This document shows, piece by piece, positions 1 to 64,000 of a DNA stretch of 64,000 nucleotides. The notes beneath the pieces are model-generated. The model was not told where the DNA came from, ran no database searches, and saw nothing but the letters and a program-made list of their open reading frames with translations. The stretch comes from Betaproteobacteria bacterium. GTDB lineage: Bacteria; Pseudomonadota; Gammaproteobacteria; Burkholderiales; Casimicrobiaceae. Numbering within the stretch: the first letter of the stretch is position 1; each line of letters starts with the position of its first letter. The stretch spans positions 1 to 64,000 of the forward strand of contig JAAFIS010000013.1 of the NCBI GenBank assembly GCA_013298695.1. Direction: 5' to 3'. The position numbers were made by a program, and so were the translations under genes.

Positions 1-1
1 C

Positions 2-490
2 AAATTTGCTGGACACATTCCGCTGTATCCGGGCATGTGCAATATCCGGTATCGAGCAAACGACGACAACGACAAGGCAACCGCACCGATTTTCTTTGCG
101 TTGCCCGACCGTGACCGCGAAGACTACCAAGATGTAGCAGTCTGCGAACGCTACGCCAACGAGTTAGCGGCGCTTGGCAATCAGGTGACGGTTAAGGAAT
201 ACAAAGGCGCGTACCACGCTTGGGATGGCGGCGCACGGAGATTCCGCTACGAACCCGGTCACACTGCCAAGCCCTGCGACATGGAGTTGCAGATGACCCC
301 GGTGATGGGTAGCGGTCTTGGCCGCAATGCTCGCAACCTCAAGACCAACGAACCGTTCAAGGGCTTTGAAGACTGGAACGCCGCCGTCAACAGTTGCATG
401 GTGGTGAACCCACGCAGTCGCATCGGCGGCGATCACAGTCAAACCGATGCCCTCATCGCCGACGTACTCAAGTTCATGGGTGTGCGATGA
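2..490 (+). CDS. Dienelactone hydrolase family protein, 3' part
   Basis: The frame is open from the left edge, so the N-terminus and the nucleophile elbow lie outside the window. The visible part has the DLH-like segment FAGHIPLYPGMC followed by a strand (APIFFALPDRDRED) that should carry the catalytic Asp, and GAYHAWD, whose His is the expected last member of the triad. Family members are alpha/beta hydrolases acting on dienelactones or other esters; the substrate cannot be read here. The C-terminal region after the His is longer than in short DLH enzymes and has several Cys, which may suit an exported variant. Family call is fair, function open. Confidence 0.7.
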   Translation, partial: KFAGHIPLYPGMCNIRYRANDDNDKATAPIFFALPDRDREDYQDVAVCERYANELAALGNQVTVKEYKGAYHAWDGGARRFRYEPGHTAKPCDMELQMTPVMGSGLGRNARNLKTNEPFKGFEDWNAAVNSCMVVNPRSRIGGDHSQTDALIADVLKFMGVR

Positions 491-593
491 CGGCTGTTAA
501 AACAACTTCACAGTAGACTGGTTTGGATCGTTGCCGGATCAAGTTGGCTGTTGTTGGTTTATGAAATTTGATTGACGGTAAAGTTGACGGTAT

Positions 594-625
594 GGACGAT
601 GTTGCACTATGTTTGGGCATCGTCC
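594..625. other. Hairpin in the 491-787 intergenic gap
   Basis: GGACGATG at 594-601 pairs perfectly with CATCGTCC at 618-625 across a 16-base loop. No T-run follows, so it is not a classic terminator. The rest of the gap shows no gene. Confidence 0.35.
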
Positions 626-787
626 TGCTCTGTTCATCGCCGTGTGATGACGTTTATTTTTTCGTTTGAATTGACAATTGAGTGGGAATAAATGCGAGGA
701 CGAGGCTGCCTTCGAGCATTGATTTCCAAATGCTCAGCAAAATCTACGGCGGGTATTGATCTTCCAATTTAATCTTGCGAGGAAATG

Positions 788-1516
788 ATGGCTACATTCG
801 TTTTAGTTCATGGCGCGTGGCACGGCGGTTGGTGTTACCGCGACACGGCGAAAGCGTTGCGCGCGACGGGGCACACGGTGTTCACGCCTACGCACACTGG
901 GCTCGCGGAAACTTATCATCTATCGAGTCAAGCAATCACGCTTGAGACTCACATTCGCGATATTTGTGGCGTGATCGAGTGGGAAGGTCTCACGGATGTG
1001 ATCTTGTGTGGCCACTCGTACGGCGGCATGGTGATCACTGGAGTCGCAGATCGCATGGCGGACAAAATCAAAGCGCTTGTTTATCTCGACGCGTTTATTC
1101 CGCAACACGGCGACTCGCTCATCAGTTTGCTACACACAGCGCTTCCCGCCGAAGTGTGGCCGGTGTTTGTGAACGGGTTCCGAGATTCTGCACGCGCCGA
1201 CAATTGCGGCATGATGGCCCCGATCCCGGCGGAGGTGTTCGGCATCAAAGTTGAAAATCGCCCGTGGGTTGACAAACTTTGCAGACCTCAAGCCCTAGCG
1301 ACATTTGAAATGCCAGCGCTGCTTAGTGGCGGCGGCGACAGTATCAAGCAGCGCACTTACATTTTGGCTGACGCGTGGGATCCGAGTCCATTTCGTTACT
1401 TCGCCGCGCAGTGCGAAGGGCAAGCGGGTTGGAATGTCGTCAAACTGCCGAGTAGCCATGACGTGATGGTTGATATGCCGAACGAACTTGCAACCGAGCT
1501 GCTGAAACTCGCGTAA
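788..1516 (+). CDS. Alpha/beta hydrolase, esterase-like
   Basis: A 242-residue alpha/beta hydrolase of the plant methylesterase / pyrethroid esterase type. It opens with FVLVHGAWHGGW, the oxyanion-hole HG motif. It has the nucleophile elbow GHSYGG near residue 77 and a late His in SSHDVMVDMP near residue 224. Two ATGs are adjacent (785 and 788). The GAGG Shine-Dalgarno at 779-782 is 5 bases from the second and only 2 from the first, so 788 is preferred. There is no signal peptide, so it is cytoplasmic. The substrate is unknown. It stands alone with about 300 bp on either side. Confidence 0.8.
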   Translation: MATFVLVHGAWHGGWCYRDTAKALRATGHTVFTPTHTGLAETYHLSSQAITLETHIRDICGVIEWEGLTDVILCGHSYGGMVITGVADRMADKIKALVYLDAFIPQHGDSLISLLHTALPAEVWPVFVNGFRDSARADNCGMMAPIPAEVFGIKVENRPWVDKLCRPQALATFEMPALLSGGGDSIKQRTYILADAWDPSPFRYFAAQCEGQAGWNVVKLPSSHDVMVDMPNELATELLKLA

Positions 1517-1894
1517 GTGTCGCGAGCAATTTCTTAGGACGAGAGACGCGATCATTTTCTCCGTAGCTTGATCGCGTTTTCGAGTGAAGTGCTCACGCGG
1601 AGTTCGCAACCACGATTCGCGTCGACGTGCCCCACGGGCACTCGTGTCAAGCCAAACAAGGCTGCATCGAAGTGGCAGTTGAACTTCCGCGAGATGGATT
1701 TCCGATGAGGCAACGGGCTCGTTAAAACGGAGCCAAAGGTTTTGATATTTTTTGCTTAGCTAAGAAGTCAGTTACACAATTCGGACCGAAGAGCGTATTT
1801 AGGCGCTGCTATAGAGCCGATGCGATCAATAGATGCTTGCAGCAATTGCGACTCGGCTAAGCTTCGAGAGTCCAACGTCAAGGAATCGCTTCGT
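1517..1894. other. Intergenic gap before the sheath gene
   Basis: No RNA gene, repeat or convincing terminator was recognised. An upstream ATG at 1820 is in frame with the sheath gene, but the extra 25 residues do not fit the family, so the stretch is treated as untranslated leader and promoter region. Confidence 0.4.
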
Positions 1895-3445
1895 ATGGCA
1901 ACAATGAAAACGCCTGGCGTTTATATCGTGGAAAAAAACGCGTTTCCGAATTCTGTGGTGGAAGTCGCGACTGCCGTACCCGCATTTGTCGGGTGGACTG
2001 AGCGCGCTGGCCACGGCAGTAAGTCGTTGCACAACACTCCGTTTCGAGTGACATCGTTAGCGGAGTTCAACCAGTATTTTGGTGGGCCACCAACTTCCGA
2101 TCATGTACGCTTTGTGCTGGCTAGATCAACCGGCACAACCTCGCGCGCTCGAGCCGACGTTGCGCTGTCCAGCCGCGACGCGGCACCGTTCCACGCAGTA
2201 TTTGACGACTATACGTTGACGCAAGTTAGCGGCAAGTACTTTTTGTACTACGCGCTATGTTTATTTTTTATGAACGGCGGTGGCGCGTGTTACATCGTTT
2301 CTGCGGGTCAATACGGAGAAAGCGTTTCGGCAGCGCCGCTCAATTCTGCTATCGAATCATTGGTGCAAGAGTTAGAGCCCACGCTGTTAGTGGTGCCAGA
2401 CGCCGTTCTGCTTCCGCAGCAAGCGTGCTACGCGGTGCAAACTGAAATGCTCGCGCATTGTGGGCGCACGATGAAGAATCGCTTCGCAATCCTCGACATT
2501 TGGGAAGGTTATCTTCCGCGCAATGACCTGCCCGATGTTGTGACCGCATTTCGCGATGGAATCGGCGCGAACCATCGCTCGTACGGCGCAGCCTACTATC
2601 CGTGGCTCAATGCCGTTATCGTGCAGCCGCAGCATCTTGGTCTGGTTAATCTCGCTGACGATGCGAGTCGCGAAATCTTAATCACTGACTTGAAGGCAGA
2701 AGTCGCTGCTTCCGGTGTGGATCTGACTCGCCGCGCCACGCTGGAAGGCGAGATTAAAAAGATCAGGAGCGCGCTTGACCCCATTGCGGTCAAGCAACTA
2801 GAGGCACTCCTAAACACGGCCAGCACGCTCTACCGCACGATCATTGACCAGATGGCCAAACGTTTGAACATGTTGCCCCCGTCGGCGGCGATGGCTGGCA
2901 TTTTTACGATAGTCGATAGCGAGCGTGGCGTGTGGAATGCTCCTGCGAATGTGGGCGTTGACGGCGTTGAAGGGCTCGCAGTCGCGATTTCGGATGAAGC
3001 GCAGACAGATTTAAACGTGACGCCCCAAGGCGTTTCGATCAACGCGATTCGCACACTCATTGCGCGAGGGGCGCTTGTCTGGGGCGCGCGAACGCTCGAC
3101 GGCAGTAGTTCGGACTGGCGCTACATCAATGTGCGTCGAACCATGATCATGCTCGAAGAATCCATTCGCCTTGCCCTTAAGTCGTTTTCGTTCGAGCCTA
3201 ACGAGCAGGCGACTTGGGTTACGGCGAAGTCAATGATTTCAAACTTTCTCACCGGTATTTGGCAGCGTGGCGGGTTGGCTGGCGCGAGTGCTACCGATGC
3301 GTTTAGCGTTCGCTTGGGATTGGGCGAGACGATGACGCCTGCCGATATCGAGGAAGGACTTCTGCGAACTACGGTGCTCGTCGCGATCACGCGGCCTGCC
3401 GAGTTTATCGAGATCACACTTGAGCAGCGCCTGCAAAAACGTTGA
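1895..3445 (+). CDS. Contractile tail sheath protein (orphan)
   Basis: A 516-residue protein of the phage / extracellular contractile injection system (eCIS) tail sheath family. The N-terminus MATMKTPGVYIVEKN and then VATAVPAFVGWTE are the usual sheath start. The middle has YFLYYALCLFFMNGGGACYIVSAG, typical of the sheath insertion domain. The C-terminal conserved sheath domain (GVWNAPANVG, then QGVSINAIRTL, ARGALVWGARTL, YINVRRTM) is complete. The start at 1895 has AAGGA about 10 bases upstream and matches family starts better than the ATG at 1820. No tube, baseplate, spike or eCIS ATPase gene lies within 60 kb downstream. It is therefore either a relic or works with components encoded elsewhere. 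Confidence 0.85.
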   Translation: MATMKTPGVYIVEKNAFPNSVVEVATAVPAFVGWTERAGHGSKSLHNTPFRVTSLAEFNQYFGGPPTSDHVRFVLARSTGTTSRARADVALSSRDAAPFHAVFDDYTLTQVSGKYFLYYALCLFFMNGGGACYIVSAGQYGESVSAAPLNSAIESLVQELEPTLLVVPDAVLLPQQACYAVQTEMLAHCGRTMKNRFAILDIWEGYLPRNDLPDVVTAFRDGIGANHRSYGAAYYPWLNAVIVQPQHLGLVNLADDASREILITDLKAEVAASGVDLTRRATLEGEIKKIRSALDPIAVKQLEALLNTASTLYRTIIDQMAKRLNMLPPSAAMAGIFTIVDSERGVWNAPANVGVDGVEGLAVAISDEAQTDLNVTPQGVSINAIRTLIARGALVWGARTLDGSSSDWRYINVRRTMIMLEESIRLALKSFSFEPNEQATWVTAKSMISNFLTGIWQRGGLAGASATDAFSVRLGLGETMTPADIEEGLLRTTVLVAITRPAEFIEITLEQRLQKR

Positions 3446-3566
3446 AAGTACGTGCGAAATAACAACGCGCGCTGCGCCTTCGCTCAACCGAGATTCAGGC
3501 GTGAATTGCCATCGCTAATTGCGATACGCTTCGTGCCCTTCTTCAAAGCAAACTAACGTGGATCGC

Positions 3567-4262
3567 ATGACAAAGCTCACCGCACTCATTACTGGCGCAC
3601 ACGGCAACATGGGTCGCGCGCTCATCCATCGATTAGCTGCTGACGGTTTTCACGTCATTGGCGTTGACGCGCATGCAAGCACGCCGCACGCGAGTGACCA
3701 GAGCTCACCTGATGAGTCCCACGCCGTTGATCTGATGAATGAAGAATCAGCAGGCGCGTTCGTGCAATCGATAATCGCAACACATCATCGCATTGATGTG
3801 GCGGTGTTAACCGTCGGCGGTTTCGCGATGGGCTCAATCGCTGACACGAAAACCTCTGACGTCGCGCAGCAGTACAAACTGAATTTCGAGACCGCGTACA
3901 ACGTGGCGCGACCTGCTTTTTTGCAGATGATGAAGCAGGGCGCGGGACGATTGTTTTTGGTCGGCGCGCGGCCTGCGCTCTCGGCGGCGGGCAGCAAAGG
4001 CATGGTCGCTTACGGGCTTGCGAAGTCGCTCATCTTTCGGGTTGCGGAAATGATGAACGATGAGGCGAAAGGTACGAATGTGTCAGTGCACGTAATCGTG
4101 CCAAGCATCATCGACACACCGCAGAATCGCTCGGCAATGCCAGAAGCAGATTTTGCAAAGTGGGTGACGCCCGAAGCGATTGCCGAGGTCGTTGCGTTTC
4201 ACGCGAGTGAGCGCGCCAGTGCGTTGCGTGAGGCGGTGATCAAGGTTTACGGTGCTGCGTAA
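3567..4262 (+). CDS. Short-chain dehydrogenase/reductase (SDR)
   Basis: A 231-residue SDR with a Rossmann fold. The cofactor loop is TGAHGNMG near residue 11, and YGLAKS near residue 152 supplies the catalytic Tyr and Lys of YxxxK. The usual catalytic Ser before it is not obvious (GARPALSAAG). The acidic VDAH after strand 2 suggests NAD rather than NADP. The reading frame is open back to 3519, but the homologous N-terminus starts at MTKLTALITG. A GTG at 3558 is an alternative start. It lies 120 bp after the sheath gene. Substrate unknown. Confidence 0.8.
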   Translation: MTKLTALITGAHGNMGRALIHRLAADGFHVIGVDAHASTPHASDQSSPDESHAVDLMNEESAGAFVQSIIATHHRIDVAVLTVGGFAMGSIADTKTSDVAQQYKLNFETAYNVARPAFLQMMKQGAGRLFLVGARPALSAAGSKGMVAYGLAKSLIFRVAEMMNDEAKGTNVSVHVIVPSIIDTPQNRSAMPEADFAKWVTPEAIAEVVAFHASERASALREAVIKVYGAA

Positions 4263-4337
4263 GTTATCTGCGCGCATTCGGGGCGACCAACAGGCTATAT
4301 CGCCGTTGAGTTCGCGACGCTAAATATTCCCGCGCGT

Positions 4338-4417
4338 CGCCCATTTAATTGGGCTAACAGTCAATTTTCATGTGATAACGAAAATATAAAAAAACGACAG
4401 TATCACCCAATTTTTAT
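4338..4417. repeat. Dispersed 3' element, copy 1
   Basis: Between convergent stop codons of the SDR gene and mltF. It opens with a GCCCATTTAATTGGGC hairpin and closes with ATCACCCAATTTTTATG after an AT-rich core (TCAATTTTCATG). One of about 13 related elements in the window. Confidence 0.6.
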
Positions 4418-4474
4418 GGCGCTTGCGGTTTACGGCCAGCATTGCGCCGTGACCTCGTATGCGAGCCGCCGCCG

Positions 4475-5905
4475 CTACGTTTTCTCCAGAACTTTCAGCC
4501 GCGGCTGATGTGGCGTTTCCAAGCGCAGCAACACGTCGTAGTACGCGCGCACCGATTCGACAAAGTCCACGGGCATTCCGCATCGACATGTGCCTAATTT
4601 GAACTGGCTGGCAATATCTGGATTAGTCAGCAGCGGCAAATGCCGACGCACGTCAACCCAGCTATCGGGATTTTTTTTGCTCCGCTGAGTCAAGATGCGT
4701 GCGTTTTCTACATGGCCGATTCCGATGTTGTAGGCGGCTAACGCGAGCCACGTTTTGTCGGGCTCATTAATGCGCGCCGCAAGTGCGTCGCGTTTAAGCT
4801 CGGCGATATAGCGGGCAGCGCCGATGATGGATGAATAGGGATCCAGTCGATCCACACCGTATCGCTTCGCGGTGTCTTCAGTGAATTGCATGATGCCGCG
4901 CACGCCTGTCTCAGAGGTTGCGTCAGCGTTCCAGTGCGATTCTTGGTAAGCAACCGCTGCCAGCAATCGCCACTCAACGCCATGACGCTCCTGCGCTTCG
5001 TGAAACCAGTTTCGATATCGCGGCAACACGCTGTTTACGCGCTCGGTAAAAACTTCAAACTCTTCTTGTTTGCGTGCGCCTGGAAACCCAAAGTATTTGT
5101 CGATCACGCGAGCAATCTGACCATCGCGCACAATGCGCTTAAGGAAAGCGTCAGCAACATCGCGAAGCGCGGTTTGCGAGGGTGCGAAAAACCAAGCGCG
5201 TGATTGTGCGGGCGACACGACGAACGCACGCTGGGTGTCGTAATGAAAGTGCCGACTAGAGGTGAACGTATCCTCTTCGACAATCGCGTACTCCAGCTCA
5301 TCATCACCCACCGCAGCCATCAATGATTCGTCGTCGTGCTTCAGATCCGGCACAAACTCTATTTTTGGATTTTTCTGCGCAATCTCCAAGAATCGCGGGT
5401 GGCTTACGATTCTGGAGCTCACCACCACACGCCTAGGCAAAAGCTCCGCGAACGACTTAGGCTGGAACTTTTTAGGGGAATGCAAAAGGATCCACCCGCT
5501 TTCGCGATACCGAGTTTGCGTTGCAATGTACGGCAGTGAAGCCGCGTTCGGCGGTGGCGCTGAAGTGCCCATTGCAACGAAATCAAGCTCGCCGCGCTCG
5601 AGCGCGGACATCGCTTCCTCGGGCGTGGCGAAAAGCTTCCACTCGGCTTGCGAGCGCTGCGTTACCGTAAAGGCTGATGCCAGATCGTATTCAAGTCCAG
5701 CGGGTTCGCCGTTGGCGTCGATATAGAAAACAGTGGGATGTCGCATCACGCCGACGCGAATCGTTGCCTGCGTCTCGCGCGCGCGAAGCTTTGATTCAGC
5801 GAATTTCGTCTCGCTGAGTTTGAGCGCATCGAATATCGCAACCGGCAGCAGTACAAGCGCGGCGGCCAGAATGAATATTGCTGCAATTCGCGCGAGCAGG
5901 ATCAA
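4475..5905 (-). CDS. mltF: Membrane-bound lytic murein transglycosylase F
   Basis: A 476-residue MltF. After an N-terminal membrane segment (ILLARIAAIFILAAALVLLP) comes a periplasmic SBP_bac_3-like domain (IRVGVMRHPTVFYID, then GLEYDLASAF). The C-terminal SLT domain follows, with the catalytic Glu in AVAYQESHWN and then GIMQFTEDTA and AAYNIGIGHV. It cleaves peptidoglycan glycan strands to 1,6-anhydromuropeptides at the inner face of the outer membrane. The only upstream ATG (6022) lies inside the divergent 4.5S RNA gene. A TTG at 5905 with AGAGGA at 5921-5916 gives a normal signal-like N-terminus and is preferred. It is divergent from ffs, so the two share a short promoter region. Confidence 0.9.
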   Translation of the reverse strand: MILLARIAAIFILAAALVLLPVAIFDALKLSETKFAESKLRARETQATIRVGVMRHPTVFYIDANGEPAGLEYDLASAFTVTQRSQAEWKLFATPEEAMSALERGELDFVAMGTSAPPPNAASLPYIATQTRYRESGWILLHSPKKFQPKSFAELLPRRVVVSSRIVSHPRFLEIAQKNPKIEFVPDLKHDDESLMAAVGDDELEYAIVEEDTFTSSRHFHYDTQRAFVVSPAQSRAWFFAPSQTALRDVADAFLKRIVRDGQIARVIDKYFGFPGARKQEEFEVFTERVNSVLPRYRNWFHEAQERHGVEWRLLAAVAYQESHWNADATSETGVRGIMQFTEDTAKRYGVDRLDPYSSIIGAARYIAELKRDALAARINEPDKTWLALAAYNIGIGHVENARILTQRSKKNPDSWVDVRRHLPLLTNPDIASQFKLGTCRCGMPVDFVESVRAYYDVLLRLETPHQPRLKVLEKT

Positions 5906-5992
5906 TGTCGAATCGTCCTCTAAAAGCGGACTGGGAGTATACGAGGCAAATTTCGCCCGATAAGGTGAATAAATTGCATTCTCTAGAACGCC

Positions 5993-5998
5993 TATAAT
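5993..5998 (+). promoter_or_regulatory. -10 box of the 4.5S RNA promoter
   Basis: A perfect TATAAT lies 8-13 bases before the first base of the RNA stem. No good -35 is seen at 17 bp; TTGCAT at 5974 is only 13 bp away. Confidence 0.55.
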
Positions 5999-6005
5999 TG
6001 AAAGC

Positions 6006-6100
6006 GGTGGGTCGCCCCGCATGTCTAACTCGTGAACCTGGTCAGGTCCGGAAGGAAGCAGCCACAGCGGGCCAAGCAGTGCCGGGGGAACGGCTCACCA
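6006..6100 (+). ncRNA. ffs: Signal recognition particle 4.5S RNA
   Basis: The conserved SRP domain IV is present (GGTCAGGTCCGGAAGGAAGC, then CAGCC). The ends pair as GGTGGGTCG with CGGCTCACC, nine pairs including G-U. The size (about 95 nt) fits the short bacterial 4.5S form that binds Ffh for co-translational membrane targeting. A run of seven T follows (CTTTCCTTTTTTT), acting as terminator. The place just upstream of dnaX is a common bacterial arrangement. Confidence 0.95.
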
Positions 6101-6260
6101 CTTTCCTTTTTTTGCGATGCGATTGCTTCGTTGCAATTCGCTCGCTGTACTGTTCGTACTGTCTTCGCGGGTTGCGCCTCGCGATCATCCCCGTTAAATC
6201 CTAAAAGTCGGACTCCGAACCCGCTCCCGTTGCGCCTCCCCGCACGTGGGTAAACGTCGA

Positions 6261-6396
6261 CCGTGCGTCCTGAGCTTGTCGAAGGATCACCCTCACTGCC
6301 GTTCGTGGTGATCCCGTGTTCGTTCGTAAAGCTCAGGACTCGGGAGAAAACGCTACCCTCACCCCGTTTGTGGTGAGCTCGTCGAACCATGAACGC
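6261..6396. repeat. REP-like repeat pair before dnaX
   Basis: CCTGAGCTTGTCGAAGGAT at 6269-6287 and a related segment GGTGAGCTCGTCGAACCATG at 6372-6391 are copies of a common proteobacterial intergenic repeat type. They flank CTCACTGCCGTTCGTGGTGA and CTCACCCCGTTTGTGGTGAG. Nothing else was recognised in the 6102-6438 gap. Confidence 0.55.
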
Positions 6397-6438
6397 GCTC
6401 CACCTACAATGACGCAATCGCTTCCAACGCGCAATTGA

Positions 6439-8121
6439 TTGCTGCAATTGGCTACCTCCTCTCTCGCCCTCGCCCGCAAATATCGCCCTCGCAGCTTTGC
6501 TGAATTGATGGGGCAAGAACACGTCGTTAAAGCGCTTTCGCATGCCCTCGAGACGGGGCGTCTGCATCAGGCGTATCTGCTCACCGGCACACGCGGAATC
6601 GGCAAGACAACCATCGCGCGCATCCTCGCGAAAACGCTAAATTGCGAAACTGGCGTTACGCCATCTCCCTGCGGTGTGTGCCAATCGTGCGTTGATATTG
6701 ATGCCGGTCGTTTCCCTGATTTGATCGAACTTGATGCCGCGTCGAACACCGGCGTTGACAACATGCGCGAGATCATCGATAACGCGCGCTACGCACCGAC
6801 GTCGGGGCGCTACAAGGTGTATCTCATCGACGAGGTTCACATGCTCTCGAAGAGCGCGTTTAACTCGATGCTTAAAACGCTGGAAGAGCCGCCGGAGCAT
6901 GTGAAATTCGTGCTCGCGACGACTGATCCGCAGAAGATTCCAGTGACGGTTCTATCGCGATGTTTGCAATTTAATTTGAAAGCCTTCCCGCCGGAACGCG
7001 TGGCAGAGCAATTGCATAAAGTGCTCACCGCTGAAGAAATTCCATTTGATGCGAAAGCGTTGCGACTCATCGGCGACGCAGCGAACGGCTCGATGCGTGA
7101 TGCGCTCTCGATCACTGATCAAGCGATTGCGTTTGGTCACGGCAAGGTTGACGAAATCCAAGTGCGGCAAATGCTTGGTAACGTTGACCGCGATTTTGTG
7201 TGGCGCGTGCTCGATGCAGTGATCGCGAAAGACGCGCAAGCCCTTGACGCCGAATGTGATCGCTGTTTTGAAAGCGCACTCGCGGCGGACGATGCGCTCG
7301 CGCAGCTCGCGCGCGCGCTGCATCGCGTTGCACTGTTTCAAGCGGTGCCCGCATCGATTGACAACGATGATCCCGACAAACCACACGTTGAGCGAATCGC
7401 CTCGCAAATCGACGCCGAAACCGCGCAGCTTTACTACCAAATCGCTTTGCACGGCCGCGATGATCTGCGGCTAGCGCCCGATGAACAAACGGCGCTGATG
7501 ATGACGTTTTTGCGGCTGCTCGCGTTTTCGCCAAACAGTGGAAGCGCGCCTGCGAGAGAAGCGCCCAGCAATGCCGCGCAAAGCACCCAAAACGGCTCGC
7601 AAGCGCGCGCAAGCGCTTCAGCAAGACCGAGCGAGTCTACGAAGGTCGCGGTGCCTCCAACGTCAGAAAACGCTAACACCTTACCAAAACCGTCTGAACA
7701 AAGCTCGAGCACAACACCTACCTCTGTCGCCCAAGAACCCAAGGCGTTCGACGGTAATTGGCATAAACTCGTAGCTACCCTTCCTTTGGCTGCGATGGCC
7801 AAAGAATTGGCGCGTCACGCAGTATTGTTGTCGCACGATGGCAATGTGTTCAAACTCGCCGTCCCGCAAGATAAACGCCCGCTCGCCACCACACAAAAAG
7901 AGCGCCTCGCTAGCACGCTCACCGAATACTTCGGTCGCGCGACGAAAGTTGACATCGAACTCACCGACGGCGCGGGCGAATCCGTCGCCGCGAAAGAAGT
8001 GAAAGCGAAAGACGAGAAGCAGGCTGCCGCAGAAGCGGCGTTCCTTGCCGATCCCGCGGTGCAGGTGCTGCTAAAAGACGGCAACGGGCGCATTCCGGCC
8101 GGAAGCATCACCCCGAGCTAG
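6439..8121 (+). CDS. dnaX: DNA polymerase III subunits tau/gamma
   Basis: The clamp-loader ATPase of the replisome, 560 residues. It has LARKYRPRSFAELMGQ, Walker A GTRGIGKTT, the four-Cys zinc module (C..CGVCQSC), Walker B LIDEVHMLS and sensor-1 SRC. A Pro/Ser/Thr-rich linker (about 360-430) leads to the tau C-terminal domain that binds polymerase alpha. No ATG is available, because an in-frame TGA sits at 6436-6438. The start must be TTG at 6439 or TTG at 6448 (M-A-T-S-S); no clear Shine-Dalgarno decides between them. No A-AAA-AAG frameshift heptamer for gamma was seen. It heads the dnaX-ybaB-recR group. Confidence 0.95.
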   Translation: MLQLATSSLALARKYRPRSFAELMGQEHVVKALSHALETGRLHQAYLLTGTRGIGKTTIARILAKTLNCETGVTPSPCGVCQSCVDIDAGRFPDLIELDAASNTGVDNMREIIDNARYAPTSGRYKVYLIDEVHMLSKSAFNSMLKTLEEPPEHVKFVLATTDPQKIPVTVLSRCLQFNLKAFPPERVAEQLHKVLTAEEIPFDAKALRLIGDAANGSMRDALSITDQAIAFGHGKVDEIQVRQMLGNVDRDFVWRVLDAVIAKDAQALDAECDRCFESALAADDALAQLARALHRVALFQAVPASIDNDDPDKPHVERIASQIDAETAQLYYQIALHGRDDLRLAPDEQTALMMTFLRLLAFSPNSGSAPAREAPSNAAQSTQNGSQARASASARPSESTKVAVPPTSENANTLPKPSEQSSSTTPTSVAQEPKAFDGNWHKLVATLPLAAMAKELARHAVLLSHDGNVFKLAVPQDKRPLATTQKERLASTLTEYFGRATKVDIELTDGAGESVAAKEVKAKDEKQAAAEAAFLADPAVQVLLKDGNGRIPAGSITPS

Positions 8122-8343
8122 CGCTCGCTAGGACGACGCTCGCTCCGCGAGCTAGGACGTCGGCACGGAGGCCTAGGACGACGCTCCCGTTGGTCGCTAT
8201 GACGCAAGGTTTCGCTGAAAATGTGTCCGGAATAAAATGCACTGAGTTTGAAAGTTTGTGAAGCTTTGCGTCTTAGCGAAGCGTCGTCCTAGCGCGTAAG
8301 CGCGTCGTCCTAGCGAGCAAAGCGAGCGGCGTCCTGTTTTTGG
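8122..8343. repeat. GACGAC composite repeat block A
   Basis: Fills the dnaX-ybaB gap. Left arms read CTAGGACGACGC with spacers such as GCTCGC-TCC-GCGAGC. A core follows (8200-8275, bounded by GACGCAAGGT and GCTTTGCGTC). Right arms are the same unit in reverse (GCGTCGTCCTAG). Same plan as blocks B, C and D. Confidence 0.7.
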
Positions 8344-8350
8344 AGAAAAC

Positions 8351-8680
8351 ATGTTTGGTGGAAAAGGTGGCATGGCTGGGCTTATGCAACAAGCCCAGAA
8401 AATGCAAGAAAACTTGAAGAAAGCGCAAGACGAAATCGCGCGTATGGAAGTTGAAGGCCAAGCCGGCGCGGGCATGGTCAAGGTGGTGATGACGGGCAAG
8501 CATGATTGCAAGCGCGTGCAAATAGATCCGAGCGTGATGGACGACAAAGAAATGCTCGAGGATTTGATTACCGCCGCGATTAACGACGCTGCACGAAAAA
8601 TCGAAGCCACTTCGTCGGAAAAAATGGGTTCGCTTGCAGGCGGTATGAATTTACCGCCTGGAATGAAATTGCCGTTCTAG
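8351..8680 (+). CDS. ybaB: YbaB/EbfC nucleoid-associated protein
   Basis: A 109-residue YbaB/EbfC family protein, a small dimeric DNA-binding protein of the nucleoid. It has the standard start [19 protein letters not shown], a long amphipathic helix ([17 protein letters not shown]), the strand [19 protein letters not shown] and the helix [14 protein letters not shown]. The length is typical. It sits between dnaX and recR, as in most bacteria, with GGAG upstream (TTTTTGGAGAAAAC). Separation from both neighbours by about 230 bp of repeats is unusual for this operon. Confidence 0.95.
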
Positions 8681-8689
8681 CGAACGGCA

Positions 8690-8893
8690 AAGGACGACGC
8701 GCTCCGCGCTATGACGACGCTCATTTCATTCGCTATGACGACGCGCTTCGCGCTAGGACGCAAGGTCTATGGCTGGCGCTGTCCCTTGAACGAGGCGAAG
8801 GCGTGCGCGCAGAGCTTCCGTCCTAGGCCGAAGGCCGTCGTCCTAGCTCGCTGCGCGCGCGTCGTCCTAGCGAACGAAGTGAGCGACGTCCTT
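8690..8893. repeat. GACGAC composite repeat block B
   Basis: Fills the ybaB-recR gap. Left arms are CTATGACGACGC / CTAGGACGC with spacers such as GCGC-TTC-GCGC. The core runs about 8765-8820. Right arms are inverted (CCGTCCTAG, GCCGTCGTCCTAG, GCGTCGTCCTAG) with spacers GGCC-GAA-GGCC and others. Confidence 0.7.
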
Positions 8894-8913
8894 GGTCGAT
8901 TGGAGATTTCTGT

Positions 8914-9504
8914 TTGACCACGCCAGTTTCGTTCAAAGCGCTCATCGACGCGCTCAAAGCGCTTCCTGGCGTAGGCCCACGCACGGCGCAACGCATCGCT
9001 TTCGAACTTGTACAACGCAGACGCGAAGAAGCGAGCGGCCTTGCGCGGGCGCTCGAAACGGCGCTGGAGAAATTGCGCTCCTGCGAACGCTGTAACACTT
9101 TGTCTGAAACGCCGATTTGCGCGCTGTGCGCATCGCCGCGTCGCGATCCGACTCTGCTTTGTGTCGTTGAAACACCTGCCGATCAAATCACGCTCGAACA
9201 TTCCGGCGCGTTCAGTGGCATGTATTTCGTGCTCATGGGACGCATCTCGCCGCTCGACGGCATCGGCCCTGACGACGTGCAACTCGAAACGCTCATCAAC
9301 CGCGCGAGCGACGGCGTCGTCAAAGAAGTCATCCTCGCTACCAACTTCACCAACGAAGGCGAAGTCACCGCCCACGTCATCGGTGAATTGCTAGAAAAGC
9401 AAGGCGTGAAAGTGTCGCGTCTCGCGCGAGGGATTCCGATTGGGTCGGAGTTGGAGTATGTGGATGCTGCGACGGTGGCGCAGGCGGTTAGGGAGCGGAG
9501 ATAG
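8914..9504 (+). CDS. recR: Recombination mediator RecR
   Basis: A 196-residue RecR, which with RecF/RecO loads RecA on gapped DNA. It shows the helix-hairpin-helix [15 protein letters not shown], the four-Cys zinc finger (CERCNTL, then CALC), the Toprim strand [10 protein letters not shown] and the conserved [16 protein letters not shown]. The start is TTG with TGGAGA at 8901-8906, seven bases away, so the non-ATG start is well supported. It is last in the dnaX-ybaB-recR group. The length is standard. Confidence 0.96.
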
Positions 9505-9597
9505 GCGCGCCGCGAATTCGAGCGCTGGCGTTGTTGCTTTGAAAAATCTCTCCTTCGCCGTACTTACGTGTTGTCTCGTCGCGATTTTTCAAAGCGC

Positions 9598-10056
9598 CTA
9601 GCCATCATCTCGATTGCGCGACGCGTTTTTGTACGTAGTACATGAGTCGTACCCTGCAAATCCCGCCGCAGCAATTCCTGCTATCGAAATTACACCCAAG
9701 ATGGTGGGTAATCCTAAATCGCCCCGCAAGAAAAAAACGGCAGGTACTGCAGCGGTCGCACCCAGAACCAATCCAATCAATCGAAAAATAATCTCGTTTT
9801 TCGACGATCGGGTTTGGTTGTTTATGTTGTCCAACCAATTCCAAAACGCGATCAGACCCCACGTTGCGGCAATCATCCAAATCAGCATCAGACCACCTGA
9901 AACAAATGCGTCAAGATTTGTCGAAGTGCCGCCCAGCGAACTGAAGGCATCGATCAAGCCTAAGATGCTTAAATAAAGCAAGAAAAGAATCTAAGGCGAA
10001 AAAAGCAACGTGCCTGCTATTGCGAGCATTTTGAAGTAGCGGTGTTTCTTTGTCAT
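9598..10056 (-). pseudogene. Small membrane protein interrupted by an in-frame TAG
   Basis: Reading from an ATG at 10056 gives MTKKHRYFKMLAIAGTLLFS, then P and a TAG at 9993-9991. The same frame then continues for 130 codons as ILFLLYLSILGLIDAFSSLG and onward to 9598. The pre-stop part (basic N-terminus, then hydrophobic) joins naturally to the post-stop hydrophobic stretch, as if one first membrane helix were cut. The rest has about three more hydrophobic segments (GGLMLIWMIAATWGLIAFW, LIGLVLGATAAVPAVFFL, GVISIAGIAAAGFAGY). A TTG at 9981 could restart translation. No family recognised. Recent nonsense mutation, sequencing error and restart are all possible. Confidence 0.55.
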
Positions 10057-10141
10057 GAGACCAATTATTGCAGTGATAAGTTGGCGCGAAACGGTATTTT
10101 GTTTTGCAAATCATTTCTCGTGCCCCAAGAAAACTCATTGC

Positions 10142-10167
10142 GTAGCCCGGATGCTCGCATCCGGGTT
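10142..10167. repeat. REP-like palindrome, CCCGGATG type
   Basis: AGCCCGGATG and CATCCGGGTT form a near-perfect inverted repeat around CTCG. This resembles a common intergenic palindrome of proteobacteria. Confidence 0.6.
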
Positions 10168-10216
10168 CCCGTACATCTTCGCGCAGCGATCAATTTAATG
10201 ACGACTCGTCACGTTT

Positions 10217-10240
10217 GATCGCGGCAGAGCCGCTCCTACA
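10217..10240. repeat. REP-like repeat, GCCGCTCCTACA type
   Basis: GATCGCGGCAGAGCCGCTCC continues into TACA. The same motif (ATCGCGGCAAAGCCGCTCCT) recurs inside the acetoacetyl-CoA synthetase gene at 22835. Confidence 0.65.
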
Positions 10241-10289
10241 AGTCGGAGAACCGCGATGCGAGCGTCGAGTCCACGCCATTCGCTCTGAT

Positions 10290-10405
10290 CCCCCCCCCTT
10301 CAGGGGGACGCTTAGGGTGGGGATGGGTTTTCGCTGCATGTACCGACCTTTCCTCAACCACCAAACCCCATCCCCCTCCTAGCCTCCCCCTTGAAGGGGG
10401 AGGGA
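10290..10405. repeat. REP-like inverted pair, CCCCCTTCAGGGGG type
   Basis: The left arm contains CCCCCCTTCAGGGGGACG and GGGTGGGGATGGG (to 10326). The right arm from 10365 contains CCCCATCCCCCTCC and CCTCCCCCTTGAAGGGGGAG. The two arms are related copies in opposite orientation. Confidence 0.65.
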
Positions 10406-10449
10406 CTGTGCGTTGAGTGTGATGTTAAAAAATCGTTGACGCTGCTGAA

Positions 10450-11268
10450 TCAATGCGCCGCGACGAAATCGGCAACCGCAACAAACTGCTCGCAAGACAA
10501 CGTCTCCGCGCGCGCTTGCGGGTCGACGTTTAGCGATGCCCAAGCGTCGACAGGCACGAACGCCCCCAAGCTTTTACGAATCATTTTTCTTCGCTGGGTG
10601 AAGGCGGCGGTGACGATGTTGGCGAACGTTTTTTCGTTCTTTGGGCGAAGCCTTTCCGCGCCAAGCGGTGACAGCCGAACAATCGATGAATCTACCGACG
10701 GCATGGGTTTGAACGCTGTGGGCGGCACGTCGAAACATTTCACGACGTCGAATCGATATTGCAGCATCACGGAAAGCCGTCCACGCGCGTCTTCGCCTTC
10801 GCGCGCAGCCATGCGATCAACCACTTCTTTTTGCAGCATAAACGTCATGTCGGTAATGCGATCTTCATAATCGCAAAGGCGAAACAAAATCGGTGTGGAA
10901 ATGTTGTACGGCAGATTGCCGACGACGCGTAAGGGCGCGGGCAACGTGGCGAAATCGAATTCGAGTGCGTCACCTTCGTGAATGCGCAATTGATCGTGCG
11001 TGAATTCGGTTTTAAGCCGCGCGACAAGATCGCGATCAATTTCTACGACGTCGAGGCTGGCGCGTTGTCCGTCGCTACATTTCGTGTTGATCGCATCAAG
11101 TAATTCGCGAGTGAGCGCAGCTTGGCCGGGGCCGATTTCGACGATGTGATCGTTCGGCTTTGGATCAATAGCGTCGACGATGCGAGCGATGTAGTTGCGA
11201 TCAACGAGAAAGTTTTGACCAAAGCGCTTTTTGGCGCGGTGACGAGTAGGTATTGAATTTGAATCCAC
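10450..11268 (-). CDS. rsmA: 16S rRNA dimethyladenosine transferase RsmA
   Basis: A 272-residue KsgA/RsmA that N6-dimethylates two adjacent adenines in the 3'-terminal helix of 16S rRNA. It has KKRFGQNFL, the SAM motif I EIGPGQAALT, the acidic strand VVEIDRDL and the catalytic NLPYNIS. The C-terminal helical domain includes FTQRRKMIRKSL. The start is GTG at 11268; no strong Shine-Dalgarno is seen. The neighbours are REP-like repeats on both sides rather than the pdxA or surA partners known elsewhere. Confidence 0.95.
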   Translation of the reverse strand: MDSNSIPTRHRAKKRFGQNFLVDRNYIARIVDAIDPKPNDHIVEIGPGQAALTRELLDAINTKCSDGQRASLDVVEIDRDLVARLKTEFTHDQLRIHEGDALEFDFATLPAPLRVVGNLPYNISTPILFRLCDYEDRITDMTFMLQKEVVDRMAAREGEDARGRLSVMLQYRFDVVKCFDVPPTAFKPMPSVDSSIVRLSPLGAERLRPKNEKTFANIVTAAFTQRRKMIRKSLGAFVPVDAWASLNVDPQARAETLSCEQFVAVADFVAAH

Positions 11269-11329
11269 GTGCTTATTTTCTTCTAATGCCGCACGTCCAT
11301 GGTTGATCGAGTGGCCGCAGTTTTCCTGC

Positions 11330-11437
11330 TGTCATCCCCGCGAAGGCGGGGACCCAGTCCCGGAACGGCAGAACGCGCGAATGTGATCGAACATCCAATC
11401 CAGCTCGGTCTGGGTCCCCGCCTTCGCGGGGATGACA
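11330..11437. repeat. Perfect inverted REP-like pair
   Basis: The arm at 11330-11357 (TGTCATCCCCGCGAAGGCGG, then GGACCCAG) is matched exactly in reverse at 11410-11437, 28 bp each, with a 52-bp core. It lies between the 3' end of the DUF3445 gene and the start of rsmA. Confidence 0.8.
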
Positions 11438-11482
11438 ACATATAGGAAAGATCGGTGGGTTTGAAGAGACTGTTGCACAAAA

Positions 11483-12454
11483 CTAGCGTTGCGCGTGGAG
11501 CGCATCAAGTTCATCAAGCAATCGCGGCATCGCCGCAGTCATCCCACGATACGCAACAACCGCTGGCGTCATCGAACGCAGCGCATCGGCAAGCTCACGC
11601 GCACGTTCAGGCGCGGCGTGCAACACGCCAACCATCGGACTCATCATCACCCGAATAAAAAACACCGCGCGGGCAAATTGCGGCAGCGGCCACGTTGTTT
11701 GTCGTTCTACGCGAAAGAAGAGGCGCGGTAACAACGGCGATGGATCAGCGAGCGTTTGAGCCCAGGAATAATCGTTTTGCTCTGGATGTTGATCGAGCGA
11801 CGACGAGGGGACGATGAGCCACACGTGGCGCAGCATCGGTTGCTTGATAAACGCCATCGTCATGATGCTTGAACCCGCGGCGAGGAGCATTTGATTATCA
11901 GCAACGGGTGCGTGAATCTGCGCGAAATCGAGGCCAAGTTTTTCGCGTGGATCCCAGCGTGAGGGGAAACAGACTGAGAGGTATTCGGTGCGCAGCGCGT
12001 CGTTTTCGTTTTTGAGGATGACGAAATCTTCTTGCAGCGAGAGCGCGACGTTTACCCCCTCTCCCGCAGCGCGGGAGAGGGTTGGGGTGAGGGCGGGGTT
12101 TTTCACGCCCTTGTCTTGATTGGACGATTCGCGGAGAAATTTGATGTGTTTTTCATCAGTGATTGCGTGTGTTGCTGCCCTCACCCTAACCCTCTCCCGC
12201 AGCGCGGGAGAGGGAACTAGGCTGCAAATCGCCTCGAGCGCGTCAGAATGCGCAACCCCCACTATCGCCCGCTCCGCAGCCTCACGCAACACCCGCTCAC
12301 GCGCTCTCGCATACGCGGGCGCAAGCTCGTCTTGCAACAGTAATGCGGGCGAAAGAGGATCGAGTTTCTCTAAATTCGGCCGCATACGAAACGGCGCGCT
12401 CACTGGCCAGGGCATGCGCTCAGCAGGAGTTAACCAGTCGATCAGTGCGCCCAT
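11483..12454 (-). CDS. Haem-dependent oxidative N-demethylase-like (DUF3445)
   Basis: A 323-residue protein matching the DUF3445 / HODM-alpha family. Key segments are CFPSRWDPREKLGLDFAQIH, RVERQTTWPLPQ and AVFFIRVMMSP. Known HODM enzymes demethylate methylamines and bind haem through a PAS-like domain. The N-terminus has the expected PF-RM-P-L and ER segments. Residues about 81-135 are foreign to the family: they are coded by two inverted REP-like repeats plus the DNA between them, read through in frame (LVPSPALRERVRVR and ALTPTLSRAAGEGV). The start ATG overlaps the end of the upstream exonuclease gene by 13 bp, so the two are probably co-transcribed. Activity with the insert is uncertain. 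Confidence 0.75.
   Translation of the reverse strand: MGALIDWLTPAERMPWPVSAPFRMRPNLEKLDPLSPALLLQDELAPAYARARERVLREAAERAIVGVAHSDALEAICSLVPSPALRERVRVRAATHAITDEKHIKFLRESSNQDKGVKNPALTPTLSRAAGEGVNVALSLQEDFVILKNENDALRTEYLSVCFPSRWDPREKLGLDFAQIHAPVADNQMLLAAGSSIMTMAFIKQPMLRHVWLIVPSSSLDQHPEQNDYSWAQTLADPSPLLPRLFFRVERQTTWPLPQFARAVFFIRVMMSPMVGVLHAAPERARELADALRSMTPAVVAYRGMTAAMPRLLDELDALHAQR
12055..12214. repeat. Inverted REP-like pair inside the DUF3445 gene
   Basis: Arm A at 12055-12094 and arm B at 12177-12214 both contain CCTCTCCCGCAGCGCGGGAG. They extend as GTTGGGGTGAGGGC (A) and GCCCTCACCCTAAC (B), so they lie in opposite orientation. The reading frame of the host gene passes through both arms and the core with no stop. 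Confidence 0.8.
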
Positions 12455-13221
12455 GCAGCAAGATATTCTTTCCAGTGCGGCCCGGGCAGCGAGGCCAGTT
12501 TGTCTCGCATCATTTTCGTTTCATTCGCGTATTGGGTTGCGTCGAGTTCGCCGCGCATGGCGAGAAAGCGAATGAATACGAGATAGGTGTTCACCACGTC
12601 GGTTTCGCAGTACGCGCGAATGTTCGCGAGCTCGCCGCGCTGAAATGCGTCCCACACTTTGCTGCCGTCCATGCCGAGCTTGCCCGCGAACCCGCAGAGC
12701 TTGGCCATCACATCAAGCGGCGCACTCGCGCGCGCTTGATAGAGCGCGAGAAAATCCATCAAATCGAGATGACGCTCTTTGTATCGATTCAAATAGTGAT
12801 CGAAATTAAACGCGCGATCATTGGCACCGGTTTCGAGCAAACGCGATGCAGCGACGCCGTTAATCAGTCCGCGCTGAATGAGCACCGGCAAATCAAAACC
12901 GCCGCCATTCCACGACACCAGTTGCGGCGTTTTCCGCTCGACGATGTCGAAGAATTTCTGCAACAGCGACGCTTCATCATCACTTTCTTCACCGAGCGTC
13001 CACACCGCGAGTTTGTCGTTGCCTTCGCGCAGAACGCAGGAGATGGCGCACACGCGCTGCAAATACGTTGGCAAAAACTCACTGCCGTTTTTGATGCGCT
13101 GCTGAGCAAAGGCCCACTTCGCAACCTCTGCGTCAGCGAGCGTTTCAGGCAGGTTGTGGAGACGACGCAATCCCGCTACGTCCGGGATGGTTTCGATGTC
13201 GAAGATCAGCGTTGGATACAT
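12442..13221 (-). CDS. Predicted 3'-5' exonuclease, PolB-type
   Basis: A 259-residue protein of the DNA_pol_B_exo2 family (predicted 3'-5' exonucleases related to the PolB proofreading domain). The start MYPTLIFDIETIPD carries the first catalytic Asp and Glu. SWNGGGFDLPVLIQR is the ExoII-type motif with Asp. The third motif is probably AYCETDVVNTYLVF with Asp. The frame is open to 13284, but the homologous N-terminus begins at 13221. Its end overlaps the DUF3445 start. Likely a cytoplasmic DNA repair or processing nuclease. Confidence 0.85.
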   Translation of the reverse strand: MYPTLIFDIETIPDVAGLRRLHNLPETLADAEVAKWAFAQQRIKNGSEFLPTYLQRVCAISCVLREGNDKLAVWTLGEESDDEASLLQKFFDIVERKTPQLVSWNGGGFDLPVLIQRGLINGVAASRLLETGANDRAFNFDHYLNRYKERHLDLMDFLALYQARASAPLDVMAKLCGFAGKLGMDGSKVWDAFQRGELANIRAYCETDVVNTYLVFIRFLAMRGELDATQYANETKMMRDKLASLPGPHWKEYLAAWAH

Positions 13222-13369
13222 CCGAAGATTGTAGAAGCGCGGGAGCGGGTCAGCGTGACGCCACCGTAGGATCGCGCATCGCATAAGCTCCGATCGGTTT
13301 GCGCTCCGCTTGCTGCTGGGCAGGAACGGTAACTAAACAGACACAGCTTATCTCTTATAACGACATACG

Positions 13370-13435
13370 AATTGGGCGAAAATGGAACCGGCGATTATTC
13401 TCGATAACGTGCAAAATACGCAGTGTCGCCCAATT
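13370..13435. repeat. Dispersed 3' element, copy 2
   Basis: Perfect terminal inverted repeat AATTGGGCGA (13370-13379) / TCGCCCAATT (13426-13435) around an AT-rich core with TTCTCGATAACG. It lies downstream of the exonuclease/GIY-YIG gene. This copy best defines the element ends. Confidence 0.75.
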
Positions 13436-13514
13436 TAAAAAGGAATACAGCGCATTCTTTATTGGTAAAACACTACAGTCTTGCCTCGCGCCACAGCCGG
13501 GTACCGACCTTCAA

Positions 13515-14933
13515 TCATTGCGCAGCACGCGCCGACGCCTCTCGAAACCGGTGCCGATACTGTGCGAGTGTTCGGGTTAGCAATCGATAAACATCGCCAT
13601 CAAACGGCATGCGCTCACCGCCTGCAAGTGCGCACCATTGGTCAAACTGCAGCAGGTCGCAGCGATCATTGGTTGCGTCTTGCTCTTCGTAAATGACTTT
13701 CCCTGCAAACGGCCAACGCGGCATTTCAAGGGCACCTACAGCCGCGAGCAAACGATCACGGTGCAGCGTGCGCGACTCCGCGCCATCACAAACGCCATGA
13801 CAGCGCCCCACTTGTCTCGGAAAACAAGGCTCGCCCGGGTGTCGCGGACGAGAGATACCGATCGCGTGGTCGCACAACTCATGCTCTCGAGCTGCAAACA
13901 TTAGCCACTTCCGTGCACTGGCTTTGTCGCTGAACGGCCCAATCCGTAGCACCTTGGTGTTGCCTGCTTCAAACGCTTCGGCGTCAGACGCGAGTTGCCA
14001 GCTCGGGATTTCCGAGTCATCAGAAAAAGTGAGGAAACCCGTTTTCATCTTGCGTCGTAACGTGACGTTATGAAGCGGCAATTTTTCTTTCACGAGCTGC
14101 GCTTCCAGCAGTAATGCACCGAACTCGCCAGCCGTCGGAATCCATTCGAGTCGCCTAATTTCTTGCGACAGTCGAATGTCGTTGGGTGTCATGTGATCGC
14201 TCGAGAAATGCGCTCGCACCCGCTCGCGAAGTGCCTTTGCTTTACCGATGTAAATCGGCAAATCGTTGACGCCGAAAAATAAATAAACCCCCGGAGAGTC
14301 GGGCAGCTCGTCGAGCGCTGACTGCGGCAAATGAGCGGGTAACGACGGCATTTTCAACAGCGACTTCGCTGCCGCAGCCACAGTTTCGGTGGCTAGCTCA
14401 TCGCACGCATGGTGCACAAATCGGGCAGTCACGTTCGCGTCGCCCATGGCGCGGTGACGATCGTCAACGAAGAGACGATGCCTCGCTGCAACCGCATCTA
14501 GCCCATGGCCAGTCGATTCGGGGTAGAGTTTGCGCGACAGGCGGACGGTGCACAACACATCGCTGGTAAACGCTTCGCCCTCGCGGCGAAACGCGTTTTT
14601 AATGAAGCCGTAGTCAAATCGCGCATTGTGCGCAACGAAGTAGGCACCCTGCAACATCTCTCGAACCGCGTCACGGCAATCAAAGAATGAAGGCGCGTCG
14701 CGAACCATCGCGTTAGTGATTCCGGTGAGCGACTGAATTTCAGCGGGGATCGCGACACCGGGATTGATTAGTGATTGCCAAACACGCGGCGGCTCATTTT
14801 TAGAGAAGCGGATGATTGCGACTTCGGTCAGTCGATCTTCGAGCGGGCGCATACCCGTTGTTTCAACGTCGATGAATGCGAAGTCGCCGAGAGCGAGGAG
14901 AGCGGCGGGAAGGTTGTTGGGAGCAGCGGTCAC
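13515..14933 (-). CDS. DnaQ-like exonuclease fused to GIY-YIG nuclease domain
   Basis: A 472-residue two-nuclease protein. The N-terminal DEDDh exonuclease has FIDVETTGM, AHNARFDYGFI and HRAMGDANVT, whose His and Asp complete the set. A UvrC/Cho-type GIY-YIG domain follows from about residue 220 (SPGVYLFFGVNDLPIYIGKA, then LRERVRAHF). The C-terminal third has Cys pairs (CFPRQVGRCHGVC) as in UvrC/Cho relatives. Similar fusions are known in Betaproteobacteria and are thought to act in repair. The upstream frame (to 14999) is coded by a repeat, so GTG at 14933 or TTG at 14939 is the likely start. Confidence 0.85.
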   Translation of the reverse strand: MTAAPNNLPAALLALGDFAFIDVETTGMRPLEDRLTEVAIIRFSKNEPPRVWQSLINPGVAIPAEIQSLTGITNAMVRDAPSFFDCRDAVREMLQGAYFVAHNARFDYGFIKNAFRREGEAFTSDVLCTVRLSRKLYPESTGHGLDAVAARHRLFVDDRHRAMGDANVTARFVHHACDELATETVAAAAKSLLKMPSLPAHLPQSALDELPDSPGVYLFFGVNDLPIYIGKAKALRERVRAHFSSDHMTPNDIRLSQEIRRLEWIPTAGEFGALLLEAQLVKEKLPLHNVTLRRKMKTGFLTFSDDSEIPSWQLASDAEAFEAGNTKVLRIGPFSDKASARKWLMFAAREHELCDHAIGISRPRHPGEPCFPRQVGRCHGVCDGAESRTLHRDRLLAAVGALEMPRWPFAGKVIYEEQDATNDRCDLLQFDQWCALAGGERMPFDGDVYRLLTRTLAQYRHRFREASARAAQ

Positions 14934-14954
14934 GTGCAAATTATGAAGCGAATT

Positions 14955-15001
14955 CTGGGGGCGCGCTTGCGCGCGATTCGCGCACAAGCGCGATCCCACA
15001 G
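14955..15001. repeat. REP-like palindrome
   Basis: GCGCGCTTGCGCGCGATTCG is followed by CGCACAAGCGCGATCCCACA, giving two mutually pairing halves bordered by CTG and CAG. It fills the gap between the AEC transporter gene and the exonuclease gene. Confidence 0.55.
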
Positions 15002-15009
15002 AAACTCAA

Positions 15010-15951
15010 TCACGGCTTGGGCACGAGCGCTAGCGCCAACGTCACGCTCAGCAACGCGGCGATGCTCGACGCTGCAGTGGCGGCCGTCACCATATCCTCA
15101 TTGGTGCGATAGCGCTGCGCGAAGATAAACGCGTTTACGCCGGTCGGCAGCGCCGCACACACTACAGCGACGGCGGTGTATAGCGGGGACAAACCGACCG
15201 CGTAGCATGCGGCAAACATGAGCAGTGGATGCAGAAAGTTTTTGATTAACGTGAAGGCAAACGCGGCGCGCAGATTTTCGCTCAGCGCCATTTTCGAGAG
15301 CTGCGCACCCATCAATACCAACATGATCGGCCCAGCGGCTGATGACAGAAAACTAAGCGGCTGATCGAACCATGACGGCAGCGGAATCTTGAAAAAATTC
15401 CACGCGAGCCCGACAAGAATGGGCAGGATCACCGGATGAATCAACGATTGTTTCACTACGTGCAACACCGTTTTCCCGAGTGTTTCTGTGCTCATTGCAC
15501 GCTTGGCGCGCCACACTTCAATCCACACCGTGGCGGTGGTGATGATGATCAGCGAGTGCAGCGCAATGATGGAGAGCTGCAGCTTGAGTCCCGCTTCGCC
15601 AAACGCAAGCTTTTGGATGGGAACACCGAGCTGCACTGTGTTTGAAAACACGCCGGTCACGCCGAGCACAACCGCGCCAGGAATTGCTTCTTTCCAGACA
15701 TTGCGAGAAAAAAATGCAATGGCGAAAAACCAGACGACCGTCACCGAAAAGTAGGTAGCTAGCAGCTGGAAATCGGCGACGTCGAAGGTGGAAGTGGCCA
15801 TCGCCCGAAACAAGAGGCAGGGTAGAAACAGAAAAAACACCAGGTCAGAAAGCGCTTTGATGCCCGCGCTGTCCATGACGCGCTTGCCTGCGATATAGCC
15901 GGCAATCACAATTATTGCCGCGGGCAAAATGACTTGGAGCGTGGTGAGCAC
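15010..15951 (-). CDS. AEC family transporter
   Basis: A 313-residue auxin-efflux-carrier-family permease with about ten hydrophobic helices, starting ILPAAIIVIAGYIAGKRV. It has the family-typical GVFSNTVQLGVPI in the fourth segment and AALPTGVNAFIFAQRY in the last third. Bacterial members export or import small organic acids such as malate; the substrate is not readable here. The GTG start at 15951 is 18 bp from the end of the CorC-like gene, which suggests a two-gene operon. Confidence 0.88.
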   Translation of the reverse strand: MLTTLQVILPAAIIVIAGYIAGKRVMDSAGIKALSDLVFFLFLPCLLFRAMATSTFDVADFQLLATYFSVTVVWFFAIAFFSRNVWKEAIPGAVVLGVTGVFSNTVQLGVPIQKLAFGEAGLKLQLSIIALHSLIIITTATVWIEVWRAKRAMSTETLGKTVLHVVKQSLIHPVILPILVGLAWNFFKIPLPSWFDQPLSFLSSAAGPIMLVLMGAQLSKMALSENLRAAFAFTLIKNFLHPLLMFAACYAVGLSPLYTAVAVVCAALPTGVNAFIFAQRYRTNEDMVTAATAASSIAALLSVTLALALVPKP

Positions 15952-15969
15952 TACTTTTCGCGAGTGACG

Positions 15970-17271
15970 CTAAACGCCAGTTTCTTCGTGTGGCGGCGTG
16001 ACGAGCAACTTGTCGACGCGCTTGCCGTCCATATCGAGCACTTCGAAGCGGTATTCGGTCAGCGCGGCCTGGTCGCCGACGCGAGCAATGCGACCGAGTT
16101 CTGCCATCACGAATCCGCCGAGCGTTCGATATTGTTCGTCGAGTTCCCCAGGAAAACGGGGTGCATCGGTGAATATCTCTCGGAACCGATCAAGCGTCAT
16201 CGCTCCGTCCACCAGCCAGGTGCCGTCAGCGCGCTTCGTCGCATCGGAATCTGCTGGTTCGCCTTCTTCGCCGAGATCGCCAACGATCGCTTCCAGAACG
16301 TCTTTGAGCGTGACTAAACCCAACACTTCACCGTGTTCGTCGACCACAAAACCCATCGAGGCTTGGGTTCGTTTGAACGTTTCCAACACTTCGAGCACGG
16401 TCACGGTTTCCGGTACGAACAACGCCTCTTTGCGCACGCGCTCTGGCATTAATTTGCCGCTTTTGAGCTGATGTGCAAGTAAGTCGCCAGAGTCGATTAC
16501 ACCAATGACGTTAGACACGTCATCGCGCACCACGGGATAAACCGTGAACGTGCTTTCCATAAGCAGTTTTGCGATGTCATCAGGATCCGCGTTGACGTCG
16601 ATGTAGACCATGTCAGCCCGTGGCGTCATGATGCGATCTACGGTGTAGTCATCAAGATTAAACACGCGCTGCACGATTTTTGTTTCATCGGCTTCGAACA
16701 CGCCTGCGTTCGCGCCTTGCTGCATCAGACCTTTAATTTCCTCTTCAGTGATTAAATTGTCTTCGTCTCTGGGGCGTCCGAAAGGGCGCACCAATAAGTC
16801 GGTGGCCCACGATAGAAACTTCACCAACGGCGACGCGATTTTTTCGATCACCTTCATCGGTCGCGAAATACGACGCGCAATCGTTTCGGGGTAAAGCAGC
16901 CCGATCCGCTTCGGCACCAGTTCGCCAAAAATAATCGACAGCACGCTTATCACCAGCAACACGAAAAGCGTTGACGTTTCCTTTGCGTAGAGCGCCATCC
17001 ATGGAAACTGTAGCAACCACTTTTCAAGCGGCTCGCTAAATGTGCTCTCACCAAACGCGCCCATAGCAAGCGTGGTTAGCGAAATGCCGGCCTGGACTGT
17101 GGAGAGCAAGCGCGTTGGCTCGCTGGAGAGCTGCAGTGCGACTCGTGCGCCAGCGTCACCGGCTGCCGCGAACTGTTCAAGCCGTATTTTTTTTGAAGAA
17201 ACCAGAGCAATTTCGCTCATGGCAAACAGACCATTCAACAGAATGAGTCCGAAAATAATTAAAACGTCCAA
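15970..17271 (-). CDS. CNNM/CorC-type hemolysin family protein
   Basis: A 433-residue UPF0053 protein. The N-terminal CNNM membrane domain (about 1-190; LLNGLFAMSEIALVSSKK, IIFGELVPKRIGL) is followed by two CBS domains (DRIMTPRADMVYID; ALFVPETVTVLEVLETF, GFVVDEHGEVLGLVT). A C-terminal CorC_HlyC domain ends the protein (YRTLGGFVMAELGRI). Such proteins are linked to Mg2+/Co2+ efflux; haemolysin is a historical name. The start is TTG at 17271. It leads the operon with the AEC transporter. Confidence 0.9.
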   Translation of the reverse strand: MDVLIIFGLILLNGLFAMSEIALVSSKKIRLEQFAAAGDAGARVALQLSSEPTRLLSTVQAGISLTTLAMGAFGESTFSEPLEKWLLQFPWMALYAKETSTLFVLLVISVLSIIFGELVPKRIGLLYPETIARRISRPMKVIEKIASPLVKFLSWATDLLVRPFGRPRDEDNLITEEEIKGLMQQGANAGVFEADETKIVQRVFNLDDYTVDRIMTPRADMVYIDVNADPDDIAKLLMESTFTVYPVVRDDVSNVIGVIDSGDLLAHQLKSGKLMPERVRKEALFVPETVTVLEVLETFKRTQASMGFVVDEHGEVLGLVTLKDVLEAIVGDLGEEGEPADSDATKRADGTWLVDGAMTLDRFREIFTDAPRFPGELDEQYRTLGGFVMAELGRIARVGDQAALTEYRFEVLDMDGKRVDKLLVTPPHEETGV

Positions 17272-17358
17272 GTGGGCGTGCGTCGAAGGAGAGGCCGCTA
17301 GTTTATCGCAGCGCTCGTGCGCTTCTGCACTTAGCTTTTTACAGAAATAGCCATTTCA

Positions 17359-17435
17359 AGCGGGCTAATGGCGTGATAAGTAAGCATCTTGGGAACCATA
17401 TAAAAAGCCCGCTAACCGCAAAGTTATTGGGCTTT
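17359..17435. repeat. Dispersed 3' element, copy 3
   Basis: AGCGGGCT at 17359-17366 pairs perfectly with AGCCCGCT at 17406-17413, and the copy ends with TTATTGGGCTTTT. It sits immediately downstream of the small secreted protein gene. More diverged than the other copies. Confidence 0.45.
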
Positions 17436-17454
17436 TAGACTATTTGCTAAAAAC

Positions 17455-17835
17455 TTAGCGTGGACCAGGGCCGCCTGGGAACCCGCCTGGGATGCGACCG
17501 GGTACTTTCGTGCCGCACGGTTCCACGTCATCGAATGCAAGACCGCCGCGGTTGCCAAGATTTGCGCCGCCCACGTTGGGGCCGACCGGAATCGGCCTTT
17601 TGCCAGTGCCGCAGTATTCGTCGACCATTGCAGCGTTGGCCGACGCACCGCCAACGCGCACTACGCCCGGATTGGCTTTGGGGCCACCGTATTTTTTAAG
17701 ATTTTCGATGTGGTGCGCCTGTGCTGCGGCGGCGTTCAAGGTCGCGGTTTGCTGAGCGACTTGCGGCGCGGCAGCGGCGTGAGCCGCTGCGATTGCGACG
17801 GCGATTACTGCGAGGGAGGAGGTAAAAGCTTTCAT
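17455..17835 (-). CDS. Small secreted Gly/Pro-rich protein
   Basis: A 126-residue protein with a clear signal peptide (MKAFTSSLAVIAVAIAAAHA, cleavage about residue 20-23). An Ala/Gln-rich helical part (VAQQTATLNAAAAQAHHIEN) leads to a Gly/Pro tail. Two Cys lie in similar settings (EYCGTGKRPIPVGP and EPCGTKVPGRIPGG), suggesting an internal repeat and one disulfide. AAGGAT stands 8 bases before the ATG. No known family recognised; periplasmic or extracellular location inferred. Confidence 0.7.
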   Translation of the reverse strand: MKAFTSSLAVIAVAIAAAHAAAAPQVAQQTATLNAAAAQAHHIENLKKYGGPKANPGVVRVGGASANAAMVDEYCGTGKRPIPVGPNVGGANLGNRGGLAFDDVEPCGTKVPGRIPGGFPGGPGPR

Positions 17836-17951
17836 TTCAGTATCCTTTCAAGAGAAGCGTGAATGACTCACACTGACTATGTCGAAAGGATTTCCGCCTC
17901 GGTTCAATACTTCGCAACAAAGCTTCGCCAGAATGCACTACGACGGCGAGA

Positions 17952-18233
17952 CTACTGGGTGTCCTCTACTTTCTTGGCGACGTGATACATCACACCTGCA
18001 CAAATGGCACAAAACCCGCTAAACAGAATTTGTATCGGCACAGCCAACGCGCGCATTTTCTCGACGTCGGGATCAATCTTTGGCGAAAAGAAAAACAACA
18101 GCACTTGCATCACCGGCACCAGCGCGAGCATGATCGCGGCGGCGTAACCAAACCGGGGATCTTTTTTCCAAAAGAAGATTGCGACGCACGCTACAGTGGC
18201 GACCATTGCCGCGTTGAGGAAGAAGTCGAACAT
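17952..18233 (-). CDS. Small membrane protein, unknown
   Basis: A 93-residue protein with three hydrophobic segments (LNAAMVATVACVAIFFW, AAAIMLALVPVMQVLLFFF, VPIQILFSGFCAICAGVMY) and a charged C-terminus. The length and helix spacing fit a small integral inner-membrane protein. No family recognised. It stands between the secreted protein gene and the GNAT gene, all on the minus strand. Confidence 0.6.
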   Translation of the reverse strand: MFDFFLNAAMVATVACVAIFFWKKDPRFGYAAAIMLALVPVMQVLLFFFSPKIDPDVEKMRALAVPIQILFSGFCAICAGVMYHVAKKVEDTQ

Positions 18234-18280
18234 AAACCATTATGCGACTTCAAACCGATCTGCCGAGCTAGAGATATCGC

Positions 18281-19075
18281 TCAACTGACGGCACGTTCGT
18301 AAAACGCAAGCGTTGTGAGCGCAGAAAAGCCAAGGCGGCGAAGAATCGGCTCGCTCTCGCTGCTTGCTTCCACTGCAAGAACACTCGCGCCGCGTTGACG
18401 CGCTGCGTGCGCACGCGCGACGAGGGTGCTGGTGTAGGCGCGCTGTTTCCGCCAATTAGTTTTTGTGGTGCCGCCGCAAAGCAGCGCAAACGCATCGCCG
18501 GGCTGATGAAACATGTAACCCGTACTAATCGCCTCGCCGTTTTCCGCAACACCAGCAAAGAAAACGATACCCGGATCGCGATCGCGCAGCAAAACGCGAT
18601 AGTCGTCGACATAACTCGCGTTGGGTTCATCCGGCCAAACGTCGTTCCAAATGTCGAGATACGCGTCGAGTGATGCCGGCGTCGTGAGTTGTTTCGCAAC
18701 GAACGTATTGTTTCGATGACGCGCTTGTGAAAGCGCCTCAATCAAACTCTCGACGGGCGTGACCATCAACGTCGAATGATCTTTTTCTTTGTAGCCGCGG
18801 TCAAGGAGCGCGCTTCGGATCTCATCGTGTGCACTGTCATGCGCGTAGAGTTTCCACATGATTTCCGCCGCGCGTCCTTGCACGAGCGCCCACTCTTCAT
18901 CGACCACGCTTGCAACGTTTTCGGACGCAAGTTGATGCCAGATAATGAGCTGTCGTGATTTCGTGTGCGCGGTGTACCTAGACAGAAACGGCGCTTGCTC
19001 TCGCGCGTAGCCAGCGACGATGGTATTACGACGCATTTCATCGTCGTAGCGTGCCAGAAGGTTGTTTTCGATCAC
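18281..19075 (-). CDS. GNAT family acetyltransferase
   Basis: A 264-residue protein. The C-terminal half has GNAT features: a substrate strand with GYMFHQPGDAFALLCGGTT, the acetyl-CoA helix KQRAYTSTLVARAHAARQRG and the last strand EPILRRLGFSALTTLAFYER. The N-terminal half (YDDEMRRNTIVAGYAREQAP) resembles the helper domain of two-lobed GNATs. The frame runs up to 19135, but those codons are part of a REP-like repeat, so GTG at 19075 is taken as start, without a clear Shine-Dalgarno. Substrate unknown. Confidence 0.75.
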   Translation of the reverse strand: MIENNLLARYDDEMRRNTIVAGYAREQAPFLSRYTAHTKSRQLIIWHQLASENVASVVDEEWALVQGRAAEIMWKLYAHDSAHDEIRSALLDRGYKEKDHSTLMVTPVESLIEALSQARHRNNTFVAKQLTTPASLDAYLDIWNDVWPDEPNASYVDDYRVLLRDRDPGIVFFAGVAENGEAISTGYMFHQPGDAFALLCGGTTKTNWRKQRAYTSTLVARAHAARQRGASVLAVEASSESEPILRRLGFSALTTLAFYERAVS

Positions 19076-19099
19076 GGGTTGCGGCCGTGTACGTTGACC

Positions 19100-19202
19100 G
19101 GTAGGGTGCGATCCCATCGCACCACAAGTTGACAACCACCAAGGCGGATCGTGACGCGTGTTAGGCGCGCATCTCGCGAGATGCGATTGGATCGCACCTT
19201 AC
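19100..19202. repeat. REP-like pair, GGTGCGATC type
   Basis: GGGTGCGATCCCATCGCACC at 19104-19123 is one palindrome. GCGCGCATCTCGCGAGATGC, followed by GATTGGATCGCACC, forms another at 19165-19198. The last bases reach the stop codon of ETF-QO. Confidence 0.55.
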
Positions 19203-20887
19203 ATCACCGAATACACAGGCCCACCGCCACCTTCGGGCGTGACCCAGTGAATATTTTGTAGTGGGTCTTTGATATCGCAGGTTTTGCAGTGCACACAGTT
19301 CTGCGCGTTGATTTGCAACTTCTTCGCACCCGCGATGCCTTCATCGTCAATGTATTCGTACACACCTGCCGGACAGTAGCGTGCTTCGGGGCCTGCGTAG
19401 CGCGACAAATTGTGTTTCACCGGAATGGTGACGTCGCGCAAACGCAGATGCGAGGGTTGATTCTCTTCGTGATTGGTGTTCGATAGAAACACCGACGAGA
19501 GTTTGTCAAACGTGATTACGCCATCGGGTTTTGGGTAGGAAATTTTTGGCATTTGATCGGCGGGCAGCAGCGTTTCGTTGTCCGCTTTGCCGTGACGCAG
19601 CGTCCAGCCCACGAGTTTCCCCAAACCCAGATCATTCATCCACATATGAATGCCGCCGTGGATCGTGCCGAAGGTCATGCCCCATTTGAGGCCTGGTTTC
19701 ACGTTACGAACTTTATACAAATCGTCGTACACCCAGCTCTTCTTCCAGCTCGTGTTGTACGCATGAAGCTCATCATGGCGACGCTCCGCCTTGAGCGCGT
19801 CAAACGCGGCTTCAGCGGCGAGCATGCCCGTTTTCATCGCGTTATGCGTGCCCTTGATGCGCGGCAGATTCACGAAGCCCGCGCTGCAACCAATCAACGC
19901 GCCACCTGCGAATGAAAGCTTTGGAACACTTTGCAAACCGCCTTCGTTGATCGCGCGCGCACCGTATGCGAGGCGTTTGCCGTTTTCAAACATCGGCTTG
20001 ATGTGTGGATGCGTTTTGAAACGTTGAAATTCATCGTACGGCGAGAGCCAGGGATTCTCATAATTCAAATGAATCACGAAACCGACGGCCACCAGCGGAT
20101 CGTTGTTTTCATTGGTCAGGTGATACAAAAACGAACCGCCACCCGTTTTTGAATCTAGGGGCCAACCCTGCGAATGCATCACCAGACCAGGCTTGTGTTT
20201 CGCGGGATCGATTTGCCATAACTCTTTGATGCCGATGCCATACTTTTGCGGATCAACGCCGTCGCGCAAGTTGAATTTCTTCATCAGCTCTTGCGAGAGC
20301 GAGCCGCGCACGCCTTCCGCGAAGAGCGTGTATTTCGCATGCAATTCCATGCCGGGCTGAAACTCGCCTTTTTTCGAACCGTCTTTAGCGATACCCACAT
20401 CGCCCGTTGCCACGCCGATAACCGCGCCCGCATCGTTGAAGAGCACTTCGCTAGCCGCAAAGCCCGGATAAATTTCAACGCCCGCCGCTTCGGCTTGTTC
20501 GCCTAGCCACTTCGACACGCGACCAAGCGAGACGATGTAGTTGCCGTGATTGTTCATGAGCTTAGGCATCGTCCAATTGGGAATACGCCGCGCGGAGGTT
20601 TCGGTGAGCACAAAGAACTGATCATCGATTACCGGCGTGTAAATCGGTGCGCCTTTTTCTTTCCAATCTGGAATGAGTTCGTTCAACGCTGTCGGATCGA
20701 TCACCGCGCCGCTCAAAATGTGCGCGCCAATCTCACCGCCCTTTTCGAGCACACAGACGGAGATTTCTTTGTTGTTCTCTGCCGCAAGTTGCTTCAATCG
20801 AATCGCAGCAGATAGGCCTGAGGGCCCACCGCCGACGATCACGACGTCGTATTCCATGGCTTCGCGGTCTTCTCTGATGCTGCTCAC
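19199..20887 (-). CDS. Electron transfer flavoprotein-ubiquinone oxidoreductase
   Basis: A 562-residue ETF-QO, which passes electrons from ETF (fatty and amino acid oxidation) to ubiquinone at the membrane. It has the FAD motif [39 protein letters not shown] and [20 protein letters not shown]. The C-terminal 4Fe-4S site is built from [10 protein letters not shown] and [13 protein letters not shown], four Cys in the usual order. The start is GTG at 20887, overlapping the TGA of the upstream GNAT gene (GTGA); an ATG at 20857 is the alternative. It fits with the thioesterase and CoA genes nearby. Confidence 0.95.
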
Positions 20888-21381
20888 GACAGGCGTTTCC
20901 TCATTTTTAACTTGTCAAATCCATGATCGATCACCTCGAAACCGAGGCGCTCATATAAATTTCTTGCGGGGTTATCGCGAAACACGTTAAGCGTTATCTC
21001 GCGTGAACCTCTGGAGCGCGCGATCGCGAAAACTCTCTCAATTGCGCGTGAACCGATACCGCGGTTGCGCGCCGAAGCTTCAAGTTGGATGTCACCGATG
21101 TGGATTGCGCTCGCATCACCATCGATCCACAGCGCAACAAATCCGACGCGTTCGCGAGCGACGTAGAGCTCAAACAATTCGCGCGTGCTGGCGTGTTTGT
21201 CCCAAGCTTCGGCGTTCCAACGCTGACCTCGCTTCAGGAGATAAGGTTCCATGTTGACCCGGGCGAGTTCGCGGCAATGGTCCCACGCTTCCGCGCCCAC
21301 GGGCACGAAGCGCATTGCCTCGTCGACTGTGTTCGCTCTGCGAAGCGAGGCAACATCGACATTGCTGACGGTTAACTCCAT
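20884..21381 (-). CDS. GNAT family N-acetyltransferase
   Basis: A 165-residue single-domain GNAT. The acetyl-CoA motif is [18 protein letters not shown], followed by [20 protein letters not shown], the conserved motif B. Its stop codon overlaps the GTG start of ETF-QO by 4 bases, so the two genes are probably translationally coupled. The acceptor is unknown. Confidence 0.88.
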
Positions 21382-21429
21382 CGGGAGATTATAGTTAGCG
21401 CTCTTCTACAAGACTTCGCTTTACTCTCG

Positions 21430-21906
21430 ATGGAAAGCTCCAAACAAGTTGTGCCGCACGCAGCGGTTGCGCCGTATTTCCCCAATGCGGGGCCGGTCAT
21501 GTATGAAACGCTGATCCCCGTGCGCTGGGGCGATCTCGATGCGTTTCAGCACGTAAACAATACGATTTACTTCCGCTACATGGAGCAATGTCGCCTCGAG
21601 TGGTTTGAAACGATTGGCATCGATGTGCCGCAGCTGGATCGCTTTGACATCGTGCCGAATCTGGTGGGTGCGGAGTGTCGTTTCATGCGAGCGATCACCT
21701 ATCCGGCGACCGTTCGAGTGACGATCGCCGCCGGCGAGGTGGGAACTAAAGTGGTGCAAACGCTGCATGAATTGTGGGTCGGCGACGTGCTTCATGCGGT
21801 AGGTGATTGCAAGCTTTTGTGGATGAGTCGCAAAACAAATCGCTCGGTGGATTTGCCCAGCGAGGTGAGAGAGAAATTGATGTTGCCGTCGAAGGCGGGC
21901 GGCTAG
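21430..21906 (+). CDS. Acyl-CoA thioesterase, 4HBT hotdog family
   Basis: A 158-residue hotdog-fold thioesterase. VRWGDLDAFQHVNNTIYFRY is the 4-hydroxybenzoyl-CoA thioesterase signature with its catalytic Asp. It then has RMEQCRLEWF-like helix residues (MEQCRLEWFETIGI) and closing strands. It probably hydrolyses short or medium acyl-CoA. The first ATG (21430) adds 23 residues before the domain; ATG at 21499 (MYETLIPVRWGD) is an alternative. It is divergent from the GNAT/ETF-QO pair. Confidence 0.88.
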   Translation: MESSKQVVPHAAVAPYFPNAGPVMYETLIPVRWGDLDAFQHVNNTIYFRYMEQCRLEWFETIGIDVPQLDRFDIVPNLVGAECRFMRAITYPATVRVTIAAGEVGTKVVQTLHELWVGDVLHAVGDCKLLWMSRKTNRSVDLPSEVREKLMLPSKAGG

Positions 21907-21962
21907 CGCGACTACAGTTTTCGGCGCTGATTATGAAAATAAATTTTCAGCTACTTTGCCGC

Positions 21963-22035
21963 TTTAAATGGGCGTAGCAGTGAATAAAGTAAATTTTCGA
22001 GAAGTTCGCTAAACCTTCTTTTCGCCCAATTAAAT
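21963..22035. repeat. Dispersed 3' element, copy 4
   Basis: TTTAAATGGGCG (21963-21974) and CGCCCAATTAAAT (22023-22035) form the inverted ends. The core has AAATTTTCGAGAAG. It lies 57 bp after the thioesterase stop. Confidence 0.7.
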
Positions 22036-22089
22036 AGGATTTTCGCGGCGAAAGTCATATTGTCAATCCTCAACTCCTACACTTCACCG

Positions 22090-24099
22090 ATGAAGGCAGA
22101 AAAACTTTGGCAACCGAGCGCGGAGCGCATTGCTAGTGCTCGCCTCACGCAGTTCACACACGAACTGCGCGCGAAGTACGAACAAAGTTTCCCCGATTAC
22201 TGGAGTTTGTGGCGCTGGTCGCTCGCAAACAAAGAGGTGTTTTGGCGCGAAGTGTGGCGCTTCTGCGATGGCATCGGTGAACTTGGCGAACGAGTTGCCA
22301 TTGATGGTCACAAGATGCCGGGCGTGCAATGGTTTCCCGATGGACGATTGAATTTTGCGGAGAACTTGTTGCACGGATTTGAAGGTGACGAGGAACTCGA
22401 CGCGCTCGTGTTCACGAACGAAGCGGGTGAGCATCGGCGCGTCTCGTGGCGCGAGCTTCGTGCGCAAGTAGCAGCGTGCGCGAGCGCGCTTAAACAGGCG
22501 GGCGTGAGCGAGGGTGATGTGGTCGCATCGCTGTTGCCCAACGTGCCCGAAGCCGCGATTGCAATGCTCGCGGCAACGAGTATCGGCGCAACTTGGTCTT
22601 CGGCGTCACCTGATTTCGGCGCGCAAGGTGTGTTGGATCGCTTCGAGCAAATTAAACCGCAAGTGCTGTTCGTTGTGGACGGTTATTTCTACAACGGCAA
22701 ATGGACGGATACGCGCGAGCGGGTGGCAGATATTGTGACGCGGTTGCCTTCGTTGAGTGAGGTCGTTTGCGTCGTGTCCGCTAACGCTGTAGAGGCGGCT
22801 CCGCCGCGAACACCGCTTGCGCAAGTAGAGGCTAATCGCGGCAAAGCCGCTCCTACAGTATTGTGGAATGACTTTCTTGCAAACGCACCCGCGCGAGAAC
22901 TCGCCTTCACCCGCGTGCCGTTCAATCATCCGCTGTTCATTGTTTATTCGAGCGGCACCACTGGCTTGCCGAAAGCCATCATTCACGGCGCCGGCGGCAC
23001 GCTGTTGCAAATGTTCAAAGAGCACGCGCTGCATGGAGACCTGAAACCACGCGATCGTTTGTTTTACTTTTCAACCACCGGCTGGATCATGTGGAACTGG
23101 TTGATCGCGGGTCTTTCGCAAGGCGCGACATGTTTGCTCTATGACGGGTCTCCATTTGCGCATCACGGTCGCGTGCTCTGGGATTTCGCAGAGGCAGAGC
23201 GCTGCACGCAATTCGGAACGAGCGCGAAATATATTGATGCGATCAAGAAACTCGGCGTTGTGCCGCGACGAACGCATGAACTCGCCCACTTGCGAACGAT
23301 TTATTCAACGGGTTCGCCGCTCTCGCCGGAGAGTTTCGATTACGTCTACCAATGCGTGAAAACCGACGTGCATCTCGCCTCGATTTCCGGCGGCACCGAC
23401 ATCATGAGTTGCTTCGCGATTGGCAATCCCACTCTCCCGGTGTATCGCGGCGAAATGCAATGTCGCGGTCTCGGCATGGCGGTGGATGTGTGGGACGAAA
23501 ACGCGAAGTCGATTGCGCCCGGTTCACCTGACATGGGTGAACTCGTGTGCTCGCAAGCGTTCCCGTCGATGCCACTGGGGTTTGTGAACGATCCCGATCT
23601 AACCCGCTACAAAGCCGCGTACTACGAGCGATTCCCTGGCGTGTGGACGCACGGCGATTGGTGCCAGCTCACGGAAAATGACGGCGTGGTGATTGTGGGG
23701 CGGAGCGATGCAACTTTGAACCCCGGCGGCGTTCGCATCGGCACGGCTGAAATTTATCGGCAAGTGGAAACGGTAGACGAAGTCGTTGAATCCATCGCCA
23801 TCGGACAGATTTTTAATCACGACACGCGCGTCGTGCTCTTTGTGAAGTTGCGCGACGACATCATGCTCGATGAAGCGCTGATTGAGCGCATCAAACAACG
23901 CATCAAAGAAAACACGACGCCGCGCCACGTGCCCGCGAAAGTCGTGCAAGTCGCCGACATTCCCAGAACCAAGAGCAACAAAATCGTCGAACTCGCGGTG
24001 CGCGATGTGGTGCATGGCCGCGTAGTAAAAAACGTCGATGCACTCGCGAATCCGGAAGCGCTCGAATATTTCCGCAGTCGCGCCGAACTCTTGAGCTAA
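22090..24099 (+). CDS. Acetoacetyl-CoA synthetase
   Basis: A 669-residue acyl-adenylate synthetase of the acetoacetate-CoA ligase family, making acetoacetyl-CoA from acetoacetate, ATP and CoA. It has IVYSSGTTGLPKAIIHGAGG (AMP motif), STTGWIMWNW, SGGTDIMSCF (family specific), GRSDATLNPGGVRIGTAEIY and the C-terminal IPRTKSNKIVE with the catalytic Lys. About 25 residues near position 234 come from two inverted REP-like arms (22788-22857) read in frame; this region lies before the AMP motif and is probably a surface loop. ATG at 22090 is taken over TTG at 22060. Confidence 0.92.
   Translation: MKAEKLWQPSAERIASARLTQFTHELRAKYEQSFPDYWSLWRWSLANKEVFWREVWRFCDGIGELGERVAIDGHKMPGVQWFPDGRLNFAENLLHGFEGDEELDALVFTNEAGEHRRVSWRELRAQVAACASALKQAGVSEGDVVASLLPNVPEAAIAMLAATSIGATWSSASPDFGAQGVLDRFEQIKPQVLFVVDGYFYNGKWTDTRERVADIVTRLPSLSEVVCVVSANAVEAAPPRTPLAQVEANRGKAAPTVLWNDFLANAPARELAFTRVPFNHPLFIVYSSGTTGLPKAIIHGAGGTLLQMFKEHALHGDLKPRDRLFYFSTTGWIMWNWLIAGLSQGATCLLYDGSPFAHHGRVLWDFAEAERCTQFGTSAKYIDAIKKLGVVPRRTHELAHLRTIYSTGSPLSPESFDYVYQCVKTDVHLASISGGTDIMSCFAIGNPTLPVYRGEMQCRGLGMAVDVWDENAKSIAPGSPDMGELVCSQAFPSMPLGFVNDPDLTRYKAAYYERFPGVWTHGDWCQLTENDGVVIVGRSDATLNPGGVRIGTAEIYRQVETVDEVVESIAIGQIFNHDTRVVLFVKLRDDIMLDEALIERIKQRIKENTTPRHVPAKVVQVADIPRTKSNKIVELAVRDVVHGRVVKNVDALANPEALEYFRSRAELLS
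22788..22857. repeat. REP-like inverted pair inside acetoacetyl-CoA synthetase
   Basis: TGTAGAGGCGGCTCCGCCGC (from 22788) pairs with GCGGCAAAGCCGCTCCTACA (to 22857). The second arm is the same repeat type as 10217-10240. The reading frame continues through. Confidence 0.75.
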
Positions 24100-24155
24100 A
24101 GATCCACAAAGAATTTCTTGTGAGCGCTGTTGATTTCGACAGCGAAGCAGTTTTG

Positions 24156-24184
24156 TTGACATTATTAGTCAATTGACTAATAAT
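24156..24184 (+). promoter_or_regulatory. Promoter and operator of the TetR-ABC operon
   Basis: Consensus -35 TTGACA at 24156-24161, a 17-bp spacer and -10 AATAAT at 24179-24184. The spacer and -10 coincide with a perfect 24-bp palindrome (24161-24184; half-site ATTATTAGTCAA). A TetR dimer bound here would block RNA polymerase, so autoregulation is likely. Transcription should start near 24191, the ATG itself. Confidence 0.75.
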
Positions 24185-24190
24185 GCAGAA

Positions 24191-24880
24191 ATGCCACGTC
24201 CCTCCCAAAATGCCGATCAAGCTTTGCTGCAAAGCGGACGCGAATTGTTTCCTCAGTATGGTTGCAAGGGGCTGTCGCTTCGTGCCGTTGCTGAGCATGC
24301 GGGTGTAAACGTAGGGATGTTTCACTACCACTTCAAAACAAAGGATGTGTTTCTCACTACATTGCTGCAAGGCATGTATGAGGAAATGTTTGCGTCGTTC
24401 TCGTTGAGTATCGGCAACGCAGAATCAACAATCGCCAAACTTCGCGCCGCGCTCACTACGCTCGCGCTGTTCGCGCGGTCCAATCGACGTGTTCTGGCTC
24501 GTGTCTGGATGGACGCGATACAGGGCGAAAAAGTCGCTTCCGATTTCTTTGCGAAGAATGCACCGCGCCACTTCTCGGTCTTGTTTCGCCTGTTGCAGCA
24601 GGCTGAAAGCGAAGGTGAAATTCTTGAGCTGCCACCGTTGCAGCGATTTACGCTGCTCGTTGGTTCGATCGTGTTGCCTATTATTTTGGTGAGCGGGCTG
24701 CTTGAATCGAGCGCGGAGCCGGTGATCCCGTGGAGCGCGTATGAGCAACAGGTGTTGAGCGATGCAGCAATCGCGTCTCGCATTGATCTAGTACTAGGTG
24801 CACTTCACGGCAAAGCTGCGCCTCTGTCGAGAATAGAGGAGCAGACCAGCTTAATAAAGTCTGAGAGTAGCGTGCGATGA
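24191..24880 (+). CDS. TetR family repressor of the ABC exporter operon
   Basis: A 229-residue regulator. The TetR helix-turn-helix is in LSLRAVAEHAGVNVGMFHYH, followed by FKTKDVFL; the C-terminal ligand domain is variable. Gene order and content resemble E. coli cecR (ybiH) with ybhG-ybhF-ybhS-ybhR. The ATG at 24191 is preferred over TTG at 24173, which lies inside the operator palindrome. No Shine-Dalgarno precedes it and the promoter predicts a leaderless message. The stop overlaps the next start by 4 bases. Confidence 0.88.
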   Translation: MPRPSQNADQALLQSGRELFPQYGCKGLSLRAVAEHAGVNVGMFHYHFKTKDVFLTTLLQGMYEEMFASFSLSIGNAESTIAKLRAALTTLALFARSNRRVLARVWMDAIQGEKVASDFFAKNAPRHFSVLFRLLQQAESEGEILELPPLQRFTLLVGSIVLPIILVSGLLESSAEPVIPWSAYEQQVLSDAAIASRIDLVLGALHGKAAPLSRIEEQTSLIKSESSVR

Positions 24881-25845
24881 AATCAGTGATTCGAGCCACC
24901 TTCGCAGTCATGCCGCTGCTTCTTCTCTCTGCATGCAACAAAGCGCCAAGCTCCGGTTGGTCAGGCTATATCGAGGGTGAGTATGTTTACGTTTCAGCGC
25001 CGATTGCCGGCGCACTCACAACACTCGGAGTGCAACGTGGGCAAACTGTTAACAAAGGCGTGCAGCTGTTTGAACTTGATTCGACCAACGAACGTGCAGC
25101 CCGCGAGGAATTGAGCGCCCGAGCGGGCGGCGCGCGTGCGCAAGCGGCGAACACCTACAAAGGGCGTCGTGGCGAGGAGATCGCGGTAATTTCGGCGCAG
25201 CTCGCGCAGGCACGTGCTCAAGCAAGTCTTGCGGTGAGTGAACTTGCTCGGCAAGAGCAGCTTGTAACAAAAGGATTTGTTTCTGCGGCGCGGCTCGACG
25301 AATTCCGCGCGAGCGCTGTACAAGCGCGCGCCCGCTTGAGTGAGCTTGATGCCTCGCTTCGTGTGGCGCAACTCCCCGCGCGCAGCGATGAGCGAGTGGC
25401 CGCCGACGCGAGCGCACAAGCCGCGCAGTTCGCGCTCAAACAAAGCGAGTGGCGCGAGCAGCAGAAACGCCAAAGTGCGCCGCTTGATGCGCGGGTGGTT
25501 GATGCGTTTTTTCGCCAGGGCGAATGGGTGAATGCAGGTCAGCCTGTCGTCTCGCTTTTGCCAACCGGTGGATTAAAAGTACGCTTCTTTGTTGCTGAAT
25601 CAGATTTAGCGTCGGTTGCGATTGGGCAACCAGTCGCTATTTCCTGCGACGGCTGCGGCGCACCGATCAGGGCGAGAATCTCTTTTGTATCTACACAAGC
25701 GGAATACACGCCACCGATAATTTATTCAAATACGCAACGTGCGCGACTCGTCTTCATGGTCGAAGCGCGCCCAGATCTGAGAGACGCCTCGCCCATCAAG
25801 CCAGGTCAACCGGTTGACGTTCAACGCGTTGCATCTGCATCATGA
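24877..25845 (+). CDS. HlyD-family membrane fusion lipoprotein
   Basis: A 322-residue periplasmic adaptor of the YbhG/HlyD type. The N-terminus has a lipobox (LLLLSAC, Cys near 20), so it is probably lipid-anchored. The biotinyl-lipoyl-like halves (VYVSAPIAGALTTLGVQRGQ and VVDAFFRQGEWVNAGQPVVS) flank a long coiled-coil hairpin rich in Ala, Arg, Gln and Glu (about 65-200). It links the inner-membrane ABC transporter to an outer-membrane channel encoded elsewhere. ATGA overlaps on both sides tie it to its neighbours. Confidence 0.9.
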   Translation: MKSVIRATFAVMPLLLLSACNKAPSSGWSGYIEGEYVYVSAPIAGALTTLGVQRGQTVNKGVQLFELDSTNERAAREELSARAGGARAQAANTYKGRRGEEIAVISAQLAQARAQASLAVSELARQEQLVTKGFVSAARLDEFRASAVQARARLSELDASLRVAQLPARSDERVAADASAQAAQFALKQSEWREQQKRQSAPLDARVVDAFFRQGEWVNAGQPVVSLLPTGGLKVRFFVAESDLASVAIGQPVAISCDGCGAPIRARISFVSTQAEYTPPIIYSNTQRARLVFMVEARPDLRDASPIKPGQPVDVQRVASAS

Positions 25846-26807
25846 GTGGCGATCCGGGCTACGCGATCAACGTGCGCGGACTCACCAAGCGCTACAGCGG
25901 TCGTGCGGTGGTCGATCACATCGATCTTCAGGTTCGTTCGGGGCGAATTTGCGGATTTCTTGGGCCGAACGGCAGCGGTAAAACGACGACGATTCGCATG
26001 CTCTGCGGTTTGCTGACGCCGGATGCGGGCGAGGGCACTTGCCTCGGCATGGACATCGCGACACGTGCTGCCGAGATCCGACGGCAGGTCGGCTACATGA
26101 CGCAGAAGTTTGGCCTCTATGAAGATTTATCGATTCGCGAAAACCTTGAGTTCATCGGTCGTTTGTATGAAATAAAAGATCGTCATAGCGCCGTCGATCA
26201 CGCGCTAGAGCGCTTGGGTTTGGTGGAACGGCAAAGGCAGCTCGCGGGTTCGCTCTCAGGCGGTTGGAAACAACGCCTTGCACTAGCAGCGTGTTTGATG
26301 CACGAGCCAAAACTGCTGTTGCTAGATGAGCCGACGGCGGGCGTTGATCCGAAAGCGCGTCGCGATTTCTGGGATCAGATTCATCAGCTCGCCGCGCAGG
26401 GGATCACCGTGTTAGTCTCGACTCATTACATGGACGAGGCCGCGCGCTGCCATGAGCTTTGCTATATCGCGTACGGTAAAACGCTTGCGCGCGGCACTGA
26501 GCGCGAAATCATCGCGCAGGCCAATCTGGTGGTTTGGTCTGTCAGTGGTACTAATTTGAACCCATTGGTAGAACCATTAAAAAAAGCACCTGGTGTGTTG
26601 AGCGTTGCGGCGTTTGGCAATACGTTACACATTGCTGGCAGCGACGCGCTAAAGGTTGAAGCGGCAATTTCAGTTTTTAGAAGTGACGCCCAATTTCAAT
26701 GGGTACGGATTGATGCGAATCTTGAGGACGTGTTCATTAGTTTGATTGGTCAAGCTCAAGATAATTTTGCTAGTAGCGCCGAGCGCAAACCGCGGGGGGG
26801 CGCGTGA
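25842..26807 (+). CDS. ABC transporter ATP-binding protein
   Basis: A 321-residue single-NBD ATPase. It has Walker A GPNGSGKTTTIRM, Q-loop YMTQKFGLY, signature LSGGWKQRLALAAC, Walker B LLLLDEPTAGVDP and switch His in VSTHYMDEA. The C-terminal 90 residues are the extra domain of DrrA/CcmA-type ABC-2 ATPases. E. coli YbhF carries two NBDs, whereas this one has one and must dimerise. It energises the ABC-2 permease encoded next. Confidence 0.93.
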   Translation: MSGDPGYAINVRGLTKRYSGRAVVDHIDLQVRSGRICGFLGPNGSGKTTTIRMLCGLLTPDAGEGTCLGMDIATRAAEIRRQVGYMTQKFGLYEDLSIRENLEFIGRLYEIKDRHSAVDHALERLGLVERQRQLAGSLSGGWKQRLALAACLMHEPKLLLLDEPTAGVDPKARRDFWDQIHQLAAQGITVLVSTHYMDEAARCHELCYIAYGKTLARGTEREIIAQANLVVWSVSGTNLNPLVEPLKKAPGVLSVAAFGNTLHIAGSDALKVEAAISVFRSDAQFQWVRIDANLEDVFISLIGQAQDNFASSAERKPRGGA

Positions 26808-27937
26808 AAAGCTTCTCGCTCGGGCGAACGCTTGCCGTGTTCATCAAAGAGTTTCAGCAAATGTTGCGTGATCGTTTGACGTTTGCCATGGCCTTTGGCG
26901 TGCCGGTGTTGCAGCTCATATTGTTTGGTTACGCAATCAACACCGATCCGAAAGGGTTACCGACCGCAATTGTGTCGGCTGATAACAGCGTGCTGACGCG
27001 CAGCATCGTCGTCGCGATGCAAAACACGGGCTACTTTCACATTACGCACGACGTCGCCAGTGAACGAGAAGCAGAAGCGCTGATCGAATTGGGTGAGGTG
27101 CAGTTCATGGTCTCGATACCGGTGGATTTTTCGCGGCGGCTGGTACGCGGCGAGCGCCCCGCGATTTTGGTTGCGGCAGATGCGACCGATCCTTCCGCCT
27201 CCGGCAACGCGATCGCCGCACTCGGCCAACTCACAACACAGGCGCTCACTTCCGATTTAAAGGGGCCGCTCCAGGGTTTGAATTCCACACCAGCACCGTT
27301 CGAGATTCGCGTTCATCGGCGATACAACCCCGAAGGTTTATCGCGATACAACATCGTACCGGGACTCATCGGCACCATTCTCACAATGACGCTCGTGATG
27401 CTTACGGGAATAGCAATGACGCGCGAGCGCGAGCGCGGCACGATGGAGAACTTACTTGCGACACCGGTGCGGCCTTTCGAAGTCATGATAGGAAAAATTT
27501 TTCCGTACATCGTTATCGGCTATATCCAGTTGCTAGTGATTCTCTCGGCTGCCGCGCTGCTGTTTGAGGTCCCAATGCAGGGAAGTTTTTTGCTCTTGTT
27601 TGGCATGATCGGCGTGTTCATGTTGGCAAATCTTGCGGTTGGATTCACTTTCAGTACCCTCGCAAAAAACCAGTTGCAAGCAATGCAGATGACGTTTTTC
27701 TTCTTTTTGCCCTCTTTGCTGCTCTCCGGTTTCATGTTTCCGTTTCGCGGCATGCCCGAGTGGGCGCAGTGGATTGGGGAGGCGCTACCCCTCACGCACT
27801 TTCTGCGCATTGTGCGAGGCATCATGCTCAAGGGGAACGACGCCACGCGGGTGATGCATGAGCTCTGGCCTATGCTTTTGTTCCTATTCGCAGCTGGCGT
27901 AGTCGCCCTTAAGCGCTATAAGCAAACCCTCGATTGA
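26804..27937 (+). CDS. ABC-2 type permease
   Basis: A 377-residue YbhS/YbhR-type permease. It has one N-terminal helix (AFGVPVLQLILFGYAI), a large periplasmic loop (about 45-180), then five helices with GLIGTILTMTLVMLTGIAMTR and RGTMENLLATPVRPFEVMIG (ABC-2 signature) and MFPFRGMPEWAQWIGEALPL. Only one permease gene is present, so a homodimer is expected. The GTG start overlaps the ATPase stop (GTGA). Likely substrates by analogy are cationic drugs or small organics. Confidence 0.92.
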   Translation: MKSFSLGRTLAVFIKEFQQMLRDRLTFAMAFGVPVLQLILFGYAINTDPKGLPTAIVSADNSVLTRSIVVAMQNTGYFHITHDVASEREAEALIELGEVQFMVSIPVDFSRRLVRGERPAILVAADATDPSASGNAIAALGQLTTQALTSDLKGPLQGLNSTPAPFEIRVHRRYNPEGLSRYNIVPGLIGTILTMTLVMLTGIAMTRERERGTMENLLATPVRPFEVMIGKIFPYIVIGYIQLLVILSAAALLFEVPMQGSFLLLFGMIGVFMLANLAVGFTFSTLAKNQLQAMQMTFFFFLPSLLLSGFMFPFRGMPEWAQWIGEALPLTHFLRIVRGIMLKGNDATRVMHELWPMLLFLFAAGVVALKRYKQTLD

Positions 27938-28021
27938 TGCCTGCGCAACAAATACTTCGTACAATCTAATGCGGGTATAAATTCTTACGCTGTCCTCTCG
28001 CACTGACGAAAAGAAAAATGT

Positions 28022-28720
28022 ATGGCCAATAAAATTTTTCCGTCCGCTACCGCCGCACTTCATGGAATCATTGAAGACGGTCAGGTCATCGCCGTCGGCG
28101 GCTTCGGTCTCTGCGGCATTCCTGAGGCGCTGATTGACGCGCTGCAAGCCAGCGGCAAAAAAGAGCTGACTGCGATTTCAAATAACGCGGGCGTGGATGG
28201 CTTCGGCCTTGGCAAGCTACTCGCGACCCGGCAAATCAAAAAAATGATTTCAAGCTACGTTGGCGAGAACAAAGAATTCGAACGGCAATATCTTGCCGGA
28301 GAGCTTGAACTCGATTTCACGCCGCAAGGCACGCTCGCAGAAAAACTTCGCGCTGGCGGTGCTGGCATCCCTGCGTTTTTCACAAAAACGGGTGTTGGCA
28401 CTATCGTGGCCGAAGGTAAAGAAGTACGCGAGTTTGACGGCGAAAAATATGTGATGGAGCGCTCGCTCGTCCCCGACGTGTCACTCGTGAAAGCCTACAT
28501 CGCGGATAAATCCGGCAACCTGATTTTCCGAAAAACCGCGCGCAACTTCAATCCGAATGTCGCGATGGCCGGCAAGATCACGATTGTTGAAGTCGAAAAA
28601 ATTGTAGATACCGGCGCGCTTGATCCCGATCAAATTCATTTGCCGGGTATCTTCGTGCATCGTATCGTGCTCAACGCAACGCCCGAAAAACGTATTGAAC
28701 AGAGAACCGTTCGCGCATAA
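28022..28720 (+). CDS. scoA: 3-oxoacid CoA-transferase, subunit A
   Basis: A 232-residue CoA-transferase alpha subunit (SCOT type), moving CoA between succinyl-CoA and acetoacetate. It has [20 protein letters not shown] (CoA loop), [36 protein letters not shown] and [11 protein letters not shown], all typical. The catalytic Glu is in the B subunit. The start ATG at 28022 follows GAAAAGAAAA. The B subunit gene is 254 bp downstream, with a repeat block in between; in most genomes these genes nearly touch. Confidence 0.95.
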
Positions 28721-28728
28721 CGCGAACG

Positions 28729-28968
28729 GAGGACGTCGCTGCGCTAGGACGACGCGGCTTTGCCGCTAAGACGTCGCTTCGCTAGGACGCAAAGCAATGT
28801 TTGATCGAAAGAATTTACGAACCACTAATTTATGCAACAAAACAGCAAACGAGTAAGGCGGCTGAAGATAGTCGAGCTTTGCGTGCTAGGCGCGCGACAA
28901 ACCTGTCGTACGTCGAGTTCGCGCGTCGACGTCCTCTCGTCCTCTCGTCCTGTCCGAACGTAGAGAGG
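28729..28968. repeat. GACGAC composite repeat block C
   Basis: Separates scoA and scoB. Left arms are GGACGTCGC, CTAGGACGACGC with spacer GCGGC-TTT-GCCGC, and CTAAGACGTCGC. The core runs 28786-28890, bounded by GGACGCAAAGC and GCTTTGCG. Degenerate right arms follow (GACGTCCTCTCGTCCTCTCG). Confidence 0.6.
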
Positions 28969-28974
28969 ACACAC

Positions 28975-29613
28975 ATGCCTTGGACCCGTGACGAAATGGC
29001 TGCTCGTGCAGCGAAAGAATTGCAAGACGGTTTCTATGTAAACCTTGGTATCGGTTTGCCGACGCTCGTGGCCAACCACGTGCCGAAAGGCATGGAAGTT
29101 TGGTTGCAATCGGAGAATGGTTTGCTTGGTATTGGCCCGTTTCCGACCGAAGCGGAGGTCGATCCCGACATGATTAACGCGGGCAAACAAACGGTGACCA
29201 CGATTCCCGGATCGTCGATTTTTTCAAGTGCTGATAGCTTCGGCATGATCCGCGGTGGAAAAATTAATCTTGCGATTCTTGGTGCGATGCAGGTGAGCGA
29301 GAAGGGCGATCTTGCCAACTGGATGATTCCCGGCAAGATGGTTAAAGGCATGGGCGGCGCGATGGATTTGGTCGCGGGCGTCGGCCGCGTTGTCGTACTC
29401 ATGGAACACGTTGCGAAGAAAAAAGACGGCAGCACCGATCTGAAAATTCTTCCGAAATGTAATTTGCCGCTCACGGGTGTTGGCGTGGTTGATCTCATCA
29501 TTACGGATCTCGGCGTGCTGGAAGTCACTCACGCAGGGCTTTCGATCACTGAACTCGCACCGGGCGTGACTCGCGAAGACATGCAAGCGGCAACCGGCGC
29601 ACATCTGCACTAG
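28975..29613 (+). CDS. scoB: 3-oxoacid CoA-transferase, subunit B
   Basis: A 212-residue beta subunit. [14 protein letters not shown] holds the catalytic Glu that forms the CoA thioester. [18 protein letters not shown] and [20 protein letters not shown] are standard. The open frame reaches 28801, but those codons lie in repeat block [14 protein letters not shown] with AGAGAGGA 5-6 bases upstream is the real start. Together with subunit A it gives an ATP-free route between acetoacetate and acetoacetyl-CoA, parallel to the synthetase at 22090. Confidence 0.95.
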
Positions 29614-29620
29614 ATTGCAG

Positions 29621-29720
29621 CTTTAAATGCCAATCGCCGTTTCTCTTGGGCAGCCATGGATTTTTAATACAAAGAGAAGGTTGCAATTATTTCGGGTTAC
29701 AGCCGAATTTAATTGGGCGT
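29621..29720. repeat. Dispersed 3' element, copy 5
   Basis: Starts CTTTAAATGCCAATCGCC and ends GAATTTAATTGGGCG, with an AT-rich core; just after the scoB stop. Longer and more diverged than copy 2. Confidence 0.5.
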
Positions 29721-29767
29721 TAGAGCGCAGAGCTGACGACAAAAACAGAACGCGTTAAAACGAGAGG

Positions 29768-31234
29768 ATGAACAAAAAAGATCCTCCTCCTTCGCTTCGT
29801 TTCGGGCGTCGGAAACGGCTGCTGACCCGCTGGAATTCGGTGCTGCTGTTGCTAGCTGTAGTCGCAACAGTTGCCGCCGCCCAGACGTCACCTACTGCTC
29901 CGTCGGTCGCCCCTACGCAGCCTGCGGTGTCGACCTCGGCCACTGCGCCGCCCGTTGCTGCGCCCTCCGTGAATCAGGCGGCTGCCGTCGCTGGCAACGC
30001 CGTCGAGACCCGATTGCCTGCGCCTTCGCCAACGGGACAACGTCTCTTCGATGCGGCGCGCGACAAACTCGTGCAAATTCGCATACTCACTCGCGCAGGC
30101 TCGTCTCAGGCAAGCGTTGGTTCGGGGTTTCTGGTTGCCGCAGACGGCACGACGCTGACCAACTATCACGTAATCTCGCAGCTCGTGTTGGAGCCGCAGC
30201 GCTTTCGCGCGGAGTACGTTCGCGTTGACGGCAAACGCGGCGACGTTGTGCTGCTCAGTTTTGACGTGATCCACGACCTCGCGCTGGTGCGCTTAGAGGG
30301 CATTACCAACGCGGCGCACTTCAATTTGCGTGATGTGAATGACCCACTGCGTCAGGGCGAAAAAATCTATTCAATGGGCAATCCGCTTGACCTCGGTTTC
30401 GCAATTTCAGAGGGCACGTACAACGGACTCGTTGAGCGCAGGCTCTACGATCAGATTCATTTCACCGGTGCGCTTAATCCGGGCATGAGCGGCGGCCCTG
30501 CGGTAGATGAGCAAGGTCGCGTGATCGGAGTCAACGTTGCAGGCACCGGTGGCGAGCTGGCCAATCTACTGGTTCCGCTCAACTACGTTCGACCGCTGGT
30601 GGCAATGCCGCGTGATGTTGCGCCTGACAAAAAACTCATCGCGACACAACTGCAGAAACATCAAACCACAATGATCGACGCATTGCTTGCGAAGCCGTTG
30701 CCGAGGCAAGCGCTCGGGCCGGCAGAAGTCGCGGTGGGCGAAGAGCGGCTGCTTCGCTGTTGGGGAAGCTCAAACGCCAAGCCAGAAAAGATGTATCGGA
30801 CGGAAACGATCAACTGTGCGCTCCGCGCGGGGCTCTACATCGACAGCAGTTTCACCACGGGAACTGTGAAGTGGGATCACACTTACCGCACCGGCGAAAA
30901 GCTGGGCGCTTGGCGATTTGCCGCGTGGCAAAGTCGCAGCGCGAGCGGCACGCAGGGTATGTTGAGCGGCGGCAGCGTGAAGCCCACGCGCTACCTTACG
31001 CGACCGCATTGCAGTGAGGATTTCGTGGCCACAGCTGCGATTCGCTTTCGTACGGCGATGTGCGTGCGTGCACACCGTGAATTCGACGGATTATTTGACA
31101 TGACGCTCACCGCAACGTCGACCGATCGCGATACCGAGGGCCTGACCAGCGCACTTGACGTGAAGGGCGTTACCTTCGCGAACGGCAACCGGTTGCTTAA
31201 AGCGTTTTTGCAGGCTTCATCATGGACGAAGTAA
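29768..31234 (+). CDS. Trypsin-like (S1C) serine protease
   Basis: A 488-residue exported or membrane-anchored protease. A basic N-terminus and hydrophobic segment (NSVLLLLAVVATVAAAQ) are followed by an Ala/Pro/Thr-rich linker to about residue 85. The chymotrypsin fold has its triad in TLTNYHVI (His), VIHDLALVRLEG (Asp) and LNPGMSGGPAVD (Ser). No PDZ follows; instead there is an unrecognised 190-residue C-terminal domain with four Cys. Its last 13 bases overlap the next gene, pointing to co-translation with an FHA-like membrane partner. Confidence 0.85.
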   Translation: MNKKDPPPSLRFGRRKRLLTRWNSVLLLLAVVATVAAAQTSPTAPSVAPTQPAVSTSATAPPVAAPSVNQAAAVAGNAVETRLPAPSPTGQRLFDAARDKLVQIRILTRAGSSQASVGSGFLVAADGTTLTNYHVISQLVLEPQRFRAEYVRVDGKRGDVVLLSFDVIHDLALVRLEGITNAAHFNLRDVNDPLRQGEKIYSMGNPLDLGFAISEGTYNGLVERRLYDQIHFTGALNPGMSGGPAVDEQGRVIGVNVAGTGGELANLLVPLNYVRPLVAMPRDVAPDKKLIATQLQKHQTTMIDALLAKPLPRQALGPAEVAVGEERLLRCWGSSNAKPEKMYRTETINCALRAGLYIDSSFTTGTVKWDHTYRTGEKLGAWRFAAWQSRSASGTQGMLSGGSVKPTRYLTRPHCSEDFVATAAIRFRTAMCVRAHREFDGLFDMTLTATSTDRDTEGLTSALDVKGVTFANGNRLLKAFLQASSWTK

Positions 31235-32283
31235 CCCACACCGTGTCGACCGATCTTGCGCACGTCACCGTGAGCGGCGAGCCGACGCTCGGCGCACTCG
31301 AGGCGCATGATGCGGGCGCGTTTGTTGAAGTGTTGGATAAACACGACGCGGTGTTGCGACGCGAGCGCTTCGAGACGCTACCGGTGACCATTGGCAACAG
31401 CTATCAATGCGACTACGTCATTGATAGCGAGTCAGCGCGAGACGAGAGAGTCGTATTGACTAGAAACGACACGGGGGCACTGATCGTAAACAGCGTCTCC
31501 ACCGCCGCAAAATTTTGGGCACCTGGCGGAATGACCTCAGCGTGGGCGATCAATCCCGATCAGGCCTTCCTTGTCGCTGGCGAGCGCATTCGCGTTCGCA
31601 CACGAGACTACACGCCTTCCCGCAGCCGCCTCGTGCAAACGCCGCTGGCGTGGCTTGGCGGCTGGACGACGCTGGTCGCGGTGGCGCTCGCAATCGCGAT
31701 CACCGCCTTGCAAACTTGGGTTGCCGATACCGAAGGCGAGCGCGCCACAAAATATGTCACCGGCGCGCTTGCTATGGTGGGGCTGGTCTCTCTTTGGGCG
31801 GGGGCTTGGGCCGTCGTTTCGCGCCTCACCGGGCGCTCTACTCACTTCCTCGCGCACCTGTCGCTTGCATGCTTGGCTTTGGTTGCCATCGCAACGATCG
31901 ACTTCGTGTTCGACAGCGCCGCTTACGCGCTCAATTTCTCGACGCTCTATCAGTACGGCTATCTGCTTGCCGCCGCATGTGTCGGCGTTTTGGTGTGGTG
32001 CCACACGCGATACATTGTTCGCACTAGTGTTGCGAGTGCAGCGACCACTGGGTTTGTTTTTGCGATCGCAATTGCCTCGATGCAAGCCATTACCTACTAC
32101 AACCTTCGCGGTAATCTGGAAGCGGGACAGACGATGACCGAGATGCGGCCGCCCTCGTGGCAATGGGTATCCAGTGCAACGCTCGACGATTTTTTCAGCG
32201 GCAGCGCTCACCTCGAAAAGCGTGCTGAAGAATCAAAACCCGAAAAGCCAGAGGGGTTTGACTTTGGCAGCTATGGAGAGTGA
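31222..32283 (+). CDS. FHA-like domain membrane protein
   Basis: A 353-residue protein. The N-terminal region resembles a forkhead-associated fold: ETLPVTIGNSYQCDYVIDSE matches the FHA first strands and the AGERIRVRTRDY strand matches its end, but the classical S-R-H core is not visible. About six membrane helices follow (TTLVAVALAIAITALQTWV to FVFAIAIASMQAITYY). The acidic/basic C-tail ends EGFDFGSYGE. The start lies inside the protease gene (13-bp overlap), so the two probably form one unit, perhaps a signal-transducing or proteolytic membrane complex. Partner and trigger unknown. Confidence 0.7.
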   Translation: MDEVTHTVSTDLAHVTVSGEPTLGALEAHDAGAFVEVLDKHDAVLRRERFETLPVTIGNSYQCDYVIDSESARDERVVLTRNDTGALIVNSVSTAAKFWAPGGMTSAWAINPDQAFLVAGERIRVRTRDYTPSRSRLVQTPLAWLGGWTTLVAVALAIAITALQTWVADTEGERATKYVTGALAMVGLVSLWAGAWAVVSRLTGRSTHFLAHLSLACLALVAIATIDFVFDSAAYALNFSTLYQYGYLLAAACVGVLVWCHTRYIVRTSVASAATTGFVFAIAIASMQAITYYNLRGNLEAGQTMTEMRPPSWQWVSSATLDDFFSGSAHLEKRAEESKPEKPEGFDFGSYGE

Positions 32284-32343
32284 CGCTAGACGCGCGTCGT
32301 TCTTCGTGGTGCGGCTACCCTACAACATCGAAGGAAATACGGT

Positions 32344-33618
32344 ATGAAAGACGTACCCGTCACAAGGAGAGAACTCTGGGCGTGGAGCATGTACGACTTT
32401 GCAAATTCGGGGTACACCACCGTCGTTATCACGGCGATTTTTAACGCGTATTTCGTGGGTGTGATAGCGAGCGGCGCGAGCTGGGCGACGCTGCTGTGGA
32501 CGACTGTATTCGCGATCTCTTACTTGATCGTCATGTTTCTCGGGCCGATTCTTGGGCGCTACGCAGATCGCCATGCTTCAAAAAAACGTATGTTGTTGAT
32601 TTCCACGATCGGTTGCGTCGTCACCACGCTCGCGTTGGCTCCGATTGCCGCGCAGGGCAGTGATCTGCTCGTTCTTGCGTGCGTCATGTTCATTCTGAGC
32701 AATATGTTTTACGCGTTTGGCGAAAACTTTACGGCTTCATTTCTGCCCGAACTCGCGACCAGTAAAGACATCGCAAAAGTCTCTGCCTGGGGCTGGAGCT
32801 TAGGCTACGTCGGTGGGCTGGTCACGCTCGGAATGTGCTTGTGGTGGGTCACCAATGCGCAAGCAAGTGGGGCAAAAGCCGCGGACTATGTTCCGATGAC
32901 ATTAGTCATCACGGCGGTAATTTATGCGCTCGCGAGTGTGCCGACTTTTTTGTTTCTGCGCGAGCGTGCGGTGCCCAATCCAAATGCGCGTCGTGATTCG
33001 CTTTGGAGCACGTTTAGCCGATCCGTTGCACAGCTCAAACAGTATCCTGATCTCCGGCGCTTTTTTTGGGCAGCGGTTGCCTATCAAGCGGGGCTCGCCG
33101 TCGTGATTACGCTCGCCTCGGTATACGCCGAACAAGCGCTGGGCTTCAAGATGGCCGACACGATCAAATTGCTGCTGGTGGTTAACGTATCGGCGGCCAT
33201 TGGCGCATTTATCTTTGGCTATGTGCAAGACCGGATCGGTCACAAGCCGACGCTAATGATCACCCTTGTGATGTGGATCATTACGGTGGTCGTTGCCTAT
33301 GCGTGGCATACGCAAGAGGGCTTTTGGGTCGCGGCCAATATGGCCGGCCTTTGCTTGGGCGCGTGCCAATCTGGCGGTCGAGCGCTCGTCGGCGTGTTGA
33401 GTCCGAAATCGCAGCTCGCAGAGTTTTACGGTTTGTGGGGTGTCGTGGTTCGCCTCGCGGGCATCGTCGGCCCGATGTTCTACGGCTTGGTCACTTGGCT
33501 CACCAACAACAATCATCGTCTCGCGCTTCTAGTGACGGGTGGGATGTTTGTCATCGGTCTGTGGTTGCTGCGTACCGTGAGCGTTGAGCGTGGCACGCAA
33601 CGAGCAAACAGCATTTAA
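32344..33618 (+). CDS. MFS transporter, UMF1/Atg22 family
   Basis: A 424-residue, about 12-helix permease. The start WAWSMYDFANSGYTTVVITA is the hallmark of the Atg22/UMF1 branch. It then has LGPILGRYADRHASKKRML (MFS loop 2-3 motif) and ACQSGGRALVGVLSPKSQ typical of the family. Yeast Atg22 exports amino acids from the vacuole; bacterial substrates are not settled. GGAAATACGGT precedes the ATG. No partner gene is evident. Confidence 0.92.
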   Translation: MKDVPVTRRELWAWSMYDFANSGYTTVVITAIFNAYFVGVIASGASWATLLWTTVFAISYLIVMFLGPILGRYADRHASKKRMLLISTIGCVVTTLALAPIAAQGSDLLVLACVMFILSNMFYAFGENFTASFLPELATSKDIAKVSAWGWSLGYVGGLVTLGMCLWWVTNAQASGAKAADYVPMTLVITAVIYALASVPTFLFLRERAVPNPNARRDSLWSTFSRSVAQLKQYPDLRRFFWAAVAYQAGLAVVITLASVYAEQALGFKMADTIKLLLVVNVSAAIGAFIFGYVQDRIGHKPTLMITLVMWIITVVVAYAWHTQEGFWVAANMAGLCLGACQSGGRALVGVLSPKSQLAEFYGLWGVVVRLAGIVGPMFYGLVTWLTNNNHRLALLVTGGMFVIGLWLLRTVSVERGTQRANSI

Positions 33619-33632
33619 GCGATAGCCCTACG

Positions 33633-33700
33633 GAAGTTGGGCCTTAAACCTATTTCTGATATTTAGCGATATTCTGACGAATCTATAGCGATGCCCAATG
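33633..33700. repeat. Dispersed 3' element, copy 6
   Basis: AAGTTGGGCC and ATGCCCAATG are the inverted ends around ATATTTAGCGATATTCTGAC. It starts 15 bp after the MFS stop codon. Confidence 0.5.
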
Positions 33701-33797
33701 ATATAGGCGTTATAGTAGATTTTCTGGAAATATGTGCATCCTGCCCAAGTGCGGCGCATAATTCGCGAACCGGGGCGTACGAAGCAAGGAGTTTTCC

Positions 33798-34268
33798 ATG
33801 AACCACACGAACCTAGATTCACTGACTTCAATGAAATTGCGAAGCGCAGTTTTTCTGATCGCGGGCGCACTCGTCGCGGCAACGAACGCAAACGCGAACA
33901 CTGAAACGATTTTCCCTAAAGCCGCGAAAATTTTGAAACCGATCGTGCCTGAACAGTGCCGCGAATGGACGTCTCCCGCACCGGTCACGAAGACCGACGT
34001 CGTTTTTCCGAAAGACGCGAGCGGCATTACTGGAGAAGCTGCGTTGCTTCTGAAAATTGGCGCAGCGGGTGAATATCTAGGGGTTGCCGATTTCTTGGCA
34101 ACCGATGACGCCTACGCTCGCGCGGCTGAGGACGCGGTGAAGAACTGGACGTTTAAACCCGCCGTGTGCAATGGCGAGGCAATGATTTCTGAAGCCCGCG
34201 TTGACTTTAAATTTCGTCGCGAAGGTGGAATCACGTATCCCACAGGGGCGACCGCTGTAAAGCGCTAA
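33798..34268 (+). CDS. Secreted TonB-like energy transducer domain protein
   Basis: A 156-residue exported protein. The signal peptide ends about NANANTET. The rest resembles the TonB C-terminal domain: a first segment FPKDASGITGEAALLLKIGA, then LGVADFLATDDAYARAAEDA and VKNWTFKPAVCNGE, the W-x-F/Y-x-P strand seen in TonB-family proteins. Three Cys are present. It lacks the N-terminal anchor of a true TonB, so it is more likely a periplasmic TonB_C-fold protein. AAGGAG at 33786-33791 fixes the start at 33798. Confidence 0.7.
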   Translation: MNHTNLDSLTSMKLRSAVFLIAGALVAATNANANTETIFPKAAKILKPIVPEQCREWTSPAPVTKTDVVFPKDASGITGEAALLLKIGAAGEYLGVADFLATDDAYARAAEDAVKNWTFKPAVCNGEAMISEARVDFKFRREGGITYPTGATAVKR

Positions 34269-34334
34269 CTCGTTTGCTTAAACCGAGCTGCGTTCAAGCA
34301 ATCAATTTTATTTTCAGGCTATAATTCAAAGCTT

Positions 34335-34412
34335 CGGGGCGTAGCGCAGCCCGGTTAGCGCATCTGCTTTGGGAGCAGAGGGTCGTGAGTTCGAATCCCA
34401 CCGCCCCGACCA
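34335..34412 (+). tRNA. tRNA-Pro (anticodon TGG)
   Basis: The full cloverleaf is visible. The acceptor is CGGGGCG / CGCCCCG, the anticodon loop TTTGGGA is closed by TCTGC / GCAGA, and the T-arm contains GTTCGAATC. The CCA is encoded. First of three clustered tRNA genes. Confidence 0.95.
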
Positions 34413-34447
34413 TTCACCTTTCGACGAAAATCGAGTAGTGCTTGGAC

Positions 34448-34502
34448 TGTTGTAGAAAAATGTGAGTCCCGCCTAGGCGGGCTTCTCATTTGAACTACAA
34501 CA
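34448..34502 (+). other. Long hairpin between tRNA-Pro and tRNA-Arg
   Basis: The outer stem TGTTGTAG / CTACAACA (34448-34455 / 34495-34502) encloses AAATG / CATTT and an inner CCCGCC-TA-GGCGGG (34468-34481). No T-run follows, so it may be a processing signal or an attenuating structure rather than a terminator. Confidence 0.5.
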
Positions 34503-34504
34503 AT

Positions 34505-34581
34505 GTGCCCGTAGCTCATCTGGATAGAGCACCGGCCTTCTAAGCCGGGGGTAACAGGTTCGAGTCCTGTCGGGCGCGCCA
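34505..34581 (+). tRNA. tRNA-Arg (anticodon TCT)
   Basis: Acceptor GTGCCCG / CGGGCGC, anticodon loop CTTCTAA closed by CCGGC / GCCGG, T-arm with GGTTCGAGTCC, encoded CCA. It reads AGA codons. Confidence 0.95.
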
Positions 34582-34623
34582 GACGCTTTTTCGCGACGTG
34601 TGATGGACTAAGTAACGATCAAT

Positions 34624-34699
34624 GGCGGCCGTAGCTCAGCGGTAGAGTCCTGGATTGTGATTCCAGTTGTCGCGGGTTCGAACCCCGTCGGCCGCCCCA
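34624..34699 (+). tRNA. tRNA-His (anticodon GTG)
   Basis: Acceptor GCGGCCG / CGGCCGC with the extra G-1 opposite C73 that marks tRNA-His. The anticodon loop TTGTGAT is closed by CTGGA / TCCAG; CCA is encoded. Last of the cluster. Confidence 0.95.
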
Positions 34700-34700
34700 A

Positions 34701-34732
34701 ATAAATAAGCCCCGTTTGGGGCTTTTTTATTT
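34701..34732 (+). terminator. Rho-independent terminator of the tRNA cluster
   Basis: AAGCCCC-GTTT-GGGGC followed by six T, starting 8 bases after tRNA-His. A flanking AAATAAAT / ATTT adds symmetry. Confidence 0.9.
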
Positions 34733-34859
34733 GGTGCAACCAGCAGGTGAGGCAAACCGCTTTGGCTCGACGCCTTGTAGAAAGCGCCGTCGGCTGTCGA
34801 GTGGACGGCGTGATTCAAAAAACAAAGGCTCCAATGTTATGCCTCGGAACAAACCATGG

Positions 34860-35234
34860 TTATCGTCGCCAAGAACGAGAAACAACGACTGCGTAAATCA
34901 ACGCGTTCAACGCGAGCAAACTCGCTCCTAGCGCAATCTGAATCTCCCGCGTCAATCCGTCGGGATAGATCACGTTCAACAAATAGCGCTCAATAAAACT
35001 CTGCGTATATCCCGCCTCACCACCCAATCTTCGCAAATAGTTTTCAAGTGGTGTGAGTGGACAAATTCGCCCCGAGAACATCACGTAGCTCGCCCAAGTG
35101 GCACACGCCAAATGTGCGACCGCGATCCATCGCGGCAGGCGACGGACGAGAAGGAGCGTAGCGCCAAGCGCCGCAAACGCGATGAACGCGAAATGCAACA
35201 CCAGCACAACATCCGCGAGTAAGCGATAGATCAT
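34860..35234 (-). CDS. DUF2784 family membrane protein
   Basis: A 124-residue membrane protein. It starts MIYRLLADVVLVLHFAFIAF and has FSGRICPLTPLENYLRRLGG and FIERYLLNVIYPDGL, the segment order of DUF2784 proteins. Four hydrophobic helices are predicted by eye. The open frame extends to 35396, but ATG at 35234 gives the family N-terminus. It is divergent from the saccharopine dehydrogenase-like gene, 82 bp apart. Function unknown. Confidence 0.8.
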   Translation of the reverse strand: MIYRLLADVVLVLHFAFIAFAALGATLLLVRRLPRWIAVAHLACATWASYVMFSGRICPLTPLENYLRRLGGEAGYTQSFIERYLLNVIYPDGLTREIQIALGASLLALNALIYAVVVSRSWRR

Positions 35235-35316
35235 CTGCGGAAACGAGATGGACGATGTAAGCTCAATGCTATTCGCTAGGTGAGCGCATAGCGCTGTCAC
35301 AGGAAGGAGTCGCAAC

Positions 35317-36612
35317 ATGGCCACTAAAAAATTCGATCTCATTTTGTTTGGCGCAACGGGATTTACCGGGCAGCAAACTCTCAAACATCTCAGCAAACAT
35401 GTGCCTGCAGGATTTAAGTGGGCGATTGGTGGGCGCAGCGCAGAGAAACTGGAAGCGTTGTTGCCGCTCTGTGAGAACGCGCTTACTCAACCTTCCATCG
35501 TGCTTGCTGACAGCTCGGACGCAAAGAGCGTTGACAAATTAGTCGCGTCAACGAACGTCATCATTCAGCTCGCCGGACCGTACGCTGCGTATGGCGAGAA
35601 TTTTGTTGCTGCCGCTGCGAAACATGGCACGCATTATCTTGATCTCACGGGCGAAATCTCTTGGGTGAAATCAATGATTGACGCGCATCATGAAGCGGCG
35701 GTCGCATCTAAAGCGAAGATCGTTTCCGTCGCCGGATTCGAGGCATTGCCGTTCGACATTGCCGCGCTCTACATTGCGCAAAAACTATTCGATGAAACGG
35801 GCGAGCGCGCCGTGAAAGTAGAACTCGTCAATCGTTTTACGGGTCCACCTGCGTTCAAACCGCGAGATATTCTTTCAGGCGGAACGATGGCGACAATTAA
35901 GGGAATGCTCGAAGGTGGCGATACGAGCACGATGAGTGATCCCGCGGCGCTTGTGAGCGACGCAAAACTAGCACAACAAATTCGCGATGAGCATCCTTAC
36001 GATTTCTCCGCACGCTACAACGCCGATGCGGGCGCATGGCTCGCGCCTACCGTGCCTGCGCCGTTCGTCAATCCGCCAATTGTGTATCGCACCATTTCAA
36101 CGTTTGCCACGTCGAAAACATCACCGTTTGCAAGCAATTGCGAATACGTCGAAGGGCTTTCCACCAAATCGTTCGCACCCTTCGCTATCGGTCAACGTAT
36201 CGTCGCCGAAATGCTCGGAGTCACGTTCAAAACGATGGTCGCATCGATTGCGCGAAACGGTCGACTCGATCAAATCGGTCGCGTCGCGGCGAAGCGATTC
36301 TTCGATTGGATCGGCCCTGCAAGCGGCGAAGGCCCGAGCGAAAAACACCTCGAACAATCCGGCTACACGCTACGCATGCGCGCGACGAGCGCGTCGGGCG
36401 CGAGCGTCTCTGCGCGTGCGAAAGCGAACGGGCATCCCGGCTACAAATCAACCGCGATGCTCGTTGCTGAAGCCGGCTTGCTGCTCGCTGGCGCGGGTGC
36501 AGACGGCTGCAAGGCGCTACCGCGCCGGTACGGTGTGATTACACCGGCCAGTGCATTCGGGCTCGCCTGCGAACCCGCGTGGACGCGCGCGGAACTCACG
36601 TTTAGCGAGTAA
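35317..36612 (+). CDS. Saccharopine dehydrogenase-like oxidoreductase
   Basis: A 431-residue NAD(P)-binding protein of the saccharopine dehydrogenase / trans-acting enoyl reductase group. The Rossmann start FDLILFGATGFTGQQTLKHL is followed by WAIGGRSAEKLEALL, IIQLAGPYAAYGENFVAAAA, THYLDLTGEISWV and CGFEALPFD-like VAGFEALPFDIAAL. Lysine biosynthesis is unlikely; relatives reduce acyl or polyketide intermediates. AGGAAGGAG lies just before the ATG (CAGGAAGGAGTCGCAAC). No operon partner. Confidence 0.85.
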   Translation: MATKKFDLILFGATGFTGQQTLKHLSKHVPAGFKWAIGGRSAEKLEALLPLCENALTQPSIVLADSSDAKSVDKLVASTNVIIQLAGPYAAYGENFVAAAAKHGTHYLDLTGEISWVKSMIDAHHEAAVASKAKIVSVAGFEALPFDIAALYIAQKLFDETGERAVKVELVNRFTGPPAFKPRDILSGGTMATIKGMLEGGDTSTMSDPAALVSDAKLAQQIRDEHPYDFSARYNADAGAWLAPTVPAPFVNPPIVYRTISTFATSKTSPFASNCEYVEGLSTKSFAPFAIGQRIVAEMLGVTFKTMVASIARNGRLDQIGRVAAKRFFDWIGPASGEGPSEKHLEQSGYTLRMRATSASGASVSARAKANGHPGYKSTAMLVAEAGLLLAGAGADGCKALPRRYGVITPASAFGLACEPAWTRAELTFSE

Positions 36613-36635
36613 CATATTTTCTATAGATCGCCAAG

Positions 36636-36710
36636 TTTATGTGGGCGAGAAATCAGTAAATCACATTTGTCGAAATTACGAAAAAAATGGGATTTCGCCC
36701 GATTAAATCG
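36636..36710. repeat. Dispersed 3' element, copy 7
   Basis: GTGGGCGAGAAATC (36641-36654) pairs with GATTTCGCCC (36691-36700), followed by GATTAAATC. The core has TTTGTCGAAATTACG. It is between the end of the saccharopine dehydrogenase-like gene and the minus-strand small ORF. Confidence 0.65.
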
Positions 36711-36843
36711 GGTCAATATCGACATTAACTATGGAAACTTCACGATTTTGGCCCGCATCCTGTGGATCAAGATTGATGAGCCTCATGCGCGACGCGGCGC
36801 TTTTGCGAGCCTGTAGTACGGTGATTTGATCGGTAAAGTTCAT
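36703..36843 (-). CDS. Possible small protein downstream of pirin
   Basis: A 46-residue frame starting MNFTDQITVLQARKSAASRM, 10 bases after the pirin stop on the same strand, and ending inside repeat copy 7. No Shine-Dalgarno is clear and no family is recognised. It has a fairly natural composition (RLINLDPQDAGQNREVSIVN). Either a small gene or the tail of a lost one. Confidence 0.3.
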   Translation of the reverse strand: MNFTDQITVLQARKSAASRMRLINLDPQDAGQNREVSIVNVDIDPI

Positions 36844-36853
36844 GGTCGAACGC

Positions 36854-37711
36854 CTATTCATTCAGTGAGCCCATACGACCGGCCTGATAGTCGGCGATGG
36901 CGCGTTCAAGGTCGGCGCGATTGGTCATCGCGAAAGGGCCGTGGCGAACGACGGGTTCGTTGAGAGGTTTACCGAGGAAAACTGCGATGTGCGAATCATT
37001 ATTTGATGTGACTTCAAGCGCACCGCCTGCGCGCCCGAAGCTCACTGCTTGTGCTGCAGTTACCGTTTCGCCTTGTACGTTCACCTCGCCACTAACAACG
37101 AGCATGAATGCGTTTGTGCCGTCCGGAACGATGTATTGAAACGATTGATTTGCATCAATTGCAATATCGAGTAGCGACACATCGGTCGGCAATGGTTTGA
37201 CTGCGTCCGCACGATTGACGCCGTCGATGTACGAGCCGAACGCGACTTTGACGCGCGCACCGCTGGCTTGCGTGAGGCGCGGCATCTGATCGCGCGGCAC
37301 ATGGATTGATTTCGGCGGCATGTGTTTATCTTTCGCCGCGAGGTTCACAAAAATCTGCAAGCCGTGCGCCGTCTTGCCGTTTTCAACGGGCACTTCATCA
37401 TGAACAACGCCTGAGCCCGCGACCGTCCAATGATTGTCACCCGCTCGAATCTCAGAGCTGTCGCCGAGCGAATCGCGATTCAAAAAGCCGGTTTCAGCAT
37501 CGTCAAACATGTAAGTCACCGCTGAAAATCCTGCGTGCGGATGCGGGCCGAAAGTGGGCTGACTCATCCGATAGTGATCGGCCATCAGAAACGGATCCAT
37601 CGCCGCATCGTCGCCGCGAATGCCCCAGGCTTGAAACCCCGCGCCGTGTTTCATCGCTTGCACGGGAAGCCGTTGCTCAATCTTTAGTGTGTTCACGTTG
37701 CCTTCTTTCAT
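36854..37711 (-). CDS. Pirin family protein
   Basis: A 285-residue bicupin pirin. The metal site of the N-terminal cupin is PHPHAGFSAVTYMFD with a later His and Glu (AGSGVVHDEVPVE). GLQIFVNLAAKDKHMPP is typical. The C-terminal cupin (NAFMLVVSGEVNVQGETV) and the tail GKPLNEPVVRHGPFAMTN are conserved. Bacterial pirins act as quercetinase or redox modulators. The gene is divergent from a LysR regulator whose likely sites lie in the 215-bp gap, so LysR control is inferred. Confidence 0.92.
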   Translation of the reverse strand: MKEGNVNTLKIEQRLPVQAMKHGAGFQAWGIRGDDAAMDPFLMADHYRMSQPTFGPHPHAGFSAVTYMFDDAETGFLNRDSLGDSSEIRAGDNHWTVAGSGVVHDEVPVENGKTAHGLQIFVNLAAKDKHMPPKSIHVPRDQMPRLTQASGARVKVAFGSYIDGVNRADAVKPLPTDVSLLDIAIDANQSFQYIVPDGTNAFMLVVSGEVNVQGETVTAAQAVSFGRAGGALEVTSNNDSHIAVFLGKPLNEPVVRHGPFAMTNRADLERAIADYQAGRMGSLNE

Positions 37712-37736
37712 TGCCTACTTTCTTTCGATGAACGAA

Positions 37737-37805
37737 TTATTGGTATTCCATAAATATTTGGAAGAGCGCAAAATACGAATTTATTGTTCCAATAATGAAA
37801 CACTT
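37737..37805. promoter_or_regulatory. Candidate LysR-type operator sites
   Basis: Two related inverted motifs stand in the divergent gap: TTATTGGTATTCCATAA (37737-37753) and the perfect TTATTG-TTC-CAATAA (37791-37805). The 54-bp spacing is about five helical turns. Typical place for LysR binding between the regulator and its target. Confidence 0.5.
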
Positions 37806-37926
37806 TCTGTTGGACATGACTTAATCTATTTGCGAAGGCGGAGAACTCGTCACAAAAAAATGCTATTTCTTGCTAATCACCCGGAATTACCCCTGCGACT
37901 GCGTGTTTCGCCTTTAATTGCAAGCT

Positions 37927-38799
37927 ATGAAACCTAGTCTCGACGACCTTTATTTGTTTTCCGAAATCGCGAATGCGGGCGGGTTGATTCGCGGCGCAAA
38001 GCGACTCGGGTTGCCGAAATCGACTGTGAGCCGTCGACTCGCGCAACTTGAGCGCGATGTGGGTGCGAAACTCATTGATCGCGATGCGCGACACTTCGCA
38101 ATGACCGATGCGGGGCGGCTCTACGCGGAGCGCGCAGTACGAATGGTTGAGGCGTACACCGACGCGCAGGACGTGCTCGCGCAGCATGATGCGAAGCCGC
38201 GCGGCGTGTTACGCATCGCGATGCCAGCGGACTTTGCGATATTTTTTCTGGGTGATGCCATCGCATCATTCACGCGAACCTATCCGAGCGTTACGCTTGA
38301 CATCGAAGCCTCGCCGCAGTTAGTGGACATCGTTGGCGAGCGATTTGATTTAGCCATTCGCATGGGCAAATTGCCAGATTCAAGTTTGGTTGCGAAACAG
38401 CTCGCGACCATGCCGCGCCATTTCTATGCCGCGAAATCCTTGCTCAAAAAAATGGGTACACCCACAACCATTGAAGAACTTGCTTCGATGCCGTTTATCT
38501 CGCTGCAAACACAAGCGCCAAGAATGTCAAGCCTCAACATCGCGCTCAAAAAAGGAAAAGTGAGCTTCGCTCCCAAGACCACTATCAAAACCAATTCAAT
38601 CGGATTGACGCGCACTCTGGCGCTTGCGGGGGCGGGCGTAACCGTGTTGCCCGACGTGATGGCCAATGGTTTAGTTCGCGTTCTTGAAGTGTTGCAACCG
38701 CTGCCTGCTGAGGCACATTTCGTCTTGCCTCAGCGCCAGTGGTTGCCCGCGAAAACGCGCGCGTTTATTGAGCATGTTCAACAGCACTGCAAAGGATAA
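37927..38799 (+). CDS. LysR family regulator
   Basis: A 290-residue LTTR. The winged helix-turn-helix is LDDLYLFSEIANAGGLIRGA, then KRLGLPKSTVSRRLAQLERD. The C-terminal periplasmic-binding-like effector domain has GVLRIAMPADFAIFFLGDAI and ALAGAGVTVLPDVMA. The ATG at 37927 is preferred over TTG at 37918. It is divergent from pirin and probably controls it; such LTTR-pirin pairs are common. Inducer unknown. Confidence 0.9.
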   Translation: MKPSLDDLYLFSEIANAGGLIRGAKRLGLPKSTVSRRLAQLERDVGAKLIDRDARHFAMTDAGRLYAERAVRMVEAYTDAQDVLAQHDAKPRGVLRIAMPADFAIFFLGDAIASFTRTYPSVTLDIEASPQLVDIVGERFDLAIRMGKLPDSSLVAKQLATMPRHFYAAKSLLKKMGTPTTIEELASMPFISLQTQAPRMSSLNIALKKGKVSFAPKTTIKTNSIGLTRTLALAGAGVTVLPDVMANGLVRVLEVLQPLPAEAHFVLPQRQWLPAKTRAFIEHVQQHCKG

Positions 38800-38836
38800 T
38801 TGCAGTGTTTGTAACTATTAGTGAGCTGCCGTTTTC

Positions 38837-38912
38837 AAAGGGCGAGTAAGCGTAAAAACACAATTTTCGATAAATGCGGAAAATAGCAATAAACCTATTC
38901 GCATCGCGATAG
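38837..38912. repeat. Dispersed 3' element, copy 8
   Basis: AAAGGGCGAGTAAGCG opens it, the core has CAATTTTCGATAAATGCGG, and it ends in CTATTCGCATCGCG. It lies between convergent stop codons of the LysR and MFS genes. Confidence 0.5.
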
Positions 38913-38941
38913 ATTGCATATTGCTCACGCGCAAACGCTGG

Positions 38942-40108
38942 CTATTCTGCGGCTGTCGGACTCGGGTCAGCGTTCGGCAAACACATCACAGCTACTGTCG
39001 TCAAAAGCGCGATGATCGCCATCAAAAGAATCAACGTCGCGAAGCCGCTTGCCTTAACGAACGGGCCGAGCGCCCAAACTGCGATTGATGAAATGCCAAA
39101 ACTTACCGCAAGCCGCACCCCCGCAACACGTGAGCGCATGCTGTCGTCAACGAAGCGCGCAATGATCGCATCGGTAAACGGAATCGCACCGAACACAAAA
39201 ATCATACACAGCGTAATCGCGATGACGAACCACCAGCCGGCAGCATTCATCGCCATGAAAAACATCACCGCCTGCAGTGCGACGATCGGCAGAAAAACGC
39301 GTTTGATGGGATAGCGATCAATGAGTTGGCCAACCACCAGTTGCGCGACCGAAGCCACGGCGTAAACGAAGGCGAGCACTAGGCCTATTGCTGCTGGGTC
39401 GTTCGCGAAGGCTGCAGTGCGTTCGCGCAACAGCTCTGCGTTGCCATTTGTCGTGAAGTTAAATATCACGCTGCCCAACGTTGTGGTGACAGTGAGCACT
39501 GCGAATACGCGAAACGCGGTGGCACGATCCACATGGAGCGCACGTGAGTTTCGTTTCGCAGGCGCGCCGAGTTCCTTGGGCACGCGATGCGCAAAATGTG
39601 CCCCCAGCAGAAAACACAGTATTCCTGGCAGCGCGAACGCGGCGCGCCAGCCCATGTATTTCACTAACAAGCCCGTGAGTAGCGCAGCGCACGCGATGCC
39701 TAAATTTCCGGCTAAACCGTTGACACCGATGACGGCACCCGGCTTCGGTGCGTTCTGCAAAAGCATTGGAATCCCCACCGGGTGGTAAATCGCTGAAAAC
39801 GCGCCCATCACGGTGAGCGCGATCCCCATCTGCAGCGGCGTATGGGTGCACGCCACTATGAGCAGCGACGCACCCATACCAAAGAAAAATACCAGCATCA
39901 TCGCGCGGCGACCCCATAAGTCGCCGTAGCGCCCGGCAGGCAGTGAAGCCAGACCAAACATGACGAACGCGCCCGTGGTGTAGGGCATCAAATCCTCCCA
40001 ACGCGCGAAGCCAAAATCAACGGCAATCGCGCTTACCGCAGTTGCAAAAATAAGCAGGGCTAAATGATCAATCGCATGAGCCAAATAAAGAAGCAAACGG
40101 GTGCTCAT
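38942..40108 (-). CDS. MFS transporter
   Basis: A 388-residue, 12-helix major facilitator. Helix 1 begins RLLLYLAHAIDHLALLIFAT, the loop 2-3 motif is GRYGDLWGRRAMML, and helix 5 has PGAVIGVNGLAGNLGIACAA. The N-terminal H-x-x-D-H pattern recalls fosmidomycin-resistance-like carriers. Its ATG overlaps the TGA of the large membrane protein gene (ATGA), so it is translated with it. Substrate unknown. Confidence 0.88.
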   Translation of the reverse strand: MSTRLLLYLAHAIDHLALLIFATAVSAIAVDFGFARWEDLMPYTTGAFVMFGLASLPAGRYGDLWGRRAMMLVFFFGMGASLLIVACTHTPLQMGIALTVMGAFSAIYHPVGIPMLLQNAPKPGAVIGVNGLAGNLGIACAALLTGLLVKYMGWRAAFALPGILCFLLGAHFAHRVPKELGAPAKRNSRALHVDRATAFRVFAVLTVTTTLGSVIFNFTTNGNAELLRERTAAFANDPAAIGLVLAFVYAVASVAQLVVGQLIDRYPIKRVFLPIVALQAVMFFMAMNAAGWWFVIAITLCMIFVFGAIPFTDAIIARFVDDSMRSRVAGVRLAVSFGISSIAVWALGPFVKASGFATLILLMAIIALLTTVAVMCLPNADPSPTAAE

Positions 40109-42456
40109 GCCGGAGCCGCTTTCGCTGCCTCGGCAAGCGCCTGGTCGATATCGCGTAGTCGGCGCTCGATAGCCCAGAGGCTTGCGTCGCGCTCAACTGC
40201 AAGTTTGAAGCGCGCTCGCGCGCCCGCTAGATTGCCCTGACGAAGCAGCACCTCGCCCATGGCCGCTTGGGCAATGCTCAGATCGGCGTTCCAAGTTGCG
40301 AGGCGGTTAATTTGGTCGACATACGTCGAGCCACCGTGGGTAGCAATGAGCCCGAGGCGCGCGACATAAATCTGGCCCGGCAATGATTGCAACGCAATTC
40401 CCGATGAACCGAGTGCGGCTTGAGCAAGAGCAACGTCGCCTCCGAGCATATGAAGTTCAGCGATTTCGTGCGCGAGCTCATTGGGCTTCGGACAGGATTC
40501 CAAAATGTCAATCGCGCGAAGCCGCGCGTTTTCACGCTCAGCCCCAGGCGCAGAAAGCAGCAGCGCACGCGCATGCAGTCGCGTTGAATCGGCGCTTGGC
40601 GGAAGCGCGCTCGCGCGCGCAATGACTTCTGAATAGTCGTGCGAGCGATTTGCATACGCCAGCACCATCCCTCGCGCCTCGTCGCTCAGTTCGCTCTGTG
40701 GTTGTCGCTTTAGTGCCTCATACGCGCTGCGAGCGCTTTCAATCGAAGTTCCACGCAGCGCGTAATGAAGTTCGGCGGCCAGTGTGACGTTGCTCGCAGC
40801 GGCAATTTGCTTCATCCGATTGAGCGACGCGAGGGCGCTTCCGGAACCGCTGGCGATCGTTGCGTTGAAAGCGCCAGCGGCTGCGTCGAATAGTTCTCGC
40901 GCGGCACCAGAGAGATCGTGCTCGGTTTTAGCTTGCGTCGGCAGCACCGTTTCCGTTGACGCAACCGGTGCGATAAAGGCCGGTGCCACCCACGCGAAGG
41001 CCGCAACAAAGCTCGGCATCACGATCCAAAACGCGCCGGTGCTGTTACTCAGTATTTCGGTGGCTGGCGCAACAACGAAAGTTGCCAACGTTCCGAGCAC
41101 GACCAACCAAAGCACTATTGCGAATCCACCGTGCTGGTGCGCGCGTTGTGTGCGATGAAGAAAGAGCCACGCTAACGTCACGATCGCAACCAAACCCGCA
41201 ATCGCGCCCGACTGCGACACGAGATTCGCAACCAGCGAGGAAGGATCACGAAGCGTTGTGTTGGGCACGGCGATGTGTTTAGCGAAAACCGCTTGTGCAA
41301 ACGCACCTAACGCGATCAGCGGCACAAAGAATAATGTGGCTTGCGCCTTGCGGAAATGCAGCGGAAATCGCTTTGCCAAAATCGCTGCGACGACCGCGAT
41401 GACTACCCAAGAAAATATGATGCCGCCGAACGCGACACAGGCGAAGGAGATAACCACGGGTATCGCGTCGTGCACGTTCCGCCCGAGGTTGCCTTCGAGT
41501 CCGAGGAATGTGGCGCGGATGCACGCTGATGTCAAAGAAAGCGCCGCGAAGATCCACGTCGTCGTTGCAACGTTGACCGCAAACGCGGTGGGCACCCAAG
41601 CCGACACCGCAATTGCAGCCCCCCCCAAAACCAATGCCGCACAAATTATTGCGTCACGTCGCTCGCGTGGGGATGAGGCGAAGCGCCAAGCAATCGCCGC
41701 GAATGCAATCAGCGCTGCAAATGCGAACCACGCTGATAACGGAATCACACGCTCAGCCAATCGCTGCGGCATGATCGTCGCGCTATCGCTGAACCAGCGC
41801 GCTCGCGCGTGGCCGAGACTCGCCATGGGCGTTGCAGCGATAAGTTCAGCGCCGCCCAGCGTGACGCTTTTGGTGCCGGGCGGCGCGATCAATGCAACCG
41901 CGAATTGCGTAATGTCTTCTCGCCATTCGCTGTGACCGCGCAGCGGGATGTAAAGGCTCTGCGGATTTTCGCTTGCCGGAATAGGAACTGCCACATTGGT
42001 AGGACGGCGACGATCACGAATGCCGACCCAGCCGAGGGTGAGCGTTGTTTTCTCCGCGACTGGACCCAATAGAAGCATTACGCCTAGCGCGCGATCCGCG
42101 CTCGCCGCAATTGTTTTCGTTGCCGCGACTGCAGGGCCACCAACGAAGCTGTACTCCAGTGGTGCGTCTGGCCGTTTCTGCGCCACGGCCTCGTTGATCG
42201 GTACGAGAGGTAGGGTGAGCGTGTTGCTCGCGATGTGCCAGCCACCTAGGATGGTGACTTGGATCGCAATCGCGAAAACGATCGCGGCCAGCGCAAGCGA
42301 AATGCCAAATGTGTGCGCGGTGCCCCAGCGGAAATTTGCGACGGGGCTGCCCGGCATCACGCGCACGGGCGGCATCAGGTTACGCCAGCCTTGCGCAAAT
42401 GAAATCTTGGAGGCGCCGCTTGACGGTGGGTTGCTGCTAAGTTCTGAAACGCTCAT
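40105..42456 (-). CDS. Large membrane protein with helical-repeat C-terminus
   Basis: A 783-residue protein not assigned to a family. It has one helix after a Pro/Ser-rich N-terminus (TFGISLALAAIVFAIAIQVT), a periplasmic region (about 70-230), then about eight helices (ERVIPLSAWFAFAALIAF to SFVAAFAWVAPAFIAPV). A 250-residue Ala-rich C-terminal part resembles TPR or HAT repeats (LLRQGNLAGARARFKLAVER). It is reminiscent of O-antigen-ligase-like or glycan-related multi-helix proteins, but no signature residues confirm this. The ATG at 42456 is chosen; the longer frame to 42615 would overlap the divergent PhoD gene. Operon with the MFS gene. Confidence 0.7.
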   Translation of the reverse strand: MSVSELSSNPPSSGASKISFAQGWRNLMPPVRVMPGSPVANFRWGTAHTFGISLALAAIVFAIAIQVTILGGWHIASNTLTLPLVPINEAVAQKRPDAPLEYSFVGGPAVAATKTIAASADRALGVMLLLGPVAEKTTLTLGWVGIRDRRRPTNVAVPIPASENPQSLYIPLRGHSEWREDITQFAVALIAPPGTKSVTLGGAELIAATPMASLGHARARWFSDSATIMPQRLAERVIPLSAWFAFAALIAFAAIAWRFASSPRERRDAIICAALVLGGAAIAVSAWVPTAFAVNVATTTWIFAALSLTSACIRATFLGLEGNLGRNVHDAIPVVISFACVAFGGIIFSWVVIAVVAAILAKRFPLHFRKAQATLFFVPLIALGAFAQAVFAKHIAVPNTTLRDPSSLVANLVSQSGAIAGLVAIVTLAWLFLHRTQRAHQHGGFAIVLWLVVLGTLATFVVAPATEILSNSTGAFWIVMPSFVAAFAWVAPAFIAPVASTETVLPTQAKTEHDLSGAARELFDAAAGAFNATIASGSGSALASLNRMKQIAAASNVTLAAELHYALRGTSIESARSAYEALKRQPQSELSDEARGMVLAYANRSHDYSEVIARASALPPSADSTRLHARALLLSAPGAERENARLRAIDILESCPKPNELAHEIAELHMLGGDVALAQAALGSSGIALQSLPGQIYVARLGLIATHGGSTYVDQINRLATWNADLSIAQAAMGEVLLRQGNLAGARARFKLAVERDASLWAIERRLRDIDQALAEAAKAAPA

Positions 42457-42549
42457 CACGGCATTTTGCCAAACCCCAGCGAAATCGCGGTAACCGCAGA
42501 CGACACGAGTTGCTGCACTCGTGAGTTGATCATCGCGTACGATACGCGG

Positions 42550-43905
42550 ATGACGACTGTTGACGAAAAAATAAAAGACGAATGGCCTGCTCAGGATGAC
42601 GCGTACCCTCGCCAAACTGCGCGCAGGCGTTGGATGCAGTCGATGGCGGCGGGCGCGCTGGGCGCGAGCTCAAGCGTCACCGCGTCGCTTTTTTCGCGGT
42701 CAATGCTCGCGTTTCCTCCTGCTGTGTTCGACGCGGGCGCAACCACTGCGATTGTCAGCGTGATCGGTAATCGCGCCGTTTCGGTTCACGTTCGCTGGGC
42801 GCCCACTGCGAGTTTTCAGCCCACGAACTCGATACGCAGCGAGTCGGTCACACTTTTAGCGAGCAACGACTTCGCGCATGCGTTCGTGCTCACGAAGCTT
42901 CCGTCGAACAGCGATGTGAGTTACGCAATCTATTCAGGCGAGGATGTGGTGTCGCCGACTCAACGTTTTCGTACTGCGCCTGCAGCTTCCACTCGCTCCG
43001 ATGTTTCTCTCGCGTTTTCAGGCGACATGGAGGAGCGTTACCGTCCGTTTGCAGTTTTCGATCAAATCGCGCGGCAAAAAGTCGATGCGTTCATTCATTT
43101 GGGCGACACGGTGTACGCAGACATCCCGCGCCGCGATTTCACGCCAAGCGTTGCACACTACCGCCGCAAACACGCCGCGATTCGCGCGGACGGCTCGCTG
43201 CAGTCATTCATGGCAAACCATTCGATGATTGCCACGTGGGACGACCACGAGATCGAAAACGATTGTCACGCGGGACATCCGGCGATGGCTGATGCAGCGA
43301 AGGTGTTTGCTGAGTATTGGCCAACGTCCGCGCAGTCGGGCGTGGGGTTGTATCGCAACGTGCGATTTGGCAGCGACGTCGAGCTTTTCATGCTCGATAC
43401 GCGGCGATTTCGGAGTGCGCAGTCTGACGTTGATAGCGCGCAAAAAACGATGCTCGGCGCTGTACAAAAGCGCGCTTTCTTTCGCGACTTTGGTTCGAGC
43501 GCTGCGAAATTTCGGCTGATCGGCACCAGCGTGCCCGTACATGGTGCTAGTGCGGACGCATGGGGGAATTACGCCACCGAACGCGATGAATTGCTCGACG
43601 CGTTTCGGAAAGCCAACGCTAGCTCGGGTTCGAAGACGATCATTCTGTCGGCTGACTACCACTTTGCGCGCGAGTGGCCACGGTCTGAGAAATTTGGAAT
43701 CTACGAATTTATGGCTGGCCCGCTCGCCGCGTTTTTAACCTTTGAGACAGACAACAACGCGCGAAGCCGACATACCCGTGGGGCGCACTTCGTGTTCGGG
43801 GATCGGCCGAATTTCGGTGTGCTCCGCTACCGCGCAGTGGATCGATCGTTGCATCTTTCATACTTTGATGATCGCGGAACGCTGCTCCACGAGCGACATC
43901 TGTAG
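42550..43905 (+). CDS. PhoD-type alkaline phosphatase / phosphodiesterase
   Basis: A 451-residue PhoD family metallophosphatase. The Tat-like signal RRRWMQSMAAGALGASSS (about 21-38) directs export. Metal ligands are in FSGDMEE, FIHLGDTVYAD, ATWDDHEIEND and ILSADYHFA, as in PhoD enzymes (Fe/Ca type). An N-terminal fibronectin-like domain (about 50-140) is usual. The start ATG at 42550 is preferred over 42466, which would run into the divergent gene. Periplasmic phosphate release is inferred. A diguanylate cyclase follows 32 bp downstream. Confidence 0.85.
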   Translation: MTTVDEKIKDEWPAQDDAYPRQTARRRWMQSMAAGALGASSSVTASLFSRSMLAFPPAVFDAGATTAIVSVIGNRAVSVHVRWAPTASFQPTNSIRSESVTLLASNDFAHAFVLTKLPSNSDVSYAIYSGEDVVSPTQRFRTAPAASTRSDVSLAFSGDMEERYRPFAVFDQIARQKVDAFIHLGDTVYADIPRRDFTPSVAHYRRKHAAIRADGSLQSFMANHSMIATWDDHEIENDCHAGHPAMADAAKVFAEYWPTSAQSGVGLYRNVRFGSDVELFMLDTRRFRSAQSDVDSAQKTMLGAVQKRAFFRDFGSSAAKFRLIGTSVPVHGASADAWGNYATERDELLDAFRKANASSGSKTIILSADYHFAREWPRSEKFGIYEFMAGPLAAFLTFETDNNARSRHTRGAHFVFGDRPNFGVLRYRAVDRSLHLSYFDDRGTLLHERHL

Positions 43906-43937
43906 GAAATTAGCTTGCCGCCCACTACATTTGCGGG

Positions 43938-45209
43938 ATGGACAGTTTTGCCAGTCAGCTTGAAAATACGGCACGCCGCCTCGGCATCTACGTTGCCGCA
44001 GGATTTGTACTGACGTTCATTTTGGTGGGCGGTCTCGTGTTGCATGGCGTATGGCAACAGCATCGAGTGCTTGACGACATCGAAGCGTTATTGGAATTGC
44101 GCGCGAAAAAAATTACGCTCGCTTCAAACATTGAGGCACTTTCGCGCCGCCGTAGCCAGATTTTGTTTGCTCAACTTTTGAGCCCCGATTCCAACGAACG
44201 AGAGGGTTTGATGCTTCAATATTTAGAGGCATCGGATCGATTTGAACAAACTATTGCGGAGTTCTCGACACTGCCACAAGACGGCGCCGACGTGGCCGAC
44301 GTACAGCGTTTGCGATCAATCGAAGCGCGACATGATGAGCTCAACGAACAAGCGTTGACGCTTAACAACCAGGGCGCTCGCGAGACCGCGCTCAAGTTGT
44401 TGCGAGAAAAAGCGATGGGTTTGCAGGAGGCCGAAGCCGATGTGATCGACAGCATTCGCACTCATCAACAAGCGCGCATGGCCGAGCAATCGAGCAGCAC
44501 TCGTGAACAGGCGCGAGCAGCAATGTGGGTTTCTGGCGCGCTCGGTGCAGCAGCGTGTTTGCTGATTGGTTTCGTGTTTTTAGCGGTGCGTTGGCTGCTT
44601 CGAGAACGCAGCAAATCGGTAAATCTCAAAGCGAAAGAGATTGAGCAACTCTCAGAGAAACTTTTCATCGAGGCTACGCGTGATCCACTCACGGGCCTTG
44701 CGAATCGCCGAATGTTTTTTCAAGAACTAGAGCGAGCGGTTGCACGCGCACACCGCCAGTCAACGCCGCTCGCGCTCGGATACATCGATCTTGATCAATT
44801 CAAACCGATCAACGATCAGTACGGACACGCGGCGGGCGATGAGTTGCTGCAGCTCATTGCGCAACGCATGCGCTCTTCGGTGCGCGCGGAAGACGTCGTC
44901 GCGCGTTTAGGCGGTGATGAGTTCGCAATCGTTGCTGAAAACTTGGACGAAGCGGCAATCGAGTTGTTCGAGCGAAAGTTGCGCGCCGAAATCTCTGCGA
45001 ACGTGGTCATCGGCGGCGTTGACGTAGCGCCGCAGTTGTCGATTGGCTGGGCGCGACTACCCGCTGACGGCGTAAATTCTGCCGAATTGCTTCAGTTCGC
45101 CGACGAGCTCATGTATCGGCAAAAGGCACAACGAAAAGGCGCAGCCCCGACCCGAACTCGCGATACGTCGAATTTAGCGGGTTCGTCTCTGGCGACAGAC
45201 GCCGCGTAG
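43938..45209 (+). CDS. Membrane diguanylate cyclase (GGDEF)
   Basis: A 423-residue sensor that makes c-di-GMP. Two helices (IYVAAGFVLTFILVGGLVLH at about 17-36 and MWVSGALGAAACLLIGFVFL at about 195-214) enclose a helical periplasmic sensor region. The GGDEF domain begins DPLTGLANRRMFF. The active site RLGGDEFAIV is intact, and RAED five residues before it is a full inhibitory I-site (RxxD). No EAL domain. It lies 32 bp behind the PhoD gene, so phosphatase and signal may be co-expressed. Confidence 0.93.
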   Translation: MDSFASQLENTARRLGIYVAAGFVLTFILVGGLVLHGVWQQHRVLDDIEALLELRAKKITLASNIEALSRRRSQILFAQLLSPDSNEREGLMLQYLEASDRFEQTIAEFSTLPQDGADVADVQRLRSIEARHDELNEQALTLNNQGARETALKLLREKAMGLQEAEADVIDSIRTHQQARMAEQSSSTREQARAAMWVSGALGAAACLLIGFVFLAVRWLLRERSKSVNLKAKEIEQLSEKLFIEATRDPLTGLANRRMFFQELERAVARAHRQSTPLALGYIDLDQFKPINDQYGHAAGDELLQLIAQRMRSSVRAEDVVARLGGDEFAIVAENLDEAAIELFERKLRAEISANVVIGGVDVAPQLSIGWARLPADGVNSAELLQFADELMYRQKAQRKGAAPTRTRDTSNLAGSSLATDAA

Positions 45210-45235
45210 CTTTTTCTCATTTATACCGACGCGTA

Positions 45236-45297
45236 TGGGCGATAGAGTCGTTTAATCTGACTGTTGATAAGTTCTCTGAACGTAGGTTTCGCCCAAT
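45236..45297. repeat. Dispersed 3' element, copy 9
   Basis: TGGGCGA (45236-45242) and TTTCGCCCAATAG form the inverted ends; the core has CTGTTGATAAGTTC. It is between convergent stop codons of the cyclase and the AAA+ gene. Confidence 0.65.
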
Positions 45298-45340
45298 AGA
45301 GTCTAGCGCATAGCGAAATATTTGCCGCGCAACTTGAAGC

Positions 45341-45423
45341 GGACGCAGCGAGCCTGATACACCGTTAAAACAGAGAGTGAGTTGAGTCAGAAACCAATCG
45401 TGCGAGCCCATTTGATATCGGGG
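45341..45423 (-). pseudogene. Duplicated remnant of the AAA+ ATPase 3' end
   Basis: About 83 bp nearly identical to 45483-45567, which holds the last codons and trailer of the AAA+ gene. On the minus strand the remnant still reads PDIKWARTIGF and a stop, but no upstream coding sequence remains. A partial tandem duplication followed by deletion would explain it. Confidence 0.6.
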
Positions 45424-45531
45424 CAAGGAGCGAACAAAGTCGTCGCGCGCCGCGTGACGAAAGCCGAAGGCGCACTTTGAGAGACGACGCAGCAAGCCTG
45501 ATACGCCGTTAGCAACAGAGAGTCAGTTAAA

Positions 45532-47838
45532 TCAGAAACCAATCGTGCGAGCCCATTTGATATCAGGCTTCACTTTGTGTTCCTGCTCCAACTGCGCAAG
45601 AAATTCCTCCGGCGGCAGCATCTCATCGAACAACACAATTTGCCGCTTCACCGAAGCGAAATCGCCGGGCGTGAGCATTTCTAGTTTGAGTAGACCGTTG
45701 CGAATTTTCTCGGTGAGCTTTTCGGCGTCACCTTCAAGCGCTTCGGTGACGAACATGCGTTCGCGCTGTTCATGAGTAAGCGCTTTGAACTGAATCTTGA
45801 AGGTGAAACGGCGCAGCGCGGCTTCGTCCACTTGATCGATCAAGTTCGTCGTGCAGATGAACACGCCTTCAAAGCGCTCCATTTGTTGCAGCATTTCATT
45901 AACTTCGGTCACTTCATAGCTGCGCTGCGCCATCGAGCGCGCACGCAGGAAGCTATCGGCTTCGTCAAGCAAAAGCACGGCTTTTTCAGTCGTCGCCTCT
46001 TTGAACATCGCCGCCATGTTTTGCTCGGTCTCGCCGACGTATTTCGAGACGAGATCGCTCGCCTTCTTGATGATGAGCGGGCGCTCAATCGATTTCGCGA
46101 TATGTTCGCCGAGCGCGGTTTTACCAGTGCCGGGCATGCCATAAAAACAGAGCGAGGCCTTGCCTTTTTTGCAAATTGCTTCGATCATTTTGTCGACGGG
46201 GTGACGTGATTCAATGTTGAGCAGCGTCAAATCGTAGGTTGTCACCAGCGGGCGAAATTTGCTTTCACGATCTTCTTCTTTGAAGCCCAGCGCAGCATCA
46301 GAGCGATCCAATTGCTTGAGCACCAAATCTTCCACCGAATCGGCAACTTCGCCTTTCGCAAGTTGCGCGAAGCGTGCCGCCGCGTGAATCTGAGCGGGCG
46401 TTAGCGTGCGCCGTGCCGCGAGTTTTTCGACGAATTCATCGGTCACGTCCAGCCCGCTTAAATGCTTGCGTGTAATGTTCGCGCGAACGTTTTGCGGCGG
46501 GTTTTTAAGTTCAAGATGAAACTGAAAACGACGTCGATACGCCGGATCAATTTGATTGATCGAATTTGAAATCCATATCGTCGGAATCGGATTGGATTCA
46601 AGCGTTTGATTCACCCACGCTTTGCCATTCACGCTGCCTCGCGAGCGCTCATCCGACAAAAACATGTTGAGCATTTCCGAGGGATTGGTCGGAAACACAT
46701 CTTCCACTTCGTCGAACAGGAGCACGGTATTTGTGCGCCCTTTCAAAAACGATTGACTGACTTGCAACGAGCGATAGCGCTCTTTGCCGGAGAGCGATTG
46801 GCCTTCGCGATCAAAGCACTCCACTTCATAAAGCTCTGCGCCAGAAAGCGCCGACACTACTTTCGCGAATTCAGTTTTTCCAGTGCCCGGCGCGCCGTAA
46901 ATCAACACGTTGACGCCTTTTTCGCCGCGCGCGGTGGCTGCTTTCATCATCGCTGCGAGGTAGCGCGCATCGTCTTCCACGTGCGGATAATCCGCGAGCG
47001 TGAGATCGCTCGCTTTCGCGGGCTTGGTGAACGCCGCCATCATCTCGCCTTCATCGGCATAGTTCTCTTGCAGGATCGGCAGCAAACGATCAGAAAGGCG
47101 CATCAAATCGCCGAGATCGGTAATGTTGTGTTCAGCGATGGGCGAATCGATGAGCGCGAGTGATTCCAAGCGACCGCCAGACTTCATCGCCACGCCAATG
47201 TCGTTGGCTGACACTTTCATCACATCGCTCAGCATTGCGTGCGCCTCTGCAGCGCTTGCCGATTTGCAATCGACCAAAATGGGGCGCAAATCGCGGCTGA
47301 CTTTGGCGAGCGACGCGCACAAAATGAGCGCACGTTCCGCTGGGTTTAATCCCAACACCTTGGCGAGCATTTCAATGTTCTGCGATATGCGAACGGGTGC
47401 GTCGCGGCTCGCTTTTTCTAATGCGTCGACCGTGGTTTGGAATAGTGCGAGCAAGTCTTTTGCGTTTTGTTTGCAAAATTCATCTAAGTAATAGAAGAGT
47501 GTGGTGTCGTCGTATGTGCCGTTCCACACGCCGTGGCGAGTGATGAATTCTTCCGGTGTGAGCTTGGCGACGCCCGCCCAGGCAGGCATGTCCACGCAGC
47601 GAGCCCCCAAGAATTTCTGAACTTTTTGCGCCACCGAAACTGGCCAAACGAGATGCCGCGCACTGAGCGTCATCACATCGTTGATGTCGCGGCGCAGATT
47701 AAATTTCGGCCCGAGCGCTAGCACCAAACGAAGCGCAAACAGTGTTGACAGCCGATCAATGGGCGTTCCGAGCGCCGATTGCGGGCCGGCGATAGTGATG
47801 TCGCCTTCAAAATTGCTGGTGGACGTGTGCTGGCTCAT
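45532..47838 (-). CDS. Tandem AAA+ ATPase
   Basis: A 768-residue protein with two AAA+ modules. An N-terminal helical region (about 1-280) is not recognised. The first module has Walker A YGAPGTGKTEFAK and Walker B LLFDEVEDVF. The second has YGMPGTGKTALGEH, LLLDEADSFLRARS and a sensor-1-like CTTNLID with the Arg pair AALRRF. The architecture recalls Cdc48/FtsH-type remodelling machines, but no protease motif is present. GAGGGGAAACA precedes ATG 47838, which is preferred over 47874. It stands alone; substrates unknown. Confidence 0.85.
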   Translation of the reverse strand: MSQHTSTSNFEGDITIAGPQSALGTPIDRLSTLFALRLVLALGPKFNLRRDINDVMTLSARHLVWPVSVAQKVQKFLGARCVDMPAWAGVAKLTPEEFITRHGVWNGTYDDTTLFYYLDEFCKQNAKDLLALFQTTVDALEKASRDAPVRISQNIEMLAKVLGLNPAERALILCASLAKVSRDLRPILVDCKSASAAEAHAMLSDVMKVSANDIGVAMKSGGRLESLALIDSPIAEHNITDLGDLMRLSDRLLPILQENYADEGEMMAAFTKPAKASDLTLADYPHVEDDARYLAAMMKAATARGEKGVNVLIYGAPGTGKTEFAKVVSALSGAELYEVECFDREGQSLSGKERYRSLQVSQSFLKGRTNTVLLFDEVEDVFPTNPSEMLNMFLSDERSRGSVNGKAWVNQTLESNPIPTIWISNSINQIDPAYRRRFQFHLELKNPPQNVRANITRKHLSGLDVTDEFVEKLAARRTLTPAQIHAAARFAQLAKGEVADSVEDLVLKQLDRSDAALGFKEEDRESKFRPLVTTYDLTLLNIESRHPVDKMIEAICKKGKASLCFYGMPGTGKTALGEHIAKSIERPLIIKKASDLVSKYVGETEQNMAAMFKEATTEKAVLLLDEADSFLRARSMAQRSYEVTEVNEMLQQMERFEGVFICTTNLIDQVDEAALRRFTFKIQFKALTHEQRERMFVTEALEGDAEKLTEKIRNGLLKLEMLTPGDFASVKRQIVLFDEMLPPEEFLAQLEQEHKVKPDIKWARTIGF

Positions 47839-47952
47839 TGTTTCCCCTCGAAGCGAACGGATTTCGTTGCGCATGCGGCTGTAACGCAGGGTTCATGAAA
47901 AAGGTCTACAACGCAGTCTACAATCCGCGGCAATATTTGAATGGGGTTTTCT

Positions 47953-48930
47953 ATGCGTCAGTTCTCTTTGGCATTTTGTAGCGTTGCATCCGTAGCTTTT
48001 CTGTCTGCAATGACCGCCGTCGGCGCACAAACTTACCCAGAAAAGCCGATCAAACTGATCGTTCCGTTCGCCGCTGGCGCAGGCACGGATGCTGTGGCTC
48101 GTTTCATGGCGCAAAAAATGGAAACGGAACTCAAGCAGCCGGTCGTCGTGGAAAACAAAGTCGGCGCAAGTGGCGCGATCGGCACGCAGGAGGTGGCCCG
48201 CGCAAATGCCGACGGCTACACCTTGCTCTTTGTTGCCTCGCCGTTCACCACAGTCGCCGCTGCCACGCCGCAAATCGCAAACTACGATCCGGTGAAACAG
48301 TTCACCCCCGTCGCCTTGATCGCCACCGGTCCGTTAGTGTGGATTGCCAATGCGCAAGCGCCGTTCGGCTCGATGCGCGAAATGATCACCCACGCGAAGG
48401 CCAATCAAGGCAAGCTCTCGTACGGCAGCGCAGGCGCAGGCGGCGTGAATCACCTGGCGCTCGAACTCTTTAAGAACCGCACCCAAACCGACATCTTGCA
48501 CGTGCCGTATAAAGGCATCGCACCTGCCACCACCGACTTGCTCGGCGGCTCGATTCAATTGCTTACCGGAACCATTCCCGCCGTGTTACCGCATGTGAAA
48601 TCAGGCAAAGCGCGCGCGCTGGCGATTACCGGAGACAAGCGCTCCGCCCTGATGCCCGACGTGCCTACGGTTGCCGAGAGCGGCGCAGCGGGCACCGAGG
48701 TCTATAACTACTGGGGCATCGTCGCGCCAGCCAACACGCCGCCCGTCATCGTCGCGCGCGTGAACAGCGCCGTGCAAAAACTGCTCGCGCAAAAAGACGT
48801 GCAAGATCGCTTAACCAACGACGGCGTCGAACTCACCCCCGGCGGCCCCGAGCGCCTAGCGCAATTCATCGCGAACGATTTCAACGGCTGGAAAAAGCTT
48901 GTGCAGCAAGCGGAATTGAAGATTGAATAG
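47953..48930 (+). CDS. Bug family TTT solute-binding protein
   Basis: A 325-residue periplasmic receptor of the tripartite tricarboxylate transporter (Bug) family. The signal peptide is followed by QTYPEKPIKLIVPFAAGAGT, the standard Bug start. GASGAIGTQEVARANADGYT, LSYGSAGAGGVNHLALELF and VPYKGIAPATTDLLGG are conserved ligand-loop motifs. No TctA/TctB membrane genes are nearby, as is common for the many orphan Bug proteins of Betaproteobacteria. ATG at 47953 is preferred; 47941 is in frame and also possible. Confidence 0.93.
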   Translation: MRQFSLAFCSVASVAFLSAMTAVGAQTYPEKPIKLIVPFAAGAGTDAVARFMAQKMETELKQPVVVENKVGASGAIGTQEVARANADGYTLLFVASPFTTVAAATPQIANYDPVKQFTPVALIATGPLVWIANAQAPFGSMREMITHAKANQGKLSYGSAGAGGVNHLALELFKNRTQTDILHVPYKGIAPATTDLLGGSIQLLTGTIPAVLPHVKSGKARALAITGDKRSALMPDVPTVAESGAAGTEVYNYWGIVAPANTPPVIVARVNSAVQKLLAQKDVQDRLTNDGVELTPGGPERLAQFIANDFNGWKKLVQQAELKIE

Positions 48931-48949
48931 CGCACAGCTCGAGGGTGTT

Positions 48950-49035
48950 TCGCCCCATTAAGTTGGGCGAAGCAACAAATAATCAATGCTTTCGGGTTTA
49001 CCGATAATCGGGCTTTAGCCCCAATAAAATCGGTG
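48950..49035. repeat. Dispersed 3' element, copy 10
   Basis: TTTCGCCCCATTAAGTTGGG, then CGAAG, forms the left hairpin; GGGCTTTAGCCCCAATAAAA closes it. It begins 20 bp after the Bug gene stop and faces the convergent secreted-protein gene. Confidence 0.6.
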
Positions 49036-49057
49036 AACCTCGTGTAAAGCTTTCGTG

Positions 49058-49092
49058 CGTAGCGATTAGCGATTAGCGATTTGCGAGTAGCG
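49058..49092. repeat. Short tandem TAGCGAT repeat
   Basis: Three exact TAGCGAT heptamers are followed by the degenerate TTGCGAG and TAGCGAG. Simple tandem repeat after copy 10. Confidence 0.6.
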
Positions 49093-49094
49093 AG

Positions 49095-49115
49095 GGTGGG
49101 CACCCCGTGCCCACC
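49095..49115. repeat. REP-like palindrome, GGTGGGCAC type, copy 1
   Basis: GGTGGGCAC-CCC-GTGCCCACC. The exact reverse complement (21 of 21) is at 53104-53124. Confidence 0.75.
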
Positions 49116-49135
49116 AAAGTGGCGCGAGCGAAACT

Positions 49136-50623
49136 TTACTCAGCAAGCGAGCGCAGGTACGCCTCAATAACAGGCGCAGTCGATCGCGCCGCACCCGCGC
49201 CGACCGCGCCATTGATGAGCGCCGCGCCACGGAATCCCAGCATGTAGCGCACCACGAGTAAACCGTCGGTGATGGCGTTCACGCTCTTGTCGTCGTCAAT
49301 GTCGAGCAAGCCCGAGCGCGCCCCTGAATCAAAGTAAGCGATGTCTGTGCTTGTGCCGCGGTTAATCCAGGAAAAATTGCTCGCGCCGGAGGCGGGCGAG
49401 TGGCCAATTTGCGGCGCAGCTCCGGCGAGGCCCGTCGTCGTGGAAGCGTAATTCGAACTCAGTAGCTTCCAAGCGTTGGGCTCAGTCAGATTGAAGTCGT
49501 TGGATTTGAATACCAGTGCATTGGCGATCGCATCCAGATAGGTGAGAACAAACGTGCTGTCGCGGGAGTTGTAGACGATCGTTGCATTCTTCTGGTTGCC
49601 AGTGCCGACGCGCGCCATCGACAGCGGTGACCAAATGCTTTCGAAGTGAGAGCGCTTGTTGTAGAAACCTAAAACGTTGGTTGCAGCAGCCGTTCCGTAT
49701 TCGCAATTGGCCAACACGACCGCAGTAGGCCCGCTAGCGTCGCTATCGACGTTTGAGTAATGCACTGCGATTTTCGGCGTATTGCACTTGCCAGCGGTTG
49801 CCGCTGTCAAGTCGTCAAGGCGAACCGGGGCAATCAATGGGCTGTTTAGGTCGTTTACATTGCGCGAAGTGAAGAGTCGCCCCGCAGTGTCTGTGTTTGC
49901 TGTAAATTCGTCCCACGCCACGTAATAGCGACCATTCGATCCTGAAGCGCTTCGACCGTAAGCAAGCGATACATTGCGATGGAAACCCGTTGCTGTTGCG
50001 GCAGTTTGCTGGCTTGGCGCGTCGAAAGTCGCGCCCGCGTCATTGCTCGCAAGGAATTTCACCTGTCCCGCGCCTGCCACTCCACCCGTAACCCATGCCA
50101 ATCCGACGCCGTACGGTTGCGCATTCACAGCCGGCGACAAATAGTCTGACGCGATGGCAACATCGAGAATTGGCGTTGCGCTCGCGCCTAAGTTCAACGG
50201 AGAGCCTTCGTAACTGCTAGTGGAAGCGTTGTAGCGGTCAACATAAAGGGTGAAGGTGTTGCCAGTCAGATTTTGATTCACGCCCACTACAAACAGCTTG
50301 AGATTGGCAACGTCGCTCCCGGTAACAATCAGATCAAAGTTTGGGTAGCGTAGATTGATCCCTGAATACGAGTCGACCATCGTCCAGGTTTGGCCCGCGT
50401 CGGTTGATTTTCGGATCGTGATTCCGCCGCTATTCCCAGAAAGCGAGCCGTAGGCCGCAAAAATCCAGCCATTAAATGCGGTCGTGGTGCGCAACCGCTG
50501 CATCTCTCCTGCGGGCTTGGTATCGATCACTCGATCCTGCCCTAACGATTGCGCATGAGGCACGGTCGGAAACGCGATAGCCAATAGGACACAGGCCACG
50601 GCTGCCCAAGAAAATCGATTCAT
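49136..50623 (-). CDS. Secreted BNR-repeat protein with dockerin-like C-terminus
   Basis: A 495-residue exported protein. The signal peptide ends TVPHAQS. The body looks like a sialidase-type beta-propeller: ITIRKSTDAGQTWTMVDS is an Asp-box, VKFLASNDAGATFDAPSQ another. The C-terminal about 60 residues (LLDIDDDKSVNAITDGLLVV, then RYMLGFRGAALI) look like a Ca-binding dockerin-like repeat, also seen in the protein at 54665. No sialidase catalytic Arg triad was identified, so it is more likely binding or structural. Cell-surface or secreted location inferred. Confidence 0.75.
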   Translation of the reverse strand: MNRFSWAAVACVLLAIAFPTVPHAQSLGQDRVIDTKPAGEMQRLRTTTAFNGWIFAAYGSLSGNSGGITIRKSTDAGQTWTMVDSYSGINLRYPNFDLIVTGSDVANLKLFVVGVNQNLTGNTFTLYVDRYNASTSSYEGSPLNLGASATPILDVAIASDYLSPAVNAQPYGVGLAWVTGGVAGAGQVKFLASNDAGATFDAPSQQTAATATGFHRNVSLAYGRSASGSNGRYYVAWDEFTANTDTAGRLFTSRNVNDLNSPLIAPVRLDDLTAATAGKCNTPKIAVHYSNVDSDASGPTAVVLANCEYGTAAATNVLGFYNKRSHFESIWSPLSMARVGTGNQKNATIVYNSRDSTFVLTYLDAIANALVFKSNDFNLTEPNAWKLLSSNYASTTTGLAGAAPQIGHSPASGASNFSWINRGTSTDIAYFDSGARSGLLDIDDDKSVNAITDGLLVVRYMLGFRGAALINGAVGAGAARSTAPVIEAYLRSLAE

Positions 50624-50820
50624 CTACCGCCCCTCGTTATTGGATGGATATGTTCGTGCGAAGCTGCACGCGCTTTCCGTTCTTAATTAGTATCACGATT
50701 CACGCCGAATTCACGCCACCGCGAAGTGCTGCGCGGTGCCTCGAAGCGCAACCCCAGGTTGCGGAACCGAAGAAGGCGCGAACGAATGCAACTACCCGTT
50801 TCGATAGGTGTCAGGCTGGT

Positions 50821-51390
50821 GTGAGCACGCTACAACTTGCAACACTGGAACACAACAAGCTAAGCGTGCAATTCTCAAATTTTCTGCCGATCATCATCGG
50901 CGTCATCGTTCTTCTGCTCCTCGCGCTCCTCGCGAAAAAGTTCGCTAGCGGAAAGCGCGATCCCATCGAATGGCCGTTTTACGCGAAGAAGCCGCTCACC
51001 CAACCCGAACAAGTTCTCTACTGGCGGCTCCTCAAAGCGCTGCCAGACCACGTCGTGCTCGCGCAAGTGCAATGCTCGCGCGTGCTCGGCGTGAAGCGCG
51101 GATTTAATTTCTACCAATGGAATAACCGCATCAATCGATTGAGTTACGACTTCGTGATTTGCAAGAAAGACGGAACGGTAGTCGCCGCGATTGAACTCGA
51201 TGACAAAACGCACGAGTCAGCGACGCGCGCAGAACAAGACGGCAGGAAACAGCGCGCGACTGAGGCGGCGGGGGTGTTGTTGGTGAGGTGGAATGTGGCG
51301 AAGATGCCGGATGAGGTGGCGATAAAAGGTGTTGTACAGATCCGCCTCAGAGGAATGGGCATGGTCGCCTCTCCGGATTTCGATGTTTAA
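50821..51390 (+). CDS. DUF2726 membrane-anchored protein
   Basis: A 189-residue protein with one N-terminal helix (FLPIIIGVIVLLLLALLAKK) and a cytoplasmic DUF2726 domain. The domain has KPLTQPEQVLYWRLLKALPD, FVICKKDGTVVAAIELDD and AAGVLLVRWNVAKMPD. This domain resembles a Very-short-patch/PD-(D/E)XK nuclease fold: the pairing of D (DFVI) with IELDDKTH is suggestive. The frame is open from 50644. GTG at 50821 with AGG six bases before is preferred; GTG at 50866 is possible. It lies 83 bp before the PD-(D/E)XK-like gene. Confidence 0.75.
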   Translation: MSTLQLATLEHNKLSVQFSNFLPIIIGVIVLLLLALLAKKFASGKRDPIEWPFYAKKPLTQPEQVLYWRLLKALPDHVVLAQVQCSRVLGVKRGFNFYQWNNRINRLSYDFVICKKDGTVVAAIELDDKTHESATRAEQDGRKQRATEAAGVLLVRWNVAKMPDEVAIKGVVQIRLRGMGMVASPDFDV

Positions 51391-51473
51391 GAACGGTCGG
51401 CTTTGCATCGATCAAACGAGCTGGAGTCGATATTCGCCGGCGATGTATCTAACCTATTTTTCGAAGGTAAGCG

Positions 51474-52475
51474 ATGTTCAATCTAATCGAGTCTAGGAGC
51501 GAAATTAAGAGCGTACAAACGGAGCTTGAACGCACGATTCAGCGCGAGTTTGCAGCGCGCCGCGTAAAAACAATCGGCTATCCGGGCGGGCAGGAAGTAG
51601 ATGAAACGGTTTTCACTGACGGACAGTATTGGTTCTGGTGTAGGCACCACCGTGCCAACGATGTGAGAAATCCGCGTCGATTAAACTGGTTCGGGTTGTT
51701 CGAGCCCGAGTCTAACCTCCAAATCACAGTCGAGATCAACACACCATACGAGGGAAACAACGCTCAGATTGGCGGATTTTTCGCGAAAGATTCGTCAACC
51801 GGCCAAACGTATCTGATGCACTCTGGGCGAGTAGCGGGTGGTACAAAAGGGGTCAGCAAAGACGCATTTTTTGCATGGAGCAACATGCGACCAGTACGTG
51901 CAATTTCAGCGCGCGGTGAGGTTCGTGATGGATTTCCGATCATGCCAATTAAAGCTCGCGATGCGACTCGATCGTTGATCTTCTATATAAAAAATGTCGC
52001 AGCATTTAAGCGTGCCGTTCGCGGTGGCGCTACCGCTGAACCAGACTTCGCAAACAAACAGGCCGCTTTTCGAGATTACTACGCGGAATCGTTCGGTTCT
52101 AGAAAAGGCTGGAAAGCGAGTATTCCCGACTACTTTTCGCGGCACGGAGAAGTAGTCGACTACTTGCAGCAGTGGCGCGCGAGGCAGCCTCTCTCGCAGC
52201 AATCGCGGATTGCAAAATCTCAGTTGATCGACCTTGCGGTTGTGGTGAATAACGTGGTGACCGAAGTGTTCGAGGTGAAGACGTCGGTTTCAAGATCCGA
52301 TATGTACGCGGCGATCGGTCAACTCCTCGTTCACGGCGCTGGCTCAGAGTGCAAACGCGTGCTCGTAATTCCGAATATAGGAGAACCCACCCCTGACATT
52401 ATTGGCGCGTTGGATCGCCTAAAAATTACACTCATTCGATTCAATTTCCAAAACAACACAGTGGCTTTTGACTGA
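51474..52475 (+). CDS. Unknown protein with PD-(D/E)XK-like C-terminal domain
   Basis: A 333-residue protein without a recognised family. The C-terminal third has the pattern of a restriction-endonuclease fold: SQLIDLAVVVNNVVTEVFEV followed by KTS gives Asp, then E-V-K, with a following helix SDMYAAIGQLLVHG. The N-terminal part is mixed alpha/beta (GQYWFWCRHH, LNWFGLFEPESNLQITVEIN). AAGG six bases upstream supports ATG 51474. Its neighbour DUF2726 is also nuclease-fold-like, so the pair may act on nucleic acid, perhaps in defence. Inference only. Confidence 0.6.
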   Translation: MFNLIESRSEIKSVQTELERTIQREFAARRVKTIGYPGGQEVDETVFTDGQYWFWCRHHRANDVRNPRRLNWFGLFEPESNLQITVEINTPYEGNNAQIGGFFAKDSSTGQTYLMHSGRVAGGTKGVSKDAFFAWSNMRPVRAISARGEVRDGFPIMPIKARDATRSLIFYIKNVAAFKRAVRGGATAEPDFANKQAAFRDYYAESFGSRKGWKASIPDYFSRHGEVVDYLQQWRARQPLSQQSRIAKSQLIDLAVVVNNVVTEVFEVKTSVSRSDMYAAIGQLLVHGAGSECKRVLVIPNIGEPTPDIIGALDRLKITLIRFNFQNNTVAFD

Positions 52476-52601
52476 AGACTCCGAACAAGTTCGTAGATTT
52501 GATCGCCAGTTCCGTGACTGTTTGCTCGACAACCTCGGTGCCTGGTTTCTTAAATCCAGCGGCGCATAAACGATCAACTCAATTCAGTTTTGCGCGTCAA
52601 C
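52476..52601. other. Gap after the PD-(D/E)XK-like gene
   Basis: No convincing gene, terminator or repeat in this stretch. The following 52602-53364 region holds antitoxin-like remnants and repeats, described separately. Confidence 0.4.
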
Positions 52602-52766
52602 TCAGCCTGCCAGCTTGTTTGCTACGTTGGTTTGTTTTTCTTCAACAACGAGCTTGGAATCGACCAGGCCACTTCCCTCGAACCAACGCATCGCGGTTTC
52701 GCGGATCGCGCTGACGCGTTGCGATGCGGTTCCAGATGGGTAAATCGCTTCGAACGCGTCGCTCTT
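52602..52766 (-). pseudogene. Degenerate second copy of the antitoxin-like ORF
   Basis: Reads KSDAFEAIYPSGTASQRVSA and then ETAMRWFEGSGL, a diverged form of the intact 53062 ORF (KSDAFEAIHASALALRLVGA). The upstream codons come from a REP-like repeat, so no proper start is left. Confidence 0.4.
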
Positions 52767-52806
52767 GAGGCTAAGTGATGTGCTCGCCGACGTATTGTAT
52801 GAGGCT

Positions 52807-52869
52807 CGTAGCCCGCAGGCTGGTTTGCTAAACCCAGCAGAGCGTGACCAGACATGACGCTGGGTTTCG
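52807..52869. repeat. REP-like pair, GCTGGGTTT type
   Basis: GGCTGGTTTGCTAAACCCAG (52818-52837) is a palindrome. A second arm ends ATGACGCTGGGTTTCG. It separates the two antitoxin-like copies. Confidence 0.5.
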
Positions 52870-52873
52870 TCCG

Positions 52874-53062
52874 TCAATCGAGCCTACGCTCCCGCTTGGT
52901 ACTAGCTTGGATTTTTTGCGGCGCAGGTTCGATTTCAACGAAAGCGTTGACTTCGATTTCGCGCATCTCGTCGTCGCTGATCGCGCCCACGAGGCGTAGC
53001 GCAAGCGCTGACGCGTGTATCGCTTCGAACGCATCGCTTTTGAATTTGTCTTTGGTCGCCAT
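52874..53062 (-). CDS. Short antitoxin-like ORF, N-terminal segment only
   Basis: A 62-residue frame beginning MATKDKFKSDAFEAIHASAL with SDDEMREIEVNAF. This resembles the N-terminal stretch of HigA-type antitoxin regulators (K-S-D-A-F-E-A-I-H, then M-R-E-x-D), but no helix-turn-helix follows. No toxin gene is adjacent. Probably a decayed toxin-antitoxin remnant; it could still be expressed. Confidence 0.35.
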   Translation of the reverse strand: MATKDKFKSDAFEAIHASALALRLVGAISDDEMREIEVNAFVEIEPAPQKIQASTKRERRLD

Positions 53063-53103
53063 CACGTAACTTTAGAAGGTGCGATGCGTGTTGGCGCGGG
53101 GGT

Positions 53104-53124
53104 GGTGGGCACGGGGTGCCCACC
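53104..53124. repeat. REP-like palindrome, GGTGGGCAC type, copy 2
   Basis: GGTGGGCAC-GGG-GTGCCCACC, the exact reverse complement of 49095-49115. Together they bracket a 4-kb accessory segment in inverted orientation. Confidence 0.75.
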
Positions 53125-53150
53125 GTACAAGGAGCCAGCTTCAATCATTG

Positions 53151-53228
53151 ACGCCCCAATAAATTGGGCGTAAAGCGCATTTTTATTATTTTGCGAAAAA
53201 TAGCGAAAAGTTGATCGACGACCAATCA
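53151..53228. repeat. Dispersed 3' element, copy 11
   Basis: It opens with ACGCCCCAATAAATTGGGCG, a hairpin, and continues into the AT-rich core ATTTTTATTATTTTGCG. The right inverted end is not clear. It is the only copy not directly behind a confident stop codon. Confidence 0.5.
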
Positions 53229-53364
53229 AATAGCGCAAACAGTCACTTTTGTACCAGTCGATTCCGAACAATTTCACACGATTTATCGCTCGCGACGATA
53301 GGTTTTTGCTCGAAGTCCCGTCTGTGCAAGTACACATCTTTCACGCGCACTACGGAGATTTCCA

Positions 53365-54582
53365 ATGCAGCACTCAGATCAGATCGGTTCGTGCGTTTCG
53401 CGCGTTTCGCGAATTGCGACATCCGCCGCATTCATACTCGCAATTTCATCTACGCAAGCCAACGATGCGTTGAAAGCGCAAACGATCCAACGCGCCCCGA
53501 GCAGCGCAGCGCCCGCTACCACGACGATGAAACCCAACGCGCCAACGCAGCAATCTGCAGCGCCGCCGATGACCACTCACATGAAGCCGCCACCTGTGGC
53601 GGCGACTTCGAACCTGACGGCACCGATGTCGCAGTCATTGAAAGAATCCAGCGCGCCAACGATCAGCGGACTTGGCGATGATTCGCGCGGGATCGTTGCA
53701 GGTGAATCTCTTCTGATTCGCGGACAGGGTTTTGGCGAGACGTCGGGGCGAGTTGAGATCGCGGTGCAGCTATCTGCGGCAGAGCAGAAAACGCTCAGTT
53801 TTCAAGTAACGCGTTGGAGCGACAAAGAGATCCAAGGTCGCGTCGGTGCGTCTCTGGGCTTCGGCGACGGCAAGGCAGCGATCACGCTCTATCCGGGTGG
53901 AAGAAGTGTTGCCGATGCGATCTCGTCAGGGCAAGGTGTTGGCGCGACCACCCGCACACCGTGGCGCTATCGATTCACCGCAACGCGAGTCAACGTGACT
54001 CTACCTGCGTCGGTCGGCAACGCGCAAGTGATGACGTCGAACTACGCCTCACCCGCGCCACGATTGCTGACACAAGGCAATCTTTTGTTGAACGGCTGGG
54101 CGGTGACGCGCAGTCAGCATTGGGGGCACCCGGTGGCAAGCGCGTGTAACTATCCCACGCCGCCGAGCGACAAATTTAAGTTAAAGCTGGCGAGTGGTTT
54201 TGAATTGGTTGAAGTAAAGATGCGCGACTTGAACGCAGGAAAGCGCTATGGGCTCACGCCAATTGGCAAGTGTGACATTCGCACAACGGTGCCCGCGAAT
54301 CCTGCGGTGCAAAGCGCGCGTGATGGCTCATTCGTGATCCAAAGCACGTGGGACGCTGTGCAGCGTCTCGGCGTAAAGAACACGGAGAAAGCGGGCGAAA
54401 AATGCGATTCATCGCGCTATGTCGGCGTCACCAAATCGCCGCTCGGATTTGATTGGGATAACTTCGGTACTGATCGCTGCGGCGTAAACGCAGAATATGC
54501 GGTCGACGCGTTTGTGTTGCGCGGTCCTGCGGGTTTGAATCCTTTTTTTGGAACGGCTGATGCCGGCGCAGTAATCCGATAG
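53365..54582 (+). CDS. Secreted protein with IPT/TIG-like domain
   Basis: A 405-residue exported protein. The signal segment IATSAAFILAISSTQANDAL is followed by a Pro/Ala/Thr-rich low-complexity linker (about 45-95). An IPT/TIG-like immunoglobulin domain comes next (ISGLGDDSRGIVAGESLLIR, then GQGFGETSGRVEI). The C-terminal 200 residues (WGHPVASACNYPTPPSDKFK, six Cys in the mature part) are unrecognised. It stands 82 bp before the S74-domain gene; both are probably surface proteins of one group. Confidence 0.7.
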   Translation: MQHSDQIGSCVSRVSRIATSAAFILAISSTQANDALKAQTIQRAPSSAAPATTTMKPNAPTQQSAAPPMTTHMKPPPVAATSNLTAPMSQSLKESSAPTISGLGDDSRGIVAGESLLIRGQGFGETSGRVEIAVQLSAAEQKTLSFQVTRWSDKEIQGRVGASLGFGDGKAAITLYPGGRSVADAISSGQGVGATTRTPWRYRFTATRVNVTLPASVGNAQVMTSNYASPAPRLLTQGNLLLNGWAVTRSQHWGHPVASACNYPTPPSDKFKLKLASGFELVEVKMRDLNAGKRYGLTPIGKCDIRTTVPANPAVQSARDGSFVIQSTWDAVQRLGVKNTEKAGEKCDSSRYVGVTKSPLGFDWDNFGTDRCGVNAEYAVDAFVLRGPAGLNPFFGTADAGAVIR

Positions 54583-54664
54583 AACAAAGTTCACTTTGGC
54601 GGGAACAAGATTCGGTGTTGCCCTTTTGAAAAGCCAATACGTCTAAACCAGAAGAGAGAGCGCG

Positions 54665-56245
54665 ATGAACAGCTCGTCAAAGATCAGTTGTGTGAATCCA
54701 TTTCAATTTGAGCGGCTCTGGGCGACGGTACTCGTGTCGGCAATCGGAAGCGTGATGTGCCACGCTCAAACCTGCCCGTTTGATGACGGTAACTCGCAGC
54801 TCACACGCGAGGGGGTCGTGCTCACGCGCTTTGCGCTTGGCATTACCGGGCCGGCGATGGTCAACGGTACGGATTTCATCGCGGCCGACGCGCCGACGAT
54901 TGCATCGAACATCGCCTGTCCGAGCTGCGGACTGAACATTACTGGGAACGTGGACGGCGGCGGCAATCCGGTTGTAACGCCCGTTGATGCGACGATCATC
55001 AGTCGCAAACTCGCGGGTTTTTCTGGGTCTGCGCTGACCAACGGCGTGGCGCTGGGCAGCGGTTCGCGCAATACACCAGCGGCGGTGAATAGCTTTTTGC
55101 TTTCGGGCTGTGGAACGACGCCGAGCAATGCGTGGGTCAATGGCGGCAACGCGTTTGGCGCGGCGGCCGTGATCGGCACGACGGATGCGCATCAAATGGA
55201 AGTCAGGAGTGGCGGCAATGCGGTGAAGCTTTTGGTGAATGGCGAAAACGGTGTTCGCGTGATCCAAACGAGCAATTTGGATGCGCCCGCTGTCATAGCG
55301 GGTTCATCACGCAATTCGACTGGATTGACGCCGCGAATCGGTGCGACCGTCGCGGGTGGCGGATCGGACAGTACGGGCGGATTGTCTTGCAATGATCCGC
55401 CACTGAATTCAACGCGTAGCTGCGGCAATGTGGGGATCGCGGATTGGGCCACGATTGGCGGCGGCCTTGGAAACCGAGTCACCGGCACTGCCGCAACGGT
55501 CGCTGGCGGGCGCTCTAACACCGCTGTGAATGGCCGCGATACAGTAAGCGGTGGTGATCAAAACACGGCGTCGGGTGAGATCTCGACCGTGCCCGGTGGT
55601 ATCTTAAATCGGGCGTTAGGTTTTGCTTCGTTCGCGGCGGGCATTGGCGCAACGGCACGAGGTCAGGCAAACTTTGTGTGGAGCGATTTCGCGACGGGCT
55701 ATCAACCATTTGACCCCGCCGTGATCGGTTCATTCGGCGCGACGCCAAGCAACGTGATCCCTCTGAACAACACCTTCATTGTTCGCGCTACCGGTGGCGT
55801 GCAGTTCATCACGGGTGTGAATAACATCGGAAGCATCACATCACAGTGCTTCATTGCGCCAGGCGGCAGCGGTTGGAATTGCTTGAGCGACCGTAATGCT
55901 AAACGCAGTGTTCGAACGGTAGCGTCTAAACGTGTACTCCACGCATTGCTCTCGCTACCGATCAGCACCTGGGCGTTGGAAGGCAATCCGCGTCGACAGA
56001 TCGGCCCGATGTCGCAGGATTTTTTTGCGGCATTTCGCGGGCTTGGGGTGGGCGATGATGAGCGCTCGATTAACTCCGTTGATGCGCAAGGCGTCGCGTT
56101 CGCAGCCATTCAAGGGCTGCATAAAATCGTTAAAGAAAAAGATGCTGAAATCATGCGATTAAGGCGCGATCAGATTGCAAGCGATGCGGCTTTGCAAGCG
56201 ATGAAAGCTGAGGTCGCGGCAATAAAAAAGCGACTTGGCATGTAG
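54665..56245 (+). CDS. Secreted protein with dockerin-like, head-repeat and S74 chaperone domains
   Basis: A 526-residue protein. After a signal peptide (ending CHAQT) come two dockerin-like segments (about 36-150; LTREGVVLTRFALGITGPAM and PVDATIISRKLAGFSGSALT). A beta-helical stretch with YadA-like head repeats follows (VAGGRSNTAVNGRDTVSGGD, ASFAAGIGATARGQANFVWS). The end is a Peptidase_S74 intramolecular chaperone domain (CLSDRNAKRSVRTV, with the cleavage Ser before Asp; IGPMSQDFFAAFRGLGVGDD) and a coiled coil. S74 domains trimerise fibres and cut themselves off. A trimeric surface fibre is expected. GAGAGAG precedes the ATG. Confidence 0.8.
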   Translation: MNSSSKISCVNPFQFERLWATVLVSAIGSVMCHAQTCPFDDGNSQLTREGVVLTRFALGITGPAMVNGTDFIAADAPTIASNIACPSCGLNITGNVDGGGNPVVTPVDATIISRKLAGFSGSALTNGVALGSGSRNTPAAVNSFLLSGCGTTPSNAWVNGGNAFGAAAVIGTTDAHQMEVRSGGNAVKLLVNGENGVRVIQTSNLDAPAVIAGSSRNSTGLTPRIGATVAGGGSDSTGGLSCNDPPLNSTRSCGNVGIADWATIGGGLGNRVTGTAATVAGGRSNTAVNGRDTVSGGDQNTASGEISTVPGGILNRALGFASFAAGIGATARGQANFVWSDFATGYQPFDPAVIGSFGATPSNVIPLNNTFIVRATGGVQFITGVNNIGSITSQCFIAPGGSGWNCLSDRNAKRSVRTVASKRVLHALLSLPISTWALEGNPRRQIGPMSQDFFAAFRGLGVGDDERSINSVDAQGVAFAAIQGLHKIVKEKDAEIMRLRRDQIASDAALQAMKAEVAAIKKRLGM

Positions 56246-56314
56246 CCGCGTGAGTTACCCACTAAAGACTCATACACTTCGTCAACATTTCATGCTCGAC
56301 CATTAGAGAAAGTC

Positions 56315-58684
56315 ATGAACAACCGCACCAGCGCTCGCCCCACACTCACCACTGAACAGTGGCGGCGGGTGTTCGCGCGCGTTGATGAGCAAGCGCCAAA
56401 TGCAGCTCATGCGCCAAGCGCTGACGCCGATCCAGCGGTTGCCGATGCGCTCGCGTACTTTGAACAAATACGCGACACGCATGCACCGGAAACAAACTCG
56501 TTCGCAGCAATTGCAGATGCGATAGTTGGCACGTCGACTGTGATGTCCGGCCAACGCTGCGGAAACTACGAATTGATCGAACCGATCGGACGCGGCGGCA
56601 TGGGCAGCGTGTGGCGAGCGCGGCGCATCGATGGTTTGTATCAGCAAGAGGTTGCGGTGAAGTTGCTGGGCACGCTTGCGCTGTCGGCGCAGGCGCGAGC
56701 GCGTTTTGCACGTGAGGGTGAACTGCTCGCGCGCCTCGCGCATCCCAATATTGCGCGTTTGCTCGATGCTGGCGTTACAGACGATGGGCAACGCTTTTTG
56801 GTACTGGAACTGGTTAACGGCGCGGACATCGCGGCGTATTGCAAGGGCCTGAGCGAGCGCGAGGTGATTGCCGTTTTTCAATCATTGCTCGCGGCGGTAG
56901 CGTATGCGCATTCGCAGCTCGTATTGCATCGTGACATTAAGCCGGGCAATGTATTAGTCAGTCCGACGGGTGACGTAAAGCTTCTTGATTTTGGCGTTGC
57001 GAAACTGGTTGATGAGACCGTTGAAAACGCAACGGAAAACGACGATCTCACACGCGTCGCCGGACACGCGCTCACCGAAGCGTACGCAGCGCCGGAACAA
57101 GTCAGCGGCGCAGCCGTGGGCACTCAAACCGATGTGTTTGCGCTTGGATCGTTGTTGCTCGAATTGATGCTGGGCGAGCGCATTCGTTGGTCGCGCCCGA
57201 AGCGCGAATGGGCTGCGAGCGGCGCGAAGATTCGAATTGAAAATGCGCTGGATCGCTTGCATCCTGATTTACGCGCAGTGCTCGCAAAGGCGACGGCCAT
57301 TGAGATGCCGGATCGCTACGCAACCGTCATTGAGTTTGCCGACGATCTTGCACGTTACACGAGCGCGCGCCCGGTTCGTGCGCGTGAAGTCTCTCGCTGG
57401 TATCGAGCGCGTCGATTCGTAGGACGCAATCGTTTTGCCGTCGGCGCGGGTGTGATTGCAGCGTCAGCTGTCGTCGCAAGCTTAGCCGTTGCGATGTTGC
57501 AACTAAACGTTGCGCGCAACGAACGCGCGAGCGCACAGCGCGAGGCTGCGCGCGCTCAGGGCACCACCAAGTTTCTAAAGGAAATGTTTTTGTCCGCTGC
57601 GGCACGTGCGCGGGACAGCGGTGCGCCGCCGCCGACTTTAATGCAAGTGCTCGAAGGCGGCCTAGCGCAGGTGCGCAGCGATGCGAGCCATGATGTTGAT
57701 ACGAAGCTCGCGCTGTTTGGCGCACTCGCCGAGGTGTACGGCACACTCGACACGCAAGCCGCAGGTGAGCGCTTCGCGGAGGTTACGGCGGAGCGTATTG
57801 CATTGGCGCGTTCGCACTACGGCGAAAAGCATCCGGTGATTTATGAGTCGACCATGATCGACATTGGCGCAGACGTTTACTCAGGCAATTTTGCCGCCGC
57901 AAAAACATCGTTGCTTGCGCTTGAAGCGCTGATGAAAGACGAGCCGCTGCGCAGTGGCGCAGGCGATGAGCGCTACGCAAATCGACTGGAGACCCGCGCC
58001 GCTATTGAGCGCGGACTCGCGGAAGAGTCGCTGCCGCAGATATTGGCGCGATACGAAGCCGCGCTGACTGAGTTTCGTTCGGTGAACGGTGATCGCGCTA
58101 CCGCTGATCACGCGGCAACTCTCGCGAACTTCGCGAAGACGCAGTTGCGGATGGAAAGATTCGACGGTGCGTTGAAGTCAGTCGATAGCGCCATCGCCAT
58201 GATGAAAGCGTCGTTAAACGAGGGCTCGAGCGATCAAGGCAATCTCTCGGGCAGCTACGCGCTGCGGGCGCGAGTGCTTGGCGAATTGAAGCGCTACGAT
58301 GAAGCGTTGAAAGCTATTGATGAGGCAATCGCGATGCAAGCGAGGCTCACGGGTGATTCGCATGTGCTTACGCTCAACATGCGACTCGAACGCGCGAAAT
58401 GGTTGCATCAGTCGGGCCAGCGTGAGGCCGCGTGGCGCGAGCTTGAAATCGTGTCGAAAATCGAGCGCGCGCCAACGGCCAATACCTTGAACGTCAATGA
58501 ACAACACTATGTTCGCGGACAATTATTGCTTGCTGAGTCGCGCTTTGACGAGGCGATTACCTCGCTATCGCGCGCCGTAGATGGCTGGGCGAAGGCGAAT
58601 AACAATCCAACCCGGTTTAAGGCCGCCACGTCGCTACTTGAGGAAGCAAAAGTGCAAATGGCCCGTCAATCTCCGAGCCGGTAA
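56315..58684 (+). CDS. Ser/Thr protein kinase with TPR sensor
   Basis: A 789-residue PknB-type kinase. It has the Gly loop IGRGGMGSVW, Lys in VAVKLLG, catalytic HRDIKPGNVLV, DFG in KLLDFGVAKL and the AAPEQVS activation end. A single membrane helix (FAVGAGVIAASAVVASLAVA, about 378-397) leads to a C-terminal region of helical TPR-like repeats (LGELKRYDEALKAIDEAIAM). An N-terminal extension of about 75 residues precedes the kinase. The 3' end overlaps the convergent ECF sigma gene by 19 bp. Its likely substrate is that sigma factor (see findings). Confidence 0.9.
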   Translation: MNNRTSARPTLTTEQWRRVFARVDEQAPNAAHAPSADADPAVADALAYFEQIRDTHAPETNSFAAIADAIVGTSTVMSGQRCGNYELIEPIGRGGMGSVWRARRIDGLYQQEVAVKLLGTLALSAQARARFAREGELLARLAHPNIARLLDAGVTDDGQRFLVLELVNGADIAAYCKGLSEREVIAVFQSLLAAVAYAHSQLVLHRDIKPGNVLVSPTGDVKLLDFGVAKLVDETVENATENDDLTRVAGHALTEAYAAPEQVSGAAVGTQTDVFALGSLLLELMLGERIRWSRPKREWAASGAKIRIENALDRLHPDLRAVLAKATAIEMPDRYATVIEFADDLARYTSARPVRAREVSRWYRARRFVGRNRFAVGAGVIAASAVVASLAVAMLQLNVARNERASAQREAARAQGTTKFLKEMFLSAAARARDSGAPPPTLMQVLEGGLAQVRSDASHDVDTKLALFGALAEVYGTLDTQAAGERFAEVTAERIALARSHYGEKHPVIYESTMIDIGADVYSGNFAAAKTSLLALEALMKDEPLRSGAGDERYANRLETRAAIERGLAEESLPQILARYEAALTEFRSVNGDRATADHAATLANFAKTQLRMERFDGALKSVDSAIAMMKASLNEGSSDQGNLSGSYALRARVLGELKRYDEALKAIDEAIAMQARLTGDSHVLTLNMRLERAKWLHQSGQREAAWRELEIVSKIERAPTANTLNVNEQHYVRGQLLLAESRFDEAITSLSRAVDGWAKANNNPTRFKAATSLLEEAKVQMARQSPSR

Positions 58685-59229
58685 GCAAGAAATAATCGCG
58701 CCTTTTCCCAATCGCGCGCAGCCGTTGCCAGCGAAATCCCGAGCGCTTCGGCGCATTCTTCAACCGAGAATCCACCAAAGTAGCGAAGCTCTACCAAATC
58801 GTGGCAGCGCTCGTCGATGTCTTTGAGCTGCTGCATCGCTTCGTGCACCGCGAGTACGCGCGTGTGATCCGCCGATTCGCCTGCGAGCGACGTTAACAGC
58901 GTGACATCGAGTTGGCCGCCGCCGCGTTTTTCAGCATCGCGTTCGCGCACGTAGTCAACAATTACGCTGCGCATTACTTTGCTTGCATAGCCGAAGAACA
59001 CTTTTCGGTTCTCGGTACTTGAAAGACTGCGCCCAACAAGTCGCTCGTAGGACTCGTTAACCAGGCTTGTTGGCGATAACAATGTAAGCTCAGATTCGCG
59101 TGCGACCTTCGAGCGCGCTAGCTGTTTCAGCTCAACATACACGGCATCGAACAATAGCTTTTTTGCAATCGAGTTACCGTCGTTTGCATTTTGCAAAAGT
59201 TGCGTGATGTCAGTCTCGGAAACGGTCAT
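58666..59229 (-). CDS. ECF sigma factor, TIGR02999-like
   Basis: A 187-residue sigma factor. Region 2 has LTLLSPTSLVNESYERLVGR and GYASKVMRSVIVDYVRERDA; region 4 has DLVELRYFGGFSVEECAEAL and GISLATAARDWEKARLFLAY. This matches the ECF group often encoded with Ser/Thr kinases and lacking a classical anti-sigma gene. In that group phosphorylation of the sigma factor is the known switch (EcfP/PknT of Vibrio). The ATG at 59229 is preferred over GTG at 59250. The gene is divergent from a secreted-protein gene, a candidate target. Confidence 0.9.
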   Translation of the reverse strand: MTVSETDITQLLQNANDGNSIAKKLLFDAVYVELKQLARSKVARESELTLLSPTSLVNESYERLVGRSLSSTENRKVFFGYASKVMRSVIVDYVRERDAEKRGGGQLDVTLLTSLAGESADHTRVLAVHEAMQQLKDIDERCHDLVELRYFGGFSVEECAEALGISLATAARDWEKARLFLAYRLGD

Positions 59230-59344
59230 AGTTTGAAAAGTTGTCGGCACTGCCGTTTAGACGCAAATCGAGAGACTAATGCGCCATGAGAGATATTTCC
59301 GCCCGCTTTCGTCTGTACGAGTAGGTGTTCAACGGAGATTCACT

Positions 59345-59911
59345 GTGTTTTTTAAGCATTATCAGAGCAATTCGACCCAGCGATACGCGATCAAAGCGGT
59401 ATTGATTGCGCTCTCGCCTGCATTTTTAGCCGCAGCGCAGTTTGCCGAAGCGCAAGACGCGAGCTGTGCGGCCTACATTGACGCAACAATTCCGAAACCG
59501 GATCGCCCGTATCGCGTTCAACAATCAATGACCGTGGCTGGACAGGTGACTAAGAGCGAAGCCGTGTACATCAACAACACGATCTACGTTAAGTCGGGTG
59601 ACGCTAATCCCGCAAAGTGGCGAGCGACGCCAGTCCCGGATTTGAAAGCGGCAATCGAAGAGGCGAAAAAATCAACATCTCGGTGCAGCGTAAGCGGCGT
59701 TGATGTGTTGGACGGGAAGCCAATGAAAGTGTGGACGAGTTACGCGACGACGCCCTTTGAGCCGAAACCTTCGCAGTGGAAGACGTGGATCGGTGCGGTT
59801 GACGGACGGGTGTATCGTCAATTGTCGGAAGGTTTCGAGCAACGAATTTTTTATGACAATGTGGCGGCTCCGCCCGCAGACGAAATCGCTTCTCCACGAA
59901 AAAGAAAATAG
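59345..59911 (+). CDS. Secreted protein, unknown family
   Basis: A 188-residue exported protein. The signal peptide is KAVLIALSPAFLAAAQFAEA with cleavage near AQDASC. The mature part has two conserved-looking Cys (ASCAAYIDA, SRCSVSGVD) and a lipoprotein-like beta pattern (SEAVYINNTIYVKSGD, MKVWTSYATTPFEPKPSQWK), reminiscent of LolA/LppX folds but not diagnostic. GGAGA lies 8 bases before GTG 59345, which is preferred over 59279. It starts 115 bp from the divergent ECF sigma gene, so sigma-dependent control is possible. Confidence 0.65.
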   Translation: MFFKHYQSNSTQRYAIKAVLIALSPAFLAAAQFAEAQDASCAAYIDATIPKPDRPYRVQQSMTVAGQVTKSEAVYINNTIYVKSGDANPAKWRATPVPDLKAAIEEAKKSTSRCSVSGVDVLDGKPMKVWTSYATTPFEPKPSQWKTWIGAVDGRVYRQLSEGFEQRIFYDNVAAPPADEIASPRKRK

Positions 59912-59950
59912 TGATCACCGATCTCGGCAAGTAAGCCATAACGACCAAAT

Positions 59951-60016
59951 TATTGGGCGATGACGAGAATTGCGTCAGTTATCAACAGCCAAGTTTTATT
60001 GAGTTATCGCCCATTC
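59951..60016. repeat. Dispersed 3' element, copy 12
   Basis: TATTGGGCGAT (59951-59961) and ATCGCCCATT (60006-60015) form the inverted ends. The core has CAGTTATCAACAGCC. It is between convergent stop codons of the secreted protein and DUF2237 genes. A second ACTGGGCGAAG lies just outside. Confidence 0.7.
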
Positions 60017-60086
60017 GAATTGACGTTTACTGGGCGAAGCGGATCTCGCTAGGCAACGTGATACGCGCTTCCCGTTCGCTTAGACG

Positions 60087-60467
60087 TTAAAGCTCACGCT
60101 CAGTTGCGGCGTATTCTTTGAGCGCTGAAAGCGGCACGATGTCGAGCGCTTTTTCATGCGTTGCGTCGAGCACCACGTGCGGTGCACAACCCGCTCCATA
60201 CGCTTCTAACCAACGCGCGGCGCACAGGCACCAGCGGTCGCCTTCGACGAGCCCCGGAAACCCATAAAACGCGTTTGGCGTTGAAAGATCGTTGCCGCGC
60301 GATTTACTAAACGCCAAGAACTCAGACGTCATGATCGCGCACACGGTATGCGAACCGGTGTCTTGCGGCCCCGTTTCGCAGCAGCCGCTGCGCGTGAAGC
60401 CGGTGAGCGGATCGTGGCTACAGTCTTTGAGTGGCGCGCCGAGCACGTTTAAACCGCGAAATGCCAT
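60087..60467 (-). CDS. DUF2237 family protein
   Basis: A 126-residue protein matching DUF2237: NVLGAPLKDCSHDPLTGFTR, CETGPQDTGSHTVCAIMT, FLAFSKSRGNDLSTP and GDRWCLCAARWLEAYGAGCA. Six or more conserved Cys suggest a metal or redox role; function unknown. It follows the DUF3253 gene by 28 bp on the same strand. Confidence 0.9.
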   Translation of the reverse strand: MAFRGLNVLGAPLKDCSHDPLTGFTRSGCCETGPQDTGSHTVCAIMTSEFLAFSKSRGNDLSTPNAFYGFPGLVEGDRWCLCAARWLEAYGAGCAPHVVLDATHEKALDIVPLSALKEYAATEREL

Positions 60468-60495
60468 GAGAATTGCCTAGAAATTGAAGCCTTAA

Positions 60496-60762
60496 TTATC
60501 GATCAATATCGCGAGCCAAACGATAGCGAATCGCGCCGCGAATCTCGTTTGTGGGGTCGCAGACGACGCCACGCTGCGAGATCTCAATGGCTCCTCGCCG
60601 TGCAAGCGCGACGCCGCGCGCACGCACGGTGGGCATATGTTCTCGCCATTCATCAGGCCACAACGCGCGCGCAACTTCGCTGGGGCAAATCGTCGCCAGT
60701 GGAGCGCGTGATTCGCACAGCGCGAGGAGAGTTGCATCGATTAGTGTTTCAGCCGTCGTCAC
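60496..60762 (-). CDS. DUF3253 family protein
   Basis: An 88-residue winged-helix-like DUF3253 protein: ICPSEVARALWPDEWREHMP and RGAIEISQRGVVCDPTNEIR, then GAIRYRLA. Such proteins occur with DUF2237 or S-adenosyl-linked genes, role unknown. It is upstream of DUF2237 and probably co-transcribed. Confidence 0.88.
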   Translation of the reverse strand: MTTAETLIDATLLALCESRAPLATICPSEVARALWPDEWREHMPTVRARGVALARRGAIEISQRGVVCDPTNEIRGAIRYRLARDIDR

Positions 60763-60822
60763 AACTAAGCTACGCCCAATGAATACGCATTTCGTAGAGC
60801 TTCAGAATGCAGCTGTGAATTG

Positions 60823-61791
60823 CTAATCCGCTTTGATGTTTCGCGACGAAATCAGCTTCTGCCATCGCGTGAATTCTGCCGCTTGAAACGTTGCAAATTG
60901 CGCGGGTGAATTGAGTACGATTTCGAATCCGAGATCGGTTAATCGCGCTGCAGTTTGCGGTTCGCGAATCGTCGCGACGATGGCGTCATGGAGTCGTTTT
61001 TTCACGTCCGCCGGTAATCCTTTCGGCGCTGCGACCGCTTGCCACGAATAAACATTGGCGTCTTTCACACCGCTTTCTTCGAGGGTCGGCACGTCTGGCA
61101 ACAACGCCGAGCGCTTGGCGCTAGTAATGGCAAGCGCGCGCAATTTACCGGCTTTGATTTGCGGCATCGCCGTGTTGATATTCATCCATGATGCGTTGAC
61201 TTGCCCGCCCAAAAGATCAGTCATCACCGGGCCACCGCCTTTGTAGGGCACGTGAACGCCCGTAGTGCCCGTTTGTTGCCAGAAAAGTTCTGCCGTTAGA
61301 TGGTCGCTGCTACCGTTTCCTGATGAGCCAAATGTCATCTTGCCGGGATTCGTTTTTTGGAACGCAATCACGTCTGCGAGCGACTGCGCGGTGAAGGCTG
61401 CGGGCACCACAAGTACGTTGGGTGCTTGCACGACGACGGTGATCGGATCGAAATCCTTGAGCGCGTCGTAGTTGGTTTTGATGAGGTGCGGCGCGATCAC
61501 AAAAGGGCCGAGTGAAGACACAAACAAGGTGTAACCATCGGCGGGGGAGCGCGCGACTTGCTGCGCGCCGATGGTGCCGGTCGCGCCCGCTTTGTTCTCA
61601 ACGATGAAGCTTGCGCCATTGAGCCGCGCGCCCATTGCGCCGGATAAAGTTCGCGCAATTTGATCGGTCGAACCGCCGGGCGGAAACGGCACGAGCAACG
61701 TAATCGGTTTCTCAGGCCACGCAAAAGTTGCGGCGCTTGCGAGGCCGGCCATTGCAGCAAACGCTCTGACGAAAAGACGATGTGAATTCAC
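60823..61791 (-). CDS. Bug family TTT solute-binding protein
   Basis: A 322-residue Bug receptor, the second in the window. The signal peptide ends SAATFAWPEK, then PITLLVPFPPGGSTDQIART, GATGTIGAQQVARSPADGYT, MTFGSSGNGSSDHLTAELFW and VPYKGGGPVMTDLLGGQ. Two GTG codons are close (61797, 61791). GGAG is 5 bases from the second, so 61791 is taken. No TctAB genes are nearby. Ligand probably a small carboxylate. Confidence 0.93.
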   Translation of the reverse strand: MNSHRLFVRAFAAMAGLASAATFAWPEKPITLLVPFPPGGSTDQIARTLSGAMGARLNGASFIVENKAGATGTIGAQQVARSPADGYTLFVSSLGPFVIAPHLIKTNYDALKDFDPITVVVQAPNVLVVPAAFTAQSLADVIAFQKTNPGKMTFGSSGNGSSDHLTAELFWQQTGTTGVHVPYKGGGPVMTDLLGGQVNASWMNINTAMPQIKAGKLRALAITSAKRSALLPDVPTLEESGVKDANVYSWQAVAAPKGLPADVKKRLHDAIVATIREPQTAARLTDLGFEIVLNSPAQFATFQAAEFTRWQKLISSRNIKAD

Positions 61792-61815
61792 GGTCACTCC
61801 TTGTCGATGTTTTTC

Positions 61816-62058
61816 TTACGTTTCTAAGCGCGGCGCGCGAGGAAGCGCATCGGCTTCATTGTGCGACAAATCTTTAGTGATTTGCAGATTGCGTCGATAC
61901 GCGCCGGGCGCGAAACGCGGAAACTGAAACGCTCGGTGCAACAAGAGGTCGCACTCGCTATGTTCGTCGCGTGGAACGCGGAGTTTGCTCAGCGCAATTG
62001 ATCCTATCAAGCGCGGGTTTTTGCCGGTGACCACAGCGCCAAAACAGGAAAGCGACAA
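61816..62058 (-). CDS. Doubtful small ORF upstream of the Bug gene
   Basis: An 80-codon frame with a TTG start, no Shine-Dalgarno and no recognised family (VPRDEHSECDLLLHRAFQFP). Composition is plausible for coding DNA, but nothing confirms it. The rest of the 61792-62187 gap holds repeat copy 13. Confidence 0.2.
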   Translation of the reverse strand: MSLSCFGAVVTGKNPRLIGSIALSKLRVPRDEHSECDLLLHRAFQFPRFAPGAYRRNLQITKDLSHNEADALPRAPRLET

Positions 62059-62088
62059 ATGTTTTCGTCAAAAGCTACGTAGGCTAAG

Positions 62089-62173
62089 GCCCAGTTTAAT
62101 TGGGCGCGAAGAGTGTTTATCGTGTATTTCGATAGTAGACTCACCGTGCAGTGAAGCCCGTTATAGTCGGGGC
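62089..62173. repeat. Dispersed 3' element, copy 13
   Basis: The hairpin GCCCAGTTTAATTGGGC (62089-62105) is followed by a core with TTTATCGTGTATTTCGATAG and GAAGCCCGTTATAG. It lies 15 bp downstream of the cysM stop. Confidence 0.55.
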
Positions 62174-62187
62174 TAAGCGGCGATAGC

Positions 62188-63087
62188 TTATCCTGGGAAC
62201 ACACCGGTCGATAGGTATCGATCACCACGGTCGCAAACAATGAAAACGACGGTCGCGTGGGTGAGTTCTTTGGCGACGCGAAGTGCTATCTGACACGCCC
62301 CTGCCGCCGACACGCCGCAAAAGATACCTTCGACGACGGCGAGTTCTCGCGTCATCGCTTCGGCGTCAGATTGTGCAACTTCTTCGACGCGATCAATGCG
62401 CGCCTTTTTTGAGATTTCTGGCTTGTAAGCGTCGGGCCATTTGCGAATGCCAGCAATGCTCGAACCATCGGTCGGTTGTGCACCGACGATAACGATTTTT
62501 TCGTTCTGCTCTTTGAGGTAATTTGATACGCCGGTAATGGTGCCTGTGGTTCCCATTGCGCTCACGAAATGTGTCACCTGGTGATGGGTTTGCTGCCAGA
62601 TCTCCGGCCCGGTGCCGCGATAGTGCGCGAGCGGGTTGTCGGGGTTTGCGAACTGATCGAGCACGCGACCTTGTCCTTCGTTTTGCATCTTCACGGCAAG
62701 ATCGCGCGCGCCTTCCATGCCCTCGGTTTTGGACACCAAAATCAATTCGGCACCAAACGCCTTCATCGATTGCCGCCGCTCAAGCGATTGGTTTTCCGGC
62801 ATGATGAGTTTCATCTTGTAACCGCGCATCGCCGCCACCATCGCCAGCGCAATGCCCGTGTTGCCGCTCGTCGCTTCAATCAACGTGTCGCCCGGTTTAA
62901 TTTCACCGCGTTTTTCCGCTTCCATAATCATGGAAAACGCAGGACGATCTTTCACGCTGCCGGCAGGATTGTTGCCCTCCATCTTGGCAAGAATCACGTT
63001 TGATTCGTGAATGCCGAATTGCTGCGGCAAACGTTGCAGACGAACAAGTGGCGTGTTGCCAATAGTGGATTCGATGGTTGGGTACAT
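62188..63087 (-). CDS. cysM: Cysteine synthase B
   Basis: A 299-residue PLP enzyme making cysteine from O-acetylserine and sulfide or thiosulfate. It has IGNTPLVRLQRL, GNNPAGSVKDRPA (PLP Lys), EATSGNTGIALAMVAAMRGY and AMGTTGTITGVSNYLK (phosphate loop). IKPGDTLIEATS and the RPA rather than RIA after the PLP Lys favour CysM over CysK. ATG at 63087 is standard. No neighbour of sulfur metabolism is seen. Confidence 0.94.
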   Translation of the reverse strand: MYPTIESTIGNTPLVRLQRLPQQFGIHESNVILAKMEGNNPAGSVKDRPAFSMIMEAEKRGEIKPGDTLIEATSGNTGIALAMVAAMRGYKMKLIMPENQSLERRQSMKAFGAELILVSKTEGMEGARDLAVKMQNEGQGRVLDQFANPDNPLAHYRGTGPEIWQQTHHQVTHFVSAMGTTGTITGVSNYLKEQNEKIVIVGAQPTDGSSIAGIRKWPDAYKPEISKKARIDRVEEVAQSDAEAMTRELAVVEGIFCGVSAAGACQIALRVAKELTHATVVFIVCDRGDRYLSTGVFPG

Positions 63088-63099
63088 GGTTTGAAATGC

Positions 63100-63362
63100 A
63101 GGACGGCGCGCTTCGCGCTATGACGACGCTTCGCTATGACGACGCCGCTTCGCGGCTAAGACGCAAAGCTTCACGAACGTTGCCGCGAAGAAACCGACTG
63201 GTGGAGATCAGCACGTGATGATACGCGCAGACGCGACGTAGCTGTCATCAACAGGCGGCGGCATCCTCTGCAACGTCATCTCGTCCTAGCGCCCAAAGAG
63301 GCGCATCGTCCTAGGCCGAGGGGCCGTCGTCCTAGCGCGAAGCGCGTCGTCCTTCGCGCGCG
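63100..63362. repeat. GACGAC composite repeat block D
   Basis: Between the ComEA-like gene and cysM. Left arms are CTATGACGACGC (twice) with spacers GCGC-TTC-GCGC and GCCGC-TTC-GCGGC. The core is 63160-63280. Right arms are inverted, CGTCCTAG units with spacers GCGCC-N6-GGCGC, GGCC-GAGG-GGCC and GCGC-GAA-GCGC. Confidence 0.7.
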
Positions 63363-63398
63363 ACAAAAAAAAATGAACCCGCCGAAGCGGGTTCATTT
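63362..63398 (-). terminator. Rho-independent terminator of the ComEA-like gene
   Basis: On the minus strand AAATGAACCCGC-TTCG-GCGGGTTCATTT is followed by further T. It is a 12-bp perfect stem with a UUCG-type loop, 24 bp after the stop codon. Confidence 0.9.
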
Positions 63399-63422
63399 AT
63401 CCGTACGAAAGTTCGCGCGAAA

Positions 63423-63998
63423 CTACTTCTTCGGCTCGTCTTTCTTAGCTGCGTCTTTAGCAGGCGCATCTTTCTTAGCTGCGTCGTCTTTCTTCGGCGC
63501 ATCTTTCTTCATTGCTGCTTCTTTTTTAGCTTTTGCATCGGCTTCTTTTTTGGCCTTTGCTTCTTCAGCTTTCTTCTTTTTTTCTTCAGCTTTTTTCGCT
63601 TTTTCCTCAGCAGCTTTCTTCTTGTCGGCTTCTTTTTTGGCCTTAGCTTCTGCGGCTTTTTCTTCTTTGGTCATTTCTTTCTTGGCAGGCGCGGCTTCTT
63701 TCTTAGGCTCGTCCTTTTTAGCTGCGTCTTTAGCAGGCGCAGCTTCTTTCTTCATCTCTTCTTTTTTCGGCGATTCTTTCGCAGACGCTGCGGCAGCAGG
63801 TGCGTCTTTCTTGCCCGCATCAGCTTTTGGCGCGTCTTTCGCGGCTTCCTTTTTTACTTCCCAATCCACTTTGGTTGGACCCGAAAGTGCGATCTTCGAT
63901 TTCATCGTTTCGAAGTTCTTCTCGCCCACGCCGTCGACTTTTTTCAGATCATCGAGTGATTTGAAGCCGCCATTTTTGGTGCGGTAATCGATGATCGC
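63423..63998 (-). CDS. ComEA-like helix-hairpin-helix protein with histone-like tail, 5' truncated
   Basis: The frame runs off the right edge; 191 codons are visible. The first part AIIDYRTKNGGFKSLDDLKK, then VDGVGEKNFETMKSKIALSG, is the ComEA-type helix-hairpin-helix that binds DNA non-specifically. After VDWEVKK the remaining about 145 residues are almost only Ala, Lys, Glu, Pro and Asp (KKAEEKKKKAEEAKAKKEAD), like bacterial histone H1-like tails. Known ComEA proteins end soon after the HhH. Whether a signal peptide is present lies outside the window. It could be a periplasmic uptake protein or a nucleoid protein. Confidence 0.8.
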   Translation of the reverse strand, partial: AIIDYRTKNGGFKSLDDLKKVDGVGEKNFETMKSKIALSGPTKVDWEVKKEAAKDAPKADAGKKDAPAAAASAKESPKKEEMKKEAAPAKDAAKKDEPKKEAAPAKKEMTKEEKAAEAKAKKEADKKKAAEEKAKKAEEKKKKAEEAKAKKEADAKAKKEAAMKKDAPKKDDAAKKDAPAKDAAKKDEPKK

Positions 63999-64000
63999 TT

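Follow-up and report, generated by a model that had tools for sequence, protein, structure and literature searches.

Repeats of the REP type are recognised by stems of conserved sequence, and those of the GTAG kind also by their RAYT partner. In neisserial intergenic mosaic elements (NIME), short palindromic repeats flank differing cores in a betaproteobacterium, as they do in the elements described here, and dRS3 has its own fixed sequence, unlike the present unit. The likeness to REPINs and GTAG-REPs extends to a one-strand tetranucleotide foot, a perfect stem, a three-base loop with an important first G, a CT cleavage site, inverted copies whose spacer is less conserved and an intergenic location, as these are given in PMC8266576, PMC3116915 and PMC3733652. 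The family differs from GTAG-REPs in its foot, which is NTAG and rarely GTAG instead of GTAG (or GTRG), in its 36 perfect stems among 171 triloop hairpins where a GTAG-REP family has one conserved stem, in the presence of several units per arm and in that none abuts the 30 RAYT genes examined. CGTC-REPs, including Neisseria dRS3, share with it a CGTC beside the hairpin, inverted dimers with variable spacers and the lack of a dedicated transposase (PMC3733652). Their stems are described there as 8-9 bp long and nearly always starting with AT pairs, with loops of 4-5 nt and mostly a CCA tail, whereas in our elements NTAG lies between CGTC and the stem, which is short and free, and the loops are mostly of 3 nt. 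In agreement with the first-pass annotation, no named repeat of such form was found in the part of the literature that was covered.

The window, which is the whole analysed stretch of 64,000 nucleotides, contains four GACGAC composite blocks (Table 1), for which the earlier positions were right within a few bases. The gene names proposed at that stage hold by Pfam for DnaX, YbaB, RecR and the two CoA-transferase subunits, a PALP-family enzyme being identified as well. The splitting of normally compact operons was also borne out: the ybaB-recR gap is 233 bp here vs 34 bp in genomes G003 and G016, in a comparison which left out the gap lines of five loci lying on the opposite strand (G001, G008, G011, G012 and G014) and, for G004, the line upstream, and gatA-gatB is split by an element in like manner. 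The motif CTAKGACGACG, with at most one mismatch, occurs 15 times in the window vs 1.83 expected, a number reached by none of 100 shuffles, and an Rfam scan of the window at gathering score revealed no family in the blocks, its matches being the SRP RNA and three tRNAs only. The layout suggested for the blocks, with units, a core and the same units inverted, stands in general, but in block 3 the right arm has degenerated and falls outside the grammar, and block 1, which begins at the stop codon of dnaX, has no terminal AGGACG at left. In the hairpin that abuts element 2, the left half is the ybaB coding end and the loop coincides with the stop codon; in the one that abuts element 3, the left half is where the coding sequence of the first CoA-transferase gene ends, the stop codon being inside the loop.

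Table 1. Composite elements, abutting hairpins and neighbouring genes in the window.
Feature	Position	Strand	Description
dnaX	6439-8121	+	Pfam DNA polymerase III gamma/tau domains; element 1 follows downstream
Element 1	8122/8128-8335		between dnaX and ybaB
Element 1, parts	8128-8201; ~8202-8272; 8330-8335		left arm; core; CGTCCT up to which the right arm extends
ybaB	8351-8680	+	Pfam YbaB_DNA_bd; between elements 1 and 2
Locus-specific perfect hairpin TTGCCGTTC..GAACGGCAA	8669-8690		abuts element 2
Element 2	8691-8892		between ybaB and recR
Element 2, parts	core ~8758-8823		AGGACG end; 3 hairpin units; core; 3 inverted units; CGTCCT end
recR	8914-9504	+	Pfam RecR domains; downstream of element 2
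CoA-transferase subunit (scoA)	28022-28720	+	Pfam CoA_trans; upstream of element 3
Locus-specific perfect hairpin CCGTTCGCG-CATAA-CGCGAACGG	28707-28729		abuts element 3
Element 3	28730-28951		lies between scoA and scoB, both CoA-transferase genes; complete left arm, degenerate right arm
CoA-transferase subunit (scoB)	28975-29613	+	Pfam CoA_trans; downstream of element 3
PALP-family gene	62188-63087	-	element 4 lies upstream
Element 4	63100-63353		upstream of the PALP-family gene
Element 4, parts			AGGACG end; 3 units; core; 3 inverted units; CGTCCT end

Hairpin statistics were established on the window and on 60 fetched stretches selected around pattern matches (76 clusters with at least two units), genomes G009, G010 and G014 being covered in part. 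An element reads AGGACG, arm, core, inverted arm and CGTCCT, the two ends forming terminal inverted repeats on the inverted arms. Each arm is a series of tandem units (foot, hairpin, foot), and the two arms surround a core of 36-406 nt. Within arms, GACG modules are linked either by a minihairpin unit or by three bases; in the latter case they give GACGAAT heptamers, a second arm form which alternates with hairpin units and is mixed with them in the arms of L257, L262 and L280. On the outward strand, reading away from the core, most units consist of NTAG and a C-G closed hairpin with mostly a GNA loop, and nearly all elements end in CT. When no foot was required in the scan, CTAN (outward NTAG) was present in 279 of 298 units and GTAG served as the foot in 10. 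The inverted doublet is able to pair across the core, two folds joining left arm to right arm, and the junction variants on the core side agree between arms in 22/39 cases vs 16.0 expected, a weak excess (P 0.019). Cores of different G000 loci, compared alone, have no similarity at E 0.01; full-element alignments traverse the core at 70-73% (L106/L115 and L114/L117), with arms that may supply much of the score.

The self-pairing of the spacers between units, claimed by the first-pass annotation, clearly exceeds the shuffled expectation: 115 of 202 distinct spacers pair, vs 32.0 +/- 4.3 (maximum 47) in 1000 reshufflings of the 3' halves, for spacers of at least 7 nt with at least three consecutive end pairs, GT being allowed. 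The loop-closing pair is C-G in all 171 perfect three-base-loop hairpins, 41 of which have one pair only within the spacer, in spite of their 36 different stems; the same closure is found in 128/128 of those with stems of at least three pairs and in 62/62 distinct hairpins, where the second pair is GC (40), CG (17) or AT (5). On the outward strand the loop is GNA in 134 of the 171, AAA loops departing from this form in 21, and the strand bias over three-base loops amounts to 140 outward GNA in 179, with a single TNC. Control triloop hairpins outside elements (stem of at least 4) have C-G in 654/1906 and GNA or TNC in 200/1906. Some long hairpins are imperfect, with a symmetric GA/GA internal mismatch (46 units), and the commonest long hairpin, which makes up 19/46 of this class, has an AAC loop.

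The promoter hairpins of the phage N4 virion RNA polymerase have a common C:G closure, a loop with 5'G and 3'A, and a free paired stem; according to PMC4496689, extrusion and stability depend on the closing pair and on these two bases of the three-base loop, and stem bases that are not conserved need only to pair. The C-G/GNA tip of our elements matches this extrusion rule, although N4 hairpins are phage promoters, no sign of a polymerase was seen here and the likeness is restricted to the structural rule. DNA energy parameters give no advantage to the GNA strand (62/62 equal on both strands), so that the stability of the GNA loop rests on the literature. Compensating stem change between fixed flanks, put forward earlier as the mark of a selected hairpin, is indeed seen, but it is not by itself proof of selection, since palindrome-correcting copying errors also produce such change. 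What points to selection is a closing pair that never varies and a GNA loop that is specific to one strand, two features which the first-pass annotation did not notice, and a cell component may read the folded single-strand shape, not the sequence.

The blocks also extend beyond the window, CTAKGACGACGC being present 20+18 times in its own genome, where the reversed pattern has 2+2 matches, and five further species of the same genus also carry the unit at high frequency. Among 60 family genomes the hairpin unit was detected in 6, all in that one genus, of which 11 of 17 genomes lack the pattern; outside the genus, the background in the 60 relatives is 0-1 per genome. The carriers are G000, G005, G009, G010, G012 and G014, and genomes such as G001, G003, G007, G013 and G015 have neither arm form. 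Of 300 genomes from the order, three had the heptamer arm, and these too belong to the genus. As far as searched, the family is thus restricted to one betaproteobacterial genus; one 76-nt arm had no match in phages and plasmids, and the exact two-foot pattern had none in viral contigs. In sister species, elements occupy orthologous intergenic sites with flanks mostly 70-83% identical, the hairpins being mostly and the core largely replaced. A weakly supported RecR+YbaB tree of 16 genomes suggests ancestral presence followed by loss.

A RAYT as dedicated partner, a possibility raised by the first-pass annotation, was not supported in the own genome or in other genomes of the genus. The single Y1_Tnp match of the own genome has a GTAG-REP of its own, copies of which bound it, and its locus (3.4 kb) contains no unit. 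Over the 17 genus genomes RAYT numbers do not track block numbers, and no unit abuts a RAYT gene at the 30 loci analysed (30 of 44 RAYT matches). At L207 and L217 a block lies about 1 kb away, past another gene; seven further loci have isolated motif matches only, and at least 7 of the 30 carry their own repeated GTAG hairpins. On these grounds (no abutting units, RAYTs with GTAG-REPs of their own, counts unrelated to blocks) the RAYT-partner model was set aside as not supported.

With about an even chance of being right, the elements constitute a genus-restricted, non-autonomous, REPIN-like mobile family processed as folded single-stranded DNA by a putative enzyme. The outward strand would be read while single-stranded, either as the template of the lagging strand or after extrusion by supercoiling. 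Its reader would be a putative hairpin-reading enzyme of the HUH Y1 kind (TnpA-REP, IS200/IS605) or comparable, which would depend on tip, TAG foot and CT end and be indifferent to the sequence of the stem. According to PMC8266576, TnpA-REP cuts at CT, and for the group 3 Stenotrophomonas enzyme changes at foot positions 3 or 4 abolish cleavage, CTAG merely weakens it and the first loop G is needed. Whole elements would be copied rarely, with hairpin feet as preferred targets, and units would be swapped or added more often, a swapping which would keep arms alike during stem turnover. Mobility is suggested by the clean, paralogous copy pair L304/L305 in G005: the copies, 3.1 kb apart, are 86% identical over 142 nt, from AGGACG to one base beyond CGTCCT, between unrelated flanks, and a third copy has 76% identity over 126 of 140 nt. 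In this single case of copies near each other, local duplication is possible. A perfect stem of at least 7 abuts 22 of 100 element ends vs 8 of 1461 control positions, and heptamer-armed ends have a stem of at least 6 at 11/62 vs 13/972 for the control. These 100 ends, each with a recognisable start, were kept from 109 found by script, nine being dropped because they were duplicates, had a start other than A[A/G]GACG or lay no more than 40 nt from a unit motif. Near the stop, a stem of at least 7 was observed at 30/229 ordinary gene ends vs 15/55 beside elements; ordinary gene ends also have hairpins, and the abutting hairpin may therefore be in part a general gene-end feature.

A bolder form of this reading, which we consider doubtful as a whole, is a structural code in which C-GNA-G tip, TAG foot and CT end alone would identify dozens of chromosomal arrays, their stems being free. 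These arrays would extrude and resist single-strand binding protein like N4 promoters, a putative, undescribed enzyme would read the single-stranded DNA, and heptamer and hairpin forms would interconvert, grow and shrink by unit exchange at fixed sites and pre-existing hairpin feet.

It is unlikely that the elements are classical MITEs of a DDE-type transposase, whose sites in terminal inverted repeats would be the GACG modules and for which the hairpins would be mere variable spacers. MITEs are also non-autonomous, with inverted ends and copy pairs of exact limits, and inverted arms ending in AGGACG/CGTCCT, mixed arms and the hairpin-free heptamer arms which occupy the same loci in sister species are compatible with such an origin. 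So are the exact ends of the copies L304 and L305. However, no direct repeat, as expected of a target-site duplication, is flush with either copy, and spacers of a MITE would need neither a fixed C-G closed tip nor strand polarity; the composite interchangeable arms and mostly unrelated cores are likewise unlike MITEs. A transposase gene between arms was not seen in four G005 stretches (L289, L290, L291, L294), in which an autonomous copy was sought and ordinary ORFs only were found; in one G005 arm pair, the arms are separated by 1.65 kb with an Lnt-type gene between them.

Two other explanations are both quite improbable. The first is an operon element acting on RNA, in which hairpin arrays transcribed between co-directional genes would stabilise, terminate or process the mRNA. 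In the mechanical ORF call, 19 of 28 G000 clusters have ORFs of the same direction on both sides, the RNA fold of element 4 is strong (z -4.4), the blocks fill the space between stop codon and ribosome site, and gatA-gatB, scoA-scoB and dnaX-ybaB-recR are split. With mirror-image arms, however, one arm always presents the non-GNA strand in RNA, three-base loops are commoner than four-base loops, and the sense strand has 8 GU vs 8 AC, that is, no RNA signature in the pair statistics, so that an effect on operon RNA, which may still exist, is not supported by these statistics. The second, with the same low standing, supposes no selection on the hairpins, template switching correcting the palindromes and gene conversion keeping the arms alike. 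It would agree with the third unit of element 2, whose whole stem is exchanged between G000 and G009 while the flanks are constant, and with a within-genome hairpin identity (two commonest excluded) of 0.0128 vs 0.0079 for shuffled labels, reached in 6 of 2000. It would also agree with locus-specific hairpins that mirror a coding end and covary (GAATTGA/TCAATTC vs GAACTGA/TCAGTTC), but it predicts neither the invariant closing pair nor the strand-specific loop. A host chromosome site, where gyrase, a nucleoid protein or a repair nuclease would bind cruciform-forming arrays and mobility would be long over, resembles some BIME functions and fits the extrusion-type tips and the positions conserved between species, but is very unlikely, since the array is not needed (absent from 11/17 genus genomes, decayed arm in G002) and unit content diverges strongly between species.

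For a REPIN-like family processed as folded single strands, the combination of a free stem with a fixed tip and foot means that natural variation would show the determinants of single-strand hairpin recognition. The family would represent a natural, genome-wide collection of extrusion-type DNA minihairpins, and it bears on how palindromic repeats without a dedicated transposase may persist and move.

The four blocks described in the first-pass annotation were present on direct reading of the window sequence, where the junction motif occurred 15 times against 1.83 by chance. A search of the whole own genome (G000) with the unit gave 38 junction motifs versus 4 for the reversed pattern, and 76 clusters of at least two units were found in the fetched DNA of six species. 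The grammar, which varies, reads AGGACG[A/T]CG-hairpin-(CTANGACGACG-hairpin)n-CTANGACGC(A/G)A-core on the left and core-TTGCGTCNTAG-(hairpin-CGTCGTCNTAG)n-hairpin-CG[A/T]CGTCCT on the right. The self-complementarity of the spacers far exceeded that of shuffled sequences (115/202 vs 32.0 +/- 4.3, shuffle maximum 47). AG (CT on the outward strand, read away from the core) preceded 100 of 153 first-unit records classed by eye; the other records, also by eye, were mostly shifted-frame internal units or followed a short leader starting with AGGA, and the L103 locus is a clear exception. The Fisher value on the AG-preceded ends used 100 to 1 and is indicative only.

Coordinates of the elements and of other features (genes beside elements named via Pfam)
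Feature	Position	Context	Evidence
Element	window 8122-8335	dnaX/ybaB	
Element	window 8691-8892	ybaB/recR	
Element	window 28730-28951	scoA/scoB	
Element	window 63100-63353	beside PALP-family gene	
Bacterial small SRP RNA	window 6006-6102	upstream of dnaX	Rfam RF00169, 66.5 bits
Three clustered tRNA genes	window 34335-34696		Rfam match
RAYT locus L031	G000:C1:98770-102135	GTAG-REP (GTAGGGTGGGCACCCCGTGCCCACC) copies both sides; IS110-family transposase gene adjoining	

In the outward-strand hairpins the tip is constant and the stem sequence is free. The loop-closing pair was C-G in all 171 perfect triloop hairpins, 41 of which have a single pair inside the spacer, and in 128/128 of those with a stem of at least 3. 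When each distinct hairpin was counted once, pair 1 was C-G in 62/62, pair 2 was GC in 40, CG in 17 and AT in 5, and all four pair types occurred at pair 3. The loops of the 171 hairpins were GNA in 134 and AAA in 21 cases; among the three-base loops of all scored units, 140/179 were GNA and 1/179 TNC on the outward strand. Control triloop hairpins from the same loci, outside the elements, were closed by C-G in 654/1906 and carried GNA or TNC in 200/1906. A second hairpin class (46 units) shows a symmetric GA/GA mismatch within the stem, its commonest member (19 units) having an AAC loop. A scan not requiring NTAG found this outward-strand foot in 279/298 units; over all 298, N was C in 61%, T in 17%, A in 17% and G in 5%, and it was C on the outward strand at 116/185 internal junctions.

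Because the arms are mirror images, one arm of any transcript shows the non-GNA strand, and the sense-strand mismatches (8 GU vs 8 AC) gave no sign of RNA selection. The C-G/GNA tip rule equals the extrusion and stability requirement given for N4 promoter hairpins in PMC4496689, where the hairpin of the non-template strand is melted by SSB and that of the template strand persists; both this paper and PMC6479982 describe sheared G-A pairing in such loops. The DNA energy parameters used do not reward GNA loops, and the stability of these loops was therefore taken from the literature. The elements may be processed as folded single-stranded DNA, a reading that we consider evenly poised.

GACGAAT-type heptamer arms may replace the hairpin units at the same site in sister species, the ends and the core edge being shared. 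Such arms were seen at ybaB-recR in G010 and at dnaX-ybaB in G005, and mixed heptamer/hairpin arms at three loci (L257, L262, L280). Across the 17 genomes of the genus, the heptamer pattern was counted 77 times in G005, 39 in G009, 63 in G010, 73 in G011, 64 in G012, 79 in G014, 4 in G000, once in G002 and 0 times in the nine others. The longer heptamer form was found in just 3/300 genomes of the order and the hairpin unit in 6/60 of the family, all of them in the same genus as G000. The dnaX-ybaB gap of G007 (L128, L242) has another inverted-arm layout built from a different word, its core lying between AGTGAACAGTGAACAGTG-like tandem arms.

Orthologous element sites were found across species at purA, gatA-gatB, scoA-scoB, dnaX-ybaB-recR and others, with flanks mostly 70-83% identical; there the junctions are kept and the hairpins and cores mostly replaced. 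With the two commonest hairpins omitted, hairpins of one genome were identical to each other somewhat more often than hairpins of different genomes (0.0128 vs 0.0079 shuffled, reached by 6/2000 shuffles). In G002 a decayed right arm remains upstream of ybaB, and a weak RecR+YbaB tree suggests that elements were lost in part of the genus.

Two copies in G005 (L304/L305), 3.1 kb apart, share 86% identity over 142 nt; the homology begins with the initial A of AGGACG and stops one base beyond CGTCCT, and the flanks are unrelated. A third relative, 19 kb away, shows 76% identity over 126 nt. No direct repeat flush at both ends was found at either copy of the pair. The non-orthologous G000 elements L106/L115 and L114/L117 aligned at 70-73% through the core, much of the score perhaps owing to the arms, and core-only similarity searches within G000 gave no match at E 0.01. 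CCCTCTCCC/GGGTGAGGG-type repeats, which may be the intrastrand triplex repeats of PMC4666352, occur within cores or beside arms in L101 and in the dnaX-ybaB-recR gaps of G002, G004 and G009. By eye, the L070 core (G005) resembles a broken four-helix-bundle gene of the 23S intervening sequence type, with stops present.

A perfect stem of at least 7 was present within 3 nt of 22/100 element ends, against 8/1461 control positions (P about 2e-21), and its sequence varies from locus to locus. At heptamer-armed ends, abutting stems of at least 6 numbered 11/62 vs 13/972, and of at least 7, 4/62 vs 5/972. One half of this hairpin is coding sequence at ybaB, scoA, purA and gatA, and at purA a change in one half between G000 and G009 is matched by a change in the other. 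Since the flanking hairpins differ between the copies of the G005 pair, the abutting hairpin is part of the target and not of the element; as hairpins also occur at 30/229 ordinary gene ends, insertion beside pre-existing gene-end hairpins is the simplest account. At the gatA end, comparison of L115 and L085 by eye showed that two species sharing an element boundary have unlike gene-end hairpins, an amino acid difference creating the pairing in one case. The base directly outside was C or A at 83/100 clean element ends, possibly an insertion preference.

A RAYT (REP-associated tyrosine transposase, TnpA-REP), suggested at first as a partner, could not be upheld in that role: the sole RAYT gene in G000 has GTAG-REP copies of its own on either side, and no unit abutted a RAYT gene in 30 loci, representing 30 of 44 RAYT hits. 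A block lies about 1 kb from a RAYT, beyond another gene, in G010 and G014, and the G010 enzyme gene has, as read from the sequence, its own GTAG-bearing repeat on both sides. According to PMC8266576, TnpA-REP enzymes cleave at CT and make use of a tetranucleotide foot and, in group 3, of a loop G; the units have counterparts of all three, namely the TAG foot, the mostly G-first loop and the CT end. We claim that the family would work like GTAG-REP/REPIN; membership is not claimed, because none of the RAYT genes in the 30 loci has an abutting unit. The elements form a real, clade-limited family of the REP/REPIN/MITE kind, new in its shape-coded hairpin.
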